64,000 bases of DNA, from the NCBI GenBank assembly GCA_963575745.1, contig CAUYUJ010014542.1:41001-105000 (forward strand), written 5' to 3'. How positions within the stretch are numbered: the first letter of the stretch is position 1; each line of letters starts with the position of its first letter. Shown here piece by piece: positions 1 through 64,000 of the stretch. Both the position numbers and the translations under genes were made by a program. This DNA comes from Prorocentrum cordatum (taxonomy: Eukaryota; Sar; Dinophyceae; Prorocentrales; Prorocentraceae). Under the pieces are notes generated by a model that ran no database searches, was not told the DNA's origin, and saw nothing but the letters and a program-made list of their open reading frames with translations.

Positions 1-50
1 CGTCCGGGACTGTCCGGGTGTCTGGGTGTCCGGGTGTCCGGGTGTCCGAG
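1..50. repeat. GTGTCCGGG minisatellite, edge of array
   Basis: Tandem copies of a GGTGTCCGG-type 8-9-nt unit run off the left edge of the window. The same unit reappears at 1165-1432, so the two stretches flank the C-rich block between them. Confidence 0.85.
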
Positions 51-114
51 AGAGCGTGATCCACCGCCGCTTTACTGTGGAAAATTGCAAACCTTTTCCT
101 CTGGAGCCCGGGAA

Positions 115-400
115 TCGCCCCCCCCCCCCCCCCCCCTCCGAAAATCTCCCCCCCTCCCCCTGCTGGACCCCCCCCCCCTCCCCGGCAAAGTCCCCCCCTC
201 CCCTAACCCCTCCCCCTCCCTCTCCCCCTCGAAAACGGGAGGGGGTCACTACCGGTTCGAACCCCCCCCCCCCTCCGGATCCGGAAAACCGAGGGGGGTC
301 ACTACCGGTTCGAACCCCCCCCCCCTCGAAAACCGGAGGGGGATCACTCTCGGTTCGAACCCCTCCCCACCCCCTCCCACTCACCGCCAGCAAACGACTC
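115..400. repeat. C-rich block with repeated GGTTCGAACC palindromes
   Basis: Long C runs are punctuated by at least three copies of a module reading GGTCACTACCGGTTCGAACC followed by poly-C. The core GGTTCGAACC is a perfect palindrome and resembles a Pol III B box, but no tRNA fold surrounds it. An inverted version of the module lies at 1000-1135. Confidence 0.8.
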
Positions 401-429
401 CCGGTCCCTACCACCGTCCGCATCACATC

Positions 430-998
430 CCCCACTGTTGTTCCCAGCACCACTGTCCTCACCACCGCTGTCCCCACTGTGTCCCCACCAGTGCCCCCAC
501 CACTGTCGCACTGTCCCCACTGTCCCCACCACTGTTCCCACCACGGTTCCACTCTCCCCACTGTCTCCACGGCCCCAACCACTGCCCGACTATCCCCACT
601 GTCCCCACTGTCCCACTGACTCCGCCGCTGTCCCACTGAGCTGTCCCACTGTTCCCACCACTGTCCCCACTGTCCCCACCACTGTCCCCACTGTACCTCT
701 GTCCCATTGTCCCACCGCCGTCCTCGCCACCGCCTTCACCACTGTCCCCACCACCATTGTACCCTCCACTGTCCCACTGTTTCCACCTCATTCCCATTGT
801 GCCCACACCACTGTCCCCACCACCACCGTCCCCACCACTGTCCACTGTCCCCCCTGTTCCCACCAATGTCCCCACCACTGTCCCCACCACTACCGGCCCT
901 CTACTGTCCCACTGTCCCACTGTCCCCACCACTGCCCCGCTGTCCCCTCACCACTGTCCCCACCAACACCGTCCCCACCACTGTCCGCACCCCCACTC
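430..998. repeat. CCACTGTCCC minisatellite
   Basis: Degenerate tandem array of CCACTGTCCC/CCACCACTGTCCC units over about 570 bp. It is open in several frames on both strands only because the units lack stop codons. No gene is supported. Confidence 0.9.
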
Positions 999-999
999 G

Positions 1000-1135
1000 G
1001 TTTTCGAGGCGGGGGGGGTTTCGAACCGGTAGTGACCCCCCCCCCCTTTTCATGATGAACGGGGAGGGGGGGTTCGAACCGGTATACCTATAGGGGGGGG
1101 GGGAGGGGTTCGATTAACCGGTAGTGACCCCCCCG
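1000..1135. repeat. Inverted copy of the GGTTCGAACC C-rich module
   Basis: Contains G-runs, GGTTCGAACCGG and GTAGTGACCCCC, the reverse complement of the module at 240-400. The two blocks face each other across the minisatellite at 430-998. Confidence 0.75.
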
Positions 1136-1164
1136 GTTTTCCGCCAGCAGCGGTAAAACACGGT

Positions 1165-1432
1165 CTTTCGGGTGTCCGGGTGTCCGGGTGTCCGGGTGTC
1201 CGGGGGTGTCCGGGGGGTGTCCGGGTGTCCGGGAGTGTCCGGGGGTGTCTGCGGGTGTCCGGGGGGTGCCCGGGTGCCCGGGTGCCCGGGTGTCCGGGTG
1301 TCCGGGTGTCTGGGTGTCCGGGAGTGTCCGGGAGTGTCCGGGGGGTGTCCGGGGGGTGTCCGGGCCCGGGGGTGTCGGGGAGGTGTCCCGGTGTCCGGGT
1401 GTCCGGGTGTCCGGGCCGGGGCCCGGGGACGA
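1165..1432. repeat. GGTGTCCGG minisatellite
   Basis: About 270 bp of 8-9-nt GGTGTCCGG units with small variants (GGGTGCCC, GGAGTGTCC). No coding potential is supported. Confidence 0.9.
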
Positions 1433-1475
1433 AATAGTCTGATTATGCTCAGGGTGGGCAGGGCGGGCGGGAGGG

Positions 1476-1549
1476 CGCCTTGAGACACAGCGGCTGAGGC
1501 GGCCCAACCCATTGCTGCTCCGCACAACACGTTAGGAAAACTACAATTG
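1476..1549. repeat. Terminal direct repeat of the DIRS-like element (left)
   Basis: Shares CGGCTGAGGC, GCCCAACCC, CTCCGCA, ACACG and CTACAAT in the same order and spacing with 7521-7592, roughly 80 per cent identical by eye. This is the 3' end in the coding orientation. Confidence 0.75.
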
Positions 1550-1599
1550 ATCCAGCTTCCGTTCGGGGGCCAGACGACGATGCAAGCACTTTGTACACT

Positions 1600-2380
1600 G
1601 CAGCGTCGCCGCGGACCTGCGCGAGCGGGGAGGGGCCCAGCCTGAACAGTCGGGACCCAACCAACACACGTGTGGCTACGGCCACACTCGCTGCAAAACA
1701 TGCACTGTGCACGCGACTACGCCAAACTTGCGCAGGTGCCAACTGGCACGCCGCGCCCGCGTAAGATACTTGGGAACCTATCAAATTTCAAAACGGTCCG
1801 CGACCTTAGTCCAGAGCGCCCCGTCTTGTCGTTGTCCTACCAGCTGCTGGACAAGTTGGCCAGAACGAACACGCACTCTGCGACTGCCGAGACACCTGCG
1901 AGAAGACAGCCCCGAGAGGTCCACGAAGAAAGAAACAAACGTAGTCGCTTTCTTCAAAGGCCCTGACCACGTGCAGAAATCTGCACACACGATGCTCACA
2001 TGCTTGCGTTCCGTCAAAGGTACGATCGAATTGCATAACCAAAGGCGAGAAGTGCGAGGATTCTCAAGACTCCAAGGGGCCCGCCTGAGGATCGCTTCAC
2101 GGAACAGGCGGCACGCGAAGCGAGTTATATCATTGGCCAGCGCCACTTTGCGCCGCAACGCGGGCGACAGCCCAGGCAGGCCCCGCGGGGAAGAATTGCT
2201 TCTGAGCGGCGGCGGGCCTCCTCCGCGGTCACGGGCGCGGGGGAAGGTCTGGCGCGGCAGAGCAACATGGAAGCCCGCCACCGGGCCCCCCGACTGCCAG
2301 CCCATCAGCATACTCTGATTCTTCGCCAGCGTCAGGTCATACGCAGGGCCGAAGGCGACGCCCCACAAGAGCACCTGCAT
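1600..2380 (-). pseudogene. C5-methyltransferase-like domain of the DIRS-like element
   Basis: An open stretch of about 199 codons (2380-1781) carries a PRQTFPRARDR segment (PC-like motif), GPPPLR, LENPRTSRLW (an ENP motif, as in motif VI of cytosine-C5 methyltransferases) and VCADFCTWSG followed by KKATTF. I recognise this arrangement from polyproteins of dinoflagellate retroelements. It follows the recombinase region and its reading continues degenerately to about 1600. Homology to C5-methyltransferases is an inference from the short motifs. No intact SAM-binding motif I is seen here, so activity is unlikely. Confidence 0.5.
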
Positions 2381-2499
2381 CTTCTCATGAGCGACTGCGT
2401 GCCCGAGGCCCCCTGTTCCCGAGGAGATCTCACTGAGCGCCAGCGCGCCCAGGGGCGCGCGAAGGGCTGGCCTCGCCCGGCCGCCGCGTCGCCGAGCGA

Positions 2500-3164
2500 G
2501 TCGGCGCAGCGCAGCGCGCGGGCCCGCAGCGGCGGCGCCAGCAGCTCGAGCATCTCGCCCAGCCGCGCCCCCTTCTCCTAGCGCCGCAGGCTGCTGTGCG
2601 CCCGCCAGCGCCCACGACGGCGGGTCTGCCCCAGCGCCCCAGCGCCGGTCGCCGCGTCGTGGCTGGCGCCGCCGTGGCGGAGCTGGCGGCGGGCGGTCGC
2701 CCCCGCGGCCTCAAGCTCTAGCGCCCTGGCAGCCCCGCTGACGGCCGCTGCTGCCTCCGCCGCCCCGATTTTGAAGAGGGGCGGCTGGGCGCCCCTGCCA
2801 GGGCGGCGGTGGATCTCGAACGTCAGCCAGGTGAGAAGCCCCTCCTCCCGCAGGTTGTGGAACCACATCCACATCGCCAGCGTGCGCATCACCTCGCACG
2901 GCACCCCGATCCTGGAGCCTCCAGTGGCCAGCCCTTCAGAGCCCTGCGACAGAGGGGCGCGCGAGCTCCTCCTGCCTTGCTGGGCCCCGCGCGAAAGAAC
3001 AGCACAGCGGCGAGCATCCGCTGCCCGAGGCTCAGGCGGGCTCCGTCGAGGTACATTGAGTCCAGGTGCGACGCCAGCGCCACGTCGGCGTCGGCCTCGC
3101 CATCGGGCGTCGCCCGGTCGGTCAGCATCAGCCAACGCCCGAGCGAGGCGTAGTCACTTAGTCG
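2500..3164 (-). pseudogene. Tyrosine recombinase-like region (degenerate)
   Basis: Starts with LSDYASLGRWLML and continues through HLDSMYLDGARLSLGQRML, RRALKGWPLEAPGSG and, in another frame, VMRTLAMWMW and LTWLTFEIHRRPGRG. This matches the N-terminal SAM-like helical domain and early catalytic domain (the R-P-G stretch) of DIRS-type recombinases. The catalytic tyrosine box could not be located with certainty. At least one frameshift separates the two halves near 2900. Confidence 0.6.
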
Positions 3165-3609
3165 CCCTGGCAATGCCGCAACGTAGCGGGGCGGACCGAG
3201 TGGGTCTGCCACGCTGTGAAGCCGTCCGCGGTCGTCGCAGCCGCTCGCCGGCGGGCGCCCTCCTTCGCGCGGGCTGCCCTGGCGCCGCTCGACAGCGGCG
3301 GCCGCGCAGCCGCCCGGGGCGCCCGCCGAGGCGCCGCCGCCAAGGGGCCGCCGGGAGCCGCCCGCGAAAGAAACGCCTGCGACGAAGGCGGGCTCCCGCT
3401 CGCAGGCGTCCGCGCCAGGCCCCCCGCCGCCCGCGGCCCTGGACCCGGGCCGCTCCCGCGGCAGTCGCGCGACGCCGTGCCCCGCGGCAGCGTCCGCGGC
3501 GTCTGACTCGCGGGCGGCCCCCGCCTCCGCCGCGCGCTCGCAAGAGCGCAGCCGCTCGACCTCGCGAGGCTTCGAGAACGAGAGCGGCCACGGAAGGGAG
3601 GGGGCGACG

Positions 3610-3930
3610 CCGCCTCTCGAGGGGCCGTCGGCCACGTTCCATTCCGAAGGGGGCCGGCGACAGCGAGGCCCGCGGCCCGCGGCCAGACAGAGGGCGGCAA
3701 TGGATTGGGCGACGAGCAACATCGCTCTCGAGTCGGATCGGCCCCTCGACGCCGCGCAGGTCGCAACCAACGCGTCACCCAACGCAGCGATCCGCCGCCC
3801 GAAGTTCCGAGCGCTCCTCAAGGCGCGCCGCAGCGCGCACAGGATCGCGCGCCCCTCCAGGATAGGCATCGGCTCCTCGAAGCCACGACCTTCCAGTCAT
3901 GCTTCAACAGCCTCAGAGGTAGTTCCCGAA
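3610..3930 (-). pseudogene. RNase H domain of the DIRS-like element
   Basis: Reads ILEGRAILCALRRALRS (the conserved Glu helix), then GDALVATCAASRGRSDS, then SEWNVADGPSRG. The last motif is the characteristic end of the DIRS/gypsy-type RNase H, with the final catalytic Asp in ADGPSR. The domain lies directly after the RT. The N-terminal Asp strand is in a different frame or lost. Confidence 0.75.
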
Positions 3931-4012
3931 AGAAACTAGCGCGGGAATCACCCAGACCAGATCCCAAGACGTCTGCAGCGCCTCCAGCACGCGGATGCCC
4001 TCCGCCGGCGCC

Positions 4013-5260
4013 CTAGAGGCCCCCAGCTCCGTTGTCGCGTGTCCCAGACAGCCGCTGATTTCCGGGCCCCCTGAGACGGCAGCAGCAGCAGCCGCCCGAA
4101 GACGCGGCGGAAAGTCGAGCATCTCGCGAGAAGCGCCGTCGTTCACAATGTCTCCCATGACCACGGGCCCCCTCAGGCGAGACAGCCGACGAGCACGCCC
4201 CGCGACCAGGGGGGGAAGCGTCCACGTCGCGCGGCGTCGGCCCCCACGAGGCCTTCAGGTTCCGCCATAGCAGCGGCGATGCCCCGCCCCTGATTTCGAG
4301 ATCCCAGATCGCGCTGCCCCGCGGCGGGGCCCCCTCGTCGTAGAAGCGGCGGATGAACGCGAACGGCGTGTCGAACGCGGACAGGGTCTCCCTGCGGATC
4401 AGGCGGATGAACCCCACGTGGCCCGCAAGCCTCTCGAGGGCCTTCCGAGAGACGCGACCGCAGCGAAGTATGGCACGAAAACACAAGCGAGCTCTCCAGA
4501 CACTGGCCCGAGCGGGCCTCCACGCGGCAGCGCGACAACTAATGCCCCATCCCAAGACCGCGCGATCGCGGGCGGCATCGTCGCCAGGCGCGTCGATATC
4601 AGCGGCCGCGACGAGCCCGGCCCCCCTCGCAACTTCGACGACGGCCGGGGCGAGGTGATAAACCTTCGAGGCGACCGTCGAAATGGCAGCTAAGTTATCG
4701 ACGTATTCCAAGTGACAGGACCCAGACAAAGAAGGAACGACACGTTGATCTTGCAGCCGCTCCCCAGGGCAACCACCGCATCTCTCAACAAGTCTCTCGT
4801 TGATGCGCTGGCGCCACCGCGGCGCCCGAGCCCGCCTCGTCGGGCACGCGCGCGGCCTCGGGCATGCCCAGGCTCCGTCGCGGATGGGCGGCCCCCCCAG
4901 CTCCGCCAGACCAACGCAACAGGCGCGCGCGCGCGACGCAAAGTGAAGAGATCACGGAGCTCAGCGGGCAACTCGAGATGATGAAACGCATTCGATATAT
5001 CTGCTTCAGAGATATACGCAGCGCCATCCTCCCCAACCCAAGATCCCCAAGGATCTCTTCAATGCGCAGAGTGACATTGTCGGGCTCTTCAAACCAAAGT
5101 CACTGCGACGGCAATCGCAAACAAACATCAATCTCTCGTCTTCTTTCGGCACGCAGAGGAATTCCACGGGCGCTCGGACGCGGTCGCGCGCAGATATCAA
5201 TCGGCCTACTGAGATGAAGTCGCGAAACAAAGTCGCTCCAAACACGTGGTCGGCCATGCG
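4013..5260 (-). pseudogene. Reverse transcriptase of the DIRS-like element
   Basis: The fingers region is readable as PVEFLCVPKEDERLMFVCD (5180-5110). Motif A is readable as SEADISNAFHHLELP (about 5015-4970), and motif C as YVDNLAA (4710-4690). The second Asp of the usual YxDD is replaced by Asn, a variant I have seen in other dinoflagellate DIRS-like polyproteins. A connection segment with LERLAGHVGFIRLI follows. Motif B is scrambled, and several frame changes break the domain, so this copy is non-functional. Confidence 0.75.
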
Positions 5261-5659
5261 AGGGGTCGGAGCGGGGCCCCCATCGCGCCGCGCGCCCTGC
5301 CCCCCTCCGGCGCCAGCCCCGCAGGTAGCGCGCCGTCGCGAATGAACCCCGCGACGCGCCTGTGCCCGCCTGCTCTCCACAGCGCCAAAAGGCACCGCGT
5401 GGCCCCCCACGGCAGGTAGCGAAAGCAAGTCGGGATTGTAGCCCCCCAGGTTCACGCCCGCGCCCGAACCGTAGAAGTTGGGCGCCCGAGGCCTCCGCGG
5501 AGCTTCTGGGGTGTCGACGCCAGCAGGTGGGGCGCCCAACGCGGAGACAGACTCGCGCGCGCGCTCCATGATGCGATGCTGCACCAGCGACAGCGGCCCA
5601 GAGGAGACCTGGCCCTCGCCGCCCAGCATGGCGCCAGGAGAGCGGCGCAAGGCACCGGG

Positions 5660-7472
5660 GGCAACAGTGCCCGATTGACATCTAGATCACGAGCGCACCG
5701 ATGCAGCGCGCGTTGCCGGCGCCCACGAGAGGAAGGGAGTTGCGAGCAACACCCCGCGAAGGCTCATCGCGCCCGAGGAGACCGATGGAGATCGCCACGC
5801 GGAGGCGCCTCCCGCCCGACGTGCGAGCGGGAGCCGCGGAGGGGGCAGCCCATGCCCCCGTCAGCCCTCGTCGTTATTCTTGCTCTTCTTGAGAGCCCCA
5901 ATCTCTTCGCGAGCATTGCGGGGGTTCGTCGCCAGGGCGGCTTCGCGCCCCGCTTCTTTCCGAATGTGATCGAGCAGGCCGGGGCAGACCATCGGGCTCG
6001 AGCGTAGCCGCGTCGGCCCTGAGAAGTGCGTCTGCTCCCCGATCGACAACCTGCCACTCTGGTTCGCTCCCTCTCGCTCGCGCACCTTCTCGAGGTACGA
6101 GTACTCTATCGTATGCATCCTAGCCTCGCACGCCTGGAGGTGGTTCGCGCCGTCGCGCTGGTCCGATAGCAGCAGGAAGCGAAAGAACTGACAGCGCTGA
6201 AAGTGCTCCTGCACCCCCCAATTGAGTCGGCTCGAGCTCGGCGACAACGCGAAATCGATCATGATGGCCATCGATCCCTATCCCCTCATTGTTGATGAAA
6301 TCGATACACCAGAGCGCTGCGCGACGCCCCGCCACCAGCCAGTCGCGGCCGAAGTCCTCCTCGCGCACGCGGGCGGCCATCGCGGCCCAGGTTGCCGCGC
6401 GACGAGTTCCACTCCGCATGATGGGCAGTACACGAGAATCGGCCGCCAGCGCGCGGCCCATGAAAGCCTCCAGCCTCGCGGGCGCGAGCTCCTCCACGAA
6501 AAGCGCGGCGCCGTCCACCAAGACGTGTAGGCCATGACCGTGCACCGCCGCGGCAGTCGGCATGTGCCCATTCACCACGTCGCCGTAGCGGTAGTCGCCG
6601 ATCGACCGATCAGCCCGCCAGCGCGCAGCGCCGTCGGCCACCTCCTGCTCCGCCGCAACACCCGGCAGCACGCCTGGCAAGGGACCTGCAAGCGCGGCCG
6701 CCGCCACCGCTGCGCCAGCGCCGCCAGTGGAGCGTCATGGCCACTAGTCACCGGCGGCACGAAGCCCACCACCGTGAGCAGGTCGGGCCGCCCGAACTGC
6801 GCGGCGATTTGCTGGCAGCGCTGCAGGGCCAGGGGCTCCACGTCACGAAGGTAGACCTGCTTCTCCGCAGCGCTCGGCTCCTGAGCAAACGGGTACACGC
6901 GGGCGGCGTGGATCCCACGCGGCACGATGTCCCAGCCAGCACTCCAGTAGACCAAGTCCACATCCTCGTTGTCGGTGTCGTCGTACTTCTCGATGTAGGT
7001 GTCGCCGTAGGGCGTGGTCCCCACGTATTCAGAAACCGATAGCGCCACGCGGCCGGAAACCCACCGCTGGTGCACTAGATCGTCCCCGACGTACCTGAGC
7101 CACCCCCATTGCATAGCTCACCGCCTTGGACACGACAAGGGAGTCGACGCCGCCAGCCACGACCCCGTACACGAGCCCCCGCAGGAAGGCGCCCCACGAG
7201 TCGCACCCCTCGCCCTCGCCAGCGCCCTCGCAGACGGGGCAGGCGGCGCAGGCGGAGCCTGCCGGCGGCGTGGGATCCCGCACGGGCCCGCGGCCTTCCA
7301 CCGCGACCGCCGGGCAGGTCAGCGACGGGCACTCGGGGCAGGTGACGCTCGCTGGAGCTGGACACGAGAAGGCGGGGCACGCAGCACACGCGAGCGAGCA
7401 CCTGGGGCACTCGGGCGCGCGCGGGCAGCGCTGCACGTAGGCCACAGTCACGTCGCGAGTGGCCCCCAACAC
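5660..7472 (-). pseudogene. Gag-like region of the DIRS-like element
   Basis: Begins with a cysteine-rich segment of repeated CPxC units (CPRAPECPRC, CPECPSLTCP, CPVCEG) followed by a short hydrophobic stretch around SWGAFLRGLVYGVV. A second frame (7114-6572) carries YVGDDLVHQRWVSGRV and an acidic DTDNEDVDLVYW segment. A third (6707-6120) has GDYRYGDVVNGHMP. The order and style match the N-terminal part of dinoflagellate DIRS-like polyproteins. No defined Pfam-type capsid can be named. It is broken by at least three frame changes. Confidence 0.5.
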
Positions 7473-7520
7473 TCACCAGGGCCACATCCGACGGGGCCGC
7501 GGACCGCTCCCCCCCGCTCC

Positions 7521-7592
7521 GCCTTGAGCCCTAACGGCTGAGGCAGCCCAACCCTCTCCTTCTCCGCAAAACACGCAAGATAACTACAATCA
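7521..7592. repeat. Terminal direct repeat of the DIRS-like element (right)
   Basis: Direct repeat of 1476-1549, in the same orientation. This is the 5' end in the coding (minus) orientation. Confidence 0.75.
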
Positions 7593-7674
7593 GCATCATC
7601 ATCATCCTCATCACCAACATTAACTACAGCACCATCATCAACATCATCAGCAGCATCACCATCATCATCGTCAG

Positions 7675-7713
<39 letters not shown>

Positions 7714-7984
7714 CATCAGCATCATCAGCATCATCAGCATCAGCATCATCATGAGTATCCGCATCATCATCCCCATCTTCATCATCAGCAGCATCAGCAT
7801 CATCATCATCAGCAGCAGCAGCATCACCAGTATCATAATCATCATCATCATCATCATCATAATCATCATCATCATCATCAGCATAGTCGTTACCATCGCC
7901 ATCATCGTCATCGTCATAACCATCAACATCACGAACAACAACAGAACCATCATCATCACCATCAGCATCATCATCATCATCATT

Positions 7985-8028
<44 letters not shown>

Positions 8029-8071
8029 AATCAGCATCAGCATCAGCATCAGCATCATCATCATCATCATT

Positions 8072-8136
<65 letters not shown>

Positions 8137-8213
8137 TATCACATTCTCATCATCATCATCATCAACATCATCATCATCAGCAGCATCAGCAGCATCATCA
8201 TCCCCGTCGACGA
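7593..8213. repeat. (CAT)n / (ATC)n microsatellite, ~620 bp
   Basis: Nearly pure trinucleotide repeat with scattered substitutions. The long poly-Met, poly-Ile and poly-Ser frames across it are artefacts of the triplet period. Confidence 0.95.
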
Positions 8214-9130
8214 GGTGTGGGGCTCTTTTGGCCAGACCTCCAAAACTTTCGCTTGCAGGCCTTTTGGGTGGGCCAGCTGTGCTGCCGAAGGCTTCTTGGC
8301 GGGCTGTCGGAGGTCACGGTCAGGAATCGTAAGTGAAGGGAGGGCCCGAAAGCTTCCCTGGTGGCGTTTTGGAAACAATTTTGAAGCTTAATGGGCCTCT
8401 GTGGAGCCTTTCCGGACTCCCTTCTGGACCTCCTGGGGGCCCTTTGGGGGCCTCTTGGAGGCCTTTGGGGGACCTCTTGGAGACCTTTTGTGGGCCTCTT
8501 GGGGGCCTGATGCCAGCTTCGGAAACCTTCTGCGGTCGGATGGCTCCAAATGACAGCTGGAGTTCCCCATCTTGGGTCCCTCTTGGGGCCCTTTGGGGGG
8601 CCCGTTTGGGCCGCCTTAGGCGCCTCTTGGGACATCTTTGGGCCCTCTTGGCTCCTTCTTGGACTCCCTGGGGGTCTCTTGGTGGCCTCTTATGGGCTTT
8701 TTGGGGGCCTTGGGGGGGCCTCTTGGGGCTCTTATGGGCCTCTTAAGGACTCCTTGGGGCTGATGGCGGCCTCGGGGACCCTCTGGAGTCGGAGGGCTCC
8801 AAATGCCAGTTGTAGTTCCCCGTCTTGGGTCCCGTTGGGGGCCCCTTTGGGGGTCCGTTTGGGGCGTTTGGGCGCCTTTTGGACAGCCTTCGGACACTGT
8901 TAGGCCGTTTGGGGGCCCTCTTGTGGGCTTCTTGGGCCGTCTTGGGGCGATCCAGGGGGCCTCTTGGGATGATTCTGCTGCTGCGAAGGCTCCAGAAGCG
9001 AATAAAATACACGCCCTTCTCTGAGAGACTGGACGATGTTTACCACTCGGGGCTCTCTTGGGCGTTGTCTTGGAAAACTATTGGGGCGTCTTCGAGGCTT
9101 CTGGCAACATTCGAGACGCCTCGTTAACCG
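8214..9130. repeat. Dispersed G-rich CTTGGGGCC-type repeat, copy 1
   Basis: Degenerate ~10-bp CTTGGGGCCT units, with an internal ~248-bp duplication marked by GGCTCCAAATG near 8540 and 8788. The same family occupies 27330-27860, 28770-33160, 33480-33670 and 34960-35230. No gene is supported; the Trp/Gly/Pro-rich frames are low-complexity. Confidence 0.85.
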
Positions 9131-9317
9131 TCTGAGACTCCGGGAGGCCTTCTCAGGGGGTGACACGGGGTCCTCTGGAGCCGCCTAGGCGACGGTCTGA
9201 GCGCTAGGGAAGCGGACCTGGTGCCCCGAGGAGCTGACCAGGCCTCCGGAACCCACATTTGTGGTAATGGTCGTGGCCCCCGGACCCCCAGGCCCAGTCT
9301 CTTGTTATGTACACATA

Positions 9318-9422
9318 CATAAAAAAGGAGAGAGAGAGAGAGAGAGGGAGAGCGAGAGAGAAAGAGAGAGAGAGAGGGAGACAGAGAGACAGAGAGACAG
9401 AGATAGAGAGACAGAGACAAGA
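9318..9422. repeat. (GA)n microsatellite
   Basis: About 100 bp of GAGAGA with GGGAGACA interruptions. Confidence 0.95.
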
Positions 9423-9429
9423 CGTAAGG

Positions 9430-10368
9430 GCTCGCTTCGCTTCGCCTCAAGTCTTGTTCCTGCGTCCAGGCGCTGTAGGGGGACTGCCGAAGGACTCATC
9501 GGAGCGGACAACGTCATGACCAGAAGGGGGGCGGGGGTCATGGGCCGGATGGAGCCCTCACGCCATGGGGAAAGGGCATGGTTGCGACGTGGGCGAAGGT
9601 GAGGATCTCGATGCCAGGGTGGACCCTGACCCCCAAAGGGGTGACGGTTGTGACGTCGAGGGTGTGTACGCCATGACCGCCAACGGGGTGAAGATAGTGG
9701 CAAATCGGGACCTCAGCAGTGGCCTCGAAGCCGATGGGCGGAAACAAAAAACGATGAGACGACCACGAGAGGGCCCGTTGAAGGCGCTGCTCGACTGAGA
9801 GCCGCACCCCCTGATCGAGACGGACTCCTCAATGAGGCTATCATCCTGTCGCTCGAGCAGCAGGCAGATGACCGCGAGAGGGTGAAGATCATGATCCGGG
9901 TTTGGTCCCAATCATGACCTTGACGGAGGTGGCATGGCCATGGTATGGGTGGAGATCATGACTGGGACGGGGCTGATGCAATACGGGGGGGTCACGGCGA
10001 TGATCATGAAGGCGCTTAGGTTGTAACAAGGTCATGAAAATGAGGGACTCCTAGTGTACACCGTGAGAGGTGAATGCGATGACCTCGAGGGAGGTCAAGG
10101 TCACGTCGGCTTAGCTATCCACAAGTGGTCGAAGGCAAAAATAATGAGTTTTACACACCGCCTGACGAAACTGTTCACACCGCCGACGATTCGCGTTTGT
10201 TGGGTCGCTGGCCCCCAGGCCATCGACTTCTTTCTCGAAGTTGTTTTTCTTGTTCATCCCACCTTCGACTTCCCAGCGCTAGACGGCCCTGGCATCTGGA
10301 AGCGGACTTCGGATGCCGAAAATTCGGAGGGGCCGTCGGCGGGGTGATGGTCACGACCAAGCGGGGGC
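9430..10368. other. Gene-free stretch with recurrent ATCATGACC motifs
   Basis: No coding sequence is recognised. The motif (A/G)TCATGAYC recurs irregularly (for example near 9516, 9672, 9887, 9912, 9953), suggesting an old degenerate repeat. The copia element inserted at its right end. Confidence 0.5.
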
Positions 10369-10373
10369 AGTGA

Positions 10374-10625
10374 GTCGAAAGTGAGCCTGGTAACTCAAAT
10401 AGGGCATATAGCCTGGCAAATTGCATCCATCGCTCTGCTGTGAAGGTACAGTATGAGGGGTGGATGGGTAAGATAGGATAAGATCGATGTAATGATCTTT
10501 CCAGCACATAGCGAACACTCGCGGTGTCCGGGCAAATAGGGCGCGCGTGCCTTGAGCCCAAGGCAGCGGCGCGCGAGCTATGCTCCCGATACTGTAACAC
10601 CTCCCAAAGAGCTACCCTTAAAGTC
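10374..10625 (-). repeat. 3' LTR of the copia element
   Basis: Identical to 26064-26315 apart from one base. Sense-strand ends are GACTTTAA and TTTCGAC, not the canonical TG...CA. If the 1-nt ambiguity at the inner edge is resolved differently, the repeat is 253 bp with a 4-bp duplication. Confidence 0.93.
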
Positions 10626-10994
10626 GGGAGGGGAGGAGACGGAGAGCATAGTCGCACGCAAAGATCGCGCGCACGACTGCTTGCAAAGAAAAGAAAACAG
10701 TGCGTACAGTCTGGTCAAACACCAGACTGTAAGGCGAGTTTCCTCGCAAAGTATTTCACGCAAATACAGGACAGCCCCTTCAAACAATGAAGGGCTATCG
10801 GCTTAGTTAGAAGTAAGCCAAAATTAGGCCATACCTCACCAAGCAAATGTGTATTAAGGCAAAGAGCCTGAGTTGTACAAAGCCGGCTCGTTGCCAGGCG
10901 TGAAATATAAGGCTCGTTTCCGAGCAGCTAAAGGGGCGCCTTTATAGTAGGCGCCCGTGCTGGCAAACTGGACCGCGAGGGCAACAAGGACAGA
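10626..10994 (-). other. Structured 3' non-coding region of the copia element
   Basis: Lies between the RNase H stop codon and the 3' LTR. It holds two copies of the GCNNG hairpin family (10734-10747, 10912-10925), a 10-bp perfect stem with a 5-nt loop (10706-10730) and an 8-bp stem GGGCGCCT/AGGCGCCC (10934-10956). Where a purine-rich tract is expected next to the 3' LTR, the sense strand is pyrimidine-rich (10626-10646). Confidence 0.7.
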
Positions 10995-13900
10995 CTAAAA
11001 TTGATTAGACTTAGGTTTGTCTCTGTCCTCGGGACCCCGAAAGGGAACAAATTGCTTCACGTCATACTTAAATGACTGAGTGCCTGACATCACTTCCAGA
11101 AGCAGCTCCCGATCGATGCTTCCCTTTGTGTGCCCATCTGCGGTCATATCCCTAGTATCACACCATTGCACATTATGTACTATACCTATATCCATGAGCT
11201 CACGTATCCAGCTGATATGTCCAAGCAGAGTCCGTTCTGTAGGTATTTTGAGATCCCTGCTTGATAAAGATTTGTAGACGGACTCAGCGTCTATGGTAAG
11301 AGAGACTTTGATAGCAAGGCCTCCAACTTCACGCATGTCTCGTAGTTGTCGTGGAGTCAAAGCCCCTGCCTTAAGCTCGTGGAGAGTAATGAGCGTAGGG
11401 TAACACTCATCAAGGTTATGTGCGGCTGCAAGTGCCTCCGCAGCATAACTGGACCTCACCTGTAATCGGTGTGATTTGCATAGTCCGTCACAGAGGTGAA
11501 CGACGGACTTGCCTTGAGGCGAGTTTCCTCGCCGTAGTACGTTGGCCCCGCGTATGCCGTAGCCCTTGGTCTCGTCATCCTCCTCCCCGGTAAGCTTCCG
11601 ATACCCCGAATCGCTATGGATGTCAACTTCATTCGTCGGCTTCATCCGAGGGAAGGTGATGCGTTTCGGGCTGCTGATCAGCTTTCGCGTCACAGCATTC
11701 AAACGTCTGACTTGCAAATTGGTGGGCTCTTGAATTTTCTGAAGAGAGACCACATATACCATGAGCCAGATTTGGGTAAGAAGGGCATAGGCGAGGGCTC
11801 CTCGCAGGCTGACGAACATGTCGGTAATGAGTTTCGTGGCTTTGGCGTCGGCCGCCGCTCCTGTAAGTTCTGGGTGTGTGATAGGACGTAGTTGTTTAAT
11901 GTATTCGTCCTGGTCCATGATCACATCTCCCTGATCATTCTTAGTGTAGCGAACGGCGCAGTTCGTATATGTGTGCTTGTTGAGCTTGCATTTGCCAAAC
12001 ACCTTTTCGACACGTTGTACATAGTCGTCTATATTTTTCTCTAGACCTGTCATATTAATATCATCGACATGTTTTGCCGTCAGAAGGTCTTGGCTGAATT
12101 CAAATTCAGGATCGTAGCTGGTCGGTGTAAGTCCTATAGCTCGTGTGGTCGTACGAAGTTTGAGAGAGAACGCTCTTGGAGCGTCCTTAGTACCCGTTCC
12201 TGGTTTGAGGCATCTAAGACAGCGTCGACTTTCGTCGTAGGATGAGAAGCCGGGTAATGTACGAAGTACCTGAGCGCTTCCTGGTGGAAGAGTAAAGCAA
12301 ACCATGCGAGTTTCCTCGCCGGTGGCATGGGCAAGTTCCTCATAGGTCAAACCCTTGAGGAACGCCTTATCGATATCCATGGATGCTAAGATCCACTCTG
12401 GATGGCATGCCGCTTCACTTGCCAGGAGTCGTTGGGACTGCCTTCGGGCGGTTCCCGAGAATGTTTCCACATCAAAAGCCTCAGTATCCATAAATCCACG
12501 AAGGACCAGTCTGAGACGAATGGTTTTAACGTTCTCGGTACCCATCTTTACGAACTTCCACTTGTATACATATCTGGATGTCATGATGTTGGAAGCTTTG
12601 GATAAATCGTACATCTCAAAGCATCGATTATCAATCCAGATTTTGAGCTCAGTATATAAGGCTTCACTAACCTCCTTTGGATGTGCTGTTATGTCGGCTT
12701 TGGTTAGTAGATCATCTTCTTTGACAACCAGAGCACGTTTAGCAGCAGAGGATACATATACTCTCATCGTTGCGACCATATCGGTATCGAGCTGTGCAAG
12801 TTGAGTCTGATCCAACACTATTTTAGACATTTCTGATGTAAAGCATAGTTCAACGTAAGGACCGTATTCATCACTGTCTAGAGAGTAGCTCTCGTCGGCT
12901 GTGTTTGAACAAAGAGAGACTAGACAGGACTCAAATGATTTCGGCTCGTCTCCGAGCATATCTGATGATATAATATCATCTTCGTCCACAAATGCTGAAA
13001 CCAAAACACACTGGTCGGGCAGCATAGTTGTTGGGACGCAATAAAGATAATCATCGGTAATCGTCGTAGGATGCAGGTCCATACGTAGCTCGTCGTACCA
13101 CTCTTCCAGCATCATAGCTTCAATATTGTGTTCCTCATTTTCCTCATAGATTGTCGACAGACGGCCTTCGCTCGGCGATGAAGCGTCTGGTGTGTCTGGA
13201 GAAGGCCTGTTTCCAGGCGACTCGTGTTCTCCAGACGTGTTGCTTGGATGCTGATATTTAGCCAAATCGTCGTGAAATCCTAAGGAAGGGACACGTGAAG
13301 TCAAGCATTGAATAAGTCTGGAGTGAGTGCTACCAGTGATCTGAGAAATGTTTAAGCCAGTGCCCACGCATTCGTAATAGTGGAACGCCGGGCTGATGTC
13401 GTTGTCATAGTGGATCAGCGTAGACCCGGTGGCGTACTTTACTGCAGGTAAGCTTGACACACTCTTAGCCAATCGAACTGCTACTACATGTTCTACTCGG
13501 AAGTAATTCCGTACGAGATACTGTAGTGCTAAGTGTACGCGCGGGTGAAACTTGCTGTCGTCTGACAGATTAAGGTTTCCCTTGTAATCGGGGATATACC
13601 CGAAAACTTTGGCAGGTTTCCCTGCGCTGAGGTGTGCCACATAAGCAAGGACGGTTTGCATGGCCATATTATCCATGCCAAGTTCCCGTGTGAGGAGACA
13701 TTCGATGTATAGTGTGTGACGAGCATCAGGATACATCACAATTACCTCACGAGATCCTGCCTTGACAACAATATGTCCTCTTTCAGGCACGTTTCGGATC
13801 ACCGGGAATGGGCCGTTCCAGCCTCCATGGTCGTCCTTGGTGGCAGTAGGTCGGTGGTAGTCGACCAAATCCCCTGATGAGTAGAGGCGAGCACCATCAG

Positions 13901-15383
13901 GAGTCGTCTTAGCCCTAAGAGCCCGATTTGTCTTGGCTACAGCAGTAGCCTGAGTTATGGCTTCGAGGCTGACTTCCCTTACACGACGTTCTCGTTCGTG
14001 TCCTGAAGTCTCGGGTCCCTTGGGAAAGTCAAGGGTATCGAGATCAGGAAGGAAGGAGGGCTGACGTCCTGTGTGTGCCTGATATGGCGATACTCCGTTA
14101 TAAAACGTAAACGCATTAGTAACGAAGATGCCTTCCGCCAATACTCTAGTGAATACAACAGGGATGTTGTGTCTATTCAATTCTTCCTCAATCATGTGGA
14201 GGACGCCTCTGAGAATGCCGTTTCGTGACTCAATTGAAGTCGCGTGTTGGCCAGGAGCACGGATACGAAGTTCCGTGCCCTTATTGGCCATCATGGTTTT
14301 AGCGGCATCGTTATTCAGGGCGCCTTCTCCGTCTGAGTATAAAACTTTGAAGGGTCCGCGATAGGCAATCCAGCAATAGTGGTAGGCGTCGATGATAGTG
14401 TCACGTTCTCTGTCGGAAATCTCTAGGCCTGCTGCCAGGCGAATACAACGGTCCATAACATGAAATATGGTCCGTTTCTTGTAAAACATGAGGTCCATTT
14501 CCCCTTCATCGAGCCAGTTACCAGGGAGGCTTATCGATGGTAATGTTGAGTTTCCTGGACGTTCCCATGCTCTACATTCCCGACAGGTATCGCAGATTTC
14601 CTTGATCATGTTCAGTCGAACGTTATCAAGCCCCACCTTTTCGAGGATTAGCCTCATCTTTGGCTCCTTCGCATGATACCATCGCAGATGCAGTTTTCGG
14701 AGTTCCTTTTTCACAACATGGGGTTCGTGACTACGGAGACTCTGTAGACTGTGTTGGATGTCAAATCTCGTCCAGTCGGGTAGTCGTGGAGCCCCAGAGC
14801 CGGTGGAGGCAAGAGGGTTCCTTGTAGCTCTCCGTAGTTGATCCCCTGTGTTGACTGCGTCTGGAGGTGGTGGTACGCCTTGTAGACGTCCGCGGCGGGC
14901 CGCTACCTGTGGCGTGTCACTAGAAGACGCAGAAGGCGTGTTTCCACGCTCGGGGGCGTCTCGTAGTAGGTCGTAGCTGCTAGTACCAGATGTCGGATCG
15001 ACGTTACCGAAGGATCGTGGTCGCGGTGGCCTGGCGCGTGCGCCTTGGCGGCCACCTGAAGCTGAAGCTTGGCCCTCACCAGGTTTAGGTAAGGGTTTCC
15101 ACCAAGCTGGCACGGCTTTGCCTTCGGGGTCGTGGTCGTCTGGTAGTTTAAATGGTTCAGCAAAACGACATTTACCAGGTTCGGTATCAAGGTGGTTCTT
15201 AACACCCTTGCTTCTCGTAAGATCCCTTTGACATGCTGGACATGGCCAATATACAGAGATGGAGTCATGATATTTGCACTGCGTAGGGTCTCTGTTATGG
15301 CTAGGACTGTCCTTTCGGACGTTGTCGATGCATGCCGGGCACGTAGCCACCTTTGGGATGATACGATCCCCGATGCGTCTCAT
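10995..15383 (-). CDS. Copia integrase, reverse transcriptase and RNase H polyprotein
   Basis: The product is 1462 aa with an ATG start that overlaps the stop of the upstream frame (ATGA, 15380-15383). The N-terminus has two Cys/His clusters (CPACIDN, CPACQRD). Integrase: an HHCC-like region ending CDTCREC, then the catalytic triad in MDLMFYKK (about residue 295), LYSDGEG (about 349) and SIESRNG (about 383). RT (RVT_2 type): MDIDKAFLKG (about 1003) and KHVDD (about 1103), the copia YVDD box with His for Tyr. RNase H: VDIHSDSGYR (about 1255), SSYAAEALAA, LTIDAES and CDTRDMTADGHTKG (about 1410). All key acidic residues are present and there is no internal stop, so the enzyme module looks intact. 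Translation probably depends on reinitiation at the ATGA overlap. Confidence 0.95.
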   Translation of the reverse strand: MRRIGDRIIPKVATCPACIDNVRKDSPSHNRDPTQCKYHDSISVYWPCPACQRDLTRSKGVKNHLDTEPGKCRFAEPFKLPDDHDPEGKAVPAWWKPLPKPGEGQASASGGRQGARARPPRPRSFGNVDPTSGTSSYDLLRDAPERGNTPSASSSDTPQVAARRGRLQGVPPPPDAVNTGDQLRRATRNPLASTGSGAPRLPDWTRFDIQHSLQSLRSHEPHVVKKELRKLHLRWYHAKEPKMRLILEKVGLDNVRLNMIKEICDTCRECRAWERPGNSTLPSISLPGNWLDEGEMDLMFYKKRTIFHVMDRCIRLAAGLEISDRERDTIIDAYHYCWIAYRGPFKVLYSDGEGALNNDAAKTMMANKGTELRIRAPGQHATSIESRNGILRGVLHMIEEELNRHNIPVVFTRVLAEGIFVTNAFTFYNGVSPYQAHTGRQPSFLPDLDTLDFPKGPETSGHERERRVREVSLEAITQATAVAKTNRALRAKTTPDGARLYSSGDLVDYHRPTATKDDHGGWNGPFPVIRNVPERGHIVVKAGSREVIVMYPDARHTLYIECLLTRELGMDNMAMQTVLAYVAHLSAGKPAKVFGYIPDYKGNLNLSDDSKFHPRVHLALQYLVRNYFRVEHVVAVRLAKSVSSLPAVKYATGSTLIHYDNDISPAFHYYECVGTGLNISQITGSTHSRLIQCLTSRVPSLGFHDDLAKYQHPSNTSGEHESPGNRPSPDTPDASSPSEGRLSTIYEENEEHNIEAMMLEEWYDELRMDLHPTTITDDYLYCVPTTMLPDQCVLVSAFVDEDDIISSDMLGDEPKSFESCLVSLCSNTADESYSLDSDEYGPYVELCFTSEMSKIVLDQTQLAQLDTDMVATMRVYVSSAAKRALVVKEDDLLTKADITAHPKEVSEALYTELKIWIDNRCFEMYDLSKASNIMTSRYVYKWKFVKMGTENVKTIRLRLVLRGFMDTEAFDVETFSGTARRQSQRLLASEAACHPEWILASMDIDKAFLKGLTYEELAHATGEETRMVCFTLPPGSAQVLRTLPGFSSYDESRRCLRCLKPGTGTKDAPRAFSLKLRTTTRAIGLTPTSYDPEFEFSQDLLTAKHVDDINMTGLEKNIDDYVQRVEKVFGKCKLNKHTYTNCAVRYTKNDQGDVIMDQDEYIKQLRPITHPELTGAAADAKATKLITDMFVSLRGALAYALLTQIWLMVYVVSLQKIQEPTNLQVRRLNAVTRKLISSPKRITFPRMKPTNEVDIHSDSGYRKLTGEEDDETKGYGIRGANVLRRGNSPQGKSVVHLCDGLCKSHRLQVRSSYAAEALAAAHNLDECYPTLITLHELKAGALTPRQLRDMREVGGLAIKVSLTIDAESVYKSLSSRDLKIPTERTLLGHISWIRELMDIGIVHNVQWCDTRDMTADGHTKGSIDRELLLEVMSGTQSFKYDVKQFVPFRGPEDRDKPKSNQF

Positions 15384-17497
15384 ACCTTCGCCTGGTTCAG
15401 CTTGCTCAGGAAGGTCGGCAGGATAAGCATGTGCAGACTTATAGGCGCGTTTCCGCGCGTAGTGTCAATGGCTTTCGCCAGATAGACGGCTTCCACGAAG
15501 GCAGACTGCAGTCGTCGAGTATATCTTTGTGCTAGTGAAAGCTCGGTGTTGCACGGTTGTGCGTGCACATGCTGACCGTTGCACTTGAGTCGCTCAAAGG
15601 GTTTAAGAATTGTCTCGTCGTTGCTGGTGATATTTGTCGGCTTCTTAATATAGTCACCAGTCGTATCCTTAAGTCCCGTAGCGCATTGGTCAATGCGCAC
15701 GGTTGTAATGTGTGGTCGGTTGGCAAGCTTCGTCCATGGAGAGATATCGTCCACCCATGTTCCTGTAGGTTGTTCGCGTATAAACCACCTCTGAGCGTCA
15801 TCTTGGGTTACAGCAATTTTACCACAGTAAATTATGTGTGGTAAGTCTTCTCTGTGGTGCTGTTCCCAAGTGTTATAGTTGACTTTGTAGTTATAGTAAG
15901 ATGGTGGTCCTGTGGTGCGGCAGCTGGGTTGCAGCATGGCAACTCGTACGTAGCATATCTTAAAGTAATGATCTATAACCTGCTGCACCGAGGGGTCTCC
16001 CAGGTCGACATATGTAGTCTTGTCCAAGTTGCCGCCTGAGGAAAGTCCCCTTGAGAAGGCAAGCTCTGAGATGCCACCCTCGCCGCCACAAAGCTCCAAC
16101 ATATCCACGCAGTTGTTATGGCCGTAGCATAGTGTAGCAACTATGCTGTATATGTTAGCGTGTGTGTCGGGCATAGATGTGGGGAGGGTAAGGAACAGGT
16201 CATCGTCCTCGTCGGAGCTTATCAGCTCAACAGGGACGTCAGTACTCCAGATTGCCATAAGATCCTGTCCGAGTCCTGACAAGTCGTCGCCGCAATCGTC
16301 ATTTCCGTCTTCGACGTGCTTTTTAATGCGGCGAGGCTTGATGCCTGCTTCCTTTTCGGCTTTGAGCCTCTCCTTCTGTTTTATACGCGATTCAGTGGGT
16401 AAAGCTTGTTCGTCTTGTTCGTCGGTCTGTGTACTCATTGTCGTGGTTGAATGGGTACATGCGTCAATCGCCAGAGTCGGGAGGGGGAGAGAACAGTCAT
16501 CTATGATGACGCGTCGATGTTTCTGTGGTGATTGAGTCGGCTCGTTTCCGAGCAAGACCGGTTCCTCGGGTTGCCAATACAACCGAGTACTGATGTTGGC
16601 AACCCCTGCAGGTAATGGTGCATGCCAATCATACCCTGTTGGTTGATCGGTAACTGAGATATCTTGAATAACCGCGTTGGTATCCAGGTTGATTGTTACA
16701 CGTCGGATGACTTCAGACCATTTTGGTCCTCCCTTATGAGTCGTCACGTAGTGACGGGTATTATGGTCTGTACGTGTATACGTATTTAAGTATACGGGCA
16801 CGTTTCCGTGCGTGGTGGTGCTCCCCAGGATTTTGTCGTTCAAGTGACGGATGAGTATAGTGCGTGTCTGAGCCCGCCATTCAGCATGTCGTACTGTATG
16901 GCCGTACCAATCCAACACATGTTGTGGTATGGCCTGCTTACAGGTACATGTCCACAGCTTCGAGCTGATCGGTATAGATGATGCTACCTGCATATAGGTA
17001 CCGCTTGGTGTACTGTCTTGCATATTGAACCGAATACCGAAATGACACAGACGCATCCGTATTACTGACAACTTTAGATCTTCCAGGGTATCACGTACTG
17101 GAGATAACTTCCAAACATATCCTGGGGGACCAAATATTATAATCTTCATGCGGAGTTTCTTGGCTTTAATCAACAGGTTCTGGATACGTGACCAATGTGG
17201 GGCCACTCTCTTTCCTGGAGTTCGTACGTACCAGTCACCCGGAGTACTAATCCATATGAGAGTGTAATCTCCACTGATCACCGCACCTAGGTAGTTTGTG
17301 CCCACGCTTGTCATAAGTTCGTTGTGGGAAATACGATCACAAATATAACCTCGTGTGCGGAGGTCGGCACATGCCTCCCTCGTATCTTCGATGACAAAAG
17401 CCCTCTTACTAAGGCAGGTTACCCCGCTGTCCTTGTTACCCCCCGGCTTTTCAGCCAACAGGCAAGGCGACGAGGGGGCGACGTCGCCCTGCCATCT
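15380..17497 (-). CDS. Methyltransferase-like accessory region of the copia polyprotein
   Basis: About 705 codons in the same frame as the protease frame upstream, separated from it by a single UGA (17500-17498). The first half (GDYTLIWISTPGDW, IIIFGPPGYVW, LWTCTCKQA) resembles an accessory domain of dinoflagellate copia polyproteins. The second half has motifs in the order of a cytosine-C5 methyltransferase: DMLELCGGEGGIS (about residue 450, motif-I-like), LQPSC (about 507, in place of PC), REQPTGTWV (about 560, in place of ENV), then RIDQCATGL and KKPTNITSN. Capture of cytosine methyltransferases by eukaryotic retrotransposons, including in Symbiodinium, has been reported; membership of that class is an inference here. 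There is no ATG near the beginning, so UGA readthrough or a non-AUG start is needed. Confidence 0.65.
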   Translation of the reverse strand, partial: RWQGDVAPSSPCLLAEKPGGNKDSGVTCLSKRAFVIEDTREACADLRTRGYICDRISHNELMTSVGTNYLGAVISGDYTLIWISTPGDWYVRTPGKRVAPHWSRIQNLLIKAKKLRMKIIIFGPPGYVWKLSPVRDTLEDLKLSVIRMRLCHFGIRFNMQDSTPSGTYMQVASSIPISSKLWTCTCKQAIPQHVLDWYGHTVRHAEWRAQTRTILIRHLNDKILGSTTTHGNVPVYLNTYTRTDHNTRHYVTTHKGGPKWSEVIRRVTINLDTNAVIQDISVTDQPTGYDWHAPLPAGVANISTRLYWQPEEPVLLGNEPTQSPQKHRRVIIDDCSLPLPTLAIDACTHSTTTMSTQTDEQDEQALPTESRIKQKERLKAEKEAGIKPRRIKKHVEDGNDDCGDDLSGLGQDLMAIWSTDVPVELISSDEDDDLFLTLPTSMPDTHANIYSIVATLCYGHNNCVDMLELCGGEGGISELAFSRGLSSGGNLDKTTYVDLGDPSVQQVIDHYFKICYVRVAMLQPSCRTTGPPSYYNYKVNYNTWEQHHREDLPHIIYCGKIAVTQDDAQRWFIREQPTGTWVDDISPWTKLANRPHITTVRIDQCATGLKDTTGDYIKKPTNITSNDETILKPFERLKCNGQHVHAQPCNTELSLAQRYTRRLQSAFVEAVYLAKAIDTTRGNAPISLHMLILPTFLSKLNQAKV

Positions 17498-20400
17498 TCA
17501 AGATGAAGAAGATGTGCCTACAATATCTGCCAGCATCTGGGCTTCCCTCAGATGCTGGAGCTCAGCACTGCAGCGCGCCGTGGCCTCAGAGGCGGATTGC
17601 TCCGCAAATGCTGTCAGCATCGATGGATTATCCATCAGCTGTTTCAGCACGCCTTTGGACCTAGCGTCGCTGACCGTATGCAATTCACGATTAGTGTATC
17701 CCATCACTATTTTACGGCGGGACTGCACAGCGTCCATGGGTACACTACCAACATGCAGGGCCAGTGTCCTGGCAACGAAACAATCGAACGTCTCGAGATC
17801 GTTGATGTTGTCGCCTCGCATGGTGGCCTTGGCGAGCGTCTCCATCAACCCCTGGGGCAGGTTTCCCTGCAATTGATTGCGCTCCTGCGCTGGGGTCGGC
17901 TCGCCTGTCAGCACTGTCTGGAAGGACGTGCTGCTTGAGCTCGAGGCGGGTTGCCCCGCAGCTCCAAAACAGTCACACCTGATCGACAGATGCCCTGACG
18001 GCAACTTTGTCGTCGGCATGATTTTGGAGCCTTCTGGGAGCTCCATTTTGACCTGCCCCTTACCAGGGAATATCAGCTTTTCCTGGCCTCGTTCAAGCAC
18101 GATGATCGTGCGTTTGTCCTGCATACTATCGAGACCTAGGATGGCCGGCAGGTCCTTACCACAGCCTGACACAATGTTCGTCTTGTATGAACCGAGTTGG
18201 GCCGACCCATGGTACTCGCAGGCAATACTGAATGTGCCTACGGTATCCGCTGGGGCCGACCCTTCTCCCACTCCGTTGATATTCAAACGAGAGCGGGGCT
18301 CGAACGTACAAGTACGGCCATGTGCCTCGGCAGCCTGGACGAACTTACGGCTCGTGTTCTCGCCCATGATGTTGATCTTCGAACCGACGTCGATGAGTAT
18401 GGAATTTCCACCATCATCCAAGAACGTCTTACTCGGCTGCTTGATGTGCACAATTTCTGAAGTGTCGGTTGTGTCGGTAGGCGGGTTTCCCCGCGGCACA
18501 TTCGTACTCCCTGGCGGGTTACCCCGCACGACACTGGCATGCGACTCGCTCTCGGCCATGCGTGCCAGGTCAATGTACTGGAAGTACGACACGTGCTGGG
18601 CGTGATCACCACGCTCCTCCCGCCAGTTGGCATACTCATCACGTATGCTCATATACTGCTCGCGGGTAGTGCGCCTTATCAGCGTTAGGTACGAGTGAAG
18701 GGCGATGTCTTGCAGCCCCTCGTTCGTGACGTGATCCCGGTACCGCAGCCACTCCTCGAACTCCTCATTCGTCGCTGAGATGTTGACGGCCCTGGCTGCT
18801 GTTGCTGCTGACGCCGCTGAGGATTCTGATAGGTCTAACGACGGACTATCAGTTTCAGGATTATTGGCATCTAGCATAAATGTTGTGTGCGTATTATCCA
18901 TCTGATTCTGGAAATGTCGTACACGCAACTCGCGCAGCTGATCAGGGCCCAGTGACATCTCAGCCTCGCCTCCACTCTGGGGAGACATCTGAGGAGTATC
19001 ATGCAGGTTTCCCTGCTGAGGCGCCGTCATCGGGATAAGCTGATCAAAATATCCCGTTTCCATAGGCGGCCTTACCTCTTCAGGCAGGTATCCCTGCTGT
19101 TGTGACGGAACTGTCTGCATAGCTAGCATCCTGGACGTCATCTCCTCCACCATGCTCCTCAGCTCCCGCAGCTCTCTCGCTGACTGCTCAGGAGTCTGAC
19201 TAAAGGAGCCGGTCCATGGGAAGGATGATGCTATAATGCCAGGTGCTCGACAGATAGCACATGGTGGCTGCTGGGGATCTCCCTCACGCTGATTTGCGAC
19301 GTGGCCCACCACATTGGAATTCCAGCATCCCTCGTGGAATAGGTGATTGCACCTCAGGCGGTAGACGCTATCCCTGGGCTGAAATTCTTCGAGGCATACC
19401 GCACAGGTATCTTCCATCCCAGTGAAGACTTCTACGTCTGCTACCCTGGGATATACCCGCCGCTGCCTCTCCAATACCGTCTCGGAGGGCATGAAGGCTG
19501 ATGGGGGTGTCCCCGTTGGATTCAGCACTTCCTGCACTTCGACATTTGGCATGGAAGTGGTAGGAGTCACGGCGGGCGAGTTTCCTCGCAAAGGTGAGCC
19601 CCTGTTCCTCACCACATCAAGTGCAGCTGCACGTGACTGATCCCGTACGCTTTGCACCGCCTGCCTCCTCCTGAAACATGCCTGCTGAGTGTGGTGTGTC
19701 TGTCTGATGTAGTCAGGCACGCCCCTACTGCCAGACGATATTGAATGGGCAGTGGGCTGAACAACCACCTCTGGTGATGTTGGTGAAGGCATAAAGGCCA
19801 TGTGCGGGTACATGGAATGGTCGCTGCAGCGCACATTAGTGAGGTTATGCATCTGATCCGCCAATTCACGAACAAATTTGTTCGGAACCCTTGACCCGTC
19901 AGGGTATAATGGCGAATTCATCTGCGTTGGTGGTGGCCTCTGGCCCTGAGACATGCTCGGATGGGCGTTGAACGCCGGGATAAAGGCTCGTTGCCGAGCA
20001 GGGTCCCGTGGGTTGGGACCCTCAGGTTCCCAGGACCAGGCTGGCCTCCACCTCTGCCCACTTGGGTGAGGCAGATTATGGTTCTGCACCTGCTGCACCG
20101 CGGCCGCCACTCTTGAGCGATAGTCGTCAGGTACACCCGCCCTGTGGTGGCTTGGTGTACCAGGCAGGTTTCCCTGCTGACTCGTTGGCGTGCCGGGCGG
20201 CATCATGTTGAGGAGGGCTGTGCTGTGATCAGCCCTAGCCGCAGCTATCCTCTCCATGAGTGTGCCGTTTGCGGCAGGGCGGACAGGTGTCCCGAATGGG
20301 GATTGTGCCGGTGGTGTGCCCAATGGAGTCATGCCCCTTGGAGTGTGCATGCTCTGAGTAGGGCTTCCATGCATTGGTTCAAACCGAGCAGGTCCGCTTG

Positions 20401-20836
20401 TAGGCAGGTTTCCCTGCATGGCCTGACGATTTCTCGTAGCCATAGCGGACATTGCTCCCTGGCCTGCGGCCCAGGGATCCTGCTGGTATAACCTGTCCGC
20501 CAGCTGTTCTACCTGGTCAGGGTTCAGCGCGGCTGCGATCTGATCCAGGTCCGAGGTACTAATGGCCTGCCAAGACACGGCACTAGGCCCTTGGCTTGGG
20601 GCACGGCTTGGAGCCGCGCTCCCGGCCTCACTCTCGGTGATCATGAAGATCCGAAAGATCTCAGGCTGGTTTCCCAGCTGGGTAGGGCTGTAGTGGTCCC
20701 CAACTTCCCTGTGGGGGTAGACCATGGGGGGGTCGACGCCCTCCTTGGTCTTGGGACCACTGGTACTTAACGCTGGAAGTACCAACGTCAGCCCACCTGT
20801 CAGGAGCAGACATCGTTGCGACAGAGACTCGCGCAT
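17498..20836 (-). CDS. RING-H2 finger and aspartic protease protein of the copia element
   Basis: 1112 aa from ATG at 20836, ending in UGA followed in frame by the methyltransferase-like region. The N-terminal ~30 residues are hydrophobic (LLLTGGLTLVLPAL). The middle is Pro/Gln/Met-rich. A RING-H2 finger lies at about residues 472-535: CAVCLEEF, then RCNHLFHEGCW, then CAICRAPG (C3H2C3 spacing). A short coiled-coil-like segment (SARELRELRSMVEEMTSRM) follows. The retroviral-type protease has ILIDVGSKINIMG (about 810-823; DVG where D-S/T-G is usual) and LPAILGLDSM (about 893-903). Eleven GNRA hairpins fall inside the frame, giving repeated QGNLP, RGNPP and related motifs. RING-H2 is a typical E3-ligase fold; its role in a retrotransposon is unknown. 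Confidence 0.85.
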   Translation of the reverse strand: MRESLSQRCLLLTGGLTLVLPALSTSGPKTKEGVDPPMVYPHREVGDHYSPTQLGNQPEIFRIFMITESEAGSAAPSRAPSQGPSAVSWQAISTSDLDQIAAALNPDQVEQLADRLYQQDPWAAGQGAMSAMATRNRQAMQGNLPTSGPARFEPMHGSPTQSMHTPRGMTPLGTPPAQSPFGTPVRPAANGTLMERIAAARADHSTALLNMMPPGTPTSQQGNLPGTPSHHRAGVPDDYRSRVAAAVQQVQNHNLPHPSGQRWRPAWSWEPEGPNPRDPARQRAFIPAFNAHPSMSQGQRPPPTQMNSPLYPDGSRVPNKFVRELADQMHNLTNVRCSDHSMYPHMAFMPSPTSPEVVVQPTAHSISSGSRGVPDYIRQTHHTQQACFRRRQAVQSVRDQSRAAALDVVRNRGSPLRGNSPAVTPTTSMPNVEVQEVLNPTGTPPSAFMPSETVLERQRRVYPRVADVEVFTGMEDTCAVCLEEFQPRDSVYRLRCNHLFHEGCWNSNVVGHVANQREGDPQQPPCAICRAPGIIASSFPWTGSFSQTPEQSARELRELRSMVEEMTSRMLAMQTVPSQQQGYLPEEVRPPMETGYFDQLIPMTAPQQGNLHDTPQMSPQSGGEAEMSLGPDQLRELRVRHFQNQMDNTHTTFMLDANNPETDSPSLDLSESSAASAATAARAVNISATNEEFEEWLRYRDHVTNEGLQDIALHSYLTLIRRTTREQYMSIRDEYANWREERGDHAQHVSYFQYIDLARMAESESHASVVRGNPPGSTNVPRGNPPTDTTDTSEIVHIKQPSKTFLDDGGNSILIDVGSKINIMGENTSRKFVQAAEAHGRTCTFEPRSRLNINGVGEGSAPADTVGTFSIACEYHGSAQLGSYKTNIVSGCGKDLPAILGLDSMQDKRTIIVLERGQEKLIFPGKGQVKMELPEGSKIMPTTKLPSGHLSIRCDCFGAAGQPASSSSSTSFQTVLTGEPTPAQERNQLQGNLPQGLMETLAKATMRGDNINDLETFDCFVARTLALHVGSVPMDAVQSRRKIVMGYTNRELHTVSDARSKGVLKQLMDNPSMLTAFAEQSASEATARCSAELQHLREAQMLADIVGTSSSS

Positions 20837-21035
20837 GGCGGCTCCCCAAATACTCTGGATTACGCCATTGCCTTCCTGTGGTCAGATCCTCTACATGAGA
20901 GATGTAATACGGTTCAATGATACCGTTATCTCCCTCGGACAAGAGGACTCCGTTATCGGACCAACAGAACTTCATACCATCTTGTATGGCCTGACGCCAA
21001 TCTACGAAGATGATGATGTTGAATCTGGGTCCCAC
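20661..21035 (-). CDS. Tpt1/KptA-like domain, C-terminal end, plus tail
   Basis: Open frame in -1 relative to the preceding one, overlapping it by 34 nt; no ATG. The segment FNIIIFVDWRQAIQDGMKF followed by SDNGVLLSEG corresponds to the last strands of Tpt1/KptA (the FYxSxNGVxLT region). The remaining ~70 codons are Gln/Pro-rich and overlap the start of the next frame in the element. Confidence 0.7.
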   Translation of the reverse strand: MGPRFNIIIFVDWRQAIQDGMKFCWSDNGVLLSEGDNGIIEPYYISHVEDLTTGRQWRNPEYLGSRHARVSVATMSAPDRWADVGTSSVKYQWSQDQGGRRPPHGLPPQGSWGPLQPYPAGKPA

Positions 21036-21514
21036 CCACTGTTCACGGCACGGCGGCGAACTGTCGGCACGAAGTGAATGTGCGAACGGCCTGTCCCCTT
21101 TTTCTTCGTGTTGTGCTCAGGTCTACAGGACAGGCCGTGCCACATAATACCTTCGAAAGCATGCCATCGAGTGCCATGCATGGCGACTTCAGGGTATGGG
21201 GCCGGTCTCCCGGCAGGTTGGTCGCACAGTACAATGTAGCTGTACAGCGACCATGGAGCTTTCAATGTCCATGAATGCCCCTGAGAGGCGCGGATGAAGA
21301 TAGCGGGCTCGCCAGAGTCCCGCATTAACACCTTGAACTGTAGGCGCTGTTTTTCTTCTCCGTCTGGTTCACGGACATGAACAACTGCCATCATGATGGC
21401 TGCCAGTTGGTCAACCGAGCGCCTACATATGCTCGTTGATGACCTTGGCCTCGTCATACTTTGGGCTATACCCAGCATGTCTTGATTGACCTGTGTTCCA
21501 CGGATAATGGTCAA
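21002..21514 (-). CDS. Tpt1/KptA-like RNA 2'-phosphotransferase, catalytic lobe
   Basis: Tpt1/KptA enzymes use NAD+ to remove the internal 2'-phosphate left at RNA splice junctions by the tRNA-type ligation pathway. Visible motifs: EEKQRLQFKVL, then FIRASQGHSW (the conserved R-x-x-QGHS), VAMHGTRW (the LYHGT strand), GLSCRPEHN and GRSHIHFV (R-x-H-hydrophobic-H). The N-terminal winged-helix lobe (LSKALSRICRH, DGWVNLVELV) is in the preceding frame. The four catalytic residues known for Tpt1 (Arg-His, Arg, Arg) are all identifiable. The domain crosses two frame changes, near 21425 (+1) and 21035 (-1). I know of no other retrotransposon with this domain. The alternative that it is an unrelated fold is unlikely given five ordered motifs. 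Confidence 0.85.
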   Translation of the reverse strand: MTIIRGTQVNQDMLGIAQSMTRPRSSTSICRRSVDQLAAIMMAVVHVREPDGEEKQRLQFKVLMRDSGEPAIFIRASQGHSWTLKAPWSLYSYIVLCDQPAGRPAPYPEVAMHGTRWHAFEGIMWHGLSCRPEHNTKKKGTGRSHIHFVPTVRRRAVNSGWDPDSTSSSS

Positions 21515-24500
21515 CGAGTTCCACTAGGTTAACCCAACCATCATGATCATCGAAAGATTCCAAGCGCCACACAGGACTGTGTTGCTTGTCTGGCGCATGT
21601 CTGCATATCCTGCTGAGAGCTTTGCTCAGCTGTTTGAGAATATCATTGGATGTGGGAAGGATTCCAGCTTTCCTGCATTCCTTCATGAATGTCTCATCCA
21701 CCGAGCGTATCGGTGGGAGCTTCCGAAGCGCAAGTCTATCCCTGATCACATTTGGAGTCCCACTAGTGAAGGACGTGTCACCTGGGTGGTGCAGCTGAAC
21801 CACTGGCGGGTTTCCCCGCATCGGAGCCTCTGTTGCTGAAGAGGCTGCGGCTCCAGAAGAGGAGGAAGCTGCGGCGGCAGCGCCTGGCGGGTTTCCCCGC
21901 GGAGATGCGCGACTGACGCTGCCCCTGATCTTCGGCACCCAGGTACCCCTCGACATAGCTCCTTCATCGGACCTCCTGGAACGAGCCGCCACAGGCGAAG
22001 CTGGCGCAGGTGCATGCCCGCTGCGCTCGAAAGCTGCCGCCCTTTTCGCAATGGAATTGCTGCGACTAAGCGGGCGTCTTCGTTCCTCCATAGGGTCCTG
22101 AGGTTGCTGCTTGGGCACAGACGCTTGTGGAGGAGTTGCGCCAATCGGCGGCTTCGGCGTCGCAGATCGAGGCACCTCCATATGCGCGTCTGGCCCAGGG
22201 TCCTGAGGGCTCGTCTTCGGTTTCGGCACCGGGGACGGCTTAGGTGTCGGGGGTTCACTCTTGGCCTTCGAAGTTAGTGGGAGTGGGGGCCTTGTAGCCC
22301 TCTTCATGTAGATCTTACTAGAATCTTCCAACATCTTGCGAGTTGCCTCGCGAGTGCGGTCTTCTGCTGCCCGCATACGCTCCTCATCCTCCGCCACGCG
22401 TTGAGCCTTTATCTCATCCTTGATTGTCGGTTCTGGTTGTTGGGACTGGCTAGAGACGCCAGGCGAGTTTCCTCGCATGCTAGGAAGACTGAAGAGCGCG
22501 TCTTTCTCTTCCTGGGTCATGGCTACCAGTCCCCTTGGAACCGGGGTAGGCTTTTCTTCTTCTTTCGGATCCAAGTGGCCCAAGATCCCGAGACGATGAT
22601 TCACTTCCGCGATCTCGTCCTGCGCCATCGGGATAAGTGGCGGATGGCCCTCTTTAGGAGGGGTTTTGCCCCTGTTGGGACTCAGGCCTTCGTTGTTGCC
22701 AACGGGGCATCCTGGCCTGTGATTCTGGAACGGCCGGGAACAAGGTCCGCATGCTGCGTGAGGCCTATACTGCTTGCGCGCCGCGATAATATCTTGCAAC
22801 TGAGTCCGCACTTCTGGAATTTCAGGGCGGCGGATGTTTGTTGCAAGCTGATAGCCTCCGCGGATGGGCTTGCCATCACTGTCCCTATAGGCAGGGTTGC
22901 CCTGGCCAAAGGCCGAGTGTTCCCCTTTTCGGCGTCTTGGGTCGTTGTACGGAAGTAGCTGGCCACCTCTCCTGAGAGCGTGTTCTTTTGGGCCAGCCTG
23001 TCTCCACTCACGAGGAAGTCGAGCCTGGGGATGTGGCTCTTCTCTGACGCGCGTATGGGAACGAGATCTTCTGGTGTTCTCATCAGAGGAAGCTGCCGAT
23101 GCAGCAGGAGCGGCACCCGGTGGAGGTGCCTGAGGAGGCTCCTGTGCGATCCCAGATGGATCGTCCGATGGAGGCAGGTCTCCCTGCTGGGTGGAGCTCG
23201 GCGCAAGTGGCGCTTGTGCCGATGGTGAAGATGATTCAGACTCATCAGGGTCGAAATCGACCTCTTCCTCACCATTCACGTCCATCATGAGGATGGTGAC
23301 ATCATCCTCATCTAACCCGCAGCCATCGCCATCTACTTCTTCTGATGTCGAACTACCAATGATGATGGCCATTGGCGTATCTGGTACAGGCAGGTTTCCC
23401 TGCATAGCCAGCGTCTGGGCGTCGCTCGGCTGTCCCGGAGTAGGGGGCATTGTTGTCGGCTCAGGCTCGTCGCCGAGCATAGGCTGCCCAGCAATGTTAC
23501 GCATGGCCGTATGGTTCGGCCTCATTCCCACCGCCTGGAGACCCCATCCTGGCGGAGGAAGATCATGACCGCGCATAGCCATCGCCATTTCCAGAGCACG
23601 ACGCCATCTACCACGGGAGTATATCAAGTGTCTCTGCACTTCCTGAGGATACACGCTGTCAATGAGAGTCAGCGCTGCCAAAGGTAGCTCTGAACTACCG
23701 CAAGCATCATTATCCTGTTCTGTCATGATGCCAGCTTCGATGTGTTCTTGACTCTCAGGATAACCAATTGTAAATATCTCATGCATCCTCATGAGGGTCT
23801 GCAAAAGGGTACGTGGTCCATATTCGCCTGGAGCAAGCGAACCAGGAGGTATAAACGGAATATCTGGTTCGCCTGCAATGAAGGCCTGAACAAATGCCTG
23901 AGACTCCATTTCAATTAAGTCTTCAGTGGTCTGGGGATATTCTCCCATCAAAGAAGGCCTGTTTCCAGGCGGGATTTCGGGCGGAGGTTCAAGGTTTCGT
24001 TGAACCTCGGAAGGCGAAGCCTCTATAGTGGTGTCCTCGTCGCCACTCTCGTAAGCCATGATGTTGCCTGGGTTCCCGAACATCCAGTCGAAGAATGACA
24101 GAGGCTCGTTTCCAAGCGTGCCGTGTTCCACGGGAGTGAGTTCGTTACTGCCCGTGACGAACCGGCGGACGTACTCGAGGTAGTACGCGTACAATCCATG
24201 ACCATACCCCTCGAGCTCGTCGATGTTGTCCATGCCAACTACCCAAGTGAAAAATATCTGTTCCATAGCCTCAAAGTCCTGGAGGCTCAGATATTCAATG
24301 GATGGTGCACTTGAGCCAAAATGGACTTCGGACGACATGCCCTTTCCATTTCCCTTCGCTGGACAATCTCGCACAAGATGATCGGAACTACCACATTCAT
24401 GGCATTTGAGAACCTGGCCGTCTCTACCTCGCGGGTTTCCCCGCCTACCTTTACCTTTACCTGAGGTCTCTCTACGGCCTTTACCACGGCCTTTTCCCCC

Positions 24501-25034
24501 AAAGAATATCTCATCATGTTGTTCATCTGAGAGCCTCTGGAGAAATGCCGCGATACCTCGCCCGTTCAACCTCCGACGACCACGCTTGCCTTTACCCTTT
24601 CCTTTAAAACTTCTGCGTATCCTCCTTCTAACACGACGCACTGGTTTTCGTGTGAACCTCCTCCACCTTCGTTTGGCCTGTTGTAACAGCCAGAATAAAT
24701 GCTCAGCACGCTGATTGTCGTTATCCATATTCATGATATCTGACCAATCTAGAGCTTCAACACCATCTGATGATATAGTGTCTGTATCGGTGCCGGAGTC
24801 GAAGTCTTCGTCTCCTAAATAGGTGGATACACCGTCGGTTAGGGGATTTGATTCCCCCCATAACGAGCGGTGTGGTTGTGGTTCTCTAGAAGGAGGGCTG
24901 GTTGCCCAGCTTGGTTGTGATCGATCCCCTGCTAATAAAGCAGTGGATTCTCCTGGGTCATCGGCCCATATGCTTGAGGGCCCGTTTCCAGGCTGGGCTT
25001 CAGTGGTCACTACCAGATCCCCTTCCCCTTCCAA
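21423..25034 (-). CDS. Gag-like protein with zinc knuckle; C-terminus begins the Tpt1 domain
   Basis: About 1203 codons, open from a TTG at 25034 and in the +1 frame relative to the upstream frame, which it overlaps by 35 nt in a G-rich run. Order: acidic N-terminus; Arg/Lys-rich segment (RKPVRRVRRRIRRSFKGKGK); a CCHC zinc knuckle CHECGSSDHLVRDC (about 24403-24362), typical of Gag nucleocapsid; long Pro/Glu-rich linkers; and a C-terminus with LSKALSRICRH (about 21630-21600) and DGWVNLVELV (about 21545-21515), the N-terminal lobe of Tpt1/KptA. Thirteen GNRA hairpins are embedded. A 15-nt DinoSL match lies just after the zinc knuckle at 24310-24324. Confidence 0.85.
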   Translation of the reverse strand: MEGEGDLVVTTEAQPGNGPSSIWADDPGESTALLAGDRSQPSWATSPPSREPQPHRSLWGESNPLTDGVSTYLGDEDFDSGTDTDTISSDGVEALDWSDIMNMDNDNQRAEHLFWLLQQAKRRWRRFTRKPVRRVRRRIRRSFKGKGKGKRGRRRLNGRGIAAFLQRLSDEQHDEIFFGGKGRGKGRRETSGKGKGRRGNPRGRDGQVLKCHECGSSDHLVRDCPAKGNGKGMSSEVHFGSSAPSIEYLSLQDFEAMEQIFFTWVVGMDNIDELEGYGHGLYAYYLEYVRRFVTGSNELTPVEHGTLGNEPLSFFDWMFGNPGNIMAYESGDEDTTIEASPSEVQRNLEPPPEIPPGNRPSLMGEYPQTTEDLIEMESQAFVQAFIAGEPDIPFIPPGSLAPGEYGPRTLLQTLMRMHEIFTIGYPESQEHIEAGIMTEQDNDACGSSELPLAALTLIDSVYPQEVQRHLIYSRGRWRRALEMAMAMRGHDLPPPGWGLQAVGMRPNHTAMRNIAGQPMLGDEPEPTTMPPTPGQPSDAQTLAMQGNLPVPDTPMAIIIGSSTSEEVDGDGCGLDEDDVTILMMDVNGEEEVDFDPDESESSSPSAQAPLAPSSTQQGDLPPSDDPSGIAQEPPQAPPPGAAPAASAASSDENTRRSRSHTRVREEPHPQARLPREWRQAGPKEHALRRGGQLLPYNDPRRRKGEHSAFGQGNPAYRDSDGKPIRGGYQLATNIRRPEIPEVRTQLQDIIAARKQYRPHAACGPCSRPFQNHRPGCPVGNNEGLSPNRGKTPPKEGHPPLIPMAQDEIAEVNHRLGILGHLDPKEEEKPTPVPRGLVAMTQEEKDALFSLPSMRGNSPGVSSQSQQPEPTIKDEIKAQRVAEDEERMRAAEDRTREATRKMLEDSSKIYMKRATRPPLPLTSKAKSEPPTPKPSPVPKPKTSPQDPGPDAHMEVPRSATPKPPIGATPPQASVPKQQPQDPMEERRRPLSRSNSIAKRAAAFERSGHAPAPASPVAARSRRSDEGAMSRGTWVPKIRGSVSRASPRGNPPGAAAAASSSSGAAASSATEAPMRGNPPVVQLHHPGDTSFTSGTPNVIRDRLALRKLPPIRSVDETFMKECRKAGILPTSNDILKQLSKALSRICRHAPDKQHSPVWRLESFDDHDGWVNLVELVDHYPWNTGQSRHAGYSPKYDEAKVINEHM
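24310..24324 (-). other. 15-nt match to the 3' end of the dinoflagellate spliced leader
   Basis: The minus strand reads CCATTTTGGCTCAAG, identical to the last 15 nt of the conserved 22-nt DinoSL. It is in the sense direction inside an open frame, encoding part of VHFGSS. A chance match of this length in 64 kb on both strands is expected about once in ten thousand windows. Confidence 0.7.
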
Positions 25035-26199
25035 ACACAGATCCTATGTTACCAGGAGACCGTTCGGATAGGTGGCCTATCGAACGCATCCTCTCCAGCA
25101 ACTCATCATACTGTTGTTGTGTTCGAGGCATTTGGTGGTTGAGTGGCTGTAAGAGTTGCATGGCTTTCTGGTTGCCGACGCCTAAGGCGCGGAATAGGAT
25201 AGTGGTTAGCAGTTGGAAGTTAGGAAGGTCGAATCCCACCGACTGTGCCTCAAGTCGGGCCATTTCGAATCGGGTAAGAGTGACATCGATTCGTTCCCCG
25301 TGAGGCACATGGAAGTCGATGAGTTGTGTGCCAGAAGTGAGCTGTCGCTCATCTTCCAGGCGTTCGAACTTCATGCTGAGGAGGAACATGATGTAAGTTA
25401 CTGGGTCTGTGTGGACCCCATCAATATCAGCACCATAGTTTATAATGTCAGGCGGTACCCTCATGGCGAGTGTCCTCGCTAGGCCACCTAGGCCGCGTTG
25501 TATTGCGGCCGCTTGGGCCTGTGGCGTCATACGTCCGTTTGTAACGTTGAGCCATGCGTTGACCTCGTAGATGTACTCACGAAAAGGTACATTACCTTGA
25601 GGGTCCCAATATGGGCCATGTGTTTGCCCATCGGTGCCGTTATCTCCACGACGCATGTGTCCGATTGCTGCCCCCAGCGCGAACCATATGATAGCGAAAA
25701 CGATTAGCCCGAGAATGTGTAACGAAGGACGGTTATGATGCGCGTTGTCGCGCTGGGGTAGCGCCTTGTCGAGTCTTCGAGGCGCTCTGTCTGGCGGGTC
25801 TCCCCGCCCTTGCTTCAAGTATTGCGCTGTTAGCTCGTTGCCGAGCGGTTGGTAGTAACGCAATGATGAAGCGTATATGGTACCAGTTTGGTCGTCTAGA
25901 CGTCGTACCTCTCGTGTTGCTTCTTGCTCTTGAATAGATCCTCGTAAACGTACTGGGAGTGGTGGCGCAGGGTGGTAGGTGGTCACGAAGATCGTGCCGA
26001 AGAATATGAGGCTAAGAAGAGCAAGAGCTGACCACACGAGAGTGCGGCCAGCTCCGCTACCAAGTCGAAAGTGAGCCTGGTAACTCAAATAGGGCATATA
26101 GCCTGGCAAATTGCATCCATCGCTCTGCTGTGAAGGTACAGTATGAGGGGTGGATGGGTAAGATAGGATAAGATCGATGTAATGATCTTTCCAGCACAT
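25000..26199 (-). CDS. Gag-like protein with two hydrophobic segments, starting inside the LTR
   Basis: About 399 aa from the ATG at 26199, which lies inside the 5' LTR. The frame reads through the LTR end and the primer-binding site; the next in-frame Met, in GYMPYLSY, is also in the LTR. Two strongly hydrophobic helices (about residues 55-77, SALALLSLIFFGTIFV, and 161-183, HILGLIVFAIIWFALGAAIG) could span a membrane, which is unusual for a copia Gag. The C-terminal half is helical and Gag-capsid-like (FLLSMKFERLEDER, FELARLEAQSVGF-like, LLERMRSIG). It ends in a Gly/Arg-rich stretch where the +1 frame takes over. Capsid identity is inferred from position. Confidence 0.75.
   Translation of the reverse strand: MCWKDHYIDLILSYPSTPHTVPSQQSDGCNLPGYMPYLSYQAHFRLGSGAGRTLVWSALALLSLIFFGTIFVTTYHPAPPLPVRLRGSIQEQEATREVRRLDDQTGTIYASSLRYYQPLGNELTAQYLKQGRGDPPDRAPRRLDKALPQRDNAHHNRPSLHILGLIVFAIIWFALGAAIGHMRRGDNGTDGQTHGPYWDPQGNVPFREYIYEVNAWLNVTNGRMTPQAQAAAIQRGLGGLARTLAMRVPPDIINYGADIDGVHTDPVTYIMFLLSMKFERLEDERQLTSGTQLIDFHVPHGERIDVTLTRFEMARLEAQSVGFDLPNFQLLTTILFRALGVGNQKAMQLLQPLNHQMPRTQQQYDELLERMRSIGHLSERSPGNIGSVFGRGRGSGSDH
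26049..26062 (-). promoter_or_regulatory. Primer-binding site, initiator-Met tRNA type
   Basis: Directly inside the 5' LTR the sense strand reads TGGTAGCGGAGCTG. This matches the 3' end complement of eukaryotic initiator-Met tRNA (TGGTAGCAGAGG) at 10 of 12 positions. TGG is the complement of the tRNA CCA end. Confidence 0.8.
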
Positions 26200-26315
26200 A
26201 GCGAACACTCGCGGTGTCCGGGCAAATAGGGCGCGCGTGCCTTGAGCCCAAGGCAGCGGCGCGCGAGCTATGCTCCCGATACTGTAACATCTCCCAAAGA
26301 GCTACCCTTAAAGTC
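26064..26315 (-). repeat. 5' LTR of the copia element
   Basis: 252 bp, one mismatch to the 3' LTR. It contains the first ATG of the gag frame at 26199, so transcription presumably starts upstream of it within the LTR. No TATA-like box is evident on the sense strand. Confidence 0.93.
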
Positions 26316-26320
26316 AGTGA

Positions 26321-26940
26321 AGAAGCTTATCCGATGGCCGCGAGGTGGGTCAAGGTTGCTCTCCTGAAGGGGCATTCCCATAAATGCGAGGGGGTCCCGC
26401 GGGCACGGTTGGGAGGAGTGGGGGCGACGGTCGCTGGGGAAGGGCACGGGTCGATATGAGGGGGCGACGCTAATGACCTCTGGAAAGGGTGAAGGTTATC
26501 CCCTGGAGAAAGGATGACGGACCCAACGAGTCAGGGCCGCAAGCCTGCTCGACTGTCAGGGGGGGCAGCGGGAGTGCGGCAGGGCGAACGGAAATGCCCA
26601 CCCCGAAGTATGAAGAGGACACTCGTACGGGGCACATGCTGATGGGAAGCGTCTGAAAGGTCGTCGCACTGTACCTTATGTGCCCTCCAGCTTGTGCCCC
26701 GCTTGGCCACCCTTTGTTCACCGTCGTCTCCAAAATCCCATCGCCGGGCGAATTCTTGTCCCACTTGATCCCTGTGATGGGTCGCGAATCGCACGTTCCC
26801 CTCCCATAGGGTCCCATTCCCACCAATGCCTAAGTTTCCGTTTCCGACCTCCCTTCCCTCGCCCCCTCACCCGCCTTCCTTGCAGAAAACTGCAGCCCGC
26901 CGAAGAGGACAGAGCAGTGCAGTGAGGAGGTCGGAGAAGG
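26321..26940. other. Gene-free flank of the copia insertion
   Basis: No gene or clear repeat is recognised. Composition resembles the left flank at 9430-10368 (GGTCAAGG, GGGGGCGACG). Confidence 0.4.
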
Positions 26941-27290
26941 ACGAAGAGGGAAGGAGGAAGGCAAATAATAGGAGGGGAGGACGAGGATGAGGATGAGGAT
27001 GAGGAGAGGATGAGGATGAGGATGAGGATGAGGATGAGGATGAGGATGAGGATGAGGGTGACGCGAGGAAAGAAGAGGAGGAGGAGGAGGAGGAGGAGGA
27101 GGAGGAGGAGAGGATCAGGACAAGTTGAGGGAGGATGGAGAGGAAGCGAAGGAGGAGGAGGAGGAGAAGGATAGGGCGGAAGAGTGAGAAGGAGAGGGAT
27201 GAGGGGACGGACGCAATTCGGGGAAAGGGGAGGGGGGACAGGAAGAGGAAGAGGAGGACGAGCAGCAGCAGAAGAACGTACTGCCCTGTT
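26940..27290. repeat. (GAGGAT)n and (GGA)n purine tract
   Basis: Purine-only strand of GATGAG and GGA units over about 350 bp (dense at 26985-27115). Such mirror-rich purine tracts can form triplex DNA. Confidence 0.9.
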
Positions 27291-27329
27291 GGAGGCAGCT
27301 GGGGAGATGCTTGATGGCTTTTCGGGAGG

Positions 27330-27860
27330 TGCGTGGGGCACCTGGGAGCTCCTCGACAGCTCACTGGAGGCCCATTGGAGCGCATTTCGGAGAGTATTGG
27401 AGAACGGCGCCTTAAGGGCCGCGTGCATCGTCCTAGGGGTCATCCTGGGCGGCCTTGGGATCCCTTGGGGCCGTCTTGGGCGGCCCCTTGGGCTTTCGTG
27501 GGGCTCCTTGGACGCCGTTTTGGGGCCCTGGTGGGCGCCTTGAGGACCTCGTGACCCGTGTTGGGGCCGCCCGAAATAAGGAGAGCACCAAAATCCTTCA
27601 AAACCCATCAGAAGCCATAGGTTTTGCCTCTGGCGGCCCTCTTGGGGAATGCAGGGGGCCCACTTGGGAGCCTGTGGGGTAGTATTGTGGCTATCTTGGA
27701 GCCGCTTGTGAGCTGTCAGCGAGCCTGTTGGAAATAGCTGCGATGCTTCTGGGGCCTCCGCGGCTAGTCGGGGAGGCCCGGGAGGCCGTCCGAAAGGTGC
27801 CCAGAGGTGGAAGGGAGGGCGTCCGAAAGCAAGGGACATCTGGGGAGGGGGGATCCATGC
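27330..27860. repeat. Dispersed G-rich CTTGGGGCC-type repeat, copy 2
   Basis: Degenerate CTTGGGGCCT units like those at 8214-9130. No gene. Confidence 0.75.
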
Positions 27861-27939
27861 AAGATGCATTATTAGAGGAATCAATATACACGAATGGTAC
27901 GTGCGTGCCCAGACTCATGGAAACACGTGTGCAGGATAC

Positions 27940-28240
27940 GCGTGTGGTGTGTGTAAAGGTTGTGTTTTGTGTGTTGTGTGTTGAGTGCGTGTTCTGTGTG
28001 TCTGTGGTGGGTGCTATGTGTGGGTTATGGGTAGATCATGTGTGTTATGCGTGTTATATGTCTTAGGTGTCTTGTTTGTGCGTTGTATGCGTGTGTGTGT
28101 TGTTTGTGTTGGCTGTGTTGTGTGTGATGTGTGTGTGTGTGTTCTCGGTGTGCTCTGTGTGTTGCATGTGTGCTCTGTGTGTCTTGTGTGTGTGGTGTCT
28201 GTTGTGTGGTGTGTGTTCTGTGTGTAGTATGTGCACAATT
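27940..28240. repeat. (GTGT)n-rich simple repeat
   Basis: TGTGTG with GTTGT and GCGTG interruptions. Cys/Val-rich frames across it are artefacts. Confidence 0.9.
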
Positions 28241-28680
28241 CGCTACAACGGCACAGCCGTTTAGGTAGCTCCCCGCCAGCGTAGTGACTATGCCTAGCAG
28301 ACGGCGCAGAAAGTGTATAGTATGTGTGCTGTACGTCTGGGCTCGATGTCAAGATGTCTCTGGCGAAACTACGCTCTTCTAAAGAATCGTGTTGGACAGA
28401 GGCTCGATGTTTGGAGGATGTCTCAGGCGAAACTGCAATGATCGAAAGATCGGAATCACAATCATCGATTGTGTATTTGAAACCTTTGTGGCACAATGGT
28501 TTAAAAGGCTGTGTGTTCGAACCGTGACGTCCGATCTGCGTGAGGAGTGCGTCCGTGTTTCACATGTTGAGGATGTCCCAAGCGAAACGTCTAAAACAGG
28601 AAACGCAGCTTCACTATTGATCGTGCCTGAGCTCTGATCCCTCGGAGGGGTGAACATGATAATGTTTGCACACATATAAA
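28241..28680. repeat. Dispersed family with GAGGATGTCYCARGCGAAAC core
   Basis: The core occurs near 28350 (degenerate), 28415 and 28570. Its reverse complement, with the neighbouring CCTCACGCAGATC box, is at 33285-33375. The same CCTCACGCAGATC box is part of the 73-bp satellite at 55925-56340. Confidence 0.65.
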
Positions 28681-28682
28681 TC

Positions 28683-28686
<4 letters not shown>

Positions 28687-28722
<36 letters not shown>

Positions 28723-28723
28723 A
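28687..28723. repeat. (TA)n microsatellite
   Basis: About 35 bp of alternating TA directly beside the foldback at 28724-28764. Confidence 0.95.
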
Positions 28724-28764
28724 CTAGAACCATCGCGCGCGCTTCGCGCGCGCTCAGGTTCTAG
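28724..28764. repeat. 41-nt perfect foldback
   Basis: CTAGAACC pairs with GGTTCTAG and encloses a GCGCGCG/CGCGCGC stem. Adjacent TA alternation would favour cruciform extrusion. Confidence 0.8.
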
Positions 28765-28769
28765 CCCAG

Positions 28770-31700
28770 GCCGGGGGGGCGCTGGACGATCTTGGACAAC
28801 GCTATCAAGCACAGGCGCGCGACGGCATCTGAGGAGCTTCTGGGATGTTCCGCATGCTTTGTCAACTGGCTGTTGGAGGCACCTCTTGGGTGCCTTTTGG
28901 GGGGGGCGTCTGCGGGTCCCTTGGGGGCATCGGTTCTGTAATCTGAAGCCGTCATTGGCCGTCCTTGCTGCGTGGAGGCCCGACTTGAGGCCACCTGCGG
29001 CCAGATTGAGGCAATCCGGAAGCCTCCCGGGGGCCTCCTGGAAGCAGTTTTGACGCATCGAGGGCACTCTTGGGCTATTTTGAAACCTCTTGGACGTCTC
29101 CTAGGGGCCTTTTGGGCCCGCGGGAAGCTTTTGGGGTCCTCTTGCGGCCTCATGTGGGCCTTTCGGGGGGAACGCTCTGCTGTTGGGTCGCGTTCCCCTT
29201 CTTGGGCCTCTCTTGGGGCTCTTGGGGCCCTCTCGGGCCGTCTTGGGCGCCTCAAGCACCGTCTTGGGGCCCTCGCGGGCCGTCTTGGGGCCCTCTTGGA
29301 GGCCTCTTCCTCTATATTGGAGCGGTATTGGAAGCCTCTTGGGCCGTCTTGGAGCATCGGGATGCCAAAAGGCCGAAAAAATTCAAACCCGTCAAAACCC
29401 AATCGTAAAACAATGAGTTGTGCCTCTTGGGGCCACCTTGGGAGATCTCTTGGAACCTCGTCGGCCCTCTTGGGAGCTTCTTGGGGGGCCTCTTGGGACT
29501 TCCCGAGAACCTCTCGGAGTAGAAAGCTCGGATTCTCAGTTCGTGTTTCCCTTCTTGGGCCTCTCTTGGGGCCGTCTTGGGGCCCTCTCGGGCCTTCTTG
29601 GGCGCCTCAGGCACCGCCACTTGGGGCCCTCGTGGGCCGCCCAGGGCCCTCTTGGAAGCCTCTTTGGCTATCTTGGAGCTGTCTTGGAGGCCTCTTCCTC
29701 CTCCTCGTCCCCCTCATCCTCCTCCCACTCCAGCTCTCTCTCCTCCTGATCTTCCTCCTCCCCCTGCAACGTGTTCCGGAAGGCTCCCGCCGGAACATGC
29801 TGTGCACAAGTGCTGTCACTGCTCCCGCCACAGTGCCCTGGGTGGTGGGTCAGAGGCCTCATGGGTGTTGGTTTGGATCTCGTGGTTGGCCTGTCGGGGA
29901 CGTCGTGAAGGCAGTTTCGCAGCTTCTCGGTAGCCGTTTTGGGACCGTTGTGGGGCCTCCTCGGGGCTGTTTTGTGGCCTCTTTAGGCCTCGTTTGGGCC
30001 TCCTGGGTGCCTCTTGGGGGCCTCCTGGGGCCTCTTGGGGGCTCCTTGGGGCCTCCTGGGGCACTCTTCAAGCGGGAGGGTCGAATGTTGGAGTCGTGGT
30101 CCCCCTCTTGGGCACATCTTGGGGCTGTCTTGGGACTCTGTTGGGCTATCTTGGGCGACTCTGGGGCCGTCTTGGGGCCCTCTTGGGCCGTCTTGGGGCG
30201 CTCTTGGGCCTATTGAGCCGTCTTGGAACGTCGGACAGCCGAAAAGGCTGGAAGGCCAAAATCGTTCGAAAACCTCGTGAAATTGACGATTTCGGCCTCT
30301 TGAAGCGCTGTGGAGAGGCGTCTTGAAGCGTCGTGGAGTGCCTTGGGGGGCCTCTCGGGCCGTCTTGGGCCTATCTTGGGCGTCCTGGAGCGGTCTTTCG
30401 GCGACTCGGGGCCCGCTTGGGCCGTCTTGGGAGCCTCTGGAGGCCCTCCTGAACTATTTTGGACCTCCCCGGCCGCCCCGTCCTCCCACGGGGGGTCGGA
30501 GGCGGCGGCCTCCGAGGCCCAGGACGCGGAAACCCTCTAAAAACACATGGAAAATGAGCCCCAGTACTCCCATGCCCCCTCGGGGCAGCCGCCCTGGGCG
30601 CCCGGGCGTCGTGCACGTCTGCGGCCAGATTGAGGAAATCCGGAAGCCTCCCGGGGGCCTCCTGGAAGCAGTTTTGACGCATCGAGGGCACTCTTGGGCT
30701 ATTTTGGAACCTCTTGGACGTGTCCTGGGGGCCTTTTGGGCCCTCGGGAAGCTTTTGGGGTCCTCTTGCGGCCTCATGTGGGCCTTTCGGGGGGAACGCT
30801 CTGCTGTTGGGTCGCGTTCCCCGTCTTGGGCCTCTCTTGGGGCTCTTGGGGCCCTCTCGGGCCGTCTTGGGCACCTCAAGCACCGTCTCGGGGCCCTCGC
30901 GGGCCGTCTTGGGGCCCTCTTGGAGGCCTCTTCCTCTATATTGGAGCGGTATTGGAAGCCTCTTGGGCCGTCTTGGAGCATCGGGATGCCAAAAGGCCGA
31001 AAAAATTCAAACCCGTCAAAGCCCAATCGTAAAACAATGAGTTGTGCCTCTTGGGGCCACCTTGGGAGATCTCTTGGAACCTCGTCGGCCCTCTTGGGAG
31101 CTTCTTGGGGGGCCTCTTGGGACTTCCCGAGAACCTCTCGGGGTAGAAAGCTCGGATTCTCAGTTCGTGTTTCCCTTCTTGGGCCTCTCTTGGGGCCGTC
31201 TTGGGGCCCTCTCGGGCCTTCTTGGGCGCCTCAGGCACCGCCTTGGGGCCCTCGTGGGCCGCCCAGGGCCCTCTTGGAAGCCTCTTCGGCTATCTTGGAG
31301 CTGTCTTGGAGGCCTCTTCCTCCTCCTCGTCCCCCTCCTCCTCCTCCTCACTCCAGCTCTCTCTCCTCCTGATCTTCCTCCTCCTCCCTGCAGCGTGTTC
31401 CGGAAGGCTCCCGCCGGAACATGCTGTGCACAAGTGCTGTCACTGCTCCCGCCACAGTGCCCTGGGTGGTGGGTCAGAGGCCTCATGGGTGTTGGTTTGG
31501 ATCTCGTGGTTGGCCTGTCGGGGACGTCGTGAAGGCAGTTTCGCAGCTTCTCGGTAGCCGTTTTGGGACCGTTGTGGGGCCTCCTCGGGGCTGTTTTGTG
31601 GCCTCTTTAGGCCTCGTTTGGGCCTCCTGGGTGCCTCTTGGGGGCCTCCTGGGGCCTCTTGGGGGCTCCTTGGGGCCTCCTGGGGCACTCTTCAAGCGGG

Positions 31701-33160
31701 AGGGGCGAGGCCGGGGGCCCCAGGACAGGTGCCTCGACCCCCCATGGCGGGACGGGGGGGGCCTGGAGCCTCCCGGGAGCAGCCCAGGCGGCCCAAGAGT
31801 GCCCCAAGAGCGCTCCACGACAGGCCCAGCAGGCTCCAAGAGGCCCAAGAGGGCGCCAAGAGGGCCCCAAGATGCCCAAGATAAGCCCAAGACGGCCAAA
31901 GAGGCCCCCAAGACGCTCCAAGAGGCCTCCAAGAGGCCCCCCCAGAGGGCCCCAAGAGGCCAAAATCGCTAATTTTACTAAGGTTTTGGACACATTTTGC
32001 CTTTCCCGCCTTTTCAGCTTTGCGACGCTCCACGACGGCTCACAGGCCCCCCGCGGACGCCCCAAGACAGCCCAAGAGGCCTCCAAGAGGGCCTGAAGAC
32101 GGCTCTGTTGGGCTGTCTTGGGCGACTCTAGGGCCGTCTTGGGGCCCTCTTGGGCCGTCTTGGGGCGCTCTTGGGGGCCTATTGAGCCGTCTTGGAACGT
32201 CGGACAGCCGAAAAGGCTGGAAGGCCAAAATCGTTCGAAAACCTCAGTGAAATTGATGATTTCGGCCTCTTGAAGCGCTGTGGAGAGGCGTCTTGAAGCG
32301 TCGTGGAGTGCCTTTGGGGGCCTCTCGGGCCGTCTTGGGCCTATCTTGGGCGTCCTGGAGCGGTCTTTCGGCGACTCGGGGCCCGCTTGGGCCGTCTTGG
32401 GAGCCTCTGGAGGCCCTCCTGAACTATTTTGGACCTCCCCGACCGCCCCATCCTCCCACGGGGGTTCTTCGGGGCTGTTTGGGAGCCTCTTGAAGCCTCA
32501 TTTGGGCCTCCTGGGTGCTTCTTGGGGGTCTCCTGGGGCCTCTTGGGGCCCCTTTGGAGCCTCCCGGGGCCCTGTGGAGGCGGGAGGCTCGAATTTCCGG
32601 TTCGCAGTTCCCCTCTTGGAGCCCTCTTGGGGCCGTCTTGGGGCTCTCTTCGCCCGTCTTGAGCGCGTTTTGGGCCGTCTTGGGGCCCTCCAGAGCCGTC
32701 TTGAGCCCCTCTTAGAGGCCTCTTGGGCTCTCTTGGGGCGTCCGCGGGGAGCCTTTGAGCCGTCGTGGAGCGTCGGAAAGCTGAGAAGGCGGGAAAAGCA
32801 AAATGTGTCCAAAACCTTAGTAAAATAAACGATTTCGTCCTCTTGAAGCGCTGTGGAGAGGCGTCTTGAAGCGTCGTGGAGTGCCTTTGGGGGCCTCTCG
32901 GGCCGTCTTGAGCCTATCTTGGGCGTCCTGGAGCTGTCTTTCGGCGACTCGGGGCCCGCTTGGGCCGTCTTGGGAGCCTCTGGAGGCCCTCCTGGACTAT
33001 TTTGGACCTCCCCGGCCGCCCCGTCCTCCCATGGTGGGTTGGAGGCGGCGGCCTCCGAGGCCCAGGACGCGGAAACCCTCTAAAACCAGAAGGAAAATGA
33101 GCCCCCGTCCCGCCATGGGGTGTGGGGGCACCTGTCCTGGGGGCCCCGGCCTCGCCCCCT
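28770..33160. repeat. Dispersed G-rich CTTGGGGCC-type repeat, large block with internal duplications
   Basis: About 4.4 kb of degenerate CTTGGGGCC units. Sequence 28995-30080 is directly repeated at 30619-31704 (offset 1624 bp, near identical). A second module around GGACAGCCGAAAAGGCTGG recurs at 30136-30540 and 32106-32465 and in part at 32838-33090. 31701-31759 is an inverted copy of 33101-33160, and 31955-32085 of 32728-32850. No gene is supported. Confidence 0.85.
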
Positions 33161-33176
33161 ATATATATAATATATA

Positions 33177-33232
<56 letters not shown>
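33161..33232. repeat. (TA)n microsatellite
   Basis: About 70 bp of TA alternation at the right edge of the G-rich block. Confidence 0.95.
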
Positions 33233-33279
33233 TCATACGCACCTCTCCGAGGGAGTAGAGCTCAGAGGCGATTAATGCG

Positions 33280-33460
33280 CACGTCGTCCGCGATTTTTCT
33301 GGCCGTTTCGCTCGGGACATCCTCGAAATTCTGAAAATCGGTGGCACCCCTCACGCAGATCGTGACGTCAGGGTCCAAAAACACAGGGGAATTTCAACCT
33401 TTTAACATAAAACCTTCAAAAACACATGGTAATTTCAATAATTTAGACCCCGATTCTCAG
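33280..33460. repeat. Inverted GAGGATGTC family member related to the 73-bp satellite
   Basis: Contains TTTCGCTCGGGACATCCTC, then CCCCTCACGCAGATC and CAGGGTCCAAAAACACAGGG. The last two are the body of the tandem unit at 55925-56340. Confidence 0.7.
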
Positions 33461-33479
33461 AGAATGGCGGTTTCGCATG

Positions 33480-33670
33480 AAAAATCCTCCCAAAATCGAG
33501 CCCCAGACCCCTCCTCGGAGCCTCCTGGGGGCCTCCTGGAACCTCCTGGGGCCTCCTGGGGCTTTCTGGACCTTCTGGTACCCCAGACCCCGCCTCGGAG
33601 CCTCCTGGAGTTCTCCTGGGCCTGCTGAGGCCGCCTGGGGCCTCCTGGGGCCTCCTGGGGCTTCAGAACT
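33480..33670. repeat. CCTCCTGGGG-type G-rich repeat
   Basis: Degenerate GCCTCCTGGG units. The family is shared with 28770-33160. Confidence 0.75.
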
Positions 33671-33815
33671 ACATGCACACACAGAGACACAAATCACGCC
33701 CAACACATCACACGCTAGACAAACATAACATACACACACACACACCGACAACACACAAAAAGCACGCACCACACAAAGCACACATCACACACACAACACT
33801 CACAATCCTGGGGCC
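33671..33815. repeat. ACACAC-rich simple repeat
   Basis: Irregular (CA)n with CAACAC and CACAT variants. Confidence 0.8.
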
Positions 33816-33989
33816 TCCTGGAGCCTCTTCTGGTATCCAAGTCGGGCCTCCTGAGGCTTCCTGGGGGGCCCTGGTACACACATCGCAAGGTGTGGCAACC
33901 CCACTTGCGCTCGAGTGCGACTTCGCTCTTGCATGTCACTCCTGCTTCAAACGCCCCTTCAGCTTGTTGTATGAGCCTGGGCACACACG

Positions 33990-34870
33990 TGCCACTTGTA
34001 TATATATATGTATATATGCATATCTATGTGACTGAATGAATCCATAAACATACAGTTGTGAGTGTGTGTATATATGCATCTGTGTTTGTGTATCTATTAG
34101 GTATGTATGTACGCATAGATGCATGTATGGATGTGTGCATGTCTGAGTGTCTCTCGGCATGTGTGGATGTATGCATGTATGCATGTACGTACGTATGTAT
34201 GTATGTGTGTATGCGCGTATGGATGTGTGTACGCATGCAAGAACGCATGCATGCATGCATGCATGCACGTACGGACGTACGTGCGTACGTACGTGTGTAT
34301 GTATGTACGTACGTATGTATGTACGCATGTGTGTTGTGTATGTACGTGTGTGTATGTATGTATGCAGGTATGCATGTATGCATGTATGCATGTATGCATG
34401 TACGTATGTATGTATGTATGCATGCATGCATGCATGCATGTATGTATGTATGTATGTATGTATGTATGTATGAATGTATGTATGTATGTGTGCGTGTAAT
34501 GCGTGTATTTGCTATGTGTATACATGCATGCATGCATGCATGCATGCATGCATGCATTATGTATGTATGCGTGTTTGTACGTATGTTTTGATATAGGTGG
34601 GTGTATGTATGTACGTATGTATGTAAGCTTGTATATGTACGCATGCATGCAAGCATGTGTGCATGTATGTGTGTATGAATGTATATGTATGTGTGTATGT
34701 GTGCATGTGTGTATGTGTATGCATGTGCTGATGTATGTATGTATGACTGTATGTGTGTGTCTATGCATGCATGCAAGGACATATGTATGTATGTTTGTAT
34801 GTATGTATGTATGTATGCATGTGCGTATGTTTGTATGTATGTAGGTACGTATGTATGCATACGTTCAGGT
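33990..34870. repeat. (TATG)n / (GCATGCAT) tetranucleotide array
   Basis: About 880 bp of TATG, TACG and GCATGCAT units. Met/Tyr/Cys- and His/Thr-rich frames on both strands are artefacts. Confidence 0.95.
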
Positions 34871-34959
34871 CGATGCCGTACTCATTGGTTCATCGGTTCG
34901 GTGTATGATCGGGTTGGGACGACTATGGCGCGCGGTCGCTTGTGAGGTCCGAGGTCAGA

Positions 34960-35240
34960 GCTACTGTGGGCCTCTTTGGGGACTCATGGGGACCTCTTGA
35001 GGCCTCCTGGGGGCCTGCTGGCGGTCCGGTCCTGGGGGCGCCTTTGGGGCGGAGAGCTCGAAATCTCAATTCGAGCTCCCCCTCGTGGACCCCTCTGGGT
35101 GCCCTCTGAAAGCGCTCTTGGGCCGTCGTGGGCGCTTCTTGTGCCGTATTTGGGCCCTCTTGGGGCGTCTCGCGCCCCTCTTGGGGGCCTCTTGGGCCGT
35201 CTTAAGATGATATGTGAGGACTCTTGGGCCGTCTTGGACG
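34960..35240. repeat. G-rich dispersed repeat, short copy
   Basis: Shares the GAGAGCTCGAAATCTC...TTCGAGCTCCCC junction module with 29520, 30076 and 32585. Confidence 0.7.
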
Positions 35241-35304
35241 CCGGGAAGGCCGACAAGTCGCATTTGCTAAACATATGCGTTTTCCTCAAGGAATGGGGGC
35301 TTCG

Positions 35305-35545
35305 GTGGAGCTCCCTAGGGGGGGGCACGAAACGTGTGAGGGGTGCGTGGGAATTTGCGGCGCGGACGCCTGCGAACCCTGGCACTGGGGCCTTGGGCGA
35401 AGCTCCTTAAGGGGCCACGAAACGTGTGAGGGGTGTGCCGAAATCTGCGGCGCGGACGCATGCGAACCCTGCCACTGGGGCATTCGGTGGAGCGGCCTTC
35501 GGTGGAGCTCGGGGGCCGCGAAACGTGCGAGGGGTATGTGAGATG
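35305..35545. repeat. ~92-bp tandem repeat, 2.4 units
   Basis: Units share GGCCACGAAACGTGTGAGG, TGCGGCGCGGACGC and TGCGAACCCT, beginning at about 35309, 35401 and 35505. Confidence 0.8.
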
Positions 35546-35630
35546 GGTGGCGCGGTGATGATGACGATGACGATGGTGATGACGATGATGCTGATGATGA
35601 TGATGATTATGATGGATACTGACGATGCGG
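35546..35630. repeat. (GAT)n-rich microsatellite
   Basis: GATGATGACGATG units, about 80 bp. Confidence 0.9.
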
Positions 35631-35639
35631 ACATGCGGA

Positions 35640-36326
35640 GGGCAGAGGCAGGAATGGGAGGAGGATGAGCGGGAGGAGGAGTAGCAGGAGGACGCGGGAG
35701 GAGGTGTGAGACGCGGGGCGCTGTCACTTCAAAACGGGGAGCCAACACCACAGGACGGTTGGGAAAAAGCATGACACATCAACATGTGAAATCCTGCGCT
35801 CCAGAAGGAAAAACATGTGGGAGAAAAGGGTCCCGCTCGGATAGAATCTGGGGGAAAAGATATCAATACTACTCAGATTTGGTAATTCTGGACGCAGGAA
35901 AGGGGAAGAGTCCAGCAGAGGCGAATGGAGGAAGGGGTAGAAAACAGCTAGGCGAACTGGGAGGGCGCACAGCTGTGGACCTCCGAACGCAGCTTGAGGC
36001 CGAGTGTAGAAAGTTGCAGGACACCACGTGAAAATGTATTCCCGTCGTAGCTTCTTGCTGCCCAAACCTGCATCGCCTTTCGCATTCGTGCCCAAAACAG
36101 AACTATCTCACTCGCCTGCACCTGGCCGCTGCGACGCCGTAGGGAACCGATGAGTGGCGAGGGGAGTAATACGTGGCTGTCGCTCACACGATCTGGAAAC
36201 ACGAGGCCCACTCGACACGCAGCAACAACAGAGGGGAAAGCGAACAGCGATGTGGCGACGGGAGAGGAGGCAGGCCCCTCGATCTCCCACGAACCGCCTT
36301 GCTCCACTGCAAAATAATCGCAAGCT
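35640..36326. other. No gene recognised
   Basis: Mixed sequence with no repeats or motifs that I can identify. Confidence 0.3.
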
Positions 36327-36445
36327 GCACGAACATAACTTTTGGAGGTCCGCGCGGATTTCTTGGGTCAGCGCCGAACGCCCGCCAGGGGGGTCCCAGC
36401 GCCGACCCAAGAGGTCCGCTCAGACCTCCGACAGTGTTTGCCTGC
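36327..36445. mobile_element. Foldback (MITE-like) element, copy 1, 119 bp
   Basis: Inverted arms: GGAGGTCCGCGCGGATTTCTTGGGT on the left in partial register with the right arm, around a short C/G-rich loop. Outer ends are GCACGAACA and TGTTTGCCTGC. It shares GCGCGGATTTCTTGG with the copies at 40179 and 59775 and is 25 bp shorter than they are. Confidence 0.7.
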
Positions 36446-36706
36446 GTCGGTGTCCTGATTCGTTTTTCGGCTTGCTGGCTCAGAGCCGAAGAGCCCACTG
36501 ACATTGCTGAAAGTCGAAAGAAAGAATTCAAGTCCATGGACCAGGCCAGGACTTTGTCGCGGATCTCTTCCGACTCAGTGGACCCAACGTGCGGCTTCTC
36601 GGGCAACTCCAGGTCGCACGGGTCCGGAATGTCCGTATCTTTGAAATCCATGTTGTCGATTCCTGCGTTGTCCGGATCCTCGATGGCATCAGAGATGTCC
36701 AAGAAC
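36446..36706 (-). CDS. Possible host exon, unknown function
   Basis: An open frame with a balanced, protein-like composition unlike its surroundings: acidic (DISDAIEDPDNAGIDNMDF, PDPCDLELPEKPHVG) then an amphipathic stretch (EEIRDKVLAWSMDLNSFF). The sequence just upstream on the minus strand ends in AG|G, a plausible 3' splice site for a dinoflagellate intron. The frame runs straight into the foldback element at 36327-36445. No family is recognised and no start codon is claimed. It could equally be a chance open frame. Confidence 0.3.
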
Positions 36707-36959
36707 CTTCAAGCGGCTGCTACGGCGGGTTCACGCCGCGATGGCATCAGCGTTGGTTTCTGACACTAGGTAGATCGTTCACCTGCTCGCCCAGGCTTCT
36801 GGTATTGCAGATCAGTGAATATCGGCCTATTCTAGGCCACTGGCGGCGTTTAACCTTGAACGCCCGTGCTGGGGGGTCGCCGCCGCGTCGACGCGGCGCG
36901 GACCTGCCGTACGCGTGCAAACTGCAAGAGCTTCAGATATGAGAAACGCGTGCAACACA

Positions 36960-37090
36960 TTGCGCGCAATCCAAAAAGGGCCGTGCCTTCGAGGATCGAA
37001 GGAATTGGCATCTCTTCCTCGGCGGAAGGCGGCGGAAAGTCGGCGGAAGCCAGCGGAAGTAAAACGAGGGTGCCTCTCCCGCAGCCGCGC
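36960..37090. repeat. Dispersed GGCGGAAG family, copy 1
   Basis: Contains CCTTCGAGGATCGAAGGA, a run of GGCGGAAG units and AGTAAAACGAGGGTGCCTC. The reverse complement lies at 41150-41280. The last box recurs alone at 37402-37420. Confidence 0.7.
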
Positions 37091-37099
37091 TGCCAAGCA

Positions 37100-38925
37100 G
37101 GTGGAGCGCTTGGCATTCAGCAAGGGCGGAGGCGGGGCGGCAGCAGGCAAGGGCAGGAAGAACCAGCGCAAGTAGTAGGAGATCCCGAGGTAGTAGTAGC
37201 AGAGCCCGAGGAGCCCCCCATCTCTCGAGTAAGGAATCCAGGGGCTTCGAACCAGAGGCTAATCACTGATTTGTTTGGCATTTCTGGTGGCAGGTGGGAG
37301 TGTTTTAGATCGGGGCTCGATTTTTTTTGTTTTGGTGTAGTTCCGTATCCCTCCCTGGACCAGGGGGTTCGGGGATGGCTGTGATGGCAAAAAAAGGAAA
37401 TACAGTAAAACGAGGGTGCCTCCGCCGGCGAAAGCTGGCTGCAGTAAAAATCTTCCTCCCAAGAGATGGTAAGGTTGGCTCAGGGTTTTCGGAAGTCGAC
37501 ATTGTGCGACTGCCCGCCCAATAACGTGATAACGTGTTACTCGGCGGAACGACAACACGCAACAATGCACGCAGAGTACACGCAGTGGACCGGCTGGGCG
37601 CGGGTCGCCTGCAGCGAGACGCAAGGAGCGGTGATGGGCAAAGCAGCCGCGCGTATCATCCACACATGCTCCCTGCCAGCTTTCAAGAGATCTGCTCCAC
37701 GTGGCAATCATCGTATACAAGCAAGCCTGACCACACGGTAACGTGCGAAAGTCAAGACGACTTGGTAGGCGGGTCGCCCGCTCACCTGTTAAGGAAGAGG
37801 AATGCCATGTTGATCATGTTCGCGTCCTTGCAATCCATGCCAGCCTGCGACCGTCACTTTTTGGGGCGCGCAAATGTTCAAATAATGGCATAAACCTCGA
37901 TGTGTCAATGCACCATGTCCTGGGCAAACACATCACATCGTAAATTATACAGACTTGTGTGTCCATTGGTTACCCCCCATCCCCCATTCCTCTCCGAGCC
38001 GGGCAAATCATCGCCCATGCCTGATGAAGCCATGCGGCATGCTTGGTTTCATCTAACGCGGTCCACTCCACAAAGGAAATCACCTGGCGAGGCAGACGAT
38101 GGCCCCTTTGCGCTACAAGTGTTGCCATAGAAGTTGCGGGAAAGAAGTGGGACACATTGGCGAACAAAGATGCGCTGAGCCTAGCTAACGAGGGGAAAGA
38201 TCACGTAAAGCGAAGCTCCGAAAAGCCAAGTCAATGGCACAAGCGAGGCTACAATATGGCACTAAGGGAGTCAGGCGTTCATGGCGGTGTTCTTAGCTTT
38301 GAACAAACACTCAACCTGTTCCCTGCGCTTACCAAGTGTGGGTATGCTCCCCCCTTCTCAGCGCGCGGCTGCAGGAACTTAGAGAGTGAGTCTGGCGAAG
38401 CTGCTCGAAACTGGGTGGGCCCTCCTAGGACAGGGAAGCGGAGCGAGGCACACGCCCCCAAGGTCTCTGGACCCTCTGGAGCACACTCGCTCTTATCTCC
38501 CCTCTCCCCTCAGTGCAGGATCGCGCCCCTGGCTCTATTGACGGCAGCTCGGGGCAATAGAAGGAGCAGGGGGTCATCTTCTGATGTGGGCCAGGGTGAA
38601 AGAGGGGGTCTGCAACAGGGTGTCTTCAATGGGGGCTGAATGGCCCATGTATGCTCAATGTATCGTTCATGTATGTGATCGGGTACGATTGGCATCCAAT
38701 GCTGGCGGTCATTAATGGCCAGTCATTCCTGCCCGCGCGTTGCCCGCGCGGGCACACGCGTTGTCCATCCGTTATCGTTCATGCGTGCGGGCGTTCTTGC
38801 ATATTGCGTGTGGGTCGGCGAAGTGGAGTGCAAGTGTGTCTTGATTGTGCGGTTGATGATCGCGTATGTTCCCAAACGGTGACTTCTCGACCCCCAAGAC
38901 AGATTTGGAATGGGCCCCGCGATTC
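37100..38925. other. No gene recognised
   Basis: About 1.8 kb of unique-looking sequence. No open frame has convincing domains or splice structure. Confidence 0.3.
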
Positions 38926-38928
38926 TCC

Positions 38929-39153
38929 CAAAATGTGAATTCACATTTTCCTTTTTCCCAAAATGTGAATTCACATATTCCTTTTTCCCAAAATGTGAAT
39001 TCACATTCTGGCCCCTTCATAAAGAATCCTACACACAATTCCAAAATGTGAATTCACATTTTCCTTTTTTCCCAAAATGTGAATTCACATGTTCCTTTTT
39101 CCCAAAATGTGAATTCACATGTTGCTTTTCCCCACAATGTGAATTCACATTTT
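38929..39153. repeat. Seven-copy array of a 16-20-bp perfect palindrome
   Basis: Each unit is AATGTGAATTCACATT extended to AAAATGTGAATTCACATTTT in the best copies, separated by CCTTTTTCCC spacers. Centres lie near 38940, 38970, 39000, 39052, 39083, 39113 and 39143. Period is ~30 bp, with one larger gap of 52 bp. Every unit contains an EcoRI site. Confidence 0.95.
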
Positions 39154-39626
39154 GCCCTGGCCTTCAAGATCTCCAAAACTGAGGCGCAGTGTTCCGCATG
39201 TCAGATTGGCTGGGCAGATTTCGGCCTTTTCTTTTTGCGCCCTTAGCGCACGTTGCCTTCGTCGCCTTTCCCGAGCCCCCGCCCCTTGCTTCCTTTCCCC
39301 TCAAGTCTCGCGCGCGGGTGCAGGCGGGGGGCTTCAATTAGTTCCCCCGCCGAACACAGCAATCGAGGATGTATCGCCCATTCATGGCCTTAAAAAACAT
39401 CATTGCCGGGACCCTGCGCCCGACCCCCACTTTCACCCTCGTGTTTAAGGGAAGGAGGGGGGGGCCCAGCATAATCTCAGCACAGGCAGAAGTTGTGGGA
39501 TTTTTACTCACGCGGCCAGAGCGCACCAAAACGGAGCCCCAGCAGTTCCAAGCAGGAGGAGCAGGGAAAGGGGAAGAGAGGGGCAGTGCCCCGCTCCCCG
39601 GCGGGAAGCATAGCCATATCCGCGGC

Positions 39627-39868
39627 CTCGCGGTCTGGACTCCTCGACCGAAACCCCGTGCACAAGGAAGAGAAGTATGCACATGCACCGATCCTGGCCA
39701 TGCCCATCCTGAGCCCAAGATGGGCCTGGCCAGGATGGGCATATGCGCAGAGTTCTCCTCTGCCCCCCCGTGGGTACGCACAGGGCGGCCATTCGCGGAC
39801 GCCCCGGGCGGCACGGTTCCACGGGACGGCGCATCCGTGGGATCGTGCCTCGGTGTCCAGACCGCGAG
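39627..39868. mobile_element. Nested foldback element, ~242 bp
   Basis: Outer arms CTCGCGGTCTGGAC (39627-39640) and its exact complement (39855-39868). An inner 18-bp stem lies at 39691-39708 / 39719-39736 with one mismatch. This is a MITE-like or hairpin-RNA-like structure. No coding content. Confidence 0.6.
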
Positions 39869-40178
39869 GGCATGGGCACGGACATGGACACGTTCGTAGC
39901 TCGTGGGGGGCAGTCAGAGCGGGAGCGGGCAGAGCCCCGTGGCGCGTGTAGCCGTCACTCGGCCGCCGTGCGGTCCGCACCCCGGCGCTCCCCTCTCGGT
40001 GCGCAGGGGCCCGATGGCCTCGTAGAACGCCTTGTCGCACGGCAGCTCGGCGCAGTAGCGGCAAAGCGCCACGCTGGTCTTCGCGACGAGCTCGGGGCAC
40101 TTGCCAGCCTCCTGGAGCGAAGCACGCTCGCGCAGACTTCAGCAGGAGTGGGAGGCGGGGAAAGAGGAACCAAACACT

Positions 40179-40322
40179 GCAGAAACATAACCTTTCAGGG
40201 GGGGGGGCGCGCGCGGATTTCTTGGATCCGCGCTGAAGGCCCCCGCGCCAGCAGGGGGGGCCTACTGCAAATCCACGAAATCCGCGCGGAGCTCTGAAAC
40301 ACATGCATGCCGCTGTTTCTGC
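40179..40322. mobile_element. Foldback (MITE-like) element, copy 2, 144 bp
   Basis: Perfect 9-bp outer ends GCAGAAACA / TGTTTCTGC. The inner arms share GCGCGGATTTCTTGGAT and its inverted form. It is the same length as the copy at 59775-59918. Confidence 0.8.
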
Positions 40323-40329
40323 TTCGTGC

Positions 40330-41685
40330 CACGGGGAGGGAGGGAGGCAACACGGCAGCCGCCTCGGGGCAGAGGCTGCGCACGGATGCACTGCACTCGC
40401 ACGCAGTTTGCAGGGGGCAATGTGTGCGCGGATGCCCCGGGGGCCAGCATGGGTGCTGGGATGTCGACAATCCTCGCCCGCAGCACGTAAGTCCCAGGCA
40501 AGCCAGCCAAGCCGGGGAAGGAAGGTGGTAGCGAAGCGAATGCCGGAGTCGTGTGCGCTCCCCTATGGAGCCCGCCCGCGCCCAGGAGGGCATAGCGTGG
40601 CGGCCGTGGCCTCGAAAATGTGAGACGTGCGCGGACTCACGGGATAACCGCCATTTGGAAAAGTCGTCGATGTCGAAATTGTTCTGTGACAAAAGTCGGC
40701 GAGCGGGGCAGGAACATAAGGAGGGGTGAGGGAGGACGAGGGAGGAATGGGGGGGGGAGGGAAGGGGTGAGCAAGGAGGGGAGAGGAGGGACCAGGGAGG
40801 AGGGGGAGGCAGCCTCGCTCGTGTTTACCTCGCCGTTGCAGGTTTGACTGCGCGGCTAGAAGTCTCTCTGCTCGTGTGATCATGTCCATCGGCAACCAGG
40901 AGGGTGGAAACACACACACACACAAAGACACATTGCTGGACTCGCGCGCGGAGCATCCGGAGGCCACATGCCAAATGTGCGTGCGGAAGCCCCGCCTGCA
41001 GAGATCACAGAAGGGCCGGGCGCTGGAGAGACACCTGGCCAACTGTGTGGCAAGCCTTCGCCCAGGCCGCCCTGCATCACGTGGCGGTTTCCAGAAACCC
41101 TGAACCCTCCCAAATGTCATCAACTGGGGCAACGGTGTTTCATTCCGCTGGCTTCCGCTGACCTTCCGCCACCTTCTGCAGGCGGAGCCGCCCTCATTTT
41201 ACTTCCGCCGCCTTCTGCTTCCGCTGGGGAAGAGATGTCAACTCCTTCGACCCTCGAAGGCGGGACCCTTTCTGGAAAGCCGCATGTGTGTCCGCCTTCC
41301 TGGCACAGTGCCACACCCCTCCCCCACTCCCCCTCGTCCTCCCCTCCCCGAATCGAGCTGCGCACTCGGGCCAAGAAGTGTGCACTGCTGGGCCTCCCGG
41401 GGCCAACAGGGAGCGAAAAACATCCCAAGACAACGGTCATCGAACCTCGAGCCTCCCTCGCCACCTTCCTGACCATATGAACAGCAGAAACTCCCTCCCT
41501 CCCTCTCCCTCAACCCCCTCCATCACCACCTACCTCCCCGCATCGATCCCCCCAATCACCGTTTTCCTGAGCCCTCCCCCGCCCCTCGCCATCAATCGAC
41601 GCTCCCCACACAGCCCACTCGCGCGCTCGGCATACAGCAGGTGCCAGTGGCATGAAGCCTTAACCAACACGAACGGCACTTGTTC
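40330..41685. other. No gene recognised; contains inverted GGCGGAAG family copy
   Basis: 41150-41280 is the reverse complement of the family member at 36960-37090. The rest shows no identifiable gene. Confidence 0.5.
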
Positions 41686-41772
41686 CACCTCCTCCTCCTG
41701 CTCCTCCTCCTCCTACTCCAGCTCCTCCTCCTCCTCCTCCTCCTCCTCCGCCTCCTCCTCCTCTGCACCCTC
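41686..41772. repeat. (CTC)n microsatellite
   Basis: Pyrimidine tract of CTCCTC units, about 85 bp. Confidence 0.95.
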
Positions 41773-42469
41773 CTAGTTATCCTCATCATGCAGCAAAAAC
41801 CTACTGATACCGGTACTCTCCCTCCCCATCCTGCCCCGTCCGCCTCCCAGAAGGGGGGCGGGGGGATAGGGGAGGGGGGGGGCATTGGTATTGGTTGGTG
41901 TTTTCCTCTGATCACCCTCACCATCACACTCCCGAAAATAGAGGAACACACTTCAACCAACATAGGTGCATTGCGGGTATCCTGGGTCACCAGATGAAGT
42001 GGAGGAGGAAGGGGAGGAGTAGGGAGGATGACGGAGGAGTAGAAAGAGGGAGGGAATGAGGACAATACTGTTGAAGAAGACACTACGGGGACTCAGCGAC
42101 TGGGCAAAAAATGCGTCGTTCTCTGCTTATCCGCTCGGAACGAGACGCGACGCGATCGACGCAGCGCCCGATCTCTTCGAGAACGTGGTCCTCCTTCTCC
42201 TCATTGCGTCCCCTCGCGCCTCGCCCCCTTCTCATCCCCCCACCCACCCCTCAGCACATGGTCCCACCATCCCCACCAAGATGTCACTGAGCTGAGTGGT
42301 CTCTCACGCAGGGGCGCGACCGCGCGGCTCTCGCGCGGGTCAGCGGGGAGCAGAGTTCTGTCACACCTGCACGGACTGAACGTGATGGCAGACGTGAGCG
42401 GAGGGCACGTCGGAAGTGGACGAGGCTCGGGACTGCATCACAGCAAAGATAAAAAGTGCAAGGCAGGGC

Positions 42470-42541
42470 TTTATCCAGAACCACCGCCTGGGGGATCAAT
42501 CTTCGTGGACCGATTCCCCCAGGCGGTGGTTATGGATAAAT
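42470..42541. other. Long-stem hairpin (~27 bp)
   Basis: Left arm 42470-42498 and right arm 42512-42541 pair over about 27 bp (TTTATCCA, AACCACCGCCTGGGGG) with one mismatch and one bulge around a ~15-nt loop. It could be a hairpin RNA precursor or the remains of a foldback element. Confidence 0.65.
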
Positions 42542-42857
42542 CCCCACATCGGATGAAGCATGCAACGACAGGAACATCACGGAGCGCGTGTCCTTCAGTC
42601 TGGCCCGGTTGCTGAGGAGGTGCGATGAGATGAGGGCGGGGAAGAACTCTTTGCACTGAGGACTGCGATCCTTAGTCAATGGCGGTCGGGCTATACGGCA
42701 GAGCGGCTCTGCAAGCACAACATACAGCACGCAAGGATTGCAACGACCATGGCAGAGACATCGAATCCAAAGAAGAAGAGGTATACAGCAGGGCGCACGA
42801 CCAAGCACAACTGCTCCTAATCGAATCGGCAAGGCGTCACCACCCCAGTATGAGGGA

Positions 42858-42905
42858 AATGAGGAGGAGGACGAGGAGGAGGAGGAGGAGGACAAGGAGA
42901 AGGAA
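42858..42905. repeat. (GAG)n microsatellite
   Basis: GAGGAGGA units, about 45 bp. Confidence 0.9.
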
Positions 42906-43299
42906 CCCCAAAAGGCCCAAGTGGGTGCCCTGGCGACTAGTACCCGCAATCGGTCGAAACCCTGAAGCCCCGCAGAATACGAAAGCACTCGAGACACATT
43001 CGGAGAGACCGGACGGCAGGCTGGATCGAGCTGAATCCGCTCGCCTGGGGTAGAAGAGAGAGAGAGAGAGAGAATTAAAAAAAAGGAGAGGGGATAAGGA
43101 GGAAGAGGAGCAAGAGCGGATGAGTCAGAGGGAGAATATACAAGAGAACAAGGATATTATGCTTCCTTGCTGACGGCCGTTTGATTGCTCCTGGCCTCAT
43201 TCTGGACCGCTCGGAGGTCGAACGATCACGGAGGCGTGCAGTGCACGTGCGGCTTGGGACACACACACACACACACACACTCGCAGGGAACAGCACTTT

Positions 43300-44945
43300 C
43301 TCCGGCTCTCATGCTCACCAAATGCCAGCAGGCACAGCATTCGGGCCCGCAGGGGAGAACAATGGTATTTGCCAGCTCGGGGCGAAATTGGTGGCAACAC
43401 CTGGGGTAATCCACGTTTGAGAGGCAGATGTGCCCCTCCTGAGGGCCTCCACGGTCACACCAAATGCTCACAGACACAACAGGTGGACCACCCGGGGAGG
43501 GGGGGAAGGGCATGGGTGCTTGCACGAGCCCGTTCGAGACGACAGTGGTGGCAGCGGTTCGGTAGGCAGCACGTTCGGGCTTTCAGTGCCTCATGCGCAC
43601 ATGGCTCAATCTGGTCAGGCACAGCATTTGGACTCCCAAGGGCGTCACAAGGGATGCTCGCGCGGGTCCGTTCGGGACGATGATGACAGCAGCGTCTGGG
43701 CAGAATGCATGTTTGGTAAGTTGGATGGGTGTATGAGAAGCTTGGTGATCACCAACTACCAGCAGGAATAATATTGGGGCCTCACGAAGAGGCGACGATA
43801 AAAGCGGCGGTTCTGACCTGATAGTATACAAGATGAGCATCGTAGGTGGGTATCCATGATCACCAGGTGCTAGCAACGCAACGCTTAGACCGCCCACAAG
43901 GACAACCAGGTGACACTTGCCCATTCAGTGTGCGACGATACCTGTTTCGGCGGGGGTGGGAGTGAGTGGCTATCTCATGAGCACCTCATAATCACAAACT
44001 GCTAGCAAGCACCACACGTGTGTCTTCCAAGGAGGGCCGGAGATTGTTAGAAAGACGCGGACAGGACGGAATAGGTTGCAGCGCATGGGCAGGTTGTACG
44101 ACTGGGCACGTAGATGCGCATCTGTGAAGAACCTCATCGTCACCAAATGTTAGCAGGCGCGGCACTGCGGCTTCCCATGCAGGTGAACAGAGGTGCTTGC
44201 CCGGGTCCATTCGGAACATTGGTGGCAACGCTTGGATCGAGTCTCATGACCACCAGACGCCAACTGCAAGCGTCGCATCTCGGCCTCCCGCAAGGGGCGG
44301 CAAGGGTGTTTGCACGAGCCCAAATCGGGATGATGACGGCAATGGCGTTTGGTTGATGTACGGTGGTGAACGTAGATGGTTCCCTCAAAGGAGCATCATG
44401 AGCACCAGCAAGAAGGAGGAACTGGGCTTGGGGCTCGCAGGGGGAGGAGGGCAGAGGCTTCTGCAAGGGGGCCTGGGCCCGTTCGGGGCGAAAGTAGTGG
44501 CAGCGCAACGGCAGAATGAACGATGGAGGACGCAAATGGACCTTTCTAGAGAGCCCACGATCACCAGGTACTACGGTTGGCGTCGGAAAGATAGCGCGCA
44601 ACATCGATCTCCGAAAAGCAGCTATCCTTTTGAGGCGATCCACCCGCGAGGGCCCCTTCTGTGCACGCTATCCACCTGCTAGGACTTCTTCGGTCCACGC
44701 TATCCCCAATGTGGGGAATAGTGTCTAATGAGCGGGCTAGCGGCGCCACATCGCACGCTATCTTTGCCAACGCCGACCGTAGCAGGTACGCGGGGCCTCC
44801 TGGAAGCCGACAGGGGTGTCTGCACGGGCCCGCTCGGGGCGAAAACGATGGCATCGCTTACAGAACAAAGGAGGGCGTTGGGACTCAGGCGTGTCCATCT
44901 CAAACAGCCTCATGATCACCAAAAGTGAGCAGGCACAGTACTTGC
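43300..44945. repeat. Degenerate ~110-125-bp tandem repeat
   Basis: Recurring boxes in fixed order: TCATG(A)NCACCA, GCAGGCACAGCA, GGGCCTCCCAAGGG, TTTGCACGGGCCCGTTCGGG and TGGTGGCAACG. At least eight diverged units, for example near 43308, 43610, 43735, 44130, 44250, 44395, 44555 and 44915. No gene. Confidence 0.75.
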
Positions 44946-44949
44946 AACA

Positions 44950-44954
44950 CACAC

Positions 44955-45036
<82 letters not shown>

Positions 45037-45090
45037 TGACTGACTGACTGACTGACTGACTGACTGACTGACACACACACACACACACAC
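44950..45090. repeat. (ACAG)n-(ACTG)n compound microsatellite
   Basis: About 19 CAGA units, then eight CTGA units, flanked by (CA)n at both ends. Confidence 0.98.
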
Positions 45091-45177
45091 TTCTGGCGTC
45101 GCGGCCACGCGCGCGGCGGCGCAGCGAAAGTCAAGTCAGGCGTGAGCGCGCGGGCTGGGCCAGCTCACGCAGCACGA

Positions 45178-45256
45178 ACGCACACACACACACAAGCACA
45201 AACACAAACACACACACACACACACACAAACGCATACACACACACACGCGCACACG
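45178..45256. repeat. (CA)n microsatellite
   Basis: CACACA with single-base interruptions. Confidence 0.95.
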
Positions 45257-45354
45257 AAAAGGGGGCTTCTGCTCCTCTGGAAAACATAAGCGAGGACGTC
45301 GACGTGTCTGCCTGCAAAGCCTCATGCCTACATACGCCAGCAGAAACACCTGAT

Positions 45355-45650
45355 CATGATAGCCAAGCCCAACTCATTCCATCCAGTGCCGGCCCACTGC
45401 CGTTCCGCACAGCTCATGTCAGCTCAGTCCAGCTCAGTGTAGCTAAATCTGGCTCTGTCTAGCTCGGCATGACAGTTCAGCTCAGCCCGGTTCGACATGG
45501 ATCAGTCCTGCTCTGTCTAGCTTGGCCTGGTTCTGTTCAGCTCAGCCCAGCGCACTCCACCTCATCTCAGTTCAGGCACGGTGCACCTCACCCACATGTT
45601 GTAGTTTGCTTGGCCCATGTCCACCCAGCTCAGCCCAGCTCAGCCTAGCT
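45355..45650. repeat. CAGCTCAGNC degenerate ~10-bp repeat
   Basis: Irregular array of CAGCTCAG(C/T)C units. The same family is at 57545-57720. Confidence 0.8.
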
Positions 45651-45809
45651 CCGACCAGCTCGTCTTGTTTCCCAACCTTCCTGTGTTGGGTTTTCGTTTT
45701 GAATAGAACAGTGTGGTCGTCCCGTCCTTCCTCCTTCCTCCTTCCCTCTCCTCCTCTCCTCCTTCTCTTCTTCTTTGTTCCCTGTGTTCCCTTCTCCTCT
45801 TCTCTTGTG

Positions 45810-45842
45810 CCGTCTGCGATCTGCGCTGCTGATCGCAGACGG
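45810..45842. other. 12-bp perfect-stem hairpin at the satellite boundary
   Basis: CCGTCTGCGATC (45810-45821) pairs with GATCGCAGACGG (45831-45842) around a 9-nt loop. The 103-bp satellite begins immediately after it. Confidence 0.8.
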
Positions 45843-47890
45843 AGGTGGGCTGTCGTGCCGTCTCGGGCTCCTGGGAGGCCCAGTGGAGGTGGGTCCCACG
45901 CGGACCACCTCGGTACCTCGCCGCCCCCTGGGGGGCTTGCGATCTGCGCAACTGTCGCCACTTTCGTGGGCCCCTGGGAGGCCCAGCGGGGTCCCACGCG
46001 TACCACCCCGGTACCTCGCCGCCCCCTGGGGGGCTTGCGATCTGCGCAACTCTGGCCACTTTCGTGGGCCTCTGGGAGGCCCAGCGGAGGTGGGTCCCAC
46101 GCGTACCACCTCGGTACCTCGCCGCCTCCTGGGGGGCTTGCGGTCTGCGCAAGTCTGGCCACTTTCGTTGGCCCCTGGGAGGCCCAGCGGAGGTGGGTCC
46201 CACGCGGACCACCTCGGTACCTCGCCGCCCCCTGGGGGGCTTGCGATCTGCGCAACGGTGGCCACTTTCGTGGGCCCCTGGGAGGCCCAGCGGAGGTGGG
46301 TCCCACGCGGACCACCTCGGTACCTCGCCGCCCCCTGGGGGGCTTGCGATCTGCGCAACCGTCGCCACTTTCGTGGGCTCCTGGGAGGCCCAGCAGAGGT
46401 GGGTCCCACGCGGACCACCTCGGTACCTCGCCGCTCCCTGGGGGGCTCCTTGCGATCTGCGCAACTGTGGCCACTTTCGTGGGCCCCTGGGAAGCCCAGC
46501 GGAGGTGAGTCCCACGCGGACCACCTCGGTACCTCGCCGCCCCCTGGGGGGCTTGCGATCTGCGCAACTGTCGCCACTTTCGTGGGCCCCTGGGAGGCCC
46601 AGCGGAGGTGGGTCCCACGCGGACCACCTCGGTACCTCGCCGCTCCCTGGGGTGCTTGCGATCTGTGGAACTGTGGCCACTTTCGTGGGCTCCTGGGAGG
46701 CCCAGCGGAGGTGGGTCCCACGCGGACCACCTCGGTACCTCGCCGCCCCCTGGAGGGCTTGCGATCTGCGCAATTGATGCCACTTTCGTAAGTTCCTGGG
46801 AGGCCCAGCGGAGGTGGGTCCCACGCGGACCACCTCGGTACCTCACCGCCCCATGGGGGGTCCTTGCGATCTGCGCAACTGTGGCCACTTTCGTGGGCCC
46901 CTGGGAGGCCCAGCGGAGGTGGGTCCCACGCGGACCACCTCGGTACCTCGCCGCCCCCTGGGGGGCTTGCGATCTGCGCAACTCTCGCCACATTCGTGGG
47001 CTCATGGGAGGCCCAGCGGAGGTCCACGCGGACCACCTCGGTACCTCGCCGCCCCCTGAGGGGCTTGCGATCTGCGCAACTGTCTCCACTTTCGTGGGCT
47101 CCTGGGAGGCCCGGCGGAGGTGGGTCCCCCGCGGACCACATCGGGACCTCGCCGCTCCCTGAGGGGCTTGCGATCTGCGCAACTCTCGCCACTTTCGTGG
47201 GCTCATGGGAGGCCCAGCGGAGGTCCACGCGGACCACCTCGGTACCTCGCCGCCCCCTGAGGGGCTTGCGATCTGCGCAACTGTGGCCACTTTCGTGTGC
47301 TCCTGGGAGGCCCAGCTGAGGTGGGTCCCACGCGGACCACCCAACTCGGTACCTCGCCGCCACCTGGGGGGGTCCTTTCGATCTGCGCAACTGTGGCCAC
47401 TTTCGTTGGCCCCTGGGAGGCCCAGCGGAGATGGGTCCCACGCGGACCACCTCGGTACCTCGCCGCCCCCTGGGGGGCTTGCGATCTGCGCAACTGTGGC
47501 CACTTTCGTGGGCCCCTGGGAGGCCCAGCGGGTGTGGGTCCCACGCGGACCACCTCGGTACCTCGCCGCCCCCTGAGGGGCTTGCGATCTGCGCAACTGT
47601 GGCCACTTCCGTGGGCCCCTGGGAGGCCCAGCGGAGGTGGGTCCCACGCGGACCACCCACCTCGGTACCTCGCCGCGCCCTGGGGGGGTCCTTGCGATCT
47701 GCGCAAATGTGGCCACTTTCGTGGGCTCCTGGGAGGCCCAGCGGAAGTGGGTCCCACGCGGACCACCTCGGGACCTCGCCGCCTCCTGGGGGGCGTGCGA
47801 TCTGCGCAGCTGTCGCCACTTTCGGGGGCTCCTGGGAGGCCCAGCAGAGGTGGGCCCCACGCGGACCACCTCGGTACCTCGCCGCTCCCT
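45843..47890. repeat. ~103-bp satellite, about 20 units
   Basis: Units carry CTCGGTACCTCGCCGC, GGGGGGCTTGCGATCTGCGC, CCACTTTCGTGGGC and TGGGAGGCCCAGCGGAGG. The 103-bp period is not a multiple of three, and no unit has stops in several frames, so frames of 700-800 codons arise by chance. The array is interrupted at 47890 by the LINE and resumes at 55133. Confidence 0.97.
47874..47890. repeat. 17-bp target-site duplication of the LINE (left)
   Basis: GTACCTCGCCGCTCCCT, identical to 55133-55149. Both are satellite sequence, and the satellite phase continues across the insertion. Confidence 0.95.
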
Positions 47891-48665
47891 TTTTTTTCCC
47901 TCAAGCAAATGACTTGTGTAGCACTTGCACAACGTCAGCCGCCATGTGATTGAAAGACTCGCCAGGCAAACCAAGAGCACCCCAAGAGCCGTGGCCTGAA
48001 AGGGAGCCTGCTCGCGCTACAAGAAAAGTATTTCCCCCTCCCCCTGCGCCGGCCGCATGCCAGAGGATACGATCAGCGAAACTGCGTTGCTAGCTAAGTG
48101 GCCGCGGCAGGACGCCGGCCACGGAGGAGGAGGAGAAAGGAGGAGGAAAAGAGGGGCGGAAATTAGGGCAGTTATACGCGAACGTGCACGGCCGTGCAGC
48201 ACGCTCCCGGGCGACGCCAAACGTGACGACGACACATCAAGCCCCCGCAGGGTTGTCCTGCGATCGTGGCCGAAATTCGGGCTACGGACGCTGGGGACGG
48301 GCCTCACATCGAGGATAGGCCGGTACACCCAAAACTGAAGAAACGGCCTGCGAAGGCGGCAACACGCAACGAAAATGTCACGAATTACGGCCCGCAAATA
48401 CGGAAGGAGGAGGAGGAGGAGGAGGAGGAGGAGGAGGAGGAAGGAGGAGGAGGAGCACTACGAGTGCCCGCCAAATCCGCCACGCTAAGCCGCGCACCCT
48501 GGCGACGGCACACGAGGAGGGCCTCGCCCGGAAAGACCTGGGGAGGGGATAGCAACAGGTGCCCTAGCTATCATAACAAATCACAAGCCGCCCACGCGGC
48601 GCGAAACTCTAGGAGGAGGAGGATGCACAGACGAAAAACTACGCGAGGAGGACAGGAATAAGTTG
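47891..48665 (-). other. LINE 3' untranslated region with pyrimidine tract and poly(A)
   Basis: Runs from the ORF2 stop to the poly(A). It includes a (GGA)n on the plus strand at 48406-48454, a polypyrimidine tract in the RNA. No further open frame is supported. Confidence 0.85.
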
Positions 48666-51600
48666 CTACCCACGTTGCCGGCGCTTGTGCACCGCAGACA
48701 ATAAGGCGGCCGCAGGCCCATGGCCCCGTGCACCTTCACGCAGAAAACCGCGGAAGAGCTCAGCACACCGCTCCCCATCGCTGCCGTGCCGCACCGCGTT
48801 ATGCGTGCTGTACAAAGCAAAGACACTGAGGGCCCGCAGAGCAGCGGCGGCTGGGCCGCCCTGCGGAGGTTCATCGGCGCGCAACTGTCTAGAGGAGGGG
48901 GAGATGAGGAGGAAATCGCTCAGAGCCGCTGCGGCCTCAGGACGTTCCAAACGCAGATGCTGCCAACAGAGCCCATGGTACACAGGACACTGGCAATAGT
49001 GCTTCAGCGAGTCGACGGCCCGGCCGCACCCCATAACGCATCGCCCGGTGCCCTGGAACCTGCGGGCCGTCATCCACCCGTTCAGGCTCGAACGCAGGAC
49101 CGTGGAGAGCACACGCGGGGGAACCAACGTCCGTATACGCTGCATGTTGAACAGTATCTTGCGGCACCGGTGGCCAGGAAGAGCATCGAGCTGCCAGTGG
49201 TCGAGGCGGCGCCGAAGCGCCCGCTCCATCGCCGCAGCACGGGGTATAGGCGCAGCCATGCGGGCACGAGCCTGCCAGCCCTCCCGGCGCCCAGCTTGGG
49301 TTGACGGGTCGAGGAGCGCCTGGGTAGCCGCCCCCTTGGCAGTGAACTCCAGCAGCGCGGACTCCAGGGAGAAGAGGAAAGACGAGGCTGCCCGCCCATA
49401 CCTCGCACCCAGGCGGGCGGCGCTGCCAGTTTCCTGCATGATTGTCCGTAGGGCCGCGGCGCGCGGCAGAACGCGCAGACCTCCAGAACGATGCGCCTCG
49501 TGAGCTGCAACCCGAACTTTGGCGATACCGGCAATGCCCTTGACGTCAACAAAATCGCGAGGAAAACCAAAAGAGCGCAACGACTTGAGGATGTCGGGCG
49601 CGAGCCAATTCATGGGACCCGGGAAGAGCTTTCTCACAATCCGTGTCTCCACCTCAGAGAAGTTATCGGGGAGGGGGTCCAACTGCGCCACGAAAGCGGC
49701 CACCGAAGCAATGAATACCTGGTACGCCTCCACGGCGTGCATCATGCCGGCCCCGACGCTCCTCCAGACCGAAGCCCGCTCCTCCATTTTCTTGAAAACT
49801 CCGCTCCATGACTTCGCCCCCCTCCCAGGCCCAACATAAAAACCCAAGTATTTCGCCGAGTCGGCAATCTCCAAGGCACCCCGCAAAGGAACGTCATCGC
49901 GAAGACGGGCACGAATGGCCGAGTGGCTGAAGCCCCCGAGTGGGACAAGGACTGTTTTGCCCACGTTGAGCTCCAGGCCGGACACGCGGGCGTACTCCGA
50001 GAACGTGCGCTCGAGGGGGGCCAAGTGCCTCAGCAGCTGCGGGTCGACCAGGGCCGCGTCGTCGGCGTACGCCCGCAGAGTAATGGATGGAAGGTCACGG
50101 CGTAGCCGTCTGAGCAACAAGTCGGCGGTGACCGCGAAGAGCAGGGGAGAGAGGGGGCACCCTTGCCGGATGCCACGATGCACTCCGAACCCGCGGTAAC
50201 GGGCGCCATCCATGACAATCTCGCAGAAATTGCCCTGGTACAACACGTCGATGTAGCTCCGGAGCCAGGCCGGCCAATTGAGGGACTCGAAGACATGCTT
50301 GAGGAAGGAATGGGCGATGGAGGGGAAGGCGGCGGCGAAATCGAAGAAGATGGCGCCGGCCTCGTCCGACTGGCAGGCGGCCAAAACCGCAGCTTCGTCA
50401 ATGTCGACAAGGTTGGACAACATGGAGCGTCCGCTGATGAAGCCTCTCTGAATGTCCAACACCCTGGGCCCCACCACCGGCTCGATCAGCAGCCGCACGG
50501 CATTCGCCAGTAGCCTGTTGTCCGAATTGGTGACGTTGAGCGGCCGCACGTTGGCAGGCTCGTAATATCCAGCCCCTGTTGACCCCACGCCCGAAGGCTT
50601 CTTCGGCAAGGAAAAAAGGAGGCTGGCGTTGAAATCGTCGGCGCAAGCCTGCATGAGGGACACCCCGTCGGCAGACGAGAGGGACTGAAAGGCGTCGAAG
50701 AGGACGGTTGTCGAGAGCGCTGCGTTGCGTCGCCATGCTAAGAATGGGACGCCGTCCGGGCCCGTGGAAGAGTTGTTAGATTTCTCTATGGCCTTGCGCA
50801 CGCGTCGACGAGAAAGGCGAAACCTGGACAGGTCGAACGGAACCGAGTCGGCCAAGGGGCGGCTGTCAGCGTCGTCCTCCGTCCACTTCTGCAGCAAAGC
50901 TTCGTCGATCCCTTTGTCCGCGAAGATCTGCTTCCAATGGGAGCGCAGGGCCGCTGCCTTCGCATCCGGGTGCGCGACCACCTCGCCGTCAGGCTGCAAC
51001 GCCGCCGAGACGCCGCCAGCGCGGCCTGGCGCCAGCCGGTAGATGAGGCGGGCGTTGCGCCGCCGCGCATGCGCAGCCCGGAAATCGCCCCCGCTCGCGA
51101 GGTCGACGTGGGAGCGGCCCAACTCGTCGATGGCGTGCTCGCGAGCGAGCTGAACGGCGTGAAGACGAGCGCCCCGGAGATGGCGCGTCACATTGCCATC
51201 GACGCGGTAAGGGTTGTCGACGACTTCCCGAAGATAGGGGCAACGTAGAAGACAAGACGAGATCACATTGAGGCGGCCCGCCTCCGCAGCGCGAATGAAT
51301 TTCATGGCGAGGCGGTCCTCCGCATGAACAGCCGGTTCCGGCGCGCCACCTTCCTTCTCGATGCGAGTGGCAACTGTCCGCATGGCGGTCTTGTAAATCC
51401 GCAGGCGCCCCAGCGCATTGGCATCCGGGGACTCCTTCAAGGATTCGTAATACTCCAGAGCCACGTGGCGAGAAAACGCCGGAGCCGCCAGAGCGGAGGC
51501 AGCGAGTGGCCGAACATCATCATCGCCATGTTGCGGAGTGCACCTGGTGAAGAAGACCGCTCGATGATGGGGCAAATCGTGGCGCCATTCCAATGCCGAG

Positions 51601-52766
51601 CAGCGCGCGTGTCTGTCTAATTGGTCGGACAAGTGGCAATTGACGTAGATGCGGTCGAGCCGAGATCGGGCCGAGGAAGACGCGCGCGTGCGCTCAGACT
51701 GATGCATCTCGGCGAGCCCAAACCGATCTCCAATCACAGCCTTGAAATGGTTCTCGTCGCGGGCGTCCCGGGCGCCGGAAGGCGTCATGGTGGCCAGAGC
51801 AGTCCTGTCCACGTCGGCCGTGGCCCGGTTGAAGTCCCCCGCCAAGATCGTGAGACAGTCCTCAGCGGGAGCTAAGGCATCTCCGATTCTGGAGCGGAGC
51901 AAGGAACGAAGATCAAAGTAGGAATGCATCGCGGGTCTCCGGGAAGGCGGGACCCCGTGAAGATCTTCATCTGCAGGGGCGCGATGGCTGCCCGCGTGCG
52001 CATAGACGACGACGATGTCCAGCGCACCGAGGGGGCCGCGTAAACAAAGTTTCGCAGCACCGCCTCTCCAGATATGAATCCAACGAGGCTGCTCCGTGAA
52101 CTGTCGCAGAAATGCGCGTCGAACAACCACCCCAACCCCGGCCTGTCCTTGCGAGGCCCCCTCCGACCACCAAGCTGTCGTGCCAGGAGGGGCGCGCCAA
52201 GTGGAATTGCTCGTCTCGGAGCCGTGCGCCTCGGTGATCAGGCAGATGTCAGATTTCAGCATAAGCTTGTTGACGTAGGAACTCTTGGCCTCGAAGCGAT
52301 GGACGTCCGTAGCGAAGAGCGCCTGGGCGTTCCAAGTCGTGACAGAGAAATCCCCCGTGCACTGGCCACGGCGATTTGCTGCAAGGGCGGCGGGCGCCGG
52401 AAGGCGCGTCAGAGGTGGCGGGAGAAGCCGGTCAGCGGGCACGGCTCCAACAGCGCGAAGTAGCCTGAGGCGGCGGTAAACGTGGACTGGGAGGTCGAGA
52501 GTGGCGCGGTCAAACGTCTGCGCGGGGAGAACCTCGTCGGCGGAGAATAGCAGACAAGGAAGACGGTGAGCAGCATGCCCAACGGGTGCAGGATATGGCG
52601 ACGCCCGAGAACACCGTGAAGGCGTAGAAGTGAACCGAGAGGCAGAAAAACACTCTGAGGAACCCCGAGAAGAGTCAAGGCTGATGGGAGCCGGCGGCTG
52701 GCAGTCTGACCACGACGGCGCGGAGGGCGCAGAGCCGTCCACGTGGGCGTGGAAGACGACGAACAC
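48666..52766 (-). CDS. LINE ORF2: endonuclease and reverse transcriptase
   Basis: At least 1366 codons. APE-type endonuclease motifs in order: TTWNAQ, LITEAHG, VVVYAHAG, LAGDFNRA, SRLDRIYVN and LPHHRAV. RT motifs: STGPDGVP, FFDFAAAFPSI (motif A), GIRQGCPLSP (motif B) and AYADDAAL (motif C, at about 50050-50075). A C-terminal C-H-C cluster (CVMGCGRAV, KHYCQC) matches the LINE zinc finger. The frame is -1 relative to ORF1 and stays open across the ORF1 stop (52874). I found no in-frame ATG before the endonuclease; the listed start is a GTG at 52766. Translation by -1 frameshift or termination-reinitiation is inferred. ORF2p makes the target-primed cDNA in the nucleus. Confidence 0.97.
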   Translation of the reverse strand: MFVVFHAHVDGSAPSAPSWSDCQPPAPISLDSSRGSSECFSASRFTSTPSRCSRASPYPAPVGHAAHRLPCLLFSADEVLPAQTFDRATLDLPVHVYRRLRLLRAVGAVPADRLLPPPLTRLPAPAALAANRRGQCTGDFSVTTWNAQALFATDVHRFEAKSSYVNKLMLKSDICLITEAHGSETSNSTWRAPPGTTAWWSEGASQGQAGVGVVVRRAFLRQFTEQPRWIHIWRGGAAKLCLRGPLGALDIVVVYAHAGSHRAPADEDLHGVPPSRRPAMHSYFDLRSLLRSRIGDALAPAEDCLTILAGDFNRATADVDRTALATMTPSGARDARDENHFKAVIGDRFGLAEMHQSERTRASSSARSRLDRIYVNCHLSDQLDRHARCSALEWRHDLPHHRAVFFTRCTPQHGDDDVRPLAASALAAPAFSRHVALEYYESLKESPDANALGRLRIYKTAMRTVATRIEKEGGAPEPAVHAEDRLAMKFIRAAEAGRLNVISSCLLRCPYLREVVDNPYRVDGNVTRHLRGARLHAVQLAREHAIDELGRSHVDLASGGDFRAAHARRRNARLIYRLAPGRAGGVSAALQPDGEVVAHPDAKAAALRSHWKQIFADKGIDEALLQKWTEDDADSRPLADSVPFDLSRFRLSRRRVRKAIEKSNNSSTGPDGVPFLAWRRNAALSTTVLFDAFQSLSSADGVSLMQACADDFNASLLFSLPKKPSGVGSTGAGYYEPANVRPLNVTNSDNRLLANAVRLLIEPVVGPRVLDIQRGFISGRSMLSNLVDIDEAAVLAACQSDEAGAIFFDFAAAFPSIAHSFLKHVFESLNWPAWLRSYIDVLYQGNFCEIVMDGARYRGFGVHRGIRQGCPLSPLLFAVTADLLLRRLRRDLPSITLRAYADDAALVDPQLLRHLAPLERTFSEYARVSGLELNVGKTVLVPLGGFSHSAIRARLRDDVPLRGALEIADSAKYLGFYVGPGRGAKSWSGVFKKMEERASVWRSVGAGMMHAVEAYQVFIASVAAFVAQLDPLPDNFSEVETRIVRKLFPGPMNWLAPDILKSLRSFGFPRDFVDVKGIAGIAKVRVAAHEAHRSGGLRVLPRAAALRTIMQETGSAARLGARYGRAASSFLFSLESALLEFTAKGAATQALLDPSTQAGRREGWQARARMAAPIPRAAAMERALRRRLDHWQLDALPGHRCRKILFNMQRIRTLVPPRVLSTVLRSSLNGWMTARRFQGTGRCVMGCGRAVDSLKHYCQCPVYHGLCWQHLRLERPEAAAALSDFLLISPSSRQLRADEPPQGGPAAAALRALSVFALYSTHNAVRHGSDGERCAELFRGFLREGARGHGPAAALLSAVHKRRQRG

Positions 52767-52873
52767 GGCGAATCCCGAGGAGCCCCACTCGTCAATGCAA
52801 TAAATTCCGAGGTCAACTCCGGACCTCGCACCCCATGAGCGGTGCCTGTCGGCGGCAGGGACACGGGGGGCAC

Positions 52874-55024
52874 CTAACCCCGTGCCCCGGGGATGTTTCC
52901 CGGCGCGATGTCCAGCTCCAACATGTCATTGCCAACCTTAATGTGGATGAGGTCCTGGCCGACCTGGATGGCCTTGTTGTGCAGGGCGGCGTGCAAGGCG
53001 TGAGTGTCAGCCTTGTTCTCGACCATCACCTTGATGGCCCCGCCAGCGGCGGGCAGACGGCCGCGGTCCACAGGGACGTAGTCCCCAGCCTTGAGGTTGT
53101 CGGGGTCGGAGGCCAGGGACAATGGGAGCCCCGTCGACGCGACCGCGTGCTGCATCAGCCTGTTCAGCACCTCGCTGTCCTGGAGCCCGATTTCGCCCTG
53201 CTCTCTGATCTCGGCGAGGTAGTCCGAGATGGAGTGGGACTTGCCTGCGCGGCGCTTGGCGGCAGCAGTGCGGGGGGCCACAGCACCAGGGGCGGCGATG
53301 ACTCGACCACCGAATCGCGAAGGGCGGTGTTTCAGCCGCGTCGCGGCGTTGGCGGCGTCCTGCAACCAGACGTCGTCCATGGTAGCCGTCCAGGAGTCAG
53401 CCGAGGCGTCAGATACCAGTAGGAACCTTGTCGGACCCAAGATGAACACCTGCGAGCATAAGGGCCAATAGTGGTGGAAAACTCCATGCCCGTTGCACTC
53501 GAGGAGGAAGGTGTCGGAGGCGGCTGCCAACCCTTTAAGGCCAAAGAAGGTGGAGCCCGGAAGATGCGCACGGCGCAGCTCGCTGAGCGTAGTGACGAGG
53601 TCGAAGTGCGTGAGGTGGCTCGGGAAGATCAGATCCAACGAAATGCGAGGCGTCTCCTCGGTGCTCAGGAGGCTCTTGCGGTGGGCGCGAGGGACCGCGC
53701 CGGACAGGAGTGGGAGGGAGCACAGGGACAGGAACTGAGGGAGACCATCCACGAGTAGATCGAACGTAACCGCCTTGACCTCGGGCAGCTGGAAGAGCGG
53801 GGCCATGTTGATCAGCTTCGGGGGGGTGCAGGGCCCGCCGAACCGCAAGGAAAATAGAGCCAAGCCCTGACGTCCAACGCGGGGGATTCCGGACATCGTG
53901 GGCAGGACCACCTCGAACGGGAAGGGGATGAATGCGATGTCTCTGACGATAGGGAGCCACGTGGCGGATAAGGGCGGGAACTGGCAAATGTCGGTGATGT
54001 TGGAGACGCTGTTCAAGCCCGTCGTCAAGGGGATAGCCGAGACAAATATGACGCTGTCGGGGCGCGAGGCGGGGGCGGAGCGCCGCAGGAAGGCGGCCAA
54101 GAGGCGGGTCAGCGAGTTGTTGTCGGAGGGGACCCAGAGCACCGCCGACTTCCCCGAGAGGTCGTCCCATAGTGTCTCGTTGCCCTTCTCCGCCTTGACC
54201 GCCAACGCGCGGGCCTCCGCTGGAGGCCGCGCAGCAGGATTGCCAGGGAGCAAAACGTCGGACCACTGCGTGTAGATCTCAACGTGCGTGGTCCGCACGA
54301 CGTCGTTGATGGCCGCCAACGCCTCCTTCCCCAGCTCCTTGAACCGCGGCAGCCGGTCAGGCCGGAAGCGGCGGCGTTCCTTGAGCACCTGCGGAAGCTC
54401 CACCTCGCACCGCGCCACAGCGGCGGAGATCTTGCCCAGCAGGACCTTGGCCTGCACTGCATCGTCCTGTGGCCAGTCGGAGGCCGAGGAGAGGGAGATG
54501 AGAGTGTACGCAGCGCGGCCCCGCGCCAAGATGTCCACGTCCGTGGGGTTGGGGCCCTCCATCCTGGCGAACCCCAGGAGCTCCCACGTGTCCTGGGCGT
54601 CGGGGTGGTAGCCCATCTTGAGGAGGATGGCCTGCAACTCCGCGATGTTGGTGGGAAGCCGGATCGGGAGCGACTGCGCGTCGATGGAGGCACCAGCGAT
54701 CGGCTGGACCAAATCGAAGTGGTGCAGTATCTCCTGCTCGACCCAGCCCCGAAGTAACGAAGCCTTGGACGGCAGTGGTTCGAGTCCAGGGGGGCTTGGA
54801 ACAAGAGCGGGGGACGCGCCATCCTGATCAACCTCTACGTCGGCCACTTGGTCGGAGACGCCGATCTCGAGGTTCCTGGTAGCCTGGGTCAGACCCGTGA
54901 CCTCAGCCGGCTGCGCAGTAGCGGGCACGTTCAGCTCCACAGCCCCGTGCGCAGCGCAGAAGGGCGAGCCCAGGACCGCCTCGCCGGCCACCCCATGGCT
55001 CAAGCAGACCTGGCAGGGAGGCAT
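52874..55024 (-). CDS. LINE ORF1 protein
   Basis: 716 aa from ATG at 55024, the first ATG in this frame. The N-terminus has a possible zinc site, CQVCLSHG ... FCAAHG. The C-terminus (GAIKVMVENKADTHALHAAL, IQVGQDLIHIKVGND) has the strand-helix pattern of an RRM-like fold, but this is only suggested by pattern. The middle is globular-looking and Leu/Pro-rich, with no family I can name. By position it should be the RNA-binding RNP component of the element. It is much longer than animal L1 ORF1p (~340 aa). Confidence 0.85.
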   Translation of the reverse strand: MPPCQVCLSHGVAGEAVLGSPFCAAHGAVELNVPATAQPAEVTGLTQATRNLEIGVSDQVADVEVDQDGASPALVPSPPGLEPLPSKASLLRGWVEQEILHHFDLVQPIAGASIDAQSLPIRLPTNIAELQAILLKMGYHPDAQDTWELLGFARMEGPNPTDVDILARGRAAYTLISLSSASDWPQDDAVQAKVLLGKISAAVARCEVELPQVLKERRRFRPDRLPRFKELGKEALAAINDVVRTTHVEIYTQWSDVLLPGNPAARPPAEARALAVKAEKGNETLWDDLSGKSAVLWVPSDNNSLTRLLAAFLRRSAPASRPDSVIFVSAIPLTTGLNSVSNITDICQFPPLSATWLPIVRDIAFIPFPFEVVLPTMSGIPRVGRQGLALFSLRFGGPCTPPKLINMAPLFQLPEVKAVTFDLLVDGLPQFLSLCSLPLLSGAVPRAHRKSLLSTEETPRISLDLIFPSHLTHFDLVTTLSELRRAHLPGSTFFGLKGLAAASDTFLLECNGHGVFHHYWPLCSQVFILGPTRFLLVSDASADSWTATMDDVWLQDAANAATRLKHRPSRFGGRVIAAPGAVAPRTAAAKRRAGKSHSISDYLAEIREQGEIGLQDSEVLNRLMQHAVASTGLPLSLASDPDNLKAGDYVPVDRGRLPAAGGAIKVMVENKADTHALHAALHNKAIQVGQDLIHIKVGNDMLELDIAPGNIPGARG

Positions 55025-55106
55025 CAGACTGTACAGGTGTGGGTGACAAAATAAAAAGGAGAGCGCCTGAATGCGCCCTGTGCGCGGGCACTTGGGGCCG
55101 GCCACG

Positions 55107-55117
55107 TTTGAGCCGGA
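55107..55117 (-). other. Possible second, older DinoSL relict in the LINE 5' region
   Basis: Minus strand CCGGCTCAAAC, a 7-nt match (GGCTCAA) to the DinoSL 3' end, 16 nt inside the clean relict. On its own this could be chance. Confidence 0.3.
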
Positions 55118-55123
55118 TGATTA

Positions 55124-55132
55124 CTTGAGCCA
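55124..55132 (-). other. DinoSL relict at the exact 5' end of the LINE
   Basis: The first 9 nt of the LINE sense strand are TGGCTCAAG, the last 9 nt of the 22-nt DinoSL, abutting the target duplication. A match at this one position by chance has odds of about 1 in 260,000. The simplest reading is that a trans-spliced LINE mRNA was reverse-transcribed to within the leader. Confidence 0.8.
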
Positions 55133-55149
55133 GTACCTCGCCGCTCCCT
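55133..55149. repeat. 17-bp target-site duplication of the LINE (right)
   Basis: Identical to 47874-47890. Confidence 0.95.
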
Positions 55150-55535
55150 GAGGGGCTTGCAATCTGCGCAACTATGGCCACTTTCGTGGGCTCCTGGGAG
55201 GCCCAGCGGAGGTGGGTCCCACGCGGACCACCTCGGTACCTCGCCGCCCCCTGGGGGGCTTGCGATCTGCGCAACTCTCGCCACTTTCGTGGGCTCCTGG
55301 GAGGCCCAGCGGAGGTGGGTCCCACGCGGACCACCTCGGTCCCTCGCCGCCCCCTGGGGGGCTTGCGATCTGCGCAACTGTCTCCACTTTCGGTGGCTCC
55401 TGGGAGGGCCAGCGGAGGTCGGTCCCACGCGGACCACCTCGGGACCTCGCCGCCCCCTGGGGGGCTTGCGATCTGCGCAACTGTCACCACATTCGTGGGG
55501 TTTGGGAGGCCCAGCGGAGGCTTTCGTGGTGTTTT
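55150..55535. repeat. ~103-bp satellite, continuation after the LINE
   Basis: About four further units of the array at 45843-47890, in the same orientation and in register with the broken unit. Confidence 0.97.
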
Positions 55536-55920
55536 AGCCCTCGCCGCCGCGCCCTTTTGTGTTCACTCTTTGGGCGAGTTTCTTTCAACGCCCCTGTGTT
55601 ACCATTTTGTATAGTTGCCGTTCCTCTTCTTGCTGCGCTCTTCTGAAATGACTGCTGGATGCTCTTCTTGCGCGCTGCGGGTCCTTCAGAATGCCAGTCA
55701 ACATTGAGTTGTCCTGAGTATCCGCCGGCCCCCTTGTGGGGCCACCAGGCTGTAGGCCCGTGATTCGCAGTTTCCTGTACCAGTTGTAGTTTGTAGTTTC
55801 CAGTGTTACAGTTCTGCTTCTTGCTGGTTACTGTAACTAGTTGATTGACCGCGCGAGGGGAGGGAGGCCCAAACCAGATTTTTAGCACCACCTGGGCGCG
55901 TTGTCTGAATTGCTGGGGGG
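55536..55920. other. No gene recognised
   Basis: Mixed sequence between two satellites. No motif found. Confidence 0.3.
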
Positions 55921-55924
55921 GCTC

Positions 55925-56340
55925 AAAATCGACACCCCTCACGCAGATCCGCGGGGTCAGGGTCCAAAAACACATGGGATTTGCCACATTTCTGAAATTC
56001 GGTGCCACCCCTCACGCAGATCCGCGGGGTCAGGGTCCAAAAACACAGGGGATTTGCCACATTTCTGAAATTCGGTGCCACCCCTCACGCAGATCCGCGG
56101 GGTCAGGGTCCAAAAACACAGGGGATTTGCCACATTTCTGAAATTCGGTGCCACCCCTCACGCAGATCCGCGGGGTCAGGGTCCAAAAACACAGGGGATT
56201 TGCCACATTTCTGAAATTCGGTGCCACCCCTCACGCAGATCCGCGGGGTCAGGGTCCAAAAACAAAGGGGATTTGCCACATTTCTGAAATTCGGTGCCAC
56301 CCCTCACGCAGATCCGCGGGGTCAGGGTCCAAAACCTGCT
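55925..56340. repeat. 73-bp satellite, about six units
   Basis: Units run CACCCCTCACGCAGATCCGC, GGGGTCAGGGTCCAAAAACA, CAGGGGATTTGCCACATTTC, TGAAATTCGGTGC. Copies are nearly identical. The first unit has a diverged left end and the last is cut at its right end. A diverged single copy is at 33330-33400. Confidence 0.97.
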
Positions 56341-57240
56341 CTTCCATGGTCCATTCTCCGAGAGAGGGGGCCGGCGGCAGGGGGCGAAGCCCTTACGGAT
56401 AATCGCCACATGTATAGAAAGGGCTGGGTACGTCACAGGGTGATTTTCCCACAACGCAGCCCTGGAGCGAGCAGCGTTGGGCAATCATTCACATTAACAT
56501 AATGACACTTCCTGCCGACGCAAGTCTTATTCAGACCGCAGGGCGGGCCGACAAAGAAAAGCGGGATAGGGACAAAACAGGGACGGGCCGGAGAGCGAGG
56601 AGCCGAGGAGCGAGCAAGGGAGGAGAAGAGGGAAGGACGACGACACGAAAGGACTGACTGGGCCGACAGCCGGAGGGACGGGGGGGCGGACGGGGGCAGC
56701 CAAGCAGGGAGAGAGAGAGGGAGAGGACACAACACACAAAGGGGAAAGAAACACAGGGGCAAGCAGGGGGAGGACACGGAGAGGGGAAGGGGAGAGGGAG
56801 AGGAGCCAAGAGACAGAGACGGGGCAAGGCAGGAGGACACACAGGGCAGAGAAAGGGCGGAGGAGAGGAAAGACGAGGACAAGACATGCAGACAAACGAG
56901 GCACCATCTGAAGATATGTGCGTACAGCGCCATGGACACAGCCACCGCCTCGCACACGCATGCAACTAGACAGGCGATTGCGCTAGAATTCCGAGGCGGA
57001 GTTTCCGGAAAATCTCGTGGATGTGTTACACAGACGCCACCGCCACTAGCGGCCACCTGAGGAGACCCCTGGCCAGAGTGAGGGGCCAGTGGAATCAACA
57101 AGCGGCGGAAAGCGAGCGGTCCTCATGCATGCCAAAGTAAGCCGTGAAAACAATGCCAGCAGAGGGTGAGAGGGAAGGGAGAGAGGACGAGGAGGGAGAG
57201 CAAGGCGACACAAACAAGAAAAATAAACGCAACGAACAGA
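56341..57240. other. No gene recognised; purine-rich
   Basis: 56560-56890 is GGAGAG/GGACAG-rich on the plus strand. No domain is visible on either strand. Confidence 0.4.
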
Positions 57241-57258
57241 ACTTAAAATAGGAAAATG

Positions 57259-57540
57259 TCAAGTGATAAATGTCTCAGTGTGGCTGATCAAATCTACCTC
57301 TTCTCGTGAAGACCTGTGTCGTGGACCTGGCCCCTGAACCCAAATCCCAGCAACAATACGTTCCAACTGCTTATGCCCAGCTTCGGCGGAAGTACAATAT
57401 TGGATAACAGTGTCGACGGCCACGTTGTCATCCACAGGCCTGCGTTGATGACGAATGCTGTTGACAGCCTGGTAGACCCCGTACACCAGCAAGGCACGGC
57501 GCACAAGGATGTCGTCACTGTCCACGCCGCCCCGGTGAAG
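57259..57540 (-). pseudogene. Fragment of a diverged LINE ORF2 C-terminus
   Basis: An ~88-codon frame with RRALLVYGVYQAVNSIRHQR aligns in pattern with the C-terminal tail of the complete LINE (SVFALYSTHNAVRHGSDGE), followed by a similar helix and a stop. The upstream RT is missing, so this would be a 5'-truncated, older copy of another LINE family. No target duplication was identified. Confidence 0.4.
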
Positions 57541-57544
57541 CCCG

Positions 57545-57720
57545 AGCCTAGCTCCGACTAGCTCTGCCCATCCCAGCTAGACTCTTGCCAGCTACGTCCA
57601 GCACAGCCTGGCTCAGCGCAGCTCGGTCCAGCCCAATCAAACTCAGTCCAGTTCAGATGAGCTCAGTCCAAGCTAGCTCAGCTCAGCCCAGGTCAACCCA
57701 GATCAGTTCAGACCTGAATT
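57545..57720. repeat. CAGCTCAG degenerate repeat, second copy
   Basis: Same ~10-bp family as 45355-45650. Confidence 0.75.
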
Positions 57721-58985
57721 AAGAACAGTGCGAATCAGCGTTCCAATGAAGTGAAACACAAAAAACAATGTACGTGCGGGGGCCCCCACACCGAAGCAGT
57801 CCTCACCTTTATCATCCAACTGTTTTCGCAGCCGTCCGGCCGGAAAGAAACCCTGACAGCGCAAAGTTCAGGAACATAGTGAGAAGGGAGCACAATGGAG
57901 GGAGGAAGGGTATATATATTGATGAGGGACGCAGAGAGGAGGGAAAAGGGAGCAGGGAAAGAGGGAAGGGGGGAGGGAGCCTGGTCCTTCTCCTTTCCGC
58001 AGGAGAAAGATTATGACAGGGGCAAGGAGGAGGGGGAGGAGGGGGAGAGAGAAGCAGAGAAGGGGCGAAGAATAAGGAGGAGAAATGAGGTGAAGGAGGC
58101 GGGGTCGGACGAGAAGGATGAGGAGAAAGAAAATTATGTAGGGGGAGATAATGGGAATAAGATGCGTACGCCCATGTGAGAGCTGCAGCGTGTACGATAG
58201 ACTTGTGCCACGCATCGCGAATGATAGAAGCGCGACTTTTTTATTCCGTGCACAAGATTGATCCCTGCAATCGCCGCCAATTAGCTCTCGGTGCAGAGAA
58301 TGTCGTACGAAAATGATGGACATCGCAAACGCAGTCAAAAAACATACTCGAAGCATGTACACTACGGTGTTGCACAGTCTGGGCACGCACCTCAAACAAC
58401 GGCTGGCTCGAAAGCAAGGCGACGGCTGCAAGGCTTCGCGTCATGGCTGCATGATCTGATCTGATCTGCGGCTCAATGGTACCGACGTGTCTGAAAACAT
58501 GCACGCATGTTCCTTGCCTCACTCAGCGGTCCTTGTCACGCATGTTGTGTAGCACACTTACGGCCACTTGAAAAATGCATGTTGCAAATAGTCTGACAAA
58601 CATGACACGTTAACAACAGGATCGAAGCAACAAGTGAAGATGCAATGTTGCCTCGAAGAGCGCCTTCGGAGTTGGCGTCTTGGCTCCAACGCAGTCCGAC
58701 AAGAATCTCATAAGCATCTCCCCCCAGTCACCGCCGCTGTTTTCGCGGACGCTCGCAATTAATCTGCAGCAGCAAGCCACCCCTTGCCCCATCATGCCAG
58801 AAGTATGCGCCAAGCTTGTATGGAGAAGTAGATACGCACAGGACTCGCACGATGAGATGGGTGAACTGACCAGGAGGAGCACACGGGAGCCTAAGAGCAA
58901 GAGTGACATCGACGACTGGCGGGGAGGAAGGAACATCATGCAGCGACGATGACAACAGAAGTGCATCCCCAGCATGCAAAAGGTT
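57721..58985. other. No gene recognised
   Basis: Includes a purine-rich stretch at 57890-58100. Nothing else can be supported. Confidence 0.3.
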
Positions 58986-58995
58986 AGCATCCTGC

Positions 58996-59136
58996 CCTTC
59001 CATCCTCTCGCAGCATTTGGAAGGAAGTCCCGTCGCTTGAGGCCAGAAGCTCCGCGGCGATGATCCTGTACAGCACGAAATGCTCTTGCTCGGGCGGCAC
59101 CCCATAGCGAACCAGCGACTGGCACGCCTGGGGGGA
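58996..59136 (-). CDS. Possible host exon, unknown function
   Basis: On the minus strand a pyrimidine run ending TTCTCCCCCCAG|G (a good 3' splice site) opens a 46-codon frame ACQSLVRYGVPPEQEHFVLYR, then a helix IIAAELLAS and FQMLREDGRAG before a stop. The composition is protein-like. The EHFVLYRI segment faintly recalls SAC3/GANP-family helices (EFxAYRIL), but this is weak and no neighbouring exon was found. It may be a pseudogene exon or chance. Confidence 0.28.
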
Positions 59137-59774
59137 GAATTCTCAAGTCTAGCGACTTCCAGTATGCTGTGCCAGCCAATGGTCCTGACACATGATCGAC
59201 AAATAAGAAAGCCTCTTACACACAAAGGCACGGCGACCTTGCGCGATGGCTTACGCAAGCCACCAATCTGGAAAACACCGCGTGGTGAAAAGAGGGCACC
59301 ACTTTCGCGGCCGTGCGTGAGCAGCTTGCGCGCGAGTGTCCGCGCAATCGACCCACCTTCGTTTGCGTCGCCCATACTATGACGAAAGCCCAACACAAGC
59401 TCGAAGCACACGGCAACCAGGACGACAACAACAGCAGATCAAGAGTACAATCGAGAGCGGCAACAGGGTGCAGTTCAAGAGGGCCTTGTTTGCACCCGGT
59501 GAAGCGGCGAACGTGCACCTTGAACTCTCTGTTCTTGCAAAGTTCTAGCGGGGACAAATGGACCACGTTGACCACGCACAACGGACCTCAGGTCATCTAA
59601 CTTCGCGCGTCGCGCCCCGCGATGCGCATATTTCAGCGTCTTGGAGGTAATCTGGGAGACCAAAGGCTACCTGAGATTGAGAGCGTCGGATACCCCCTGC
59701 CGCGCTCTCTGGGGCCTGGAAGACATGGAATTGTGCCCCTGCTGCATTCTGGACCTGCAGAAGAAGAACAAACC

Positions 59775-59918
59775 GCATAAACATCAGCGTTCGGAGCTTT
59801 GCGTGGATTTCTTGGATCGGCGGCGGGCCCCCTTCCATGGCTACGCCAGAGGCGCCGCAAGGGGGTCCAGCGCCGCTCCAAGAAATTCGCGCGGAGCTCT
59901 GAAAGCTTATGTTTATGC
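59775..59918. mobile_element. Foldback (MITE-like) element, copy 3, 144 bp
   Basis: Perfect 10-bp ends GCATAAACAT / ATGTTTATGC and ~45-bp arms (GGAGCT, GCGTGGATTTCTTGGAT) around a GC-rich loop. It is exactly as long as copy 2. Confidence 0.85.
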
Positions 59919-59919
59919 A

Positions 59920-61215
59920 GGTCGTTTCCCCTCGAACCTGGGAAAGCTGGAACGGTGAGAACCCGATGTTCCTGCCAAAGTGTCTGGGCCAGGGAGATCT
60001 GAAGTGCTGAGAATTCGGTGGCTGATGCCACACTTTCTCGATGTGGGGAGCCAAGAACACTGAAAAACATGTTTCGAACACGATTACCCTAGAGCTAAAA
60101 CCGTCGACACATGGCGATGCTTGTTGCTTCAATGCTTCCTGGATGGCCAACACCGATCAAGAGAACCTTGATGCTGTTTTAGTGCTCGAGATCTTGAGAA
60201 CAGCAGCTGAAACAAAGCCACTCTGTTTTTAAGCACGCCAGCGCGGGGGGCAATCCCAAGACGGGAGCAGGTGATCCCTGGAGTAGGGACTATGTGGAGA
60301 CACGTCTGTGACCTCGATTGTCCTCTACTGAAGCCCTGTAGCGCGAGACGCTGTAAGGGAGCTGTCGTGTGTTATGGCATTCACTCCACTGGATAAGCGC
60401 GTTGCTACATGATGCAACCCTCTGGGATCTGGGGGAAGAAAGTATGGCATGCTGCGGCTTTCTAGGCCCATGTTACGGTCTTTCGTGCCACATGTTACGG
60501 TCTTCAGAAAAGGATCCCGAAGGTCCACCATACAGAGCGTTGCGCTGGCACGATGGCGAAATTCGCCGCGGGCGCCACCTAGATATGAGACCAGTCGTGC
60601 GGGAGAGTTCGACATGATCCTGGCGAGCACCGTTGGCCAATTGCCATCGATGCTGAAAGACACCACACAAGACTATTGTAAGAAATCCCCAACGTGTGCA
60701 TCGAAATAAACTGCGTGAGCCTCACTCAGACCATCCAGCTCGCTCTGCCTGGGCTAACCATCATTCCTAGCTCGACTGCCATGCTGATAACGTTGCAATA
60801 CATCGGGCCGTGTGCGTGTGTGTGTGGTTGTGTGTGTGCACGTTCCTGGTTGCATGTGCCTGGTATCCACCTCTGGTGCTTGCTTCCTGCTGGGTCACCC
60901 CGCAGCCGTACGGTCTCCTGGCCGCTACTCCTAGCCATCGCACCACGTCCCCGTTTCTTGGATTGTGGCCCTCAGTCCTCAGCGTGTCAGCAAATCTCTT
61001 CGCTGTGGCGGCTCAACTGGCCTGGGAAAATGAAGTGCGGACGTTCCATCCCCAGCGTGGCTTCTTTGCTCCATTCTTGCACCGCCTGCTTCTCTCGTCT
61101 GGCACTCGGTGGGGGTTCCCGCTGTTTGCTGACATCCACACATGTGGGCCCTTCGTTTGGTTAGTGCCCATATCAGACTACATACCACTGGCTGTCACCC
61201 ACTGGCGCATCGAAG
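59920..61215. other. No gene recognised
   Basis: Unique-looking sequence, no domain or splice structure supported. A GT-rich patch at 60805-60850 precedes the large array. Confidence 0.3.
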
Positions 61216-61224
61216 GACAAAGCG

Positions 61225-62690
61225 TAGTGTGTGTATGTGTGCGTGTGCGTGCGCGTGCGCGTGCGCGTGTGCGTGCGCGTGTGCGTGTGCTGGGTGTGTG
61301 GGTGTGTGGGTAGGTGGGTGTGTGGAAGTGCTGCTGTGTGGGTGTGTGGGTGTGTGGGTGTGTGTGTGTGGGTGTGTGGGTAGGTGGGTGTGTGGGCGTG
61401 TGGGTGTGCGGGTGTGTGTGTGGGTTTGTGAGTGTGTGTGTGTGGGTGTGTGGGGGTGTGGGTGTGCGGGTGTGTGGGTGTGGGTGTGTGGGTGTGTGGG
61501 TGCGAAGGTATGTTGTGTGTTGCGTGTGTTGTGAGTTGTATGCTGCGTGGGTTGTGTGTTGTGTGTGTGTTTTGTGGTGTGTGTGCTGTGTGTTGTGTGT
61601 TGTGTGCTGTGTGTTGTGTGTGTTGTGTATGTGTTGTGCGTGTTGTGTATGTTGCGCGTGCTGTGCTGTATGTTGTCAGTGTTGTGCATGATGTGTGTTG
61701 TGAGTGCTGTAACTGGTGTGTGTTATGTGTTGTGTGCGCTGCGTCTGTTGTGTTTTGTGTGTTGTGTGCGTTGTGCGGTATGTGTGTTGTGTGTTGTGTG
61801 TGGTGTGACTGTTGTGTGTGCTGTGCGTACTGTGTTGTATGCTGCGTGTGTTGTGTTGTGTGTGTGTGTGTTTTGTGTGTTGTGTCGTGTGGTGTGTGTT
61901 TTGTGGTGTGTGGGCTGCGTGGGCGGTCTGTGTTGTGAAAACGTGTATCGTGTGTACTGTGTGTTGTGTGTGGTGTGTGTGTCGTGTGTTATGTATGTGT
62001 TGTGTGTTGTGTGTTGCATGGTTAGCTGTGCATTATGCCTTCTGCATGTTGAAGATGTTGTGTATGTCGTTTTTGTGTTGTGTGGTGTGTGTTGTGTGTG
62101 TGTTGTGTGTGTTGTGTGCTGTGTGTTGTGTGTTGTGTGTCGAGTGTGTCGGGTATGTGGTGTGTTGTGTGCTGTGTGCGTTGTGTGTTGTGCGTTGTGT
62201 CGTGTGCGTGTGCGTGTGTGCGTGTGTGCGTGTGTGCTTGTGTGTGTGCGTGCGTGCGTGTGTGCGTGTTTGTGCGTGCGTGCGTGCGTGCGTGCGCGGT
62301 GCGTGCGTGCGTGCGTTCGTGCGTGCGTGTTTGTCTGCGTGGGTGTGCGCGTGCGCGTGTGCGCGTGTGCGCGTGCGCGCGTGCGCGCGTGCGCTTGCGC
62401 GTGCGTGCGCGTGCGTGTGCGTGTGCGCGCGTGTGTGTGGGCGTGTGCGCGCGCGTATGTGTGTGCGCATGTGCGTGTGTGTGTGTGTTTGTGTGTGTTT
62501 GTGTTTGCGTGGTTGTGCGTTTGTGTGTGGTGTGTATGCGTGTCTGTGTGTCTGTGTGTATGTATGTGTGTATGTGCGTATGTATGTATGTGTATATGTG
62601 TGCACGTGCGTGTGTGTGTACATATGTGTATGCGCGTGCGTGTGTTCGTGCATCTATGCGCGCATGCGCGTGGGGGCGTGCGCGGGCGTG
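61225..62690. repeat. GT-rich simple repeat, ~1.47 kb
   Basis: Successive zones of GTGTGGGT, GTTGTGT, GTGCGT and GTATGT units. Z-DNA-prone (GTGCGC zone at 62340-62460). Cys/Val-rich frames of several hundred codons are artefacts of the absence of T-A dinucleotides. Confidence 0.95.
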
Positions 62691-64000
62691 CGCTGGATTA
62701 CCTTTGGCCGCAGCACATCAAGGACAACCGCTGCCTGGACGGAGGCGCTAACCCCGCCAACGCGACGCGATGATTCTCGACAGCTTTCTGGCCAAGTGCA
62801 GGCGCGACTACGATCTGGGGGAATTCTCGGGCGCGCCCCAGGAGCTCGACATGGCGGAGACGGGTGGTACCCCAGGCCCCTCTTTTCCCGTTGCCGCCCA
62901 TCCTGGTCTTGGCGGGAGCTTGGGGCGGCGTGGGGACCGGCATTTCAGCAAAGTGCCCGAAAAGGCTTCTCAATCGCTTTCGGCGCATGGGCCCAGAGAC
63001 CAACGCCCACGCGCAGCTGGCAGCTCACGATCATGTTCACGACGGACGCGAAATCAAAAAGGCTAACAACATCGGCAGCTGGTCGCATGAGGAGGAACAA
63101 CACGTCATCCAATCGCTCTACCAATGCTAATGGGCCCCAGCGGGCGAGCTGCGGGCGCGCCAGTTCTGCGGGGCACAGAGAGCCTGACAGACGCCGCGGC
63201 ACACATTCTTGGCGCGAGGCATGCCCCCATTCCCACCGCGGCACGCTGGAGGACCCAGCGGCGAAGAAGCGGTTGCACTCCAGGGCGCGGATCCGAAGAG
63301 AAAATAGAAGCGATTGCTGGTCTCCTTCCTCCGAGTTCAAGGCCACGCAGACCAGGAGTGAGCGGGCTGTCTCGCCGAGTGGGACAGCGGCATCGCGGCG
63401 CAAACGCCAGCGATCGGCACCCAGAGCGCGCCGCCCCACTGACTCGTGCCACCGACGCTTCCAGGACCAATTAATATGCTCATGAGGCCGCGTGGACACC
63501 GCATGCGGACGCGATAGACCGCGACGGACAGGGGTCCGGGGCCAGCCAGTCAGGATGGGACCGGGCCCAGGCCAATGAGGGGCGCCAGAAATGCAATTCA
63601 GGAGGGGAGGGAACAGGGCCCGACACAACCTGAATGGAACCAACAAAGAGAATGCCCACCAGTTGATCGCAGCGATGAACAACCACGGCGGAGGCCCCAG
63701 CAAAGGGAGCTATCTAGGTAGGAGGCCCCACGGCACGACGAGAACGCGCAGCCGAGACCTCGCGCCCTTTATCGAGCGCCTCCAACGCAGCATCAACACG
63801 GAGCGAGGCATACCAGATTGAATGTCCTTGCGGGAGAGGTGGGCGGAAGCACGTAACCGACGGTCAAAGATCCCTTTCTGCTCAGCCCAGCGCAGCTACG
63901 CGCCTGCACTTCCATCTACCCAGTTGCAAGCGGAGCGCGCGGAATACAACTCCACGGGCACGGTTCAAGTGGCCGCCCCTCGACAGCGAAGGGATCAACG
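62691..64000. other. No gene recognised
   Basis: GC-rich sequence. A 252-codon minus-strand frame (63703-62945) has no recognisable domain, with Arg/Pro-rich composition as expected of GC-rich non-coding DNA. Confidence 0.3.

What the first reader, a model, noticed from the sequence alone, without database searches (positions are those of the whole stretch)
10734..25846. Thirty-eight copies of one GNRA-tetraloop hairpin spread through a single retrotransposon
Seen: 36 perfect and 2 wobble copies of GCNNG-loop-CNNGC, loop GAAA in 25. Under equal base composition the stem pattern alone is expected about 0.2-0.3 times in 16 kb. Stems use ten different inner dinucleotides with full compensation, so the structure and not the sequence is conserved. 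The two non-Watson-Crick copies (24104, 24980) are G-U in sense RNA but A-C or G-T in the antisense reading, pointing to RNA as the selected form. Copies occur in three codon registers and in the 3' non-coding part, so protein selection cannot explain them. I saw none elsewhere in the window. The nearest known analogies are Rickettsia palindromic elements, yeast GC clusters and mitochondrial double-hairpin elements; I know of no nuclear retrotransposon example.
Basis: partly seen in the sequence, partly recalled or inferred. Interest (0 to 1): 0.95.

Follow-up and report, generated by a model that had tools for sequence, protein, structure and literature searches.

The report
Forty-two RNA hairpins stud one retrotransposon
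A jumping gene from what is probably a dinoflagellate alga carries 42 copies of one precisely built hairpin along its internal region, kept by paired changes even inside its protein genes, which suggests an RNA address label that the element's own proteins may read.

Summary
Shuffles give 0.37 of the 39 Watson-Crick stems; the rest of the window has no GNRA copy. Stem (5 bp), loop (4 nt), three fixed pairs and, mostly, a 3' C are held; the two inner pairs vary but pair. The only one-step deviants are three sense G-U pairs and two loop changes. Synonymous resampling would keep about 4 of 39 coding copies paired. New here: related polymerase proteins (45-75% identical) carry the hairpin's protein footprint, X-G-[N/D]-Y, in which X and Y change together as complementary codons at linker sites; several relatives repeat a type of their own. 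The clearest copy in a conserved motif arose without length change, unlike inserted palindromes. Best explanation: dispersed recognition sites on the genomic RNA, most likely packaging sites read by the element's own Gag, with a lineage-specific code. Relatives' DNA and the rest of the host genome could not be read.

The parts
26063..26315 (-). 5' LTR (253 bp)
   Evidence: 100% identical to 10373-10625; 4-bp flanking duplication AGTG on the + strand; TGGTAGCGGAGC follows it in sense, like a primer binding site (reading of the sequence)
10373..10625 (-). 3' LTR (253 bp)
25000..26208 (-). ORF with Gag capsid domain (residues about 199-390)
   Evidence: relatives align; predicted fold (mean pLDDT 70) resembles PNMA2 and Copia capsids, Foldseek prob 0.98-1.00 for the top three but E >= 0.07
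21423..25034 (-). Gag ORF: Arg-rich segment, CCHC zinc knuckle (Pfam 19.3 bits, just under its cut-off 20.8), start of a Tpt1/KptA-type domain
20837..21422 (-). broken stretch carrying more of a Tpt1/KptA-type domain, in more than one frame
   Evidence: PF01885 E 1.8e-9 on 21005-21421; frames
17498..20836 (-). ORF with RING finger and protease-like block
   Evidence: PF17123 E 1.5e-8; block at residues about 802-957 conserved in gag relatives; 'protease' is my motif reading, not a Pfam hit
15380..17458 (-). 692-aa ORF, corresponds to the N-terminal part of the relatives' polymerase polyprotein
10995..15383 (-). pol ORF: reverse transcriptase (RVT_2, copia type); integrase and RNase H by position only
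   Evidence: PF07727 E 5.1e-9
25833..25846 (-). hairpin GCTCG-GCAA-CGAGC
25794..25807 (-). hairpin GCGGG-GAGA-CCCGC
25740..25753 (-). hairpin GCGCG-ACAA-CGCGC (loop variant)
25466..25479 (-). hairpin GCGAG-GACA-CTCGC
24980..24993 (-). hairpin GCCTG-GAAA-CGGGC (G-U)
24897..24910 (-). hairpin GCTGG-GCAA-CCAGC
24431..24444 (-). hairpin GCGGG-GAAA-CCCGC
24104..24117 (-). hairpin GCTTG-GAAA-CGAGC (G-U)
23957..23970 (-). hairpin GCCTG-GAAA-CAGGC
23465..23478 (-). hairpin GCTCG-GCGA-CGAGC
23390..23403 (-). hairpin GCAGG-GAAA-CCTGC
23174..23187 (-). hairpin GCAGG-GAGA-CCTGC
22463..22476 (-). hairpin GCGAG-GAAA-CTCGC
22338..22351 (-). hairpin GCGAG-GCAA-CTCGC
21887..21900 (-). hairpin GCGGG-GAAA-CCCGC
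21806..21819 (-). hairpin GCGGG-GAAA-CCCGC
21201..21214 (-). hairpin GCCGG-GAGA-CCGGC (between the listed ORFs)
20665..20678 (-). hairpin GCTGG-GAAA-CCAGC
20404..20417 (-). hairpin GCAGG-GAAA-CCTGC
20164..20177 (-). hairpin GCAGG-GAAA-CCTGC
19986..19999 (-). hairpin GCTCG-GCAA-CGAGC
19576..19589 (-). hairpin GCGAG-GAAA-CTCGC
19084..19097 (-). hairpin GCAGG-GATA-CCTGC
19003..19016 (-). hairpin GCAGG-GAAA-CCTGC
18514..18527 (-). hairpin GCGGG-GTAA-CCCGC
18481..18494 (-). hairpin GCGGG-GAAA-CCCGC
17946..17959 (-). hairpin GCGGG-GCAA-CCCGC
17857..17870 (-). hairpin GCAGG-GAAA-CCTGC
17760..17773 (-). hairpin GCCAG-GACA-CTGGC
16798..16811 (-). hairpin GCACG-GAAA-CGTGC
16540..16553 (-). hairpin GCTCG-GAAA-CGAGC
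15445..15458 (-). hairpin GCGCG-GAAA-CGCGC
14936..14949 (-). hairpin GCGTG-GAAA-CACGC
14427..14440 (-). hairpin GCCTG-GCAG-CAGGC (loop variant)
13612..13625 (-). hairpin GCAGG-GAAA-CCTGC
13205..13218 (-). hairpin GCCTG-GAAA-CAGGC (linker site, alignment column 1634)
12944..12957 (-). hairpin GCTCG-GAGA-CGAGC (linker site, alignment column 1760)
12306..12319 (-). hairpin GCGAG-GAAA-CTCGC inside a conserved RT motif (query GEETR, P0001 GEATR, the other 17 of 17 relatives GE.ER)
11519..11532 (-). hairpin GCGAG-GAAA-CTCGC
10912..10925 (-). hairpin GCTCG-GAAA-CGAGC (3' non-coding)
10734..10747 (-). hairpin GCGAG-GAAA-CTCGC (3' non-coding)

Best explanation
The hairpins are recognition sites on the element's full-length RNA, on average one per 370 nt, for a trans-acting factor that reads the 5-bp stem length, the G-C and C-G pairs at its base, the closing G-C pair, the GNRA-type loop and an unpaired 3' C, while the two middle pairs only need to pair. 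The most likely reader is the element's own Gag (capsid plus Arg-rich segment plus CCHC knuckle), and the most likely role is selective packaging and condensation of a nearly 16-kb genomic RNA into particles, as proposed for dispersed packaging signals of ssRNA viruses. Shown: the sites, their strict shape, pairing kept against the expectation from protein coding and chance, codon-complementary change in relatives' proteins at linker sites, confinement to the element within this window.
For: 39 Watson-Crick sites against 0.37 expected; exact geometry: with GC base and G-C closing pair, 39 copies with a 4-nt loop against 0 (3 nt), 3 (5 nt), 1 (6 nt), 0 (7, 8 nt); with GNRA loops, 0 copies with stem 4, 6 or 7 and 1 with stem 3; only 2 of 42 stems could extend past 5 bp; 3' C in 33 of 39 and T next in 22 of 39, the C kept in 11 of the 13 sites outside the main codon register (my count); one-step deviants are 3 sense G-U and 2 loop changes, none at a fixed stem position; 135 of 135 cells paired and covariation score 0.589 against 0.094; 4.1 of 39 coding copies expected to stay paired under synonymous resampling; sense pairing probability above 0.5 in 39 of 42; spacing more even than random, CV 0.67 against 0.97, 0.4% of simulations as even; X/Y codon complementarity in relatives 41 of 113 cells against 24.6 +- 3.5 in columns chosen by rule, and 33 of 50 against 12.7 +- 2.9 in five linker columns picked after viewing; at least 6 and 4 changes between complementary types on the tree at two sites; a repeated X-Y type beyond shuffles (at most 4 of 500) in 8 of 18 close relatives, 0 of 19 distant ones; Gag with capsid-like fold, basic segment and CCHC.
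Against: No binding, packaging or expression data. Relatives were read only as proteins. Outside the five linker columns the X/Y test shows no excess within columns (87 of 406 cells against 87.4). 10 of 18 close relatives show no significantly repeated type; the repeated type of P0005 (R-V) pairs only with a G-U; H-A, H-T, H-E, H-L, P-V, Q-S and Q-T sites are not complementary. When Y is permuted among a protein's own sites, P0001, P0009, P0012 and P0013 stand out (at most 6 of 500), but so does one distant relative, P0019 (2 of 500), so that control is not clean. A host reader is not excluded.
Confidence: 0.5

Rival explanations
1. The hairpins are read by another factor for another purpose: a host or element protein controlling export, stability, translation or silencing of the transcript, or RNA processing in which the element's Tpt1/KptA-type domain takes part.
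For: Same sequence evidence as the best explanation. A Tpt1/KptA-type domain lies in the gag region. Hairpins also occur in the 3' non-coding part (2 in 369 nt).
Against: Repeated stem types differ between related elements, easier to explain with an element-encoded reader unless the hosts also differ, which is unknown. Spread over the whole internal region suggests a whole-genome role.
Confidence: 0.29
2. Small mobile palindromes inserted many times in the element, like Rickettsia palindromic elements, yeast GC clusters or mitochondrial double hairpins.
For: Many near-identical copies in coding and non-coding parts; footprints inside short insertions in P0009 and P0013 near alignment column 2280.
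Against: Copies at 14427, 13612 and 12306 replace residues with no length change, clearest at 12306; flanks carry little shared sequence beyond CT; no decayed copies (5 one-off sites, none with a broken fixed pair); footprints at the same linker positions in relatives about 50% identical; none outside the element in the window.
Confidence: 0.05
3. Mechanical concerted evolution: reverse transcriptase template switching copies hairpins and perfects their arms, without function.
For: Conversion of inverted repeats by repair and recombination is discussed for Nematomorpha mitochondria (PMC6649704, passages seen); some relatives repeat one stem type.
Against: Does not explain exact 5-bp/4-nt geometry, GNRA loop, fixed pairs, 3' C, 11 inner dinucleotides, or even spacing.
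Confidence: 0.07
4. The selected form is DNA: hairpins or cruciforms in cDNA or chromosomal DNA, read by integrase, RT or a chromatin protein.
For: GNNA-type loops may be stable in DNA too (recalled, not tested).
Against: 3 of 3 imperfect pairs are G-U in sense; all GNRA copies with the closing G-C pair lie on the sense strand; none in the LTRs. Three deviants are few, and in relatives' five linker columns G-U-only (6) and A-C-only (4) cells do not discriminate.
Confidence: 0.08
5. Chance, base composition or protein-motif artefact.
For: 29 of 39 coding copies share one register, giving a recurrent xGNxP peptide.
Confidence: 0.01

Closest known systems
Multiple dispersed packaging signals of ssRNA viruses and HBV pregenomic RNA (MS2, STNV, picornaviruses; review PMC6281560, passages and section 10 seen)
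   Same: Many short stem-loops with a shared recognition motif spread through a genomic RNA
   Different: Here the sites share one exact geometry with three fixed pairs and exceed chance about 100-fold; the element is an LTR retrotransposon; coat-protein binding is untested
Retroviral and Ty1/Ty3 packaging signals (PMC8396678 and PMC11381356, passages seen)
   Same: Cis-acting RNA structure for Gag selection in an LTR element
   Different: Those passages place packaging sequences in the structured 5' end (for Ty3 they are called not precisely defined, with both UTRs and POL needed); here about 40 copies of one hairpin run along the internal region
Palindromic insertion elements (Rickettsia palindromic elements, GC clusters, double hairpins; search listing or recalled)
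   Same: Repeated hairpins that can lie in frame in coding sequence
   Different: No insertion signature at the clearest sites, no decay, found only in one element of the window, 14-nt exact geometry
Coding palindromes of Nematomorpha mitochondria (PMC6649704, passages seen)
   Same: Inverted repeats under protein-coding constraint
   Different: Those are long (mean repeat length 43 bp, average distance between arms 37 bp); I saw no shared loop motif described in the passages
Lambda boxB / N peptide (recalled, no call)
   Same: 5-bp stem with GC base and GNRA-fold loop read by an arginine-rich peptide
   Different: Pentaloop, few sites, unrelated function; resemblance only

Membership tests
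Dispersed packaging signals | Multiple stem-loops with a common recognition motif across the genomic RNA | tested here: met
   42 sites
Dispersed packaging signals | Bound by the capsid or Gag protein | not testable with these tools
   no binding data
Dispersed packaging signals | Loss reduces packaging or assembly | not testable with these tools
   experiment needed
Dispersed packaging signals | Element encodes a capsid protein | tested here: met
   capsid-like predicted fold; best matches PNMA2 and Copia capsids, prob 0.98-1.00 but E >= 0.07, none at E <= 0.001
Palindromic insertion element (RPE-like) | Copies are insertions with clean empty sites | tested here: not met
   in-place substitutions at 14427, 13612, 12306; footprint-bearing insertions do occur in P0009 and P0013; no near-identical copies could be compared
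Palindromic insertion element (RPE-like) | Spread through the host genome | tested here: inconclusive
   none in the other 48 kb of the window; whole genome not searchable (genome search did not complete)
LTR retrotransposon, copia type | LTR pair, RVT_2 reverse transcriptase, Gag capsid | tested here: met
LTR retrotransposon, copia type | Integrase N-terminal to RT | tested here: inconclusive
   no Pfam integrase hit in the query; PF00665 precomputed in distant relatives P0026, P0027, P0031, P0037
Known Rfam RNA family | Match at gathering score | tested here: not met
   0 matches in 10373-26315

The most novel reading that the evidence does not exclude
A clade of large copia-type elements (probably of dinoflagellates) carries an element-specific RNA identity code: dozens of hairpins of one exact geometry along the genome, read by the cognate Gag, with stem type changing between lineages in step across many of an element's sites, so that co-resident families package only their own RNA.
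Probability: 0.4. Interest if true: 0.95.

Novelty: categorically new. Interest (0 to 1): 0.88.

Why it matters
How LTR retrotransposons pick their own RNA is poorly defined even in yeast (PMC8396678, PMC11381356, passages seen). An element with 42 copies of one hairpin, visible covariation, and relatives that seem to use different hairpin types would make Gag-RNA specificity and its co-evolution directly testable by swapping stems and Gags. It also points to an RNA-structure constraint strong enough to shape residues in a reverse transcriptase, and gives a way to see such constraint from protein sequences alone. In nine answered paper searches (listings) of an open-access library I found no description of such an array in a retrotransposon; most subscription papers are not held.

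Tried and rejected
Host-genome test: the genome search 'own' was asked 14 times with the same pattern and never answered, so density in the rest of this genome is untested.

DNA of relatives: none found in viral contigs or genome contigs. Two 16-base hairpin patterns in viral contigs gave 38 and 36 loci; 0 of 74 had a cluster (at most 3 GNRA hairpins of the core type each).

A first pooled back-translation test over the 72 proteins was only moderately positive (stem >= 7: 55 of 1139 sites against 31.1 +- 5.5; stem >= 5: 193 against 161.6 +- 11.3; stem >= 4: 227 against 197.4 +- 12.5); conserved protein motifs may dilute it, and a column-wise test was then made. There, sites in columns with at most 3 rows also exceed a pooled permutation (44 of 146 against 24.4 +- 4.2), protein-conserved columns do not (31 of 204 against 38.7 +- 5.4). 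A back-translation scan for the query's own GC-type was enriched in P0001 (11 against 0.8), P0009 (6 against 0.7), P0007 (4 against 0.2), P0010 (4 against 0.9) and P0038 (5 against 0.1), but P0013, P0014, P0016 and P0018 had 0 and most others 1-2; 20 shuffles each, weak statistics. The general 5-bp GNRA version was uninformative for most relatives. Gag relatives P0040-P0072 show no convincing footprint; S-P x3 in P0040 is a repeat but not codon-complementary.

An error of mine was mended: one search used a hand list of complementary types that wrongly held N-D; the recount with the computed rule gives at least 4, not 5, changes at column 1634 and leaves 6 at column 1760.

GNRA 11-nt tetraloop receptor: two loose matches in 15.4 kb, no array. 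Rfam: none. Insertion, DNA-level, chance and protein-motif readings ranked low as given.

Full report
WHAT IS THERE. The window holds an LTR retrotransposon on the minus strand, 10373-26315, with two 253-bp LTRs that are 100% identical and a 4-bp flanking duplication, AGTG on the + strand. Its pol ORF has a copia-type reverse transcriptase (PF07727). Gag is spread over several ORFs: a capsid domain whose predicted fold resembles PNMA2 and Drosophila Copia capsids (top three Foldseek probabilities 0.98-1.00, but E values 0.07 or worse; Arc, HIV and Ty1 capsids follow), an Arg-rich segment and CCHC knuckle, a Tpt1/KptA-type domain in a stretch with broken frames (PF01885 E 1.8e-9), and a RING finger followed by a protease-like block conserved in relatives. 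The host is probably Prorocentrum cordatum or close kin: one named protein of that species (P0039) is 94% and 84% identical to the element over two pieces of 87 and 85 residues. This is an inference from one protein.

THE OBSERVATION. In the internal region there are 39 Watson-Crick copies of GCNNG-NNNN-CNNGC and 3 more with one G-U pair, 42 in all. Dinucleotide shuffles of the same region give 0.37 of the Watson-Crick kind on average, at most 4 in 300. Loops are GNRA in 37 of 42, GAAA in 25. The other 48 kb of the window has 14 stem matches, 10 of them with loop CATG in a microsatellite and none with a GNRA loop. The geometry is strict: with GC base and closing G-C pair, 39 with a 4-nt loop, against 0 (3 nt), 3 (5 nt), 1 (6 nt) and 0 (7 and 8 nt); with a GNRA loop no 4-, 6- or 7-bp versions and one 3-bp version; only 2 of 42 stems could be extended by a pair. 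The base after the hairpin is C in 33 of 39 and the next is T in 22 of 39; no other flanking position within 12 to 16 nt carries comparable information. By my count from the listing, among the 13 of 42 sites outside the main codon register the C is kept in 11, so it is not only a proline-codon effect.

SELECTION ON STRUCTURE. On the 27 distinct rows of the 42-copy alignment every cell pairs (135 of 135), 32 cells have both sides changed, and the covariation score is 0.589 against 0.094 in shuffles (0 of 500 reach it); slid structures fall to 20-47% paired. These rows were found by a search that demands pairing, so the 100% is by construction; the independent evidence is how few near-misses exist. 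Sites one step away from the pattern number only five (0.6 expected in shuffles): three G-U pairs, all G-U in the sense strand, and two loop changes; none has a mismatch at a fixed stem position. Three pairs never vary; the two inner pairs each use all four Watson-Crick types. Resampling synonymous codons with the element's own usage would leave about 4.1 of 39 coding copies paired. Folded with 75-nt flanks, the stem has pairing probability above 0.5 in 39 of 42 sense sites and 26 of 42 antisense sites. RNA as the selected form is therefore likely but rests on few deviants.

RELATIVES, READ THROUGH THEIR PROTEINS. No DNA of relatives could be fetched, but 37 homologous polymerase proteins could; 18 of them, 45-75% identical, were aligned. 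In the main register the hairpin reads X-G-[N/D]-Y(-P), and X (CNN) and Y (NNG) must be complementary codons: Q-L, H-V, P-R, L-E/Q, R-S/P/A/T and so on. P0001, 75% identical, has seven such xGDxP motifs, several at the query's own sites with the stem kept and the loop codon D instead of N, and it shares or nearly shares the off-register footprints RLAAG, AGKPA and GEATR. In more distant relatives footprints persist at linker positions while X and Y change together: at alignment column 1760 the 16 rows with the motif include L-E, R-T, R-S, H-V, P-R and T-G (12 of 16 fully complementary; H-E, H-L, H-T and R-V are not), and at column 1634 P-R, R-S, R-A, L-E and H-V (8 of 14; H-A, N-D, Q-S twice, Q-T and S-V are not). 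On a tree made without the hairpin columns this needs at least 6 and 4 changes between complementary types, and 3 and 2 at columns 1036 and 977. In columns chosen by a rule (at least 4 rows, 3 X and 3 Y residues) 41 of 113 cells are complementary against 24.6 +- 3.5 when Y is permuted within columns (0 of 2000 reach it). In five linker columns that I picked after viewing, 33 of 50 against 12.7 +- 2.9. In all other columns 87 of 406 against 87.4, that is, no excess within columns. The within-column test does not correct for relatedness, and the aligner may have been helped by the shared G-N.

ELEMENT-SPECIFIC TYPES. Several relatives repeat one type of their own: P-R eight times in P0013 (PGNR followed mostly by I, often with DP before it, which can be read as stems up to 11 bp by codon degeneracy), P-R four times in P0014, H-V six times in P0009 and four in P0015, R-V four times in P0005, T-G three times in P0012, H-V three times in P0011, R-A three times in P0003. 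Such a repeat exceeds shuffled proteins (at most 4 of 500) in 8 of 18 close relatives and in 0 of 19 distant ones. R-V would need a G-U pair; H-A and H-T in P0004 and P0010 would be mismatched, so the reading is not clean everywhere. In the second control (Y permuted among a protein's own sites) P0001, P0009, P0012 and P0013 stand out, but so does the distant P0019 (3 complementary sites against 0.7). P0001 is not uniform in loop type: its GEATR copy implies a GCAA-type loop.

NOT INSERTED PALINDROMES. At 14427, 13612 and 12306 the query's hairpins sit in pol motifs and replace residues without length change. The clearest is the RT motif, where the 17 relatives other than P0001 read GE.ER (mostly GEKER) and the query GEETR, P0001 GEATR. 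At 13612 the relatives vary (P0012 also has AGKPA), so that site is weaker evidence. Some footprints in relatives do lie in short insertions (P0009 and P0013 near column 2280), so gain with an insertion may also happen.

HOW IT MOST LIKELY WORKS. A factor that recognises exact stem length, fixed pairs at both ends of the stem, a GNRA-type loop and a 3' C, with a spacer of any two pairs, would produce this pattern (inference). The sites are spread more evenly than random points (CV 0.67 against 0.97; 0.4% of simulations as even; largest gap 1095 nt, which 6% of simulations match), densest in the gag part and the 3' non-coding part. That is the anatomy expected of dispersed packaging or condensation signals read by the element's own Gag, which has a capsid-like fold and a strongly basic segment (22 Arg/Lys in 35 residues) near a CCHC knuckle. 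The element-specific types fit co-evolution of code and reader. Against a simple assignment, gag relatives without visible footprints have the same basic segment, and 31 of 33 a CCHC match. I put packaging by cognate Gag at about one half and another reader or role at about 0.29.

NOVELTY. [quoted passage not shown] Retrotransposon papers seen here in passages place packaging sequences at the 5' end or call them not precisely defined. No paper found describes such an array in a retrotransposon (listings only). I rate it categorically new as an architecture, with the function unproven.

Noticed in passing
20837-21782 (-): A Tpt1/KptA RNA 2'-phosphotransferase-type domain (PF01885, E 1.8e-9 and 0.0014 on two pieces) lies in the gag region of this element; the Pfam domains precomputed for the 33 gag relatives do not include it. 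The frames are broken in this copy.
   Followed up: partly
17498-20836 (-): RING finger in the gag polyprotein, also listed for most gag relatives; a profile of the gag alignment matches Arkadia/RNF165-type RINGs: an E3-like domain carried by a retrotransposon clade.
   Followed up: partly
25000-26208 (-): Two long helices in hydrophobic stretches (residues 53-75, 162-186) are predicted before the capsid domain; possible membrane segments in Gag.
   Followed up: no
10373-10625 and 26063-26315: LTRs lack TG...CA ends, and the tract before the 3' LTR is pyrimidine-rich in sense rather than a polypurine tract.
   Followed up: no
L044, L046, L048, L052, L058, L059, L064, L071-L074: Eleven viral-contig loci share GCTCGGAAACGAGC together with TGATGGAGACATCA; perhaps a conserved feature unrelated to this element.
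   Followed up: no
48666-52766 (-): Long ORF that looks like a LINE-type endonuclease plus reverse transcriptase (my motif reading, no search); it has no 5-bp GNRA hairpin.
   Followed up: no
45522-47980: Stretch of long repetitive ORFs open on both strands.
   Followed up: no
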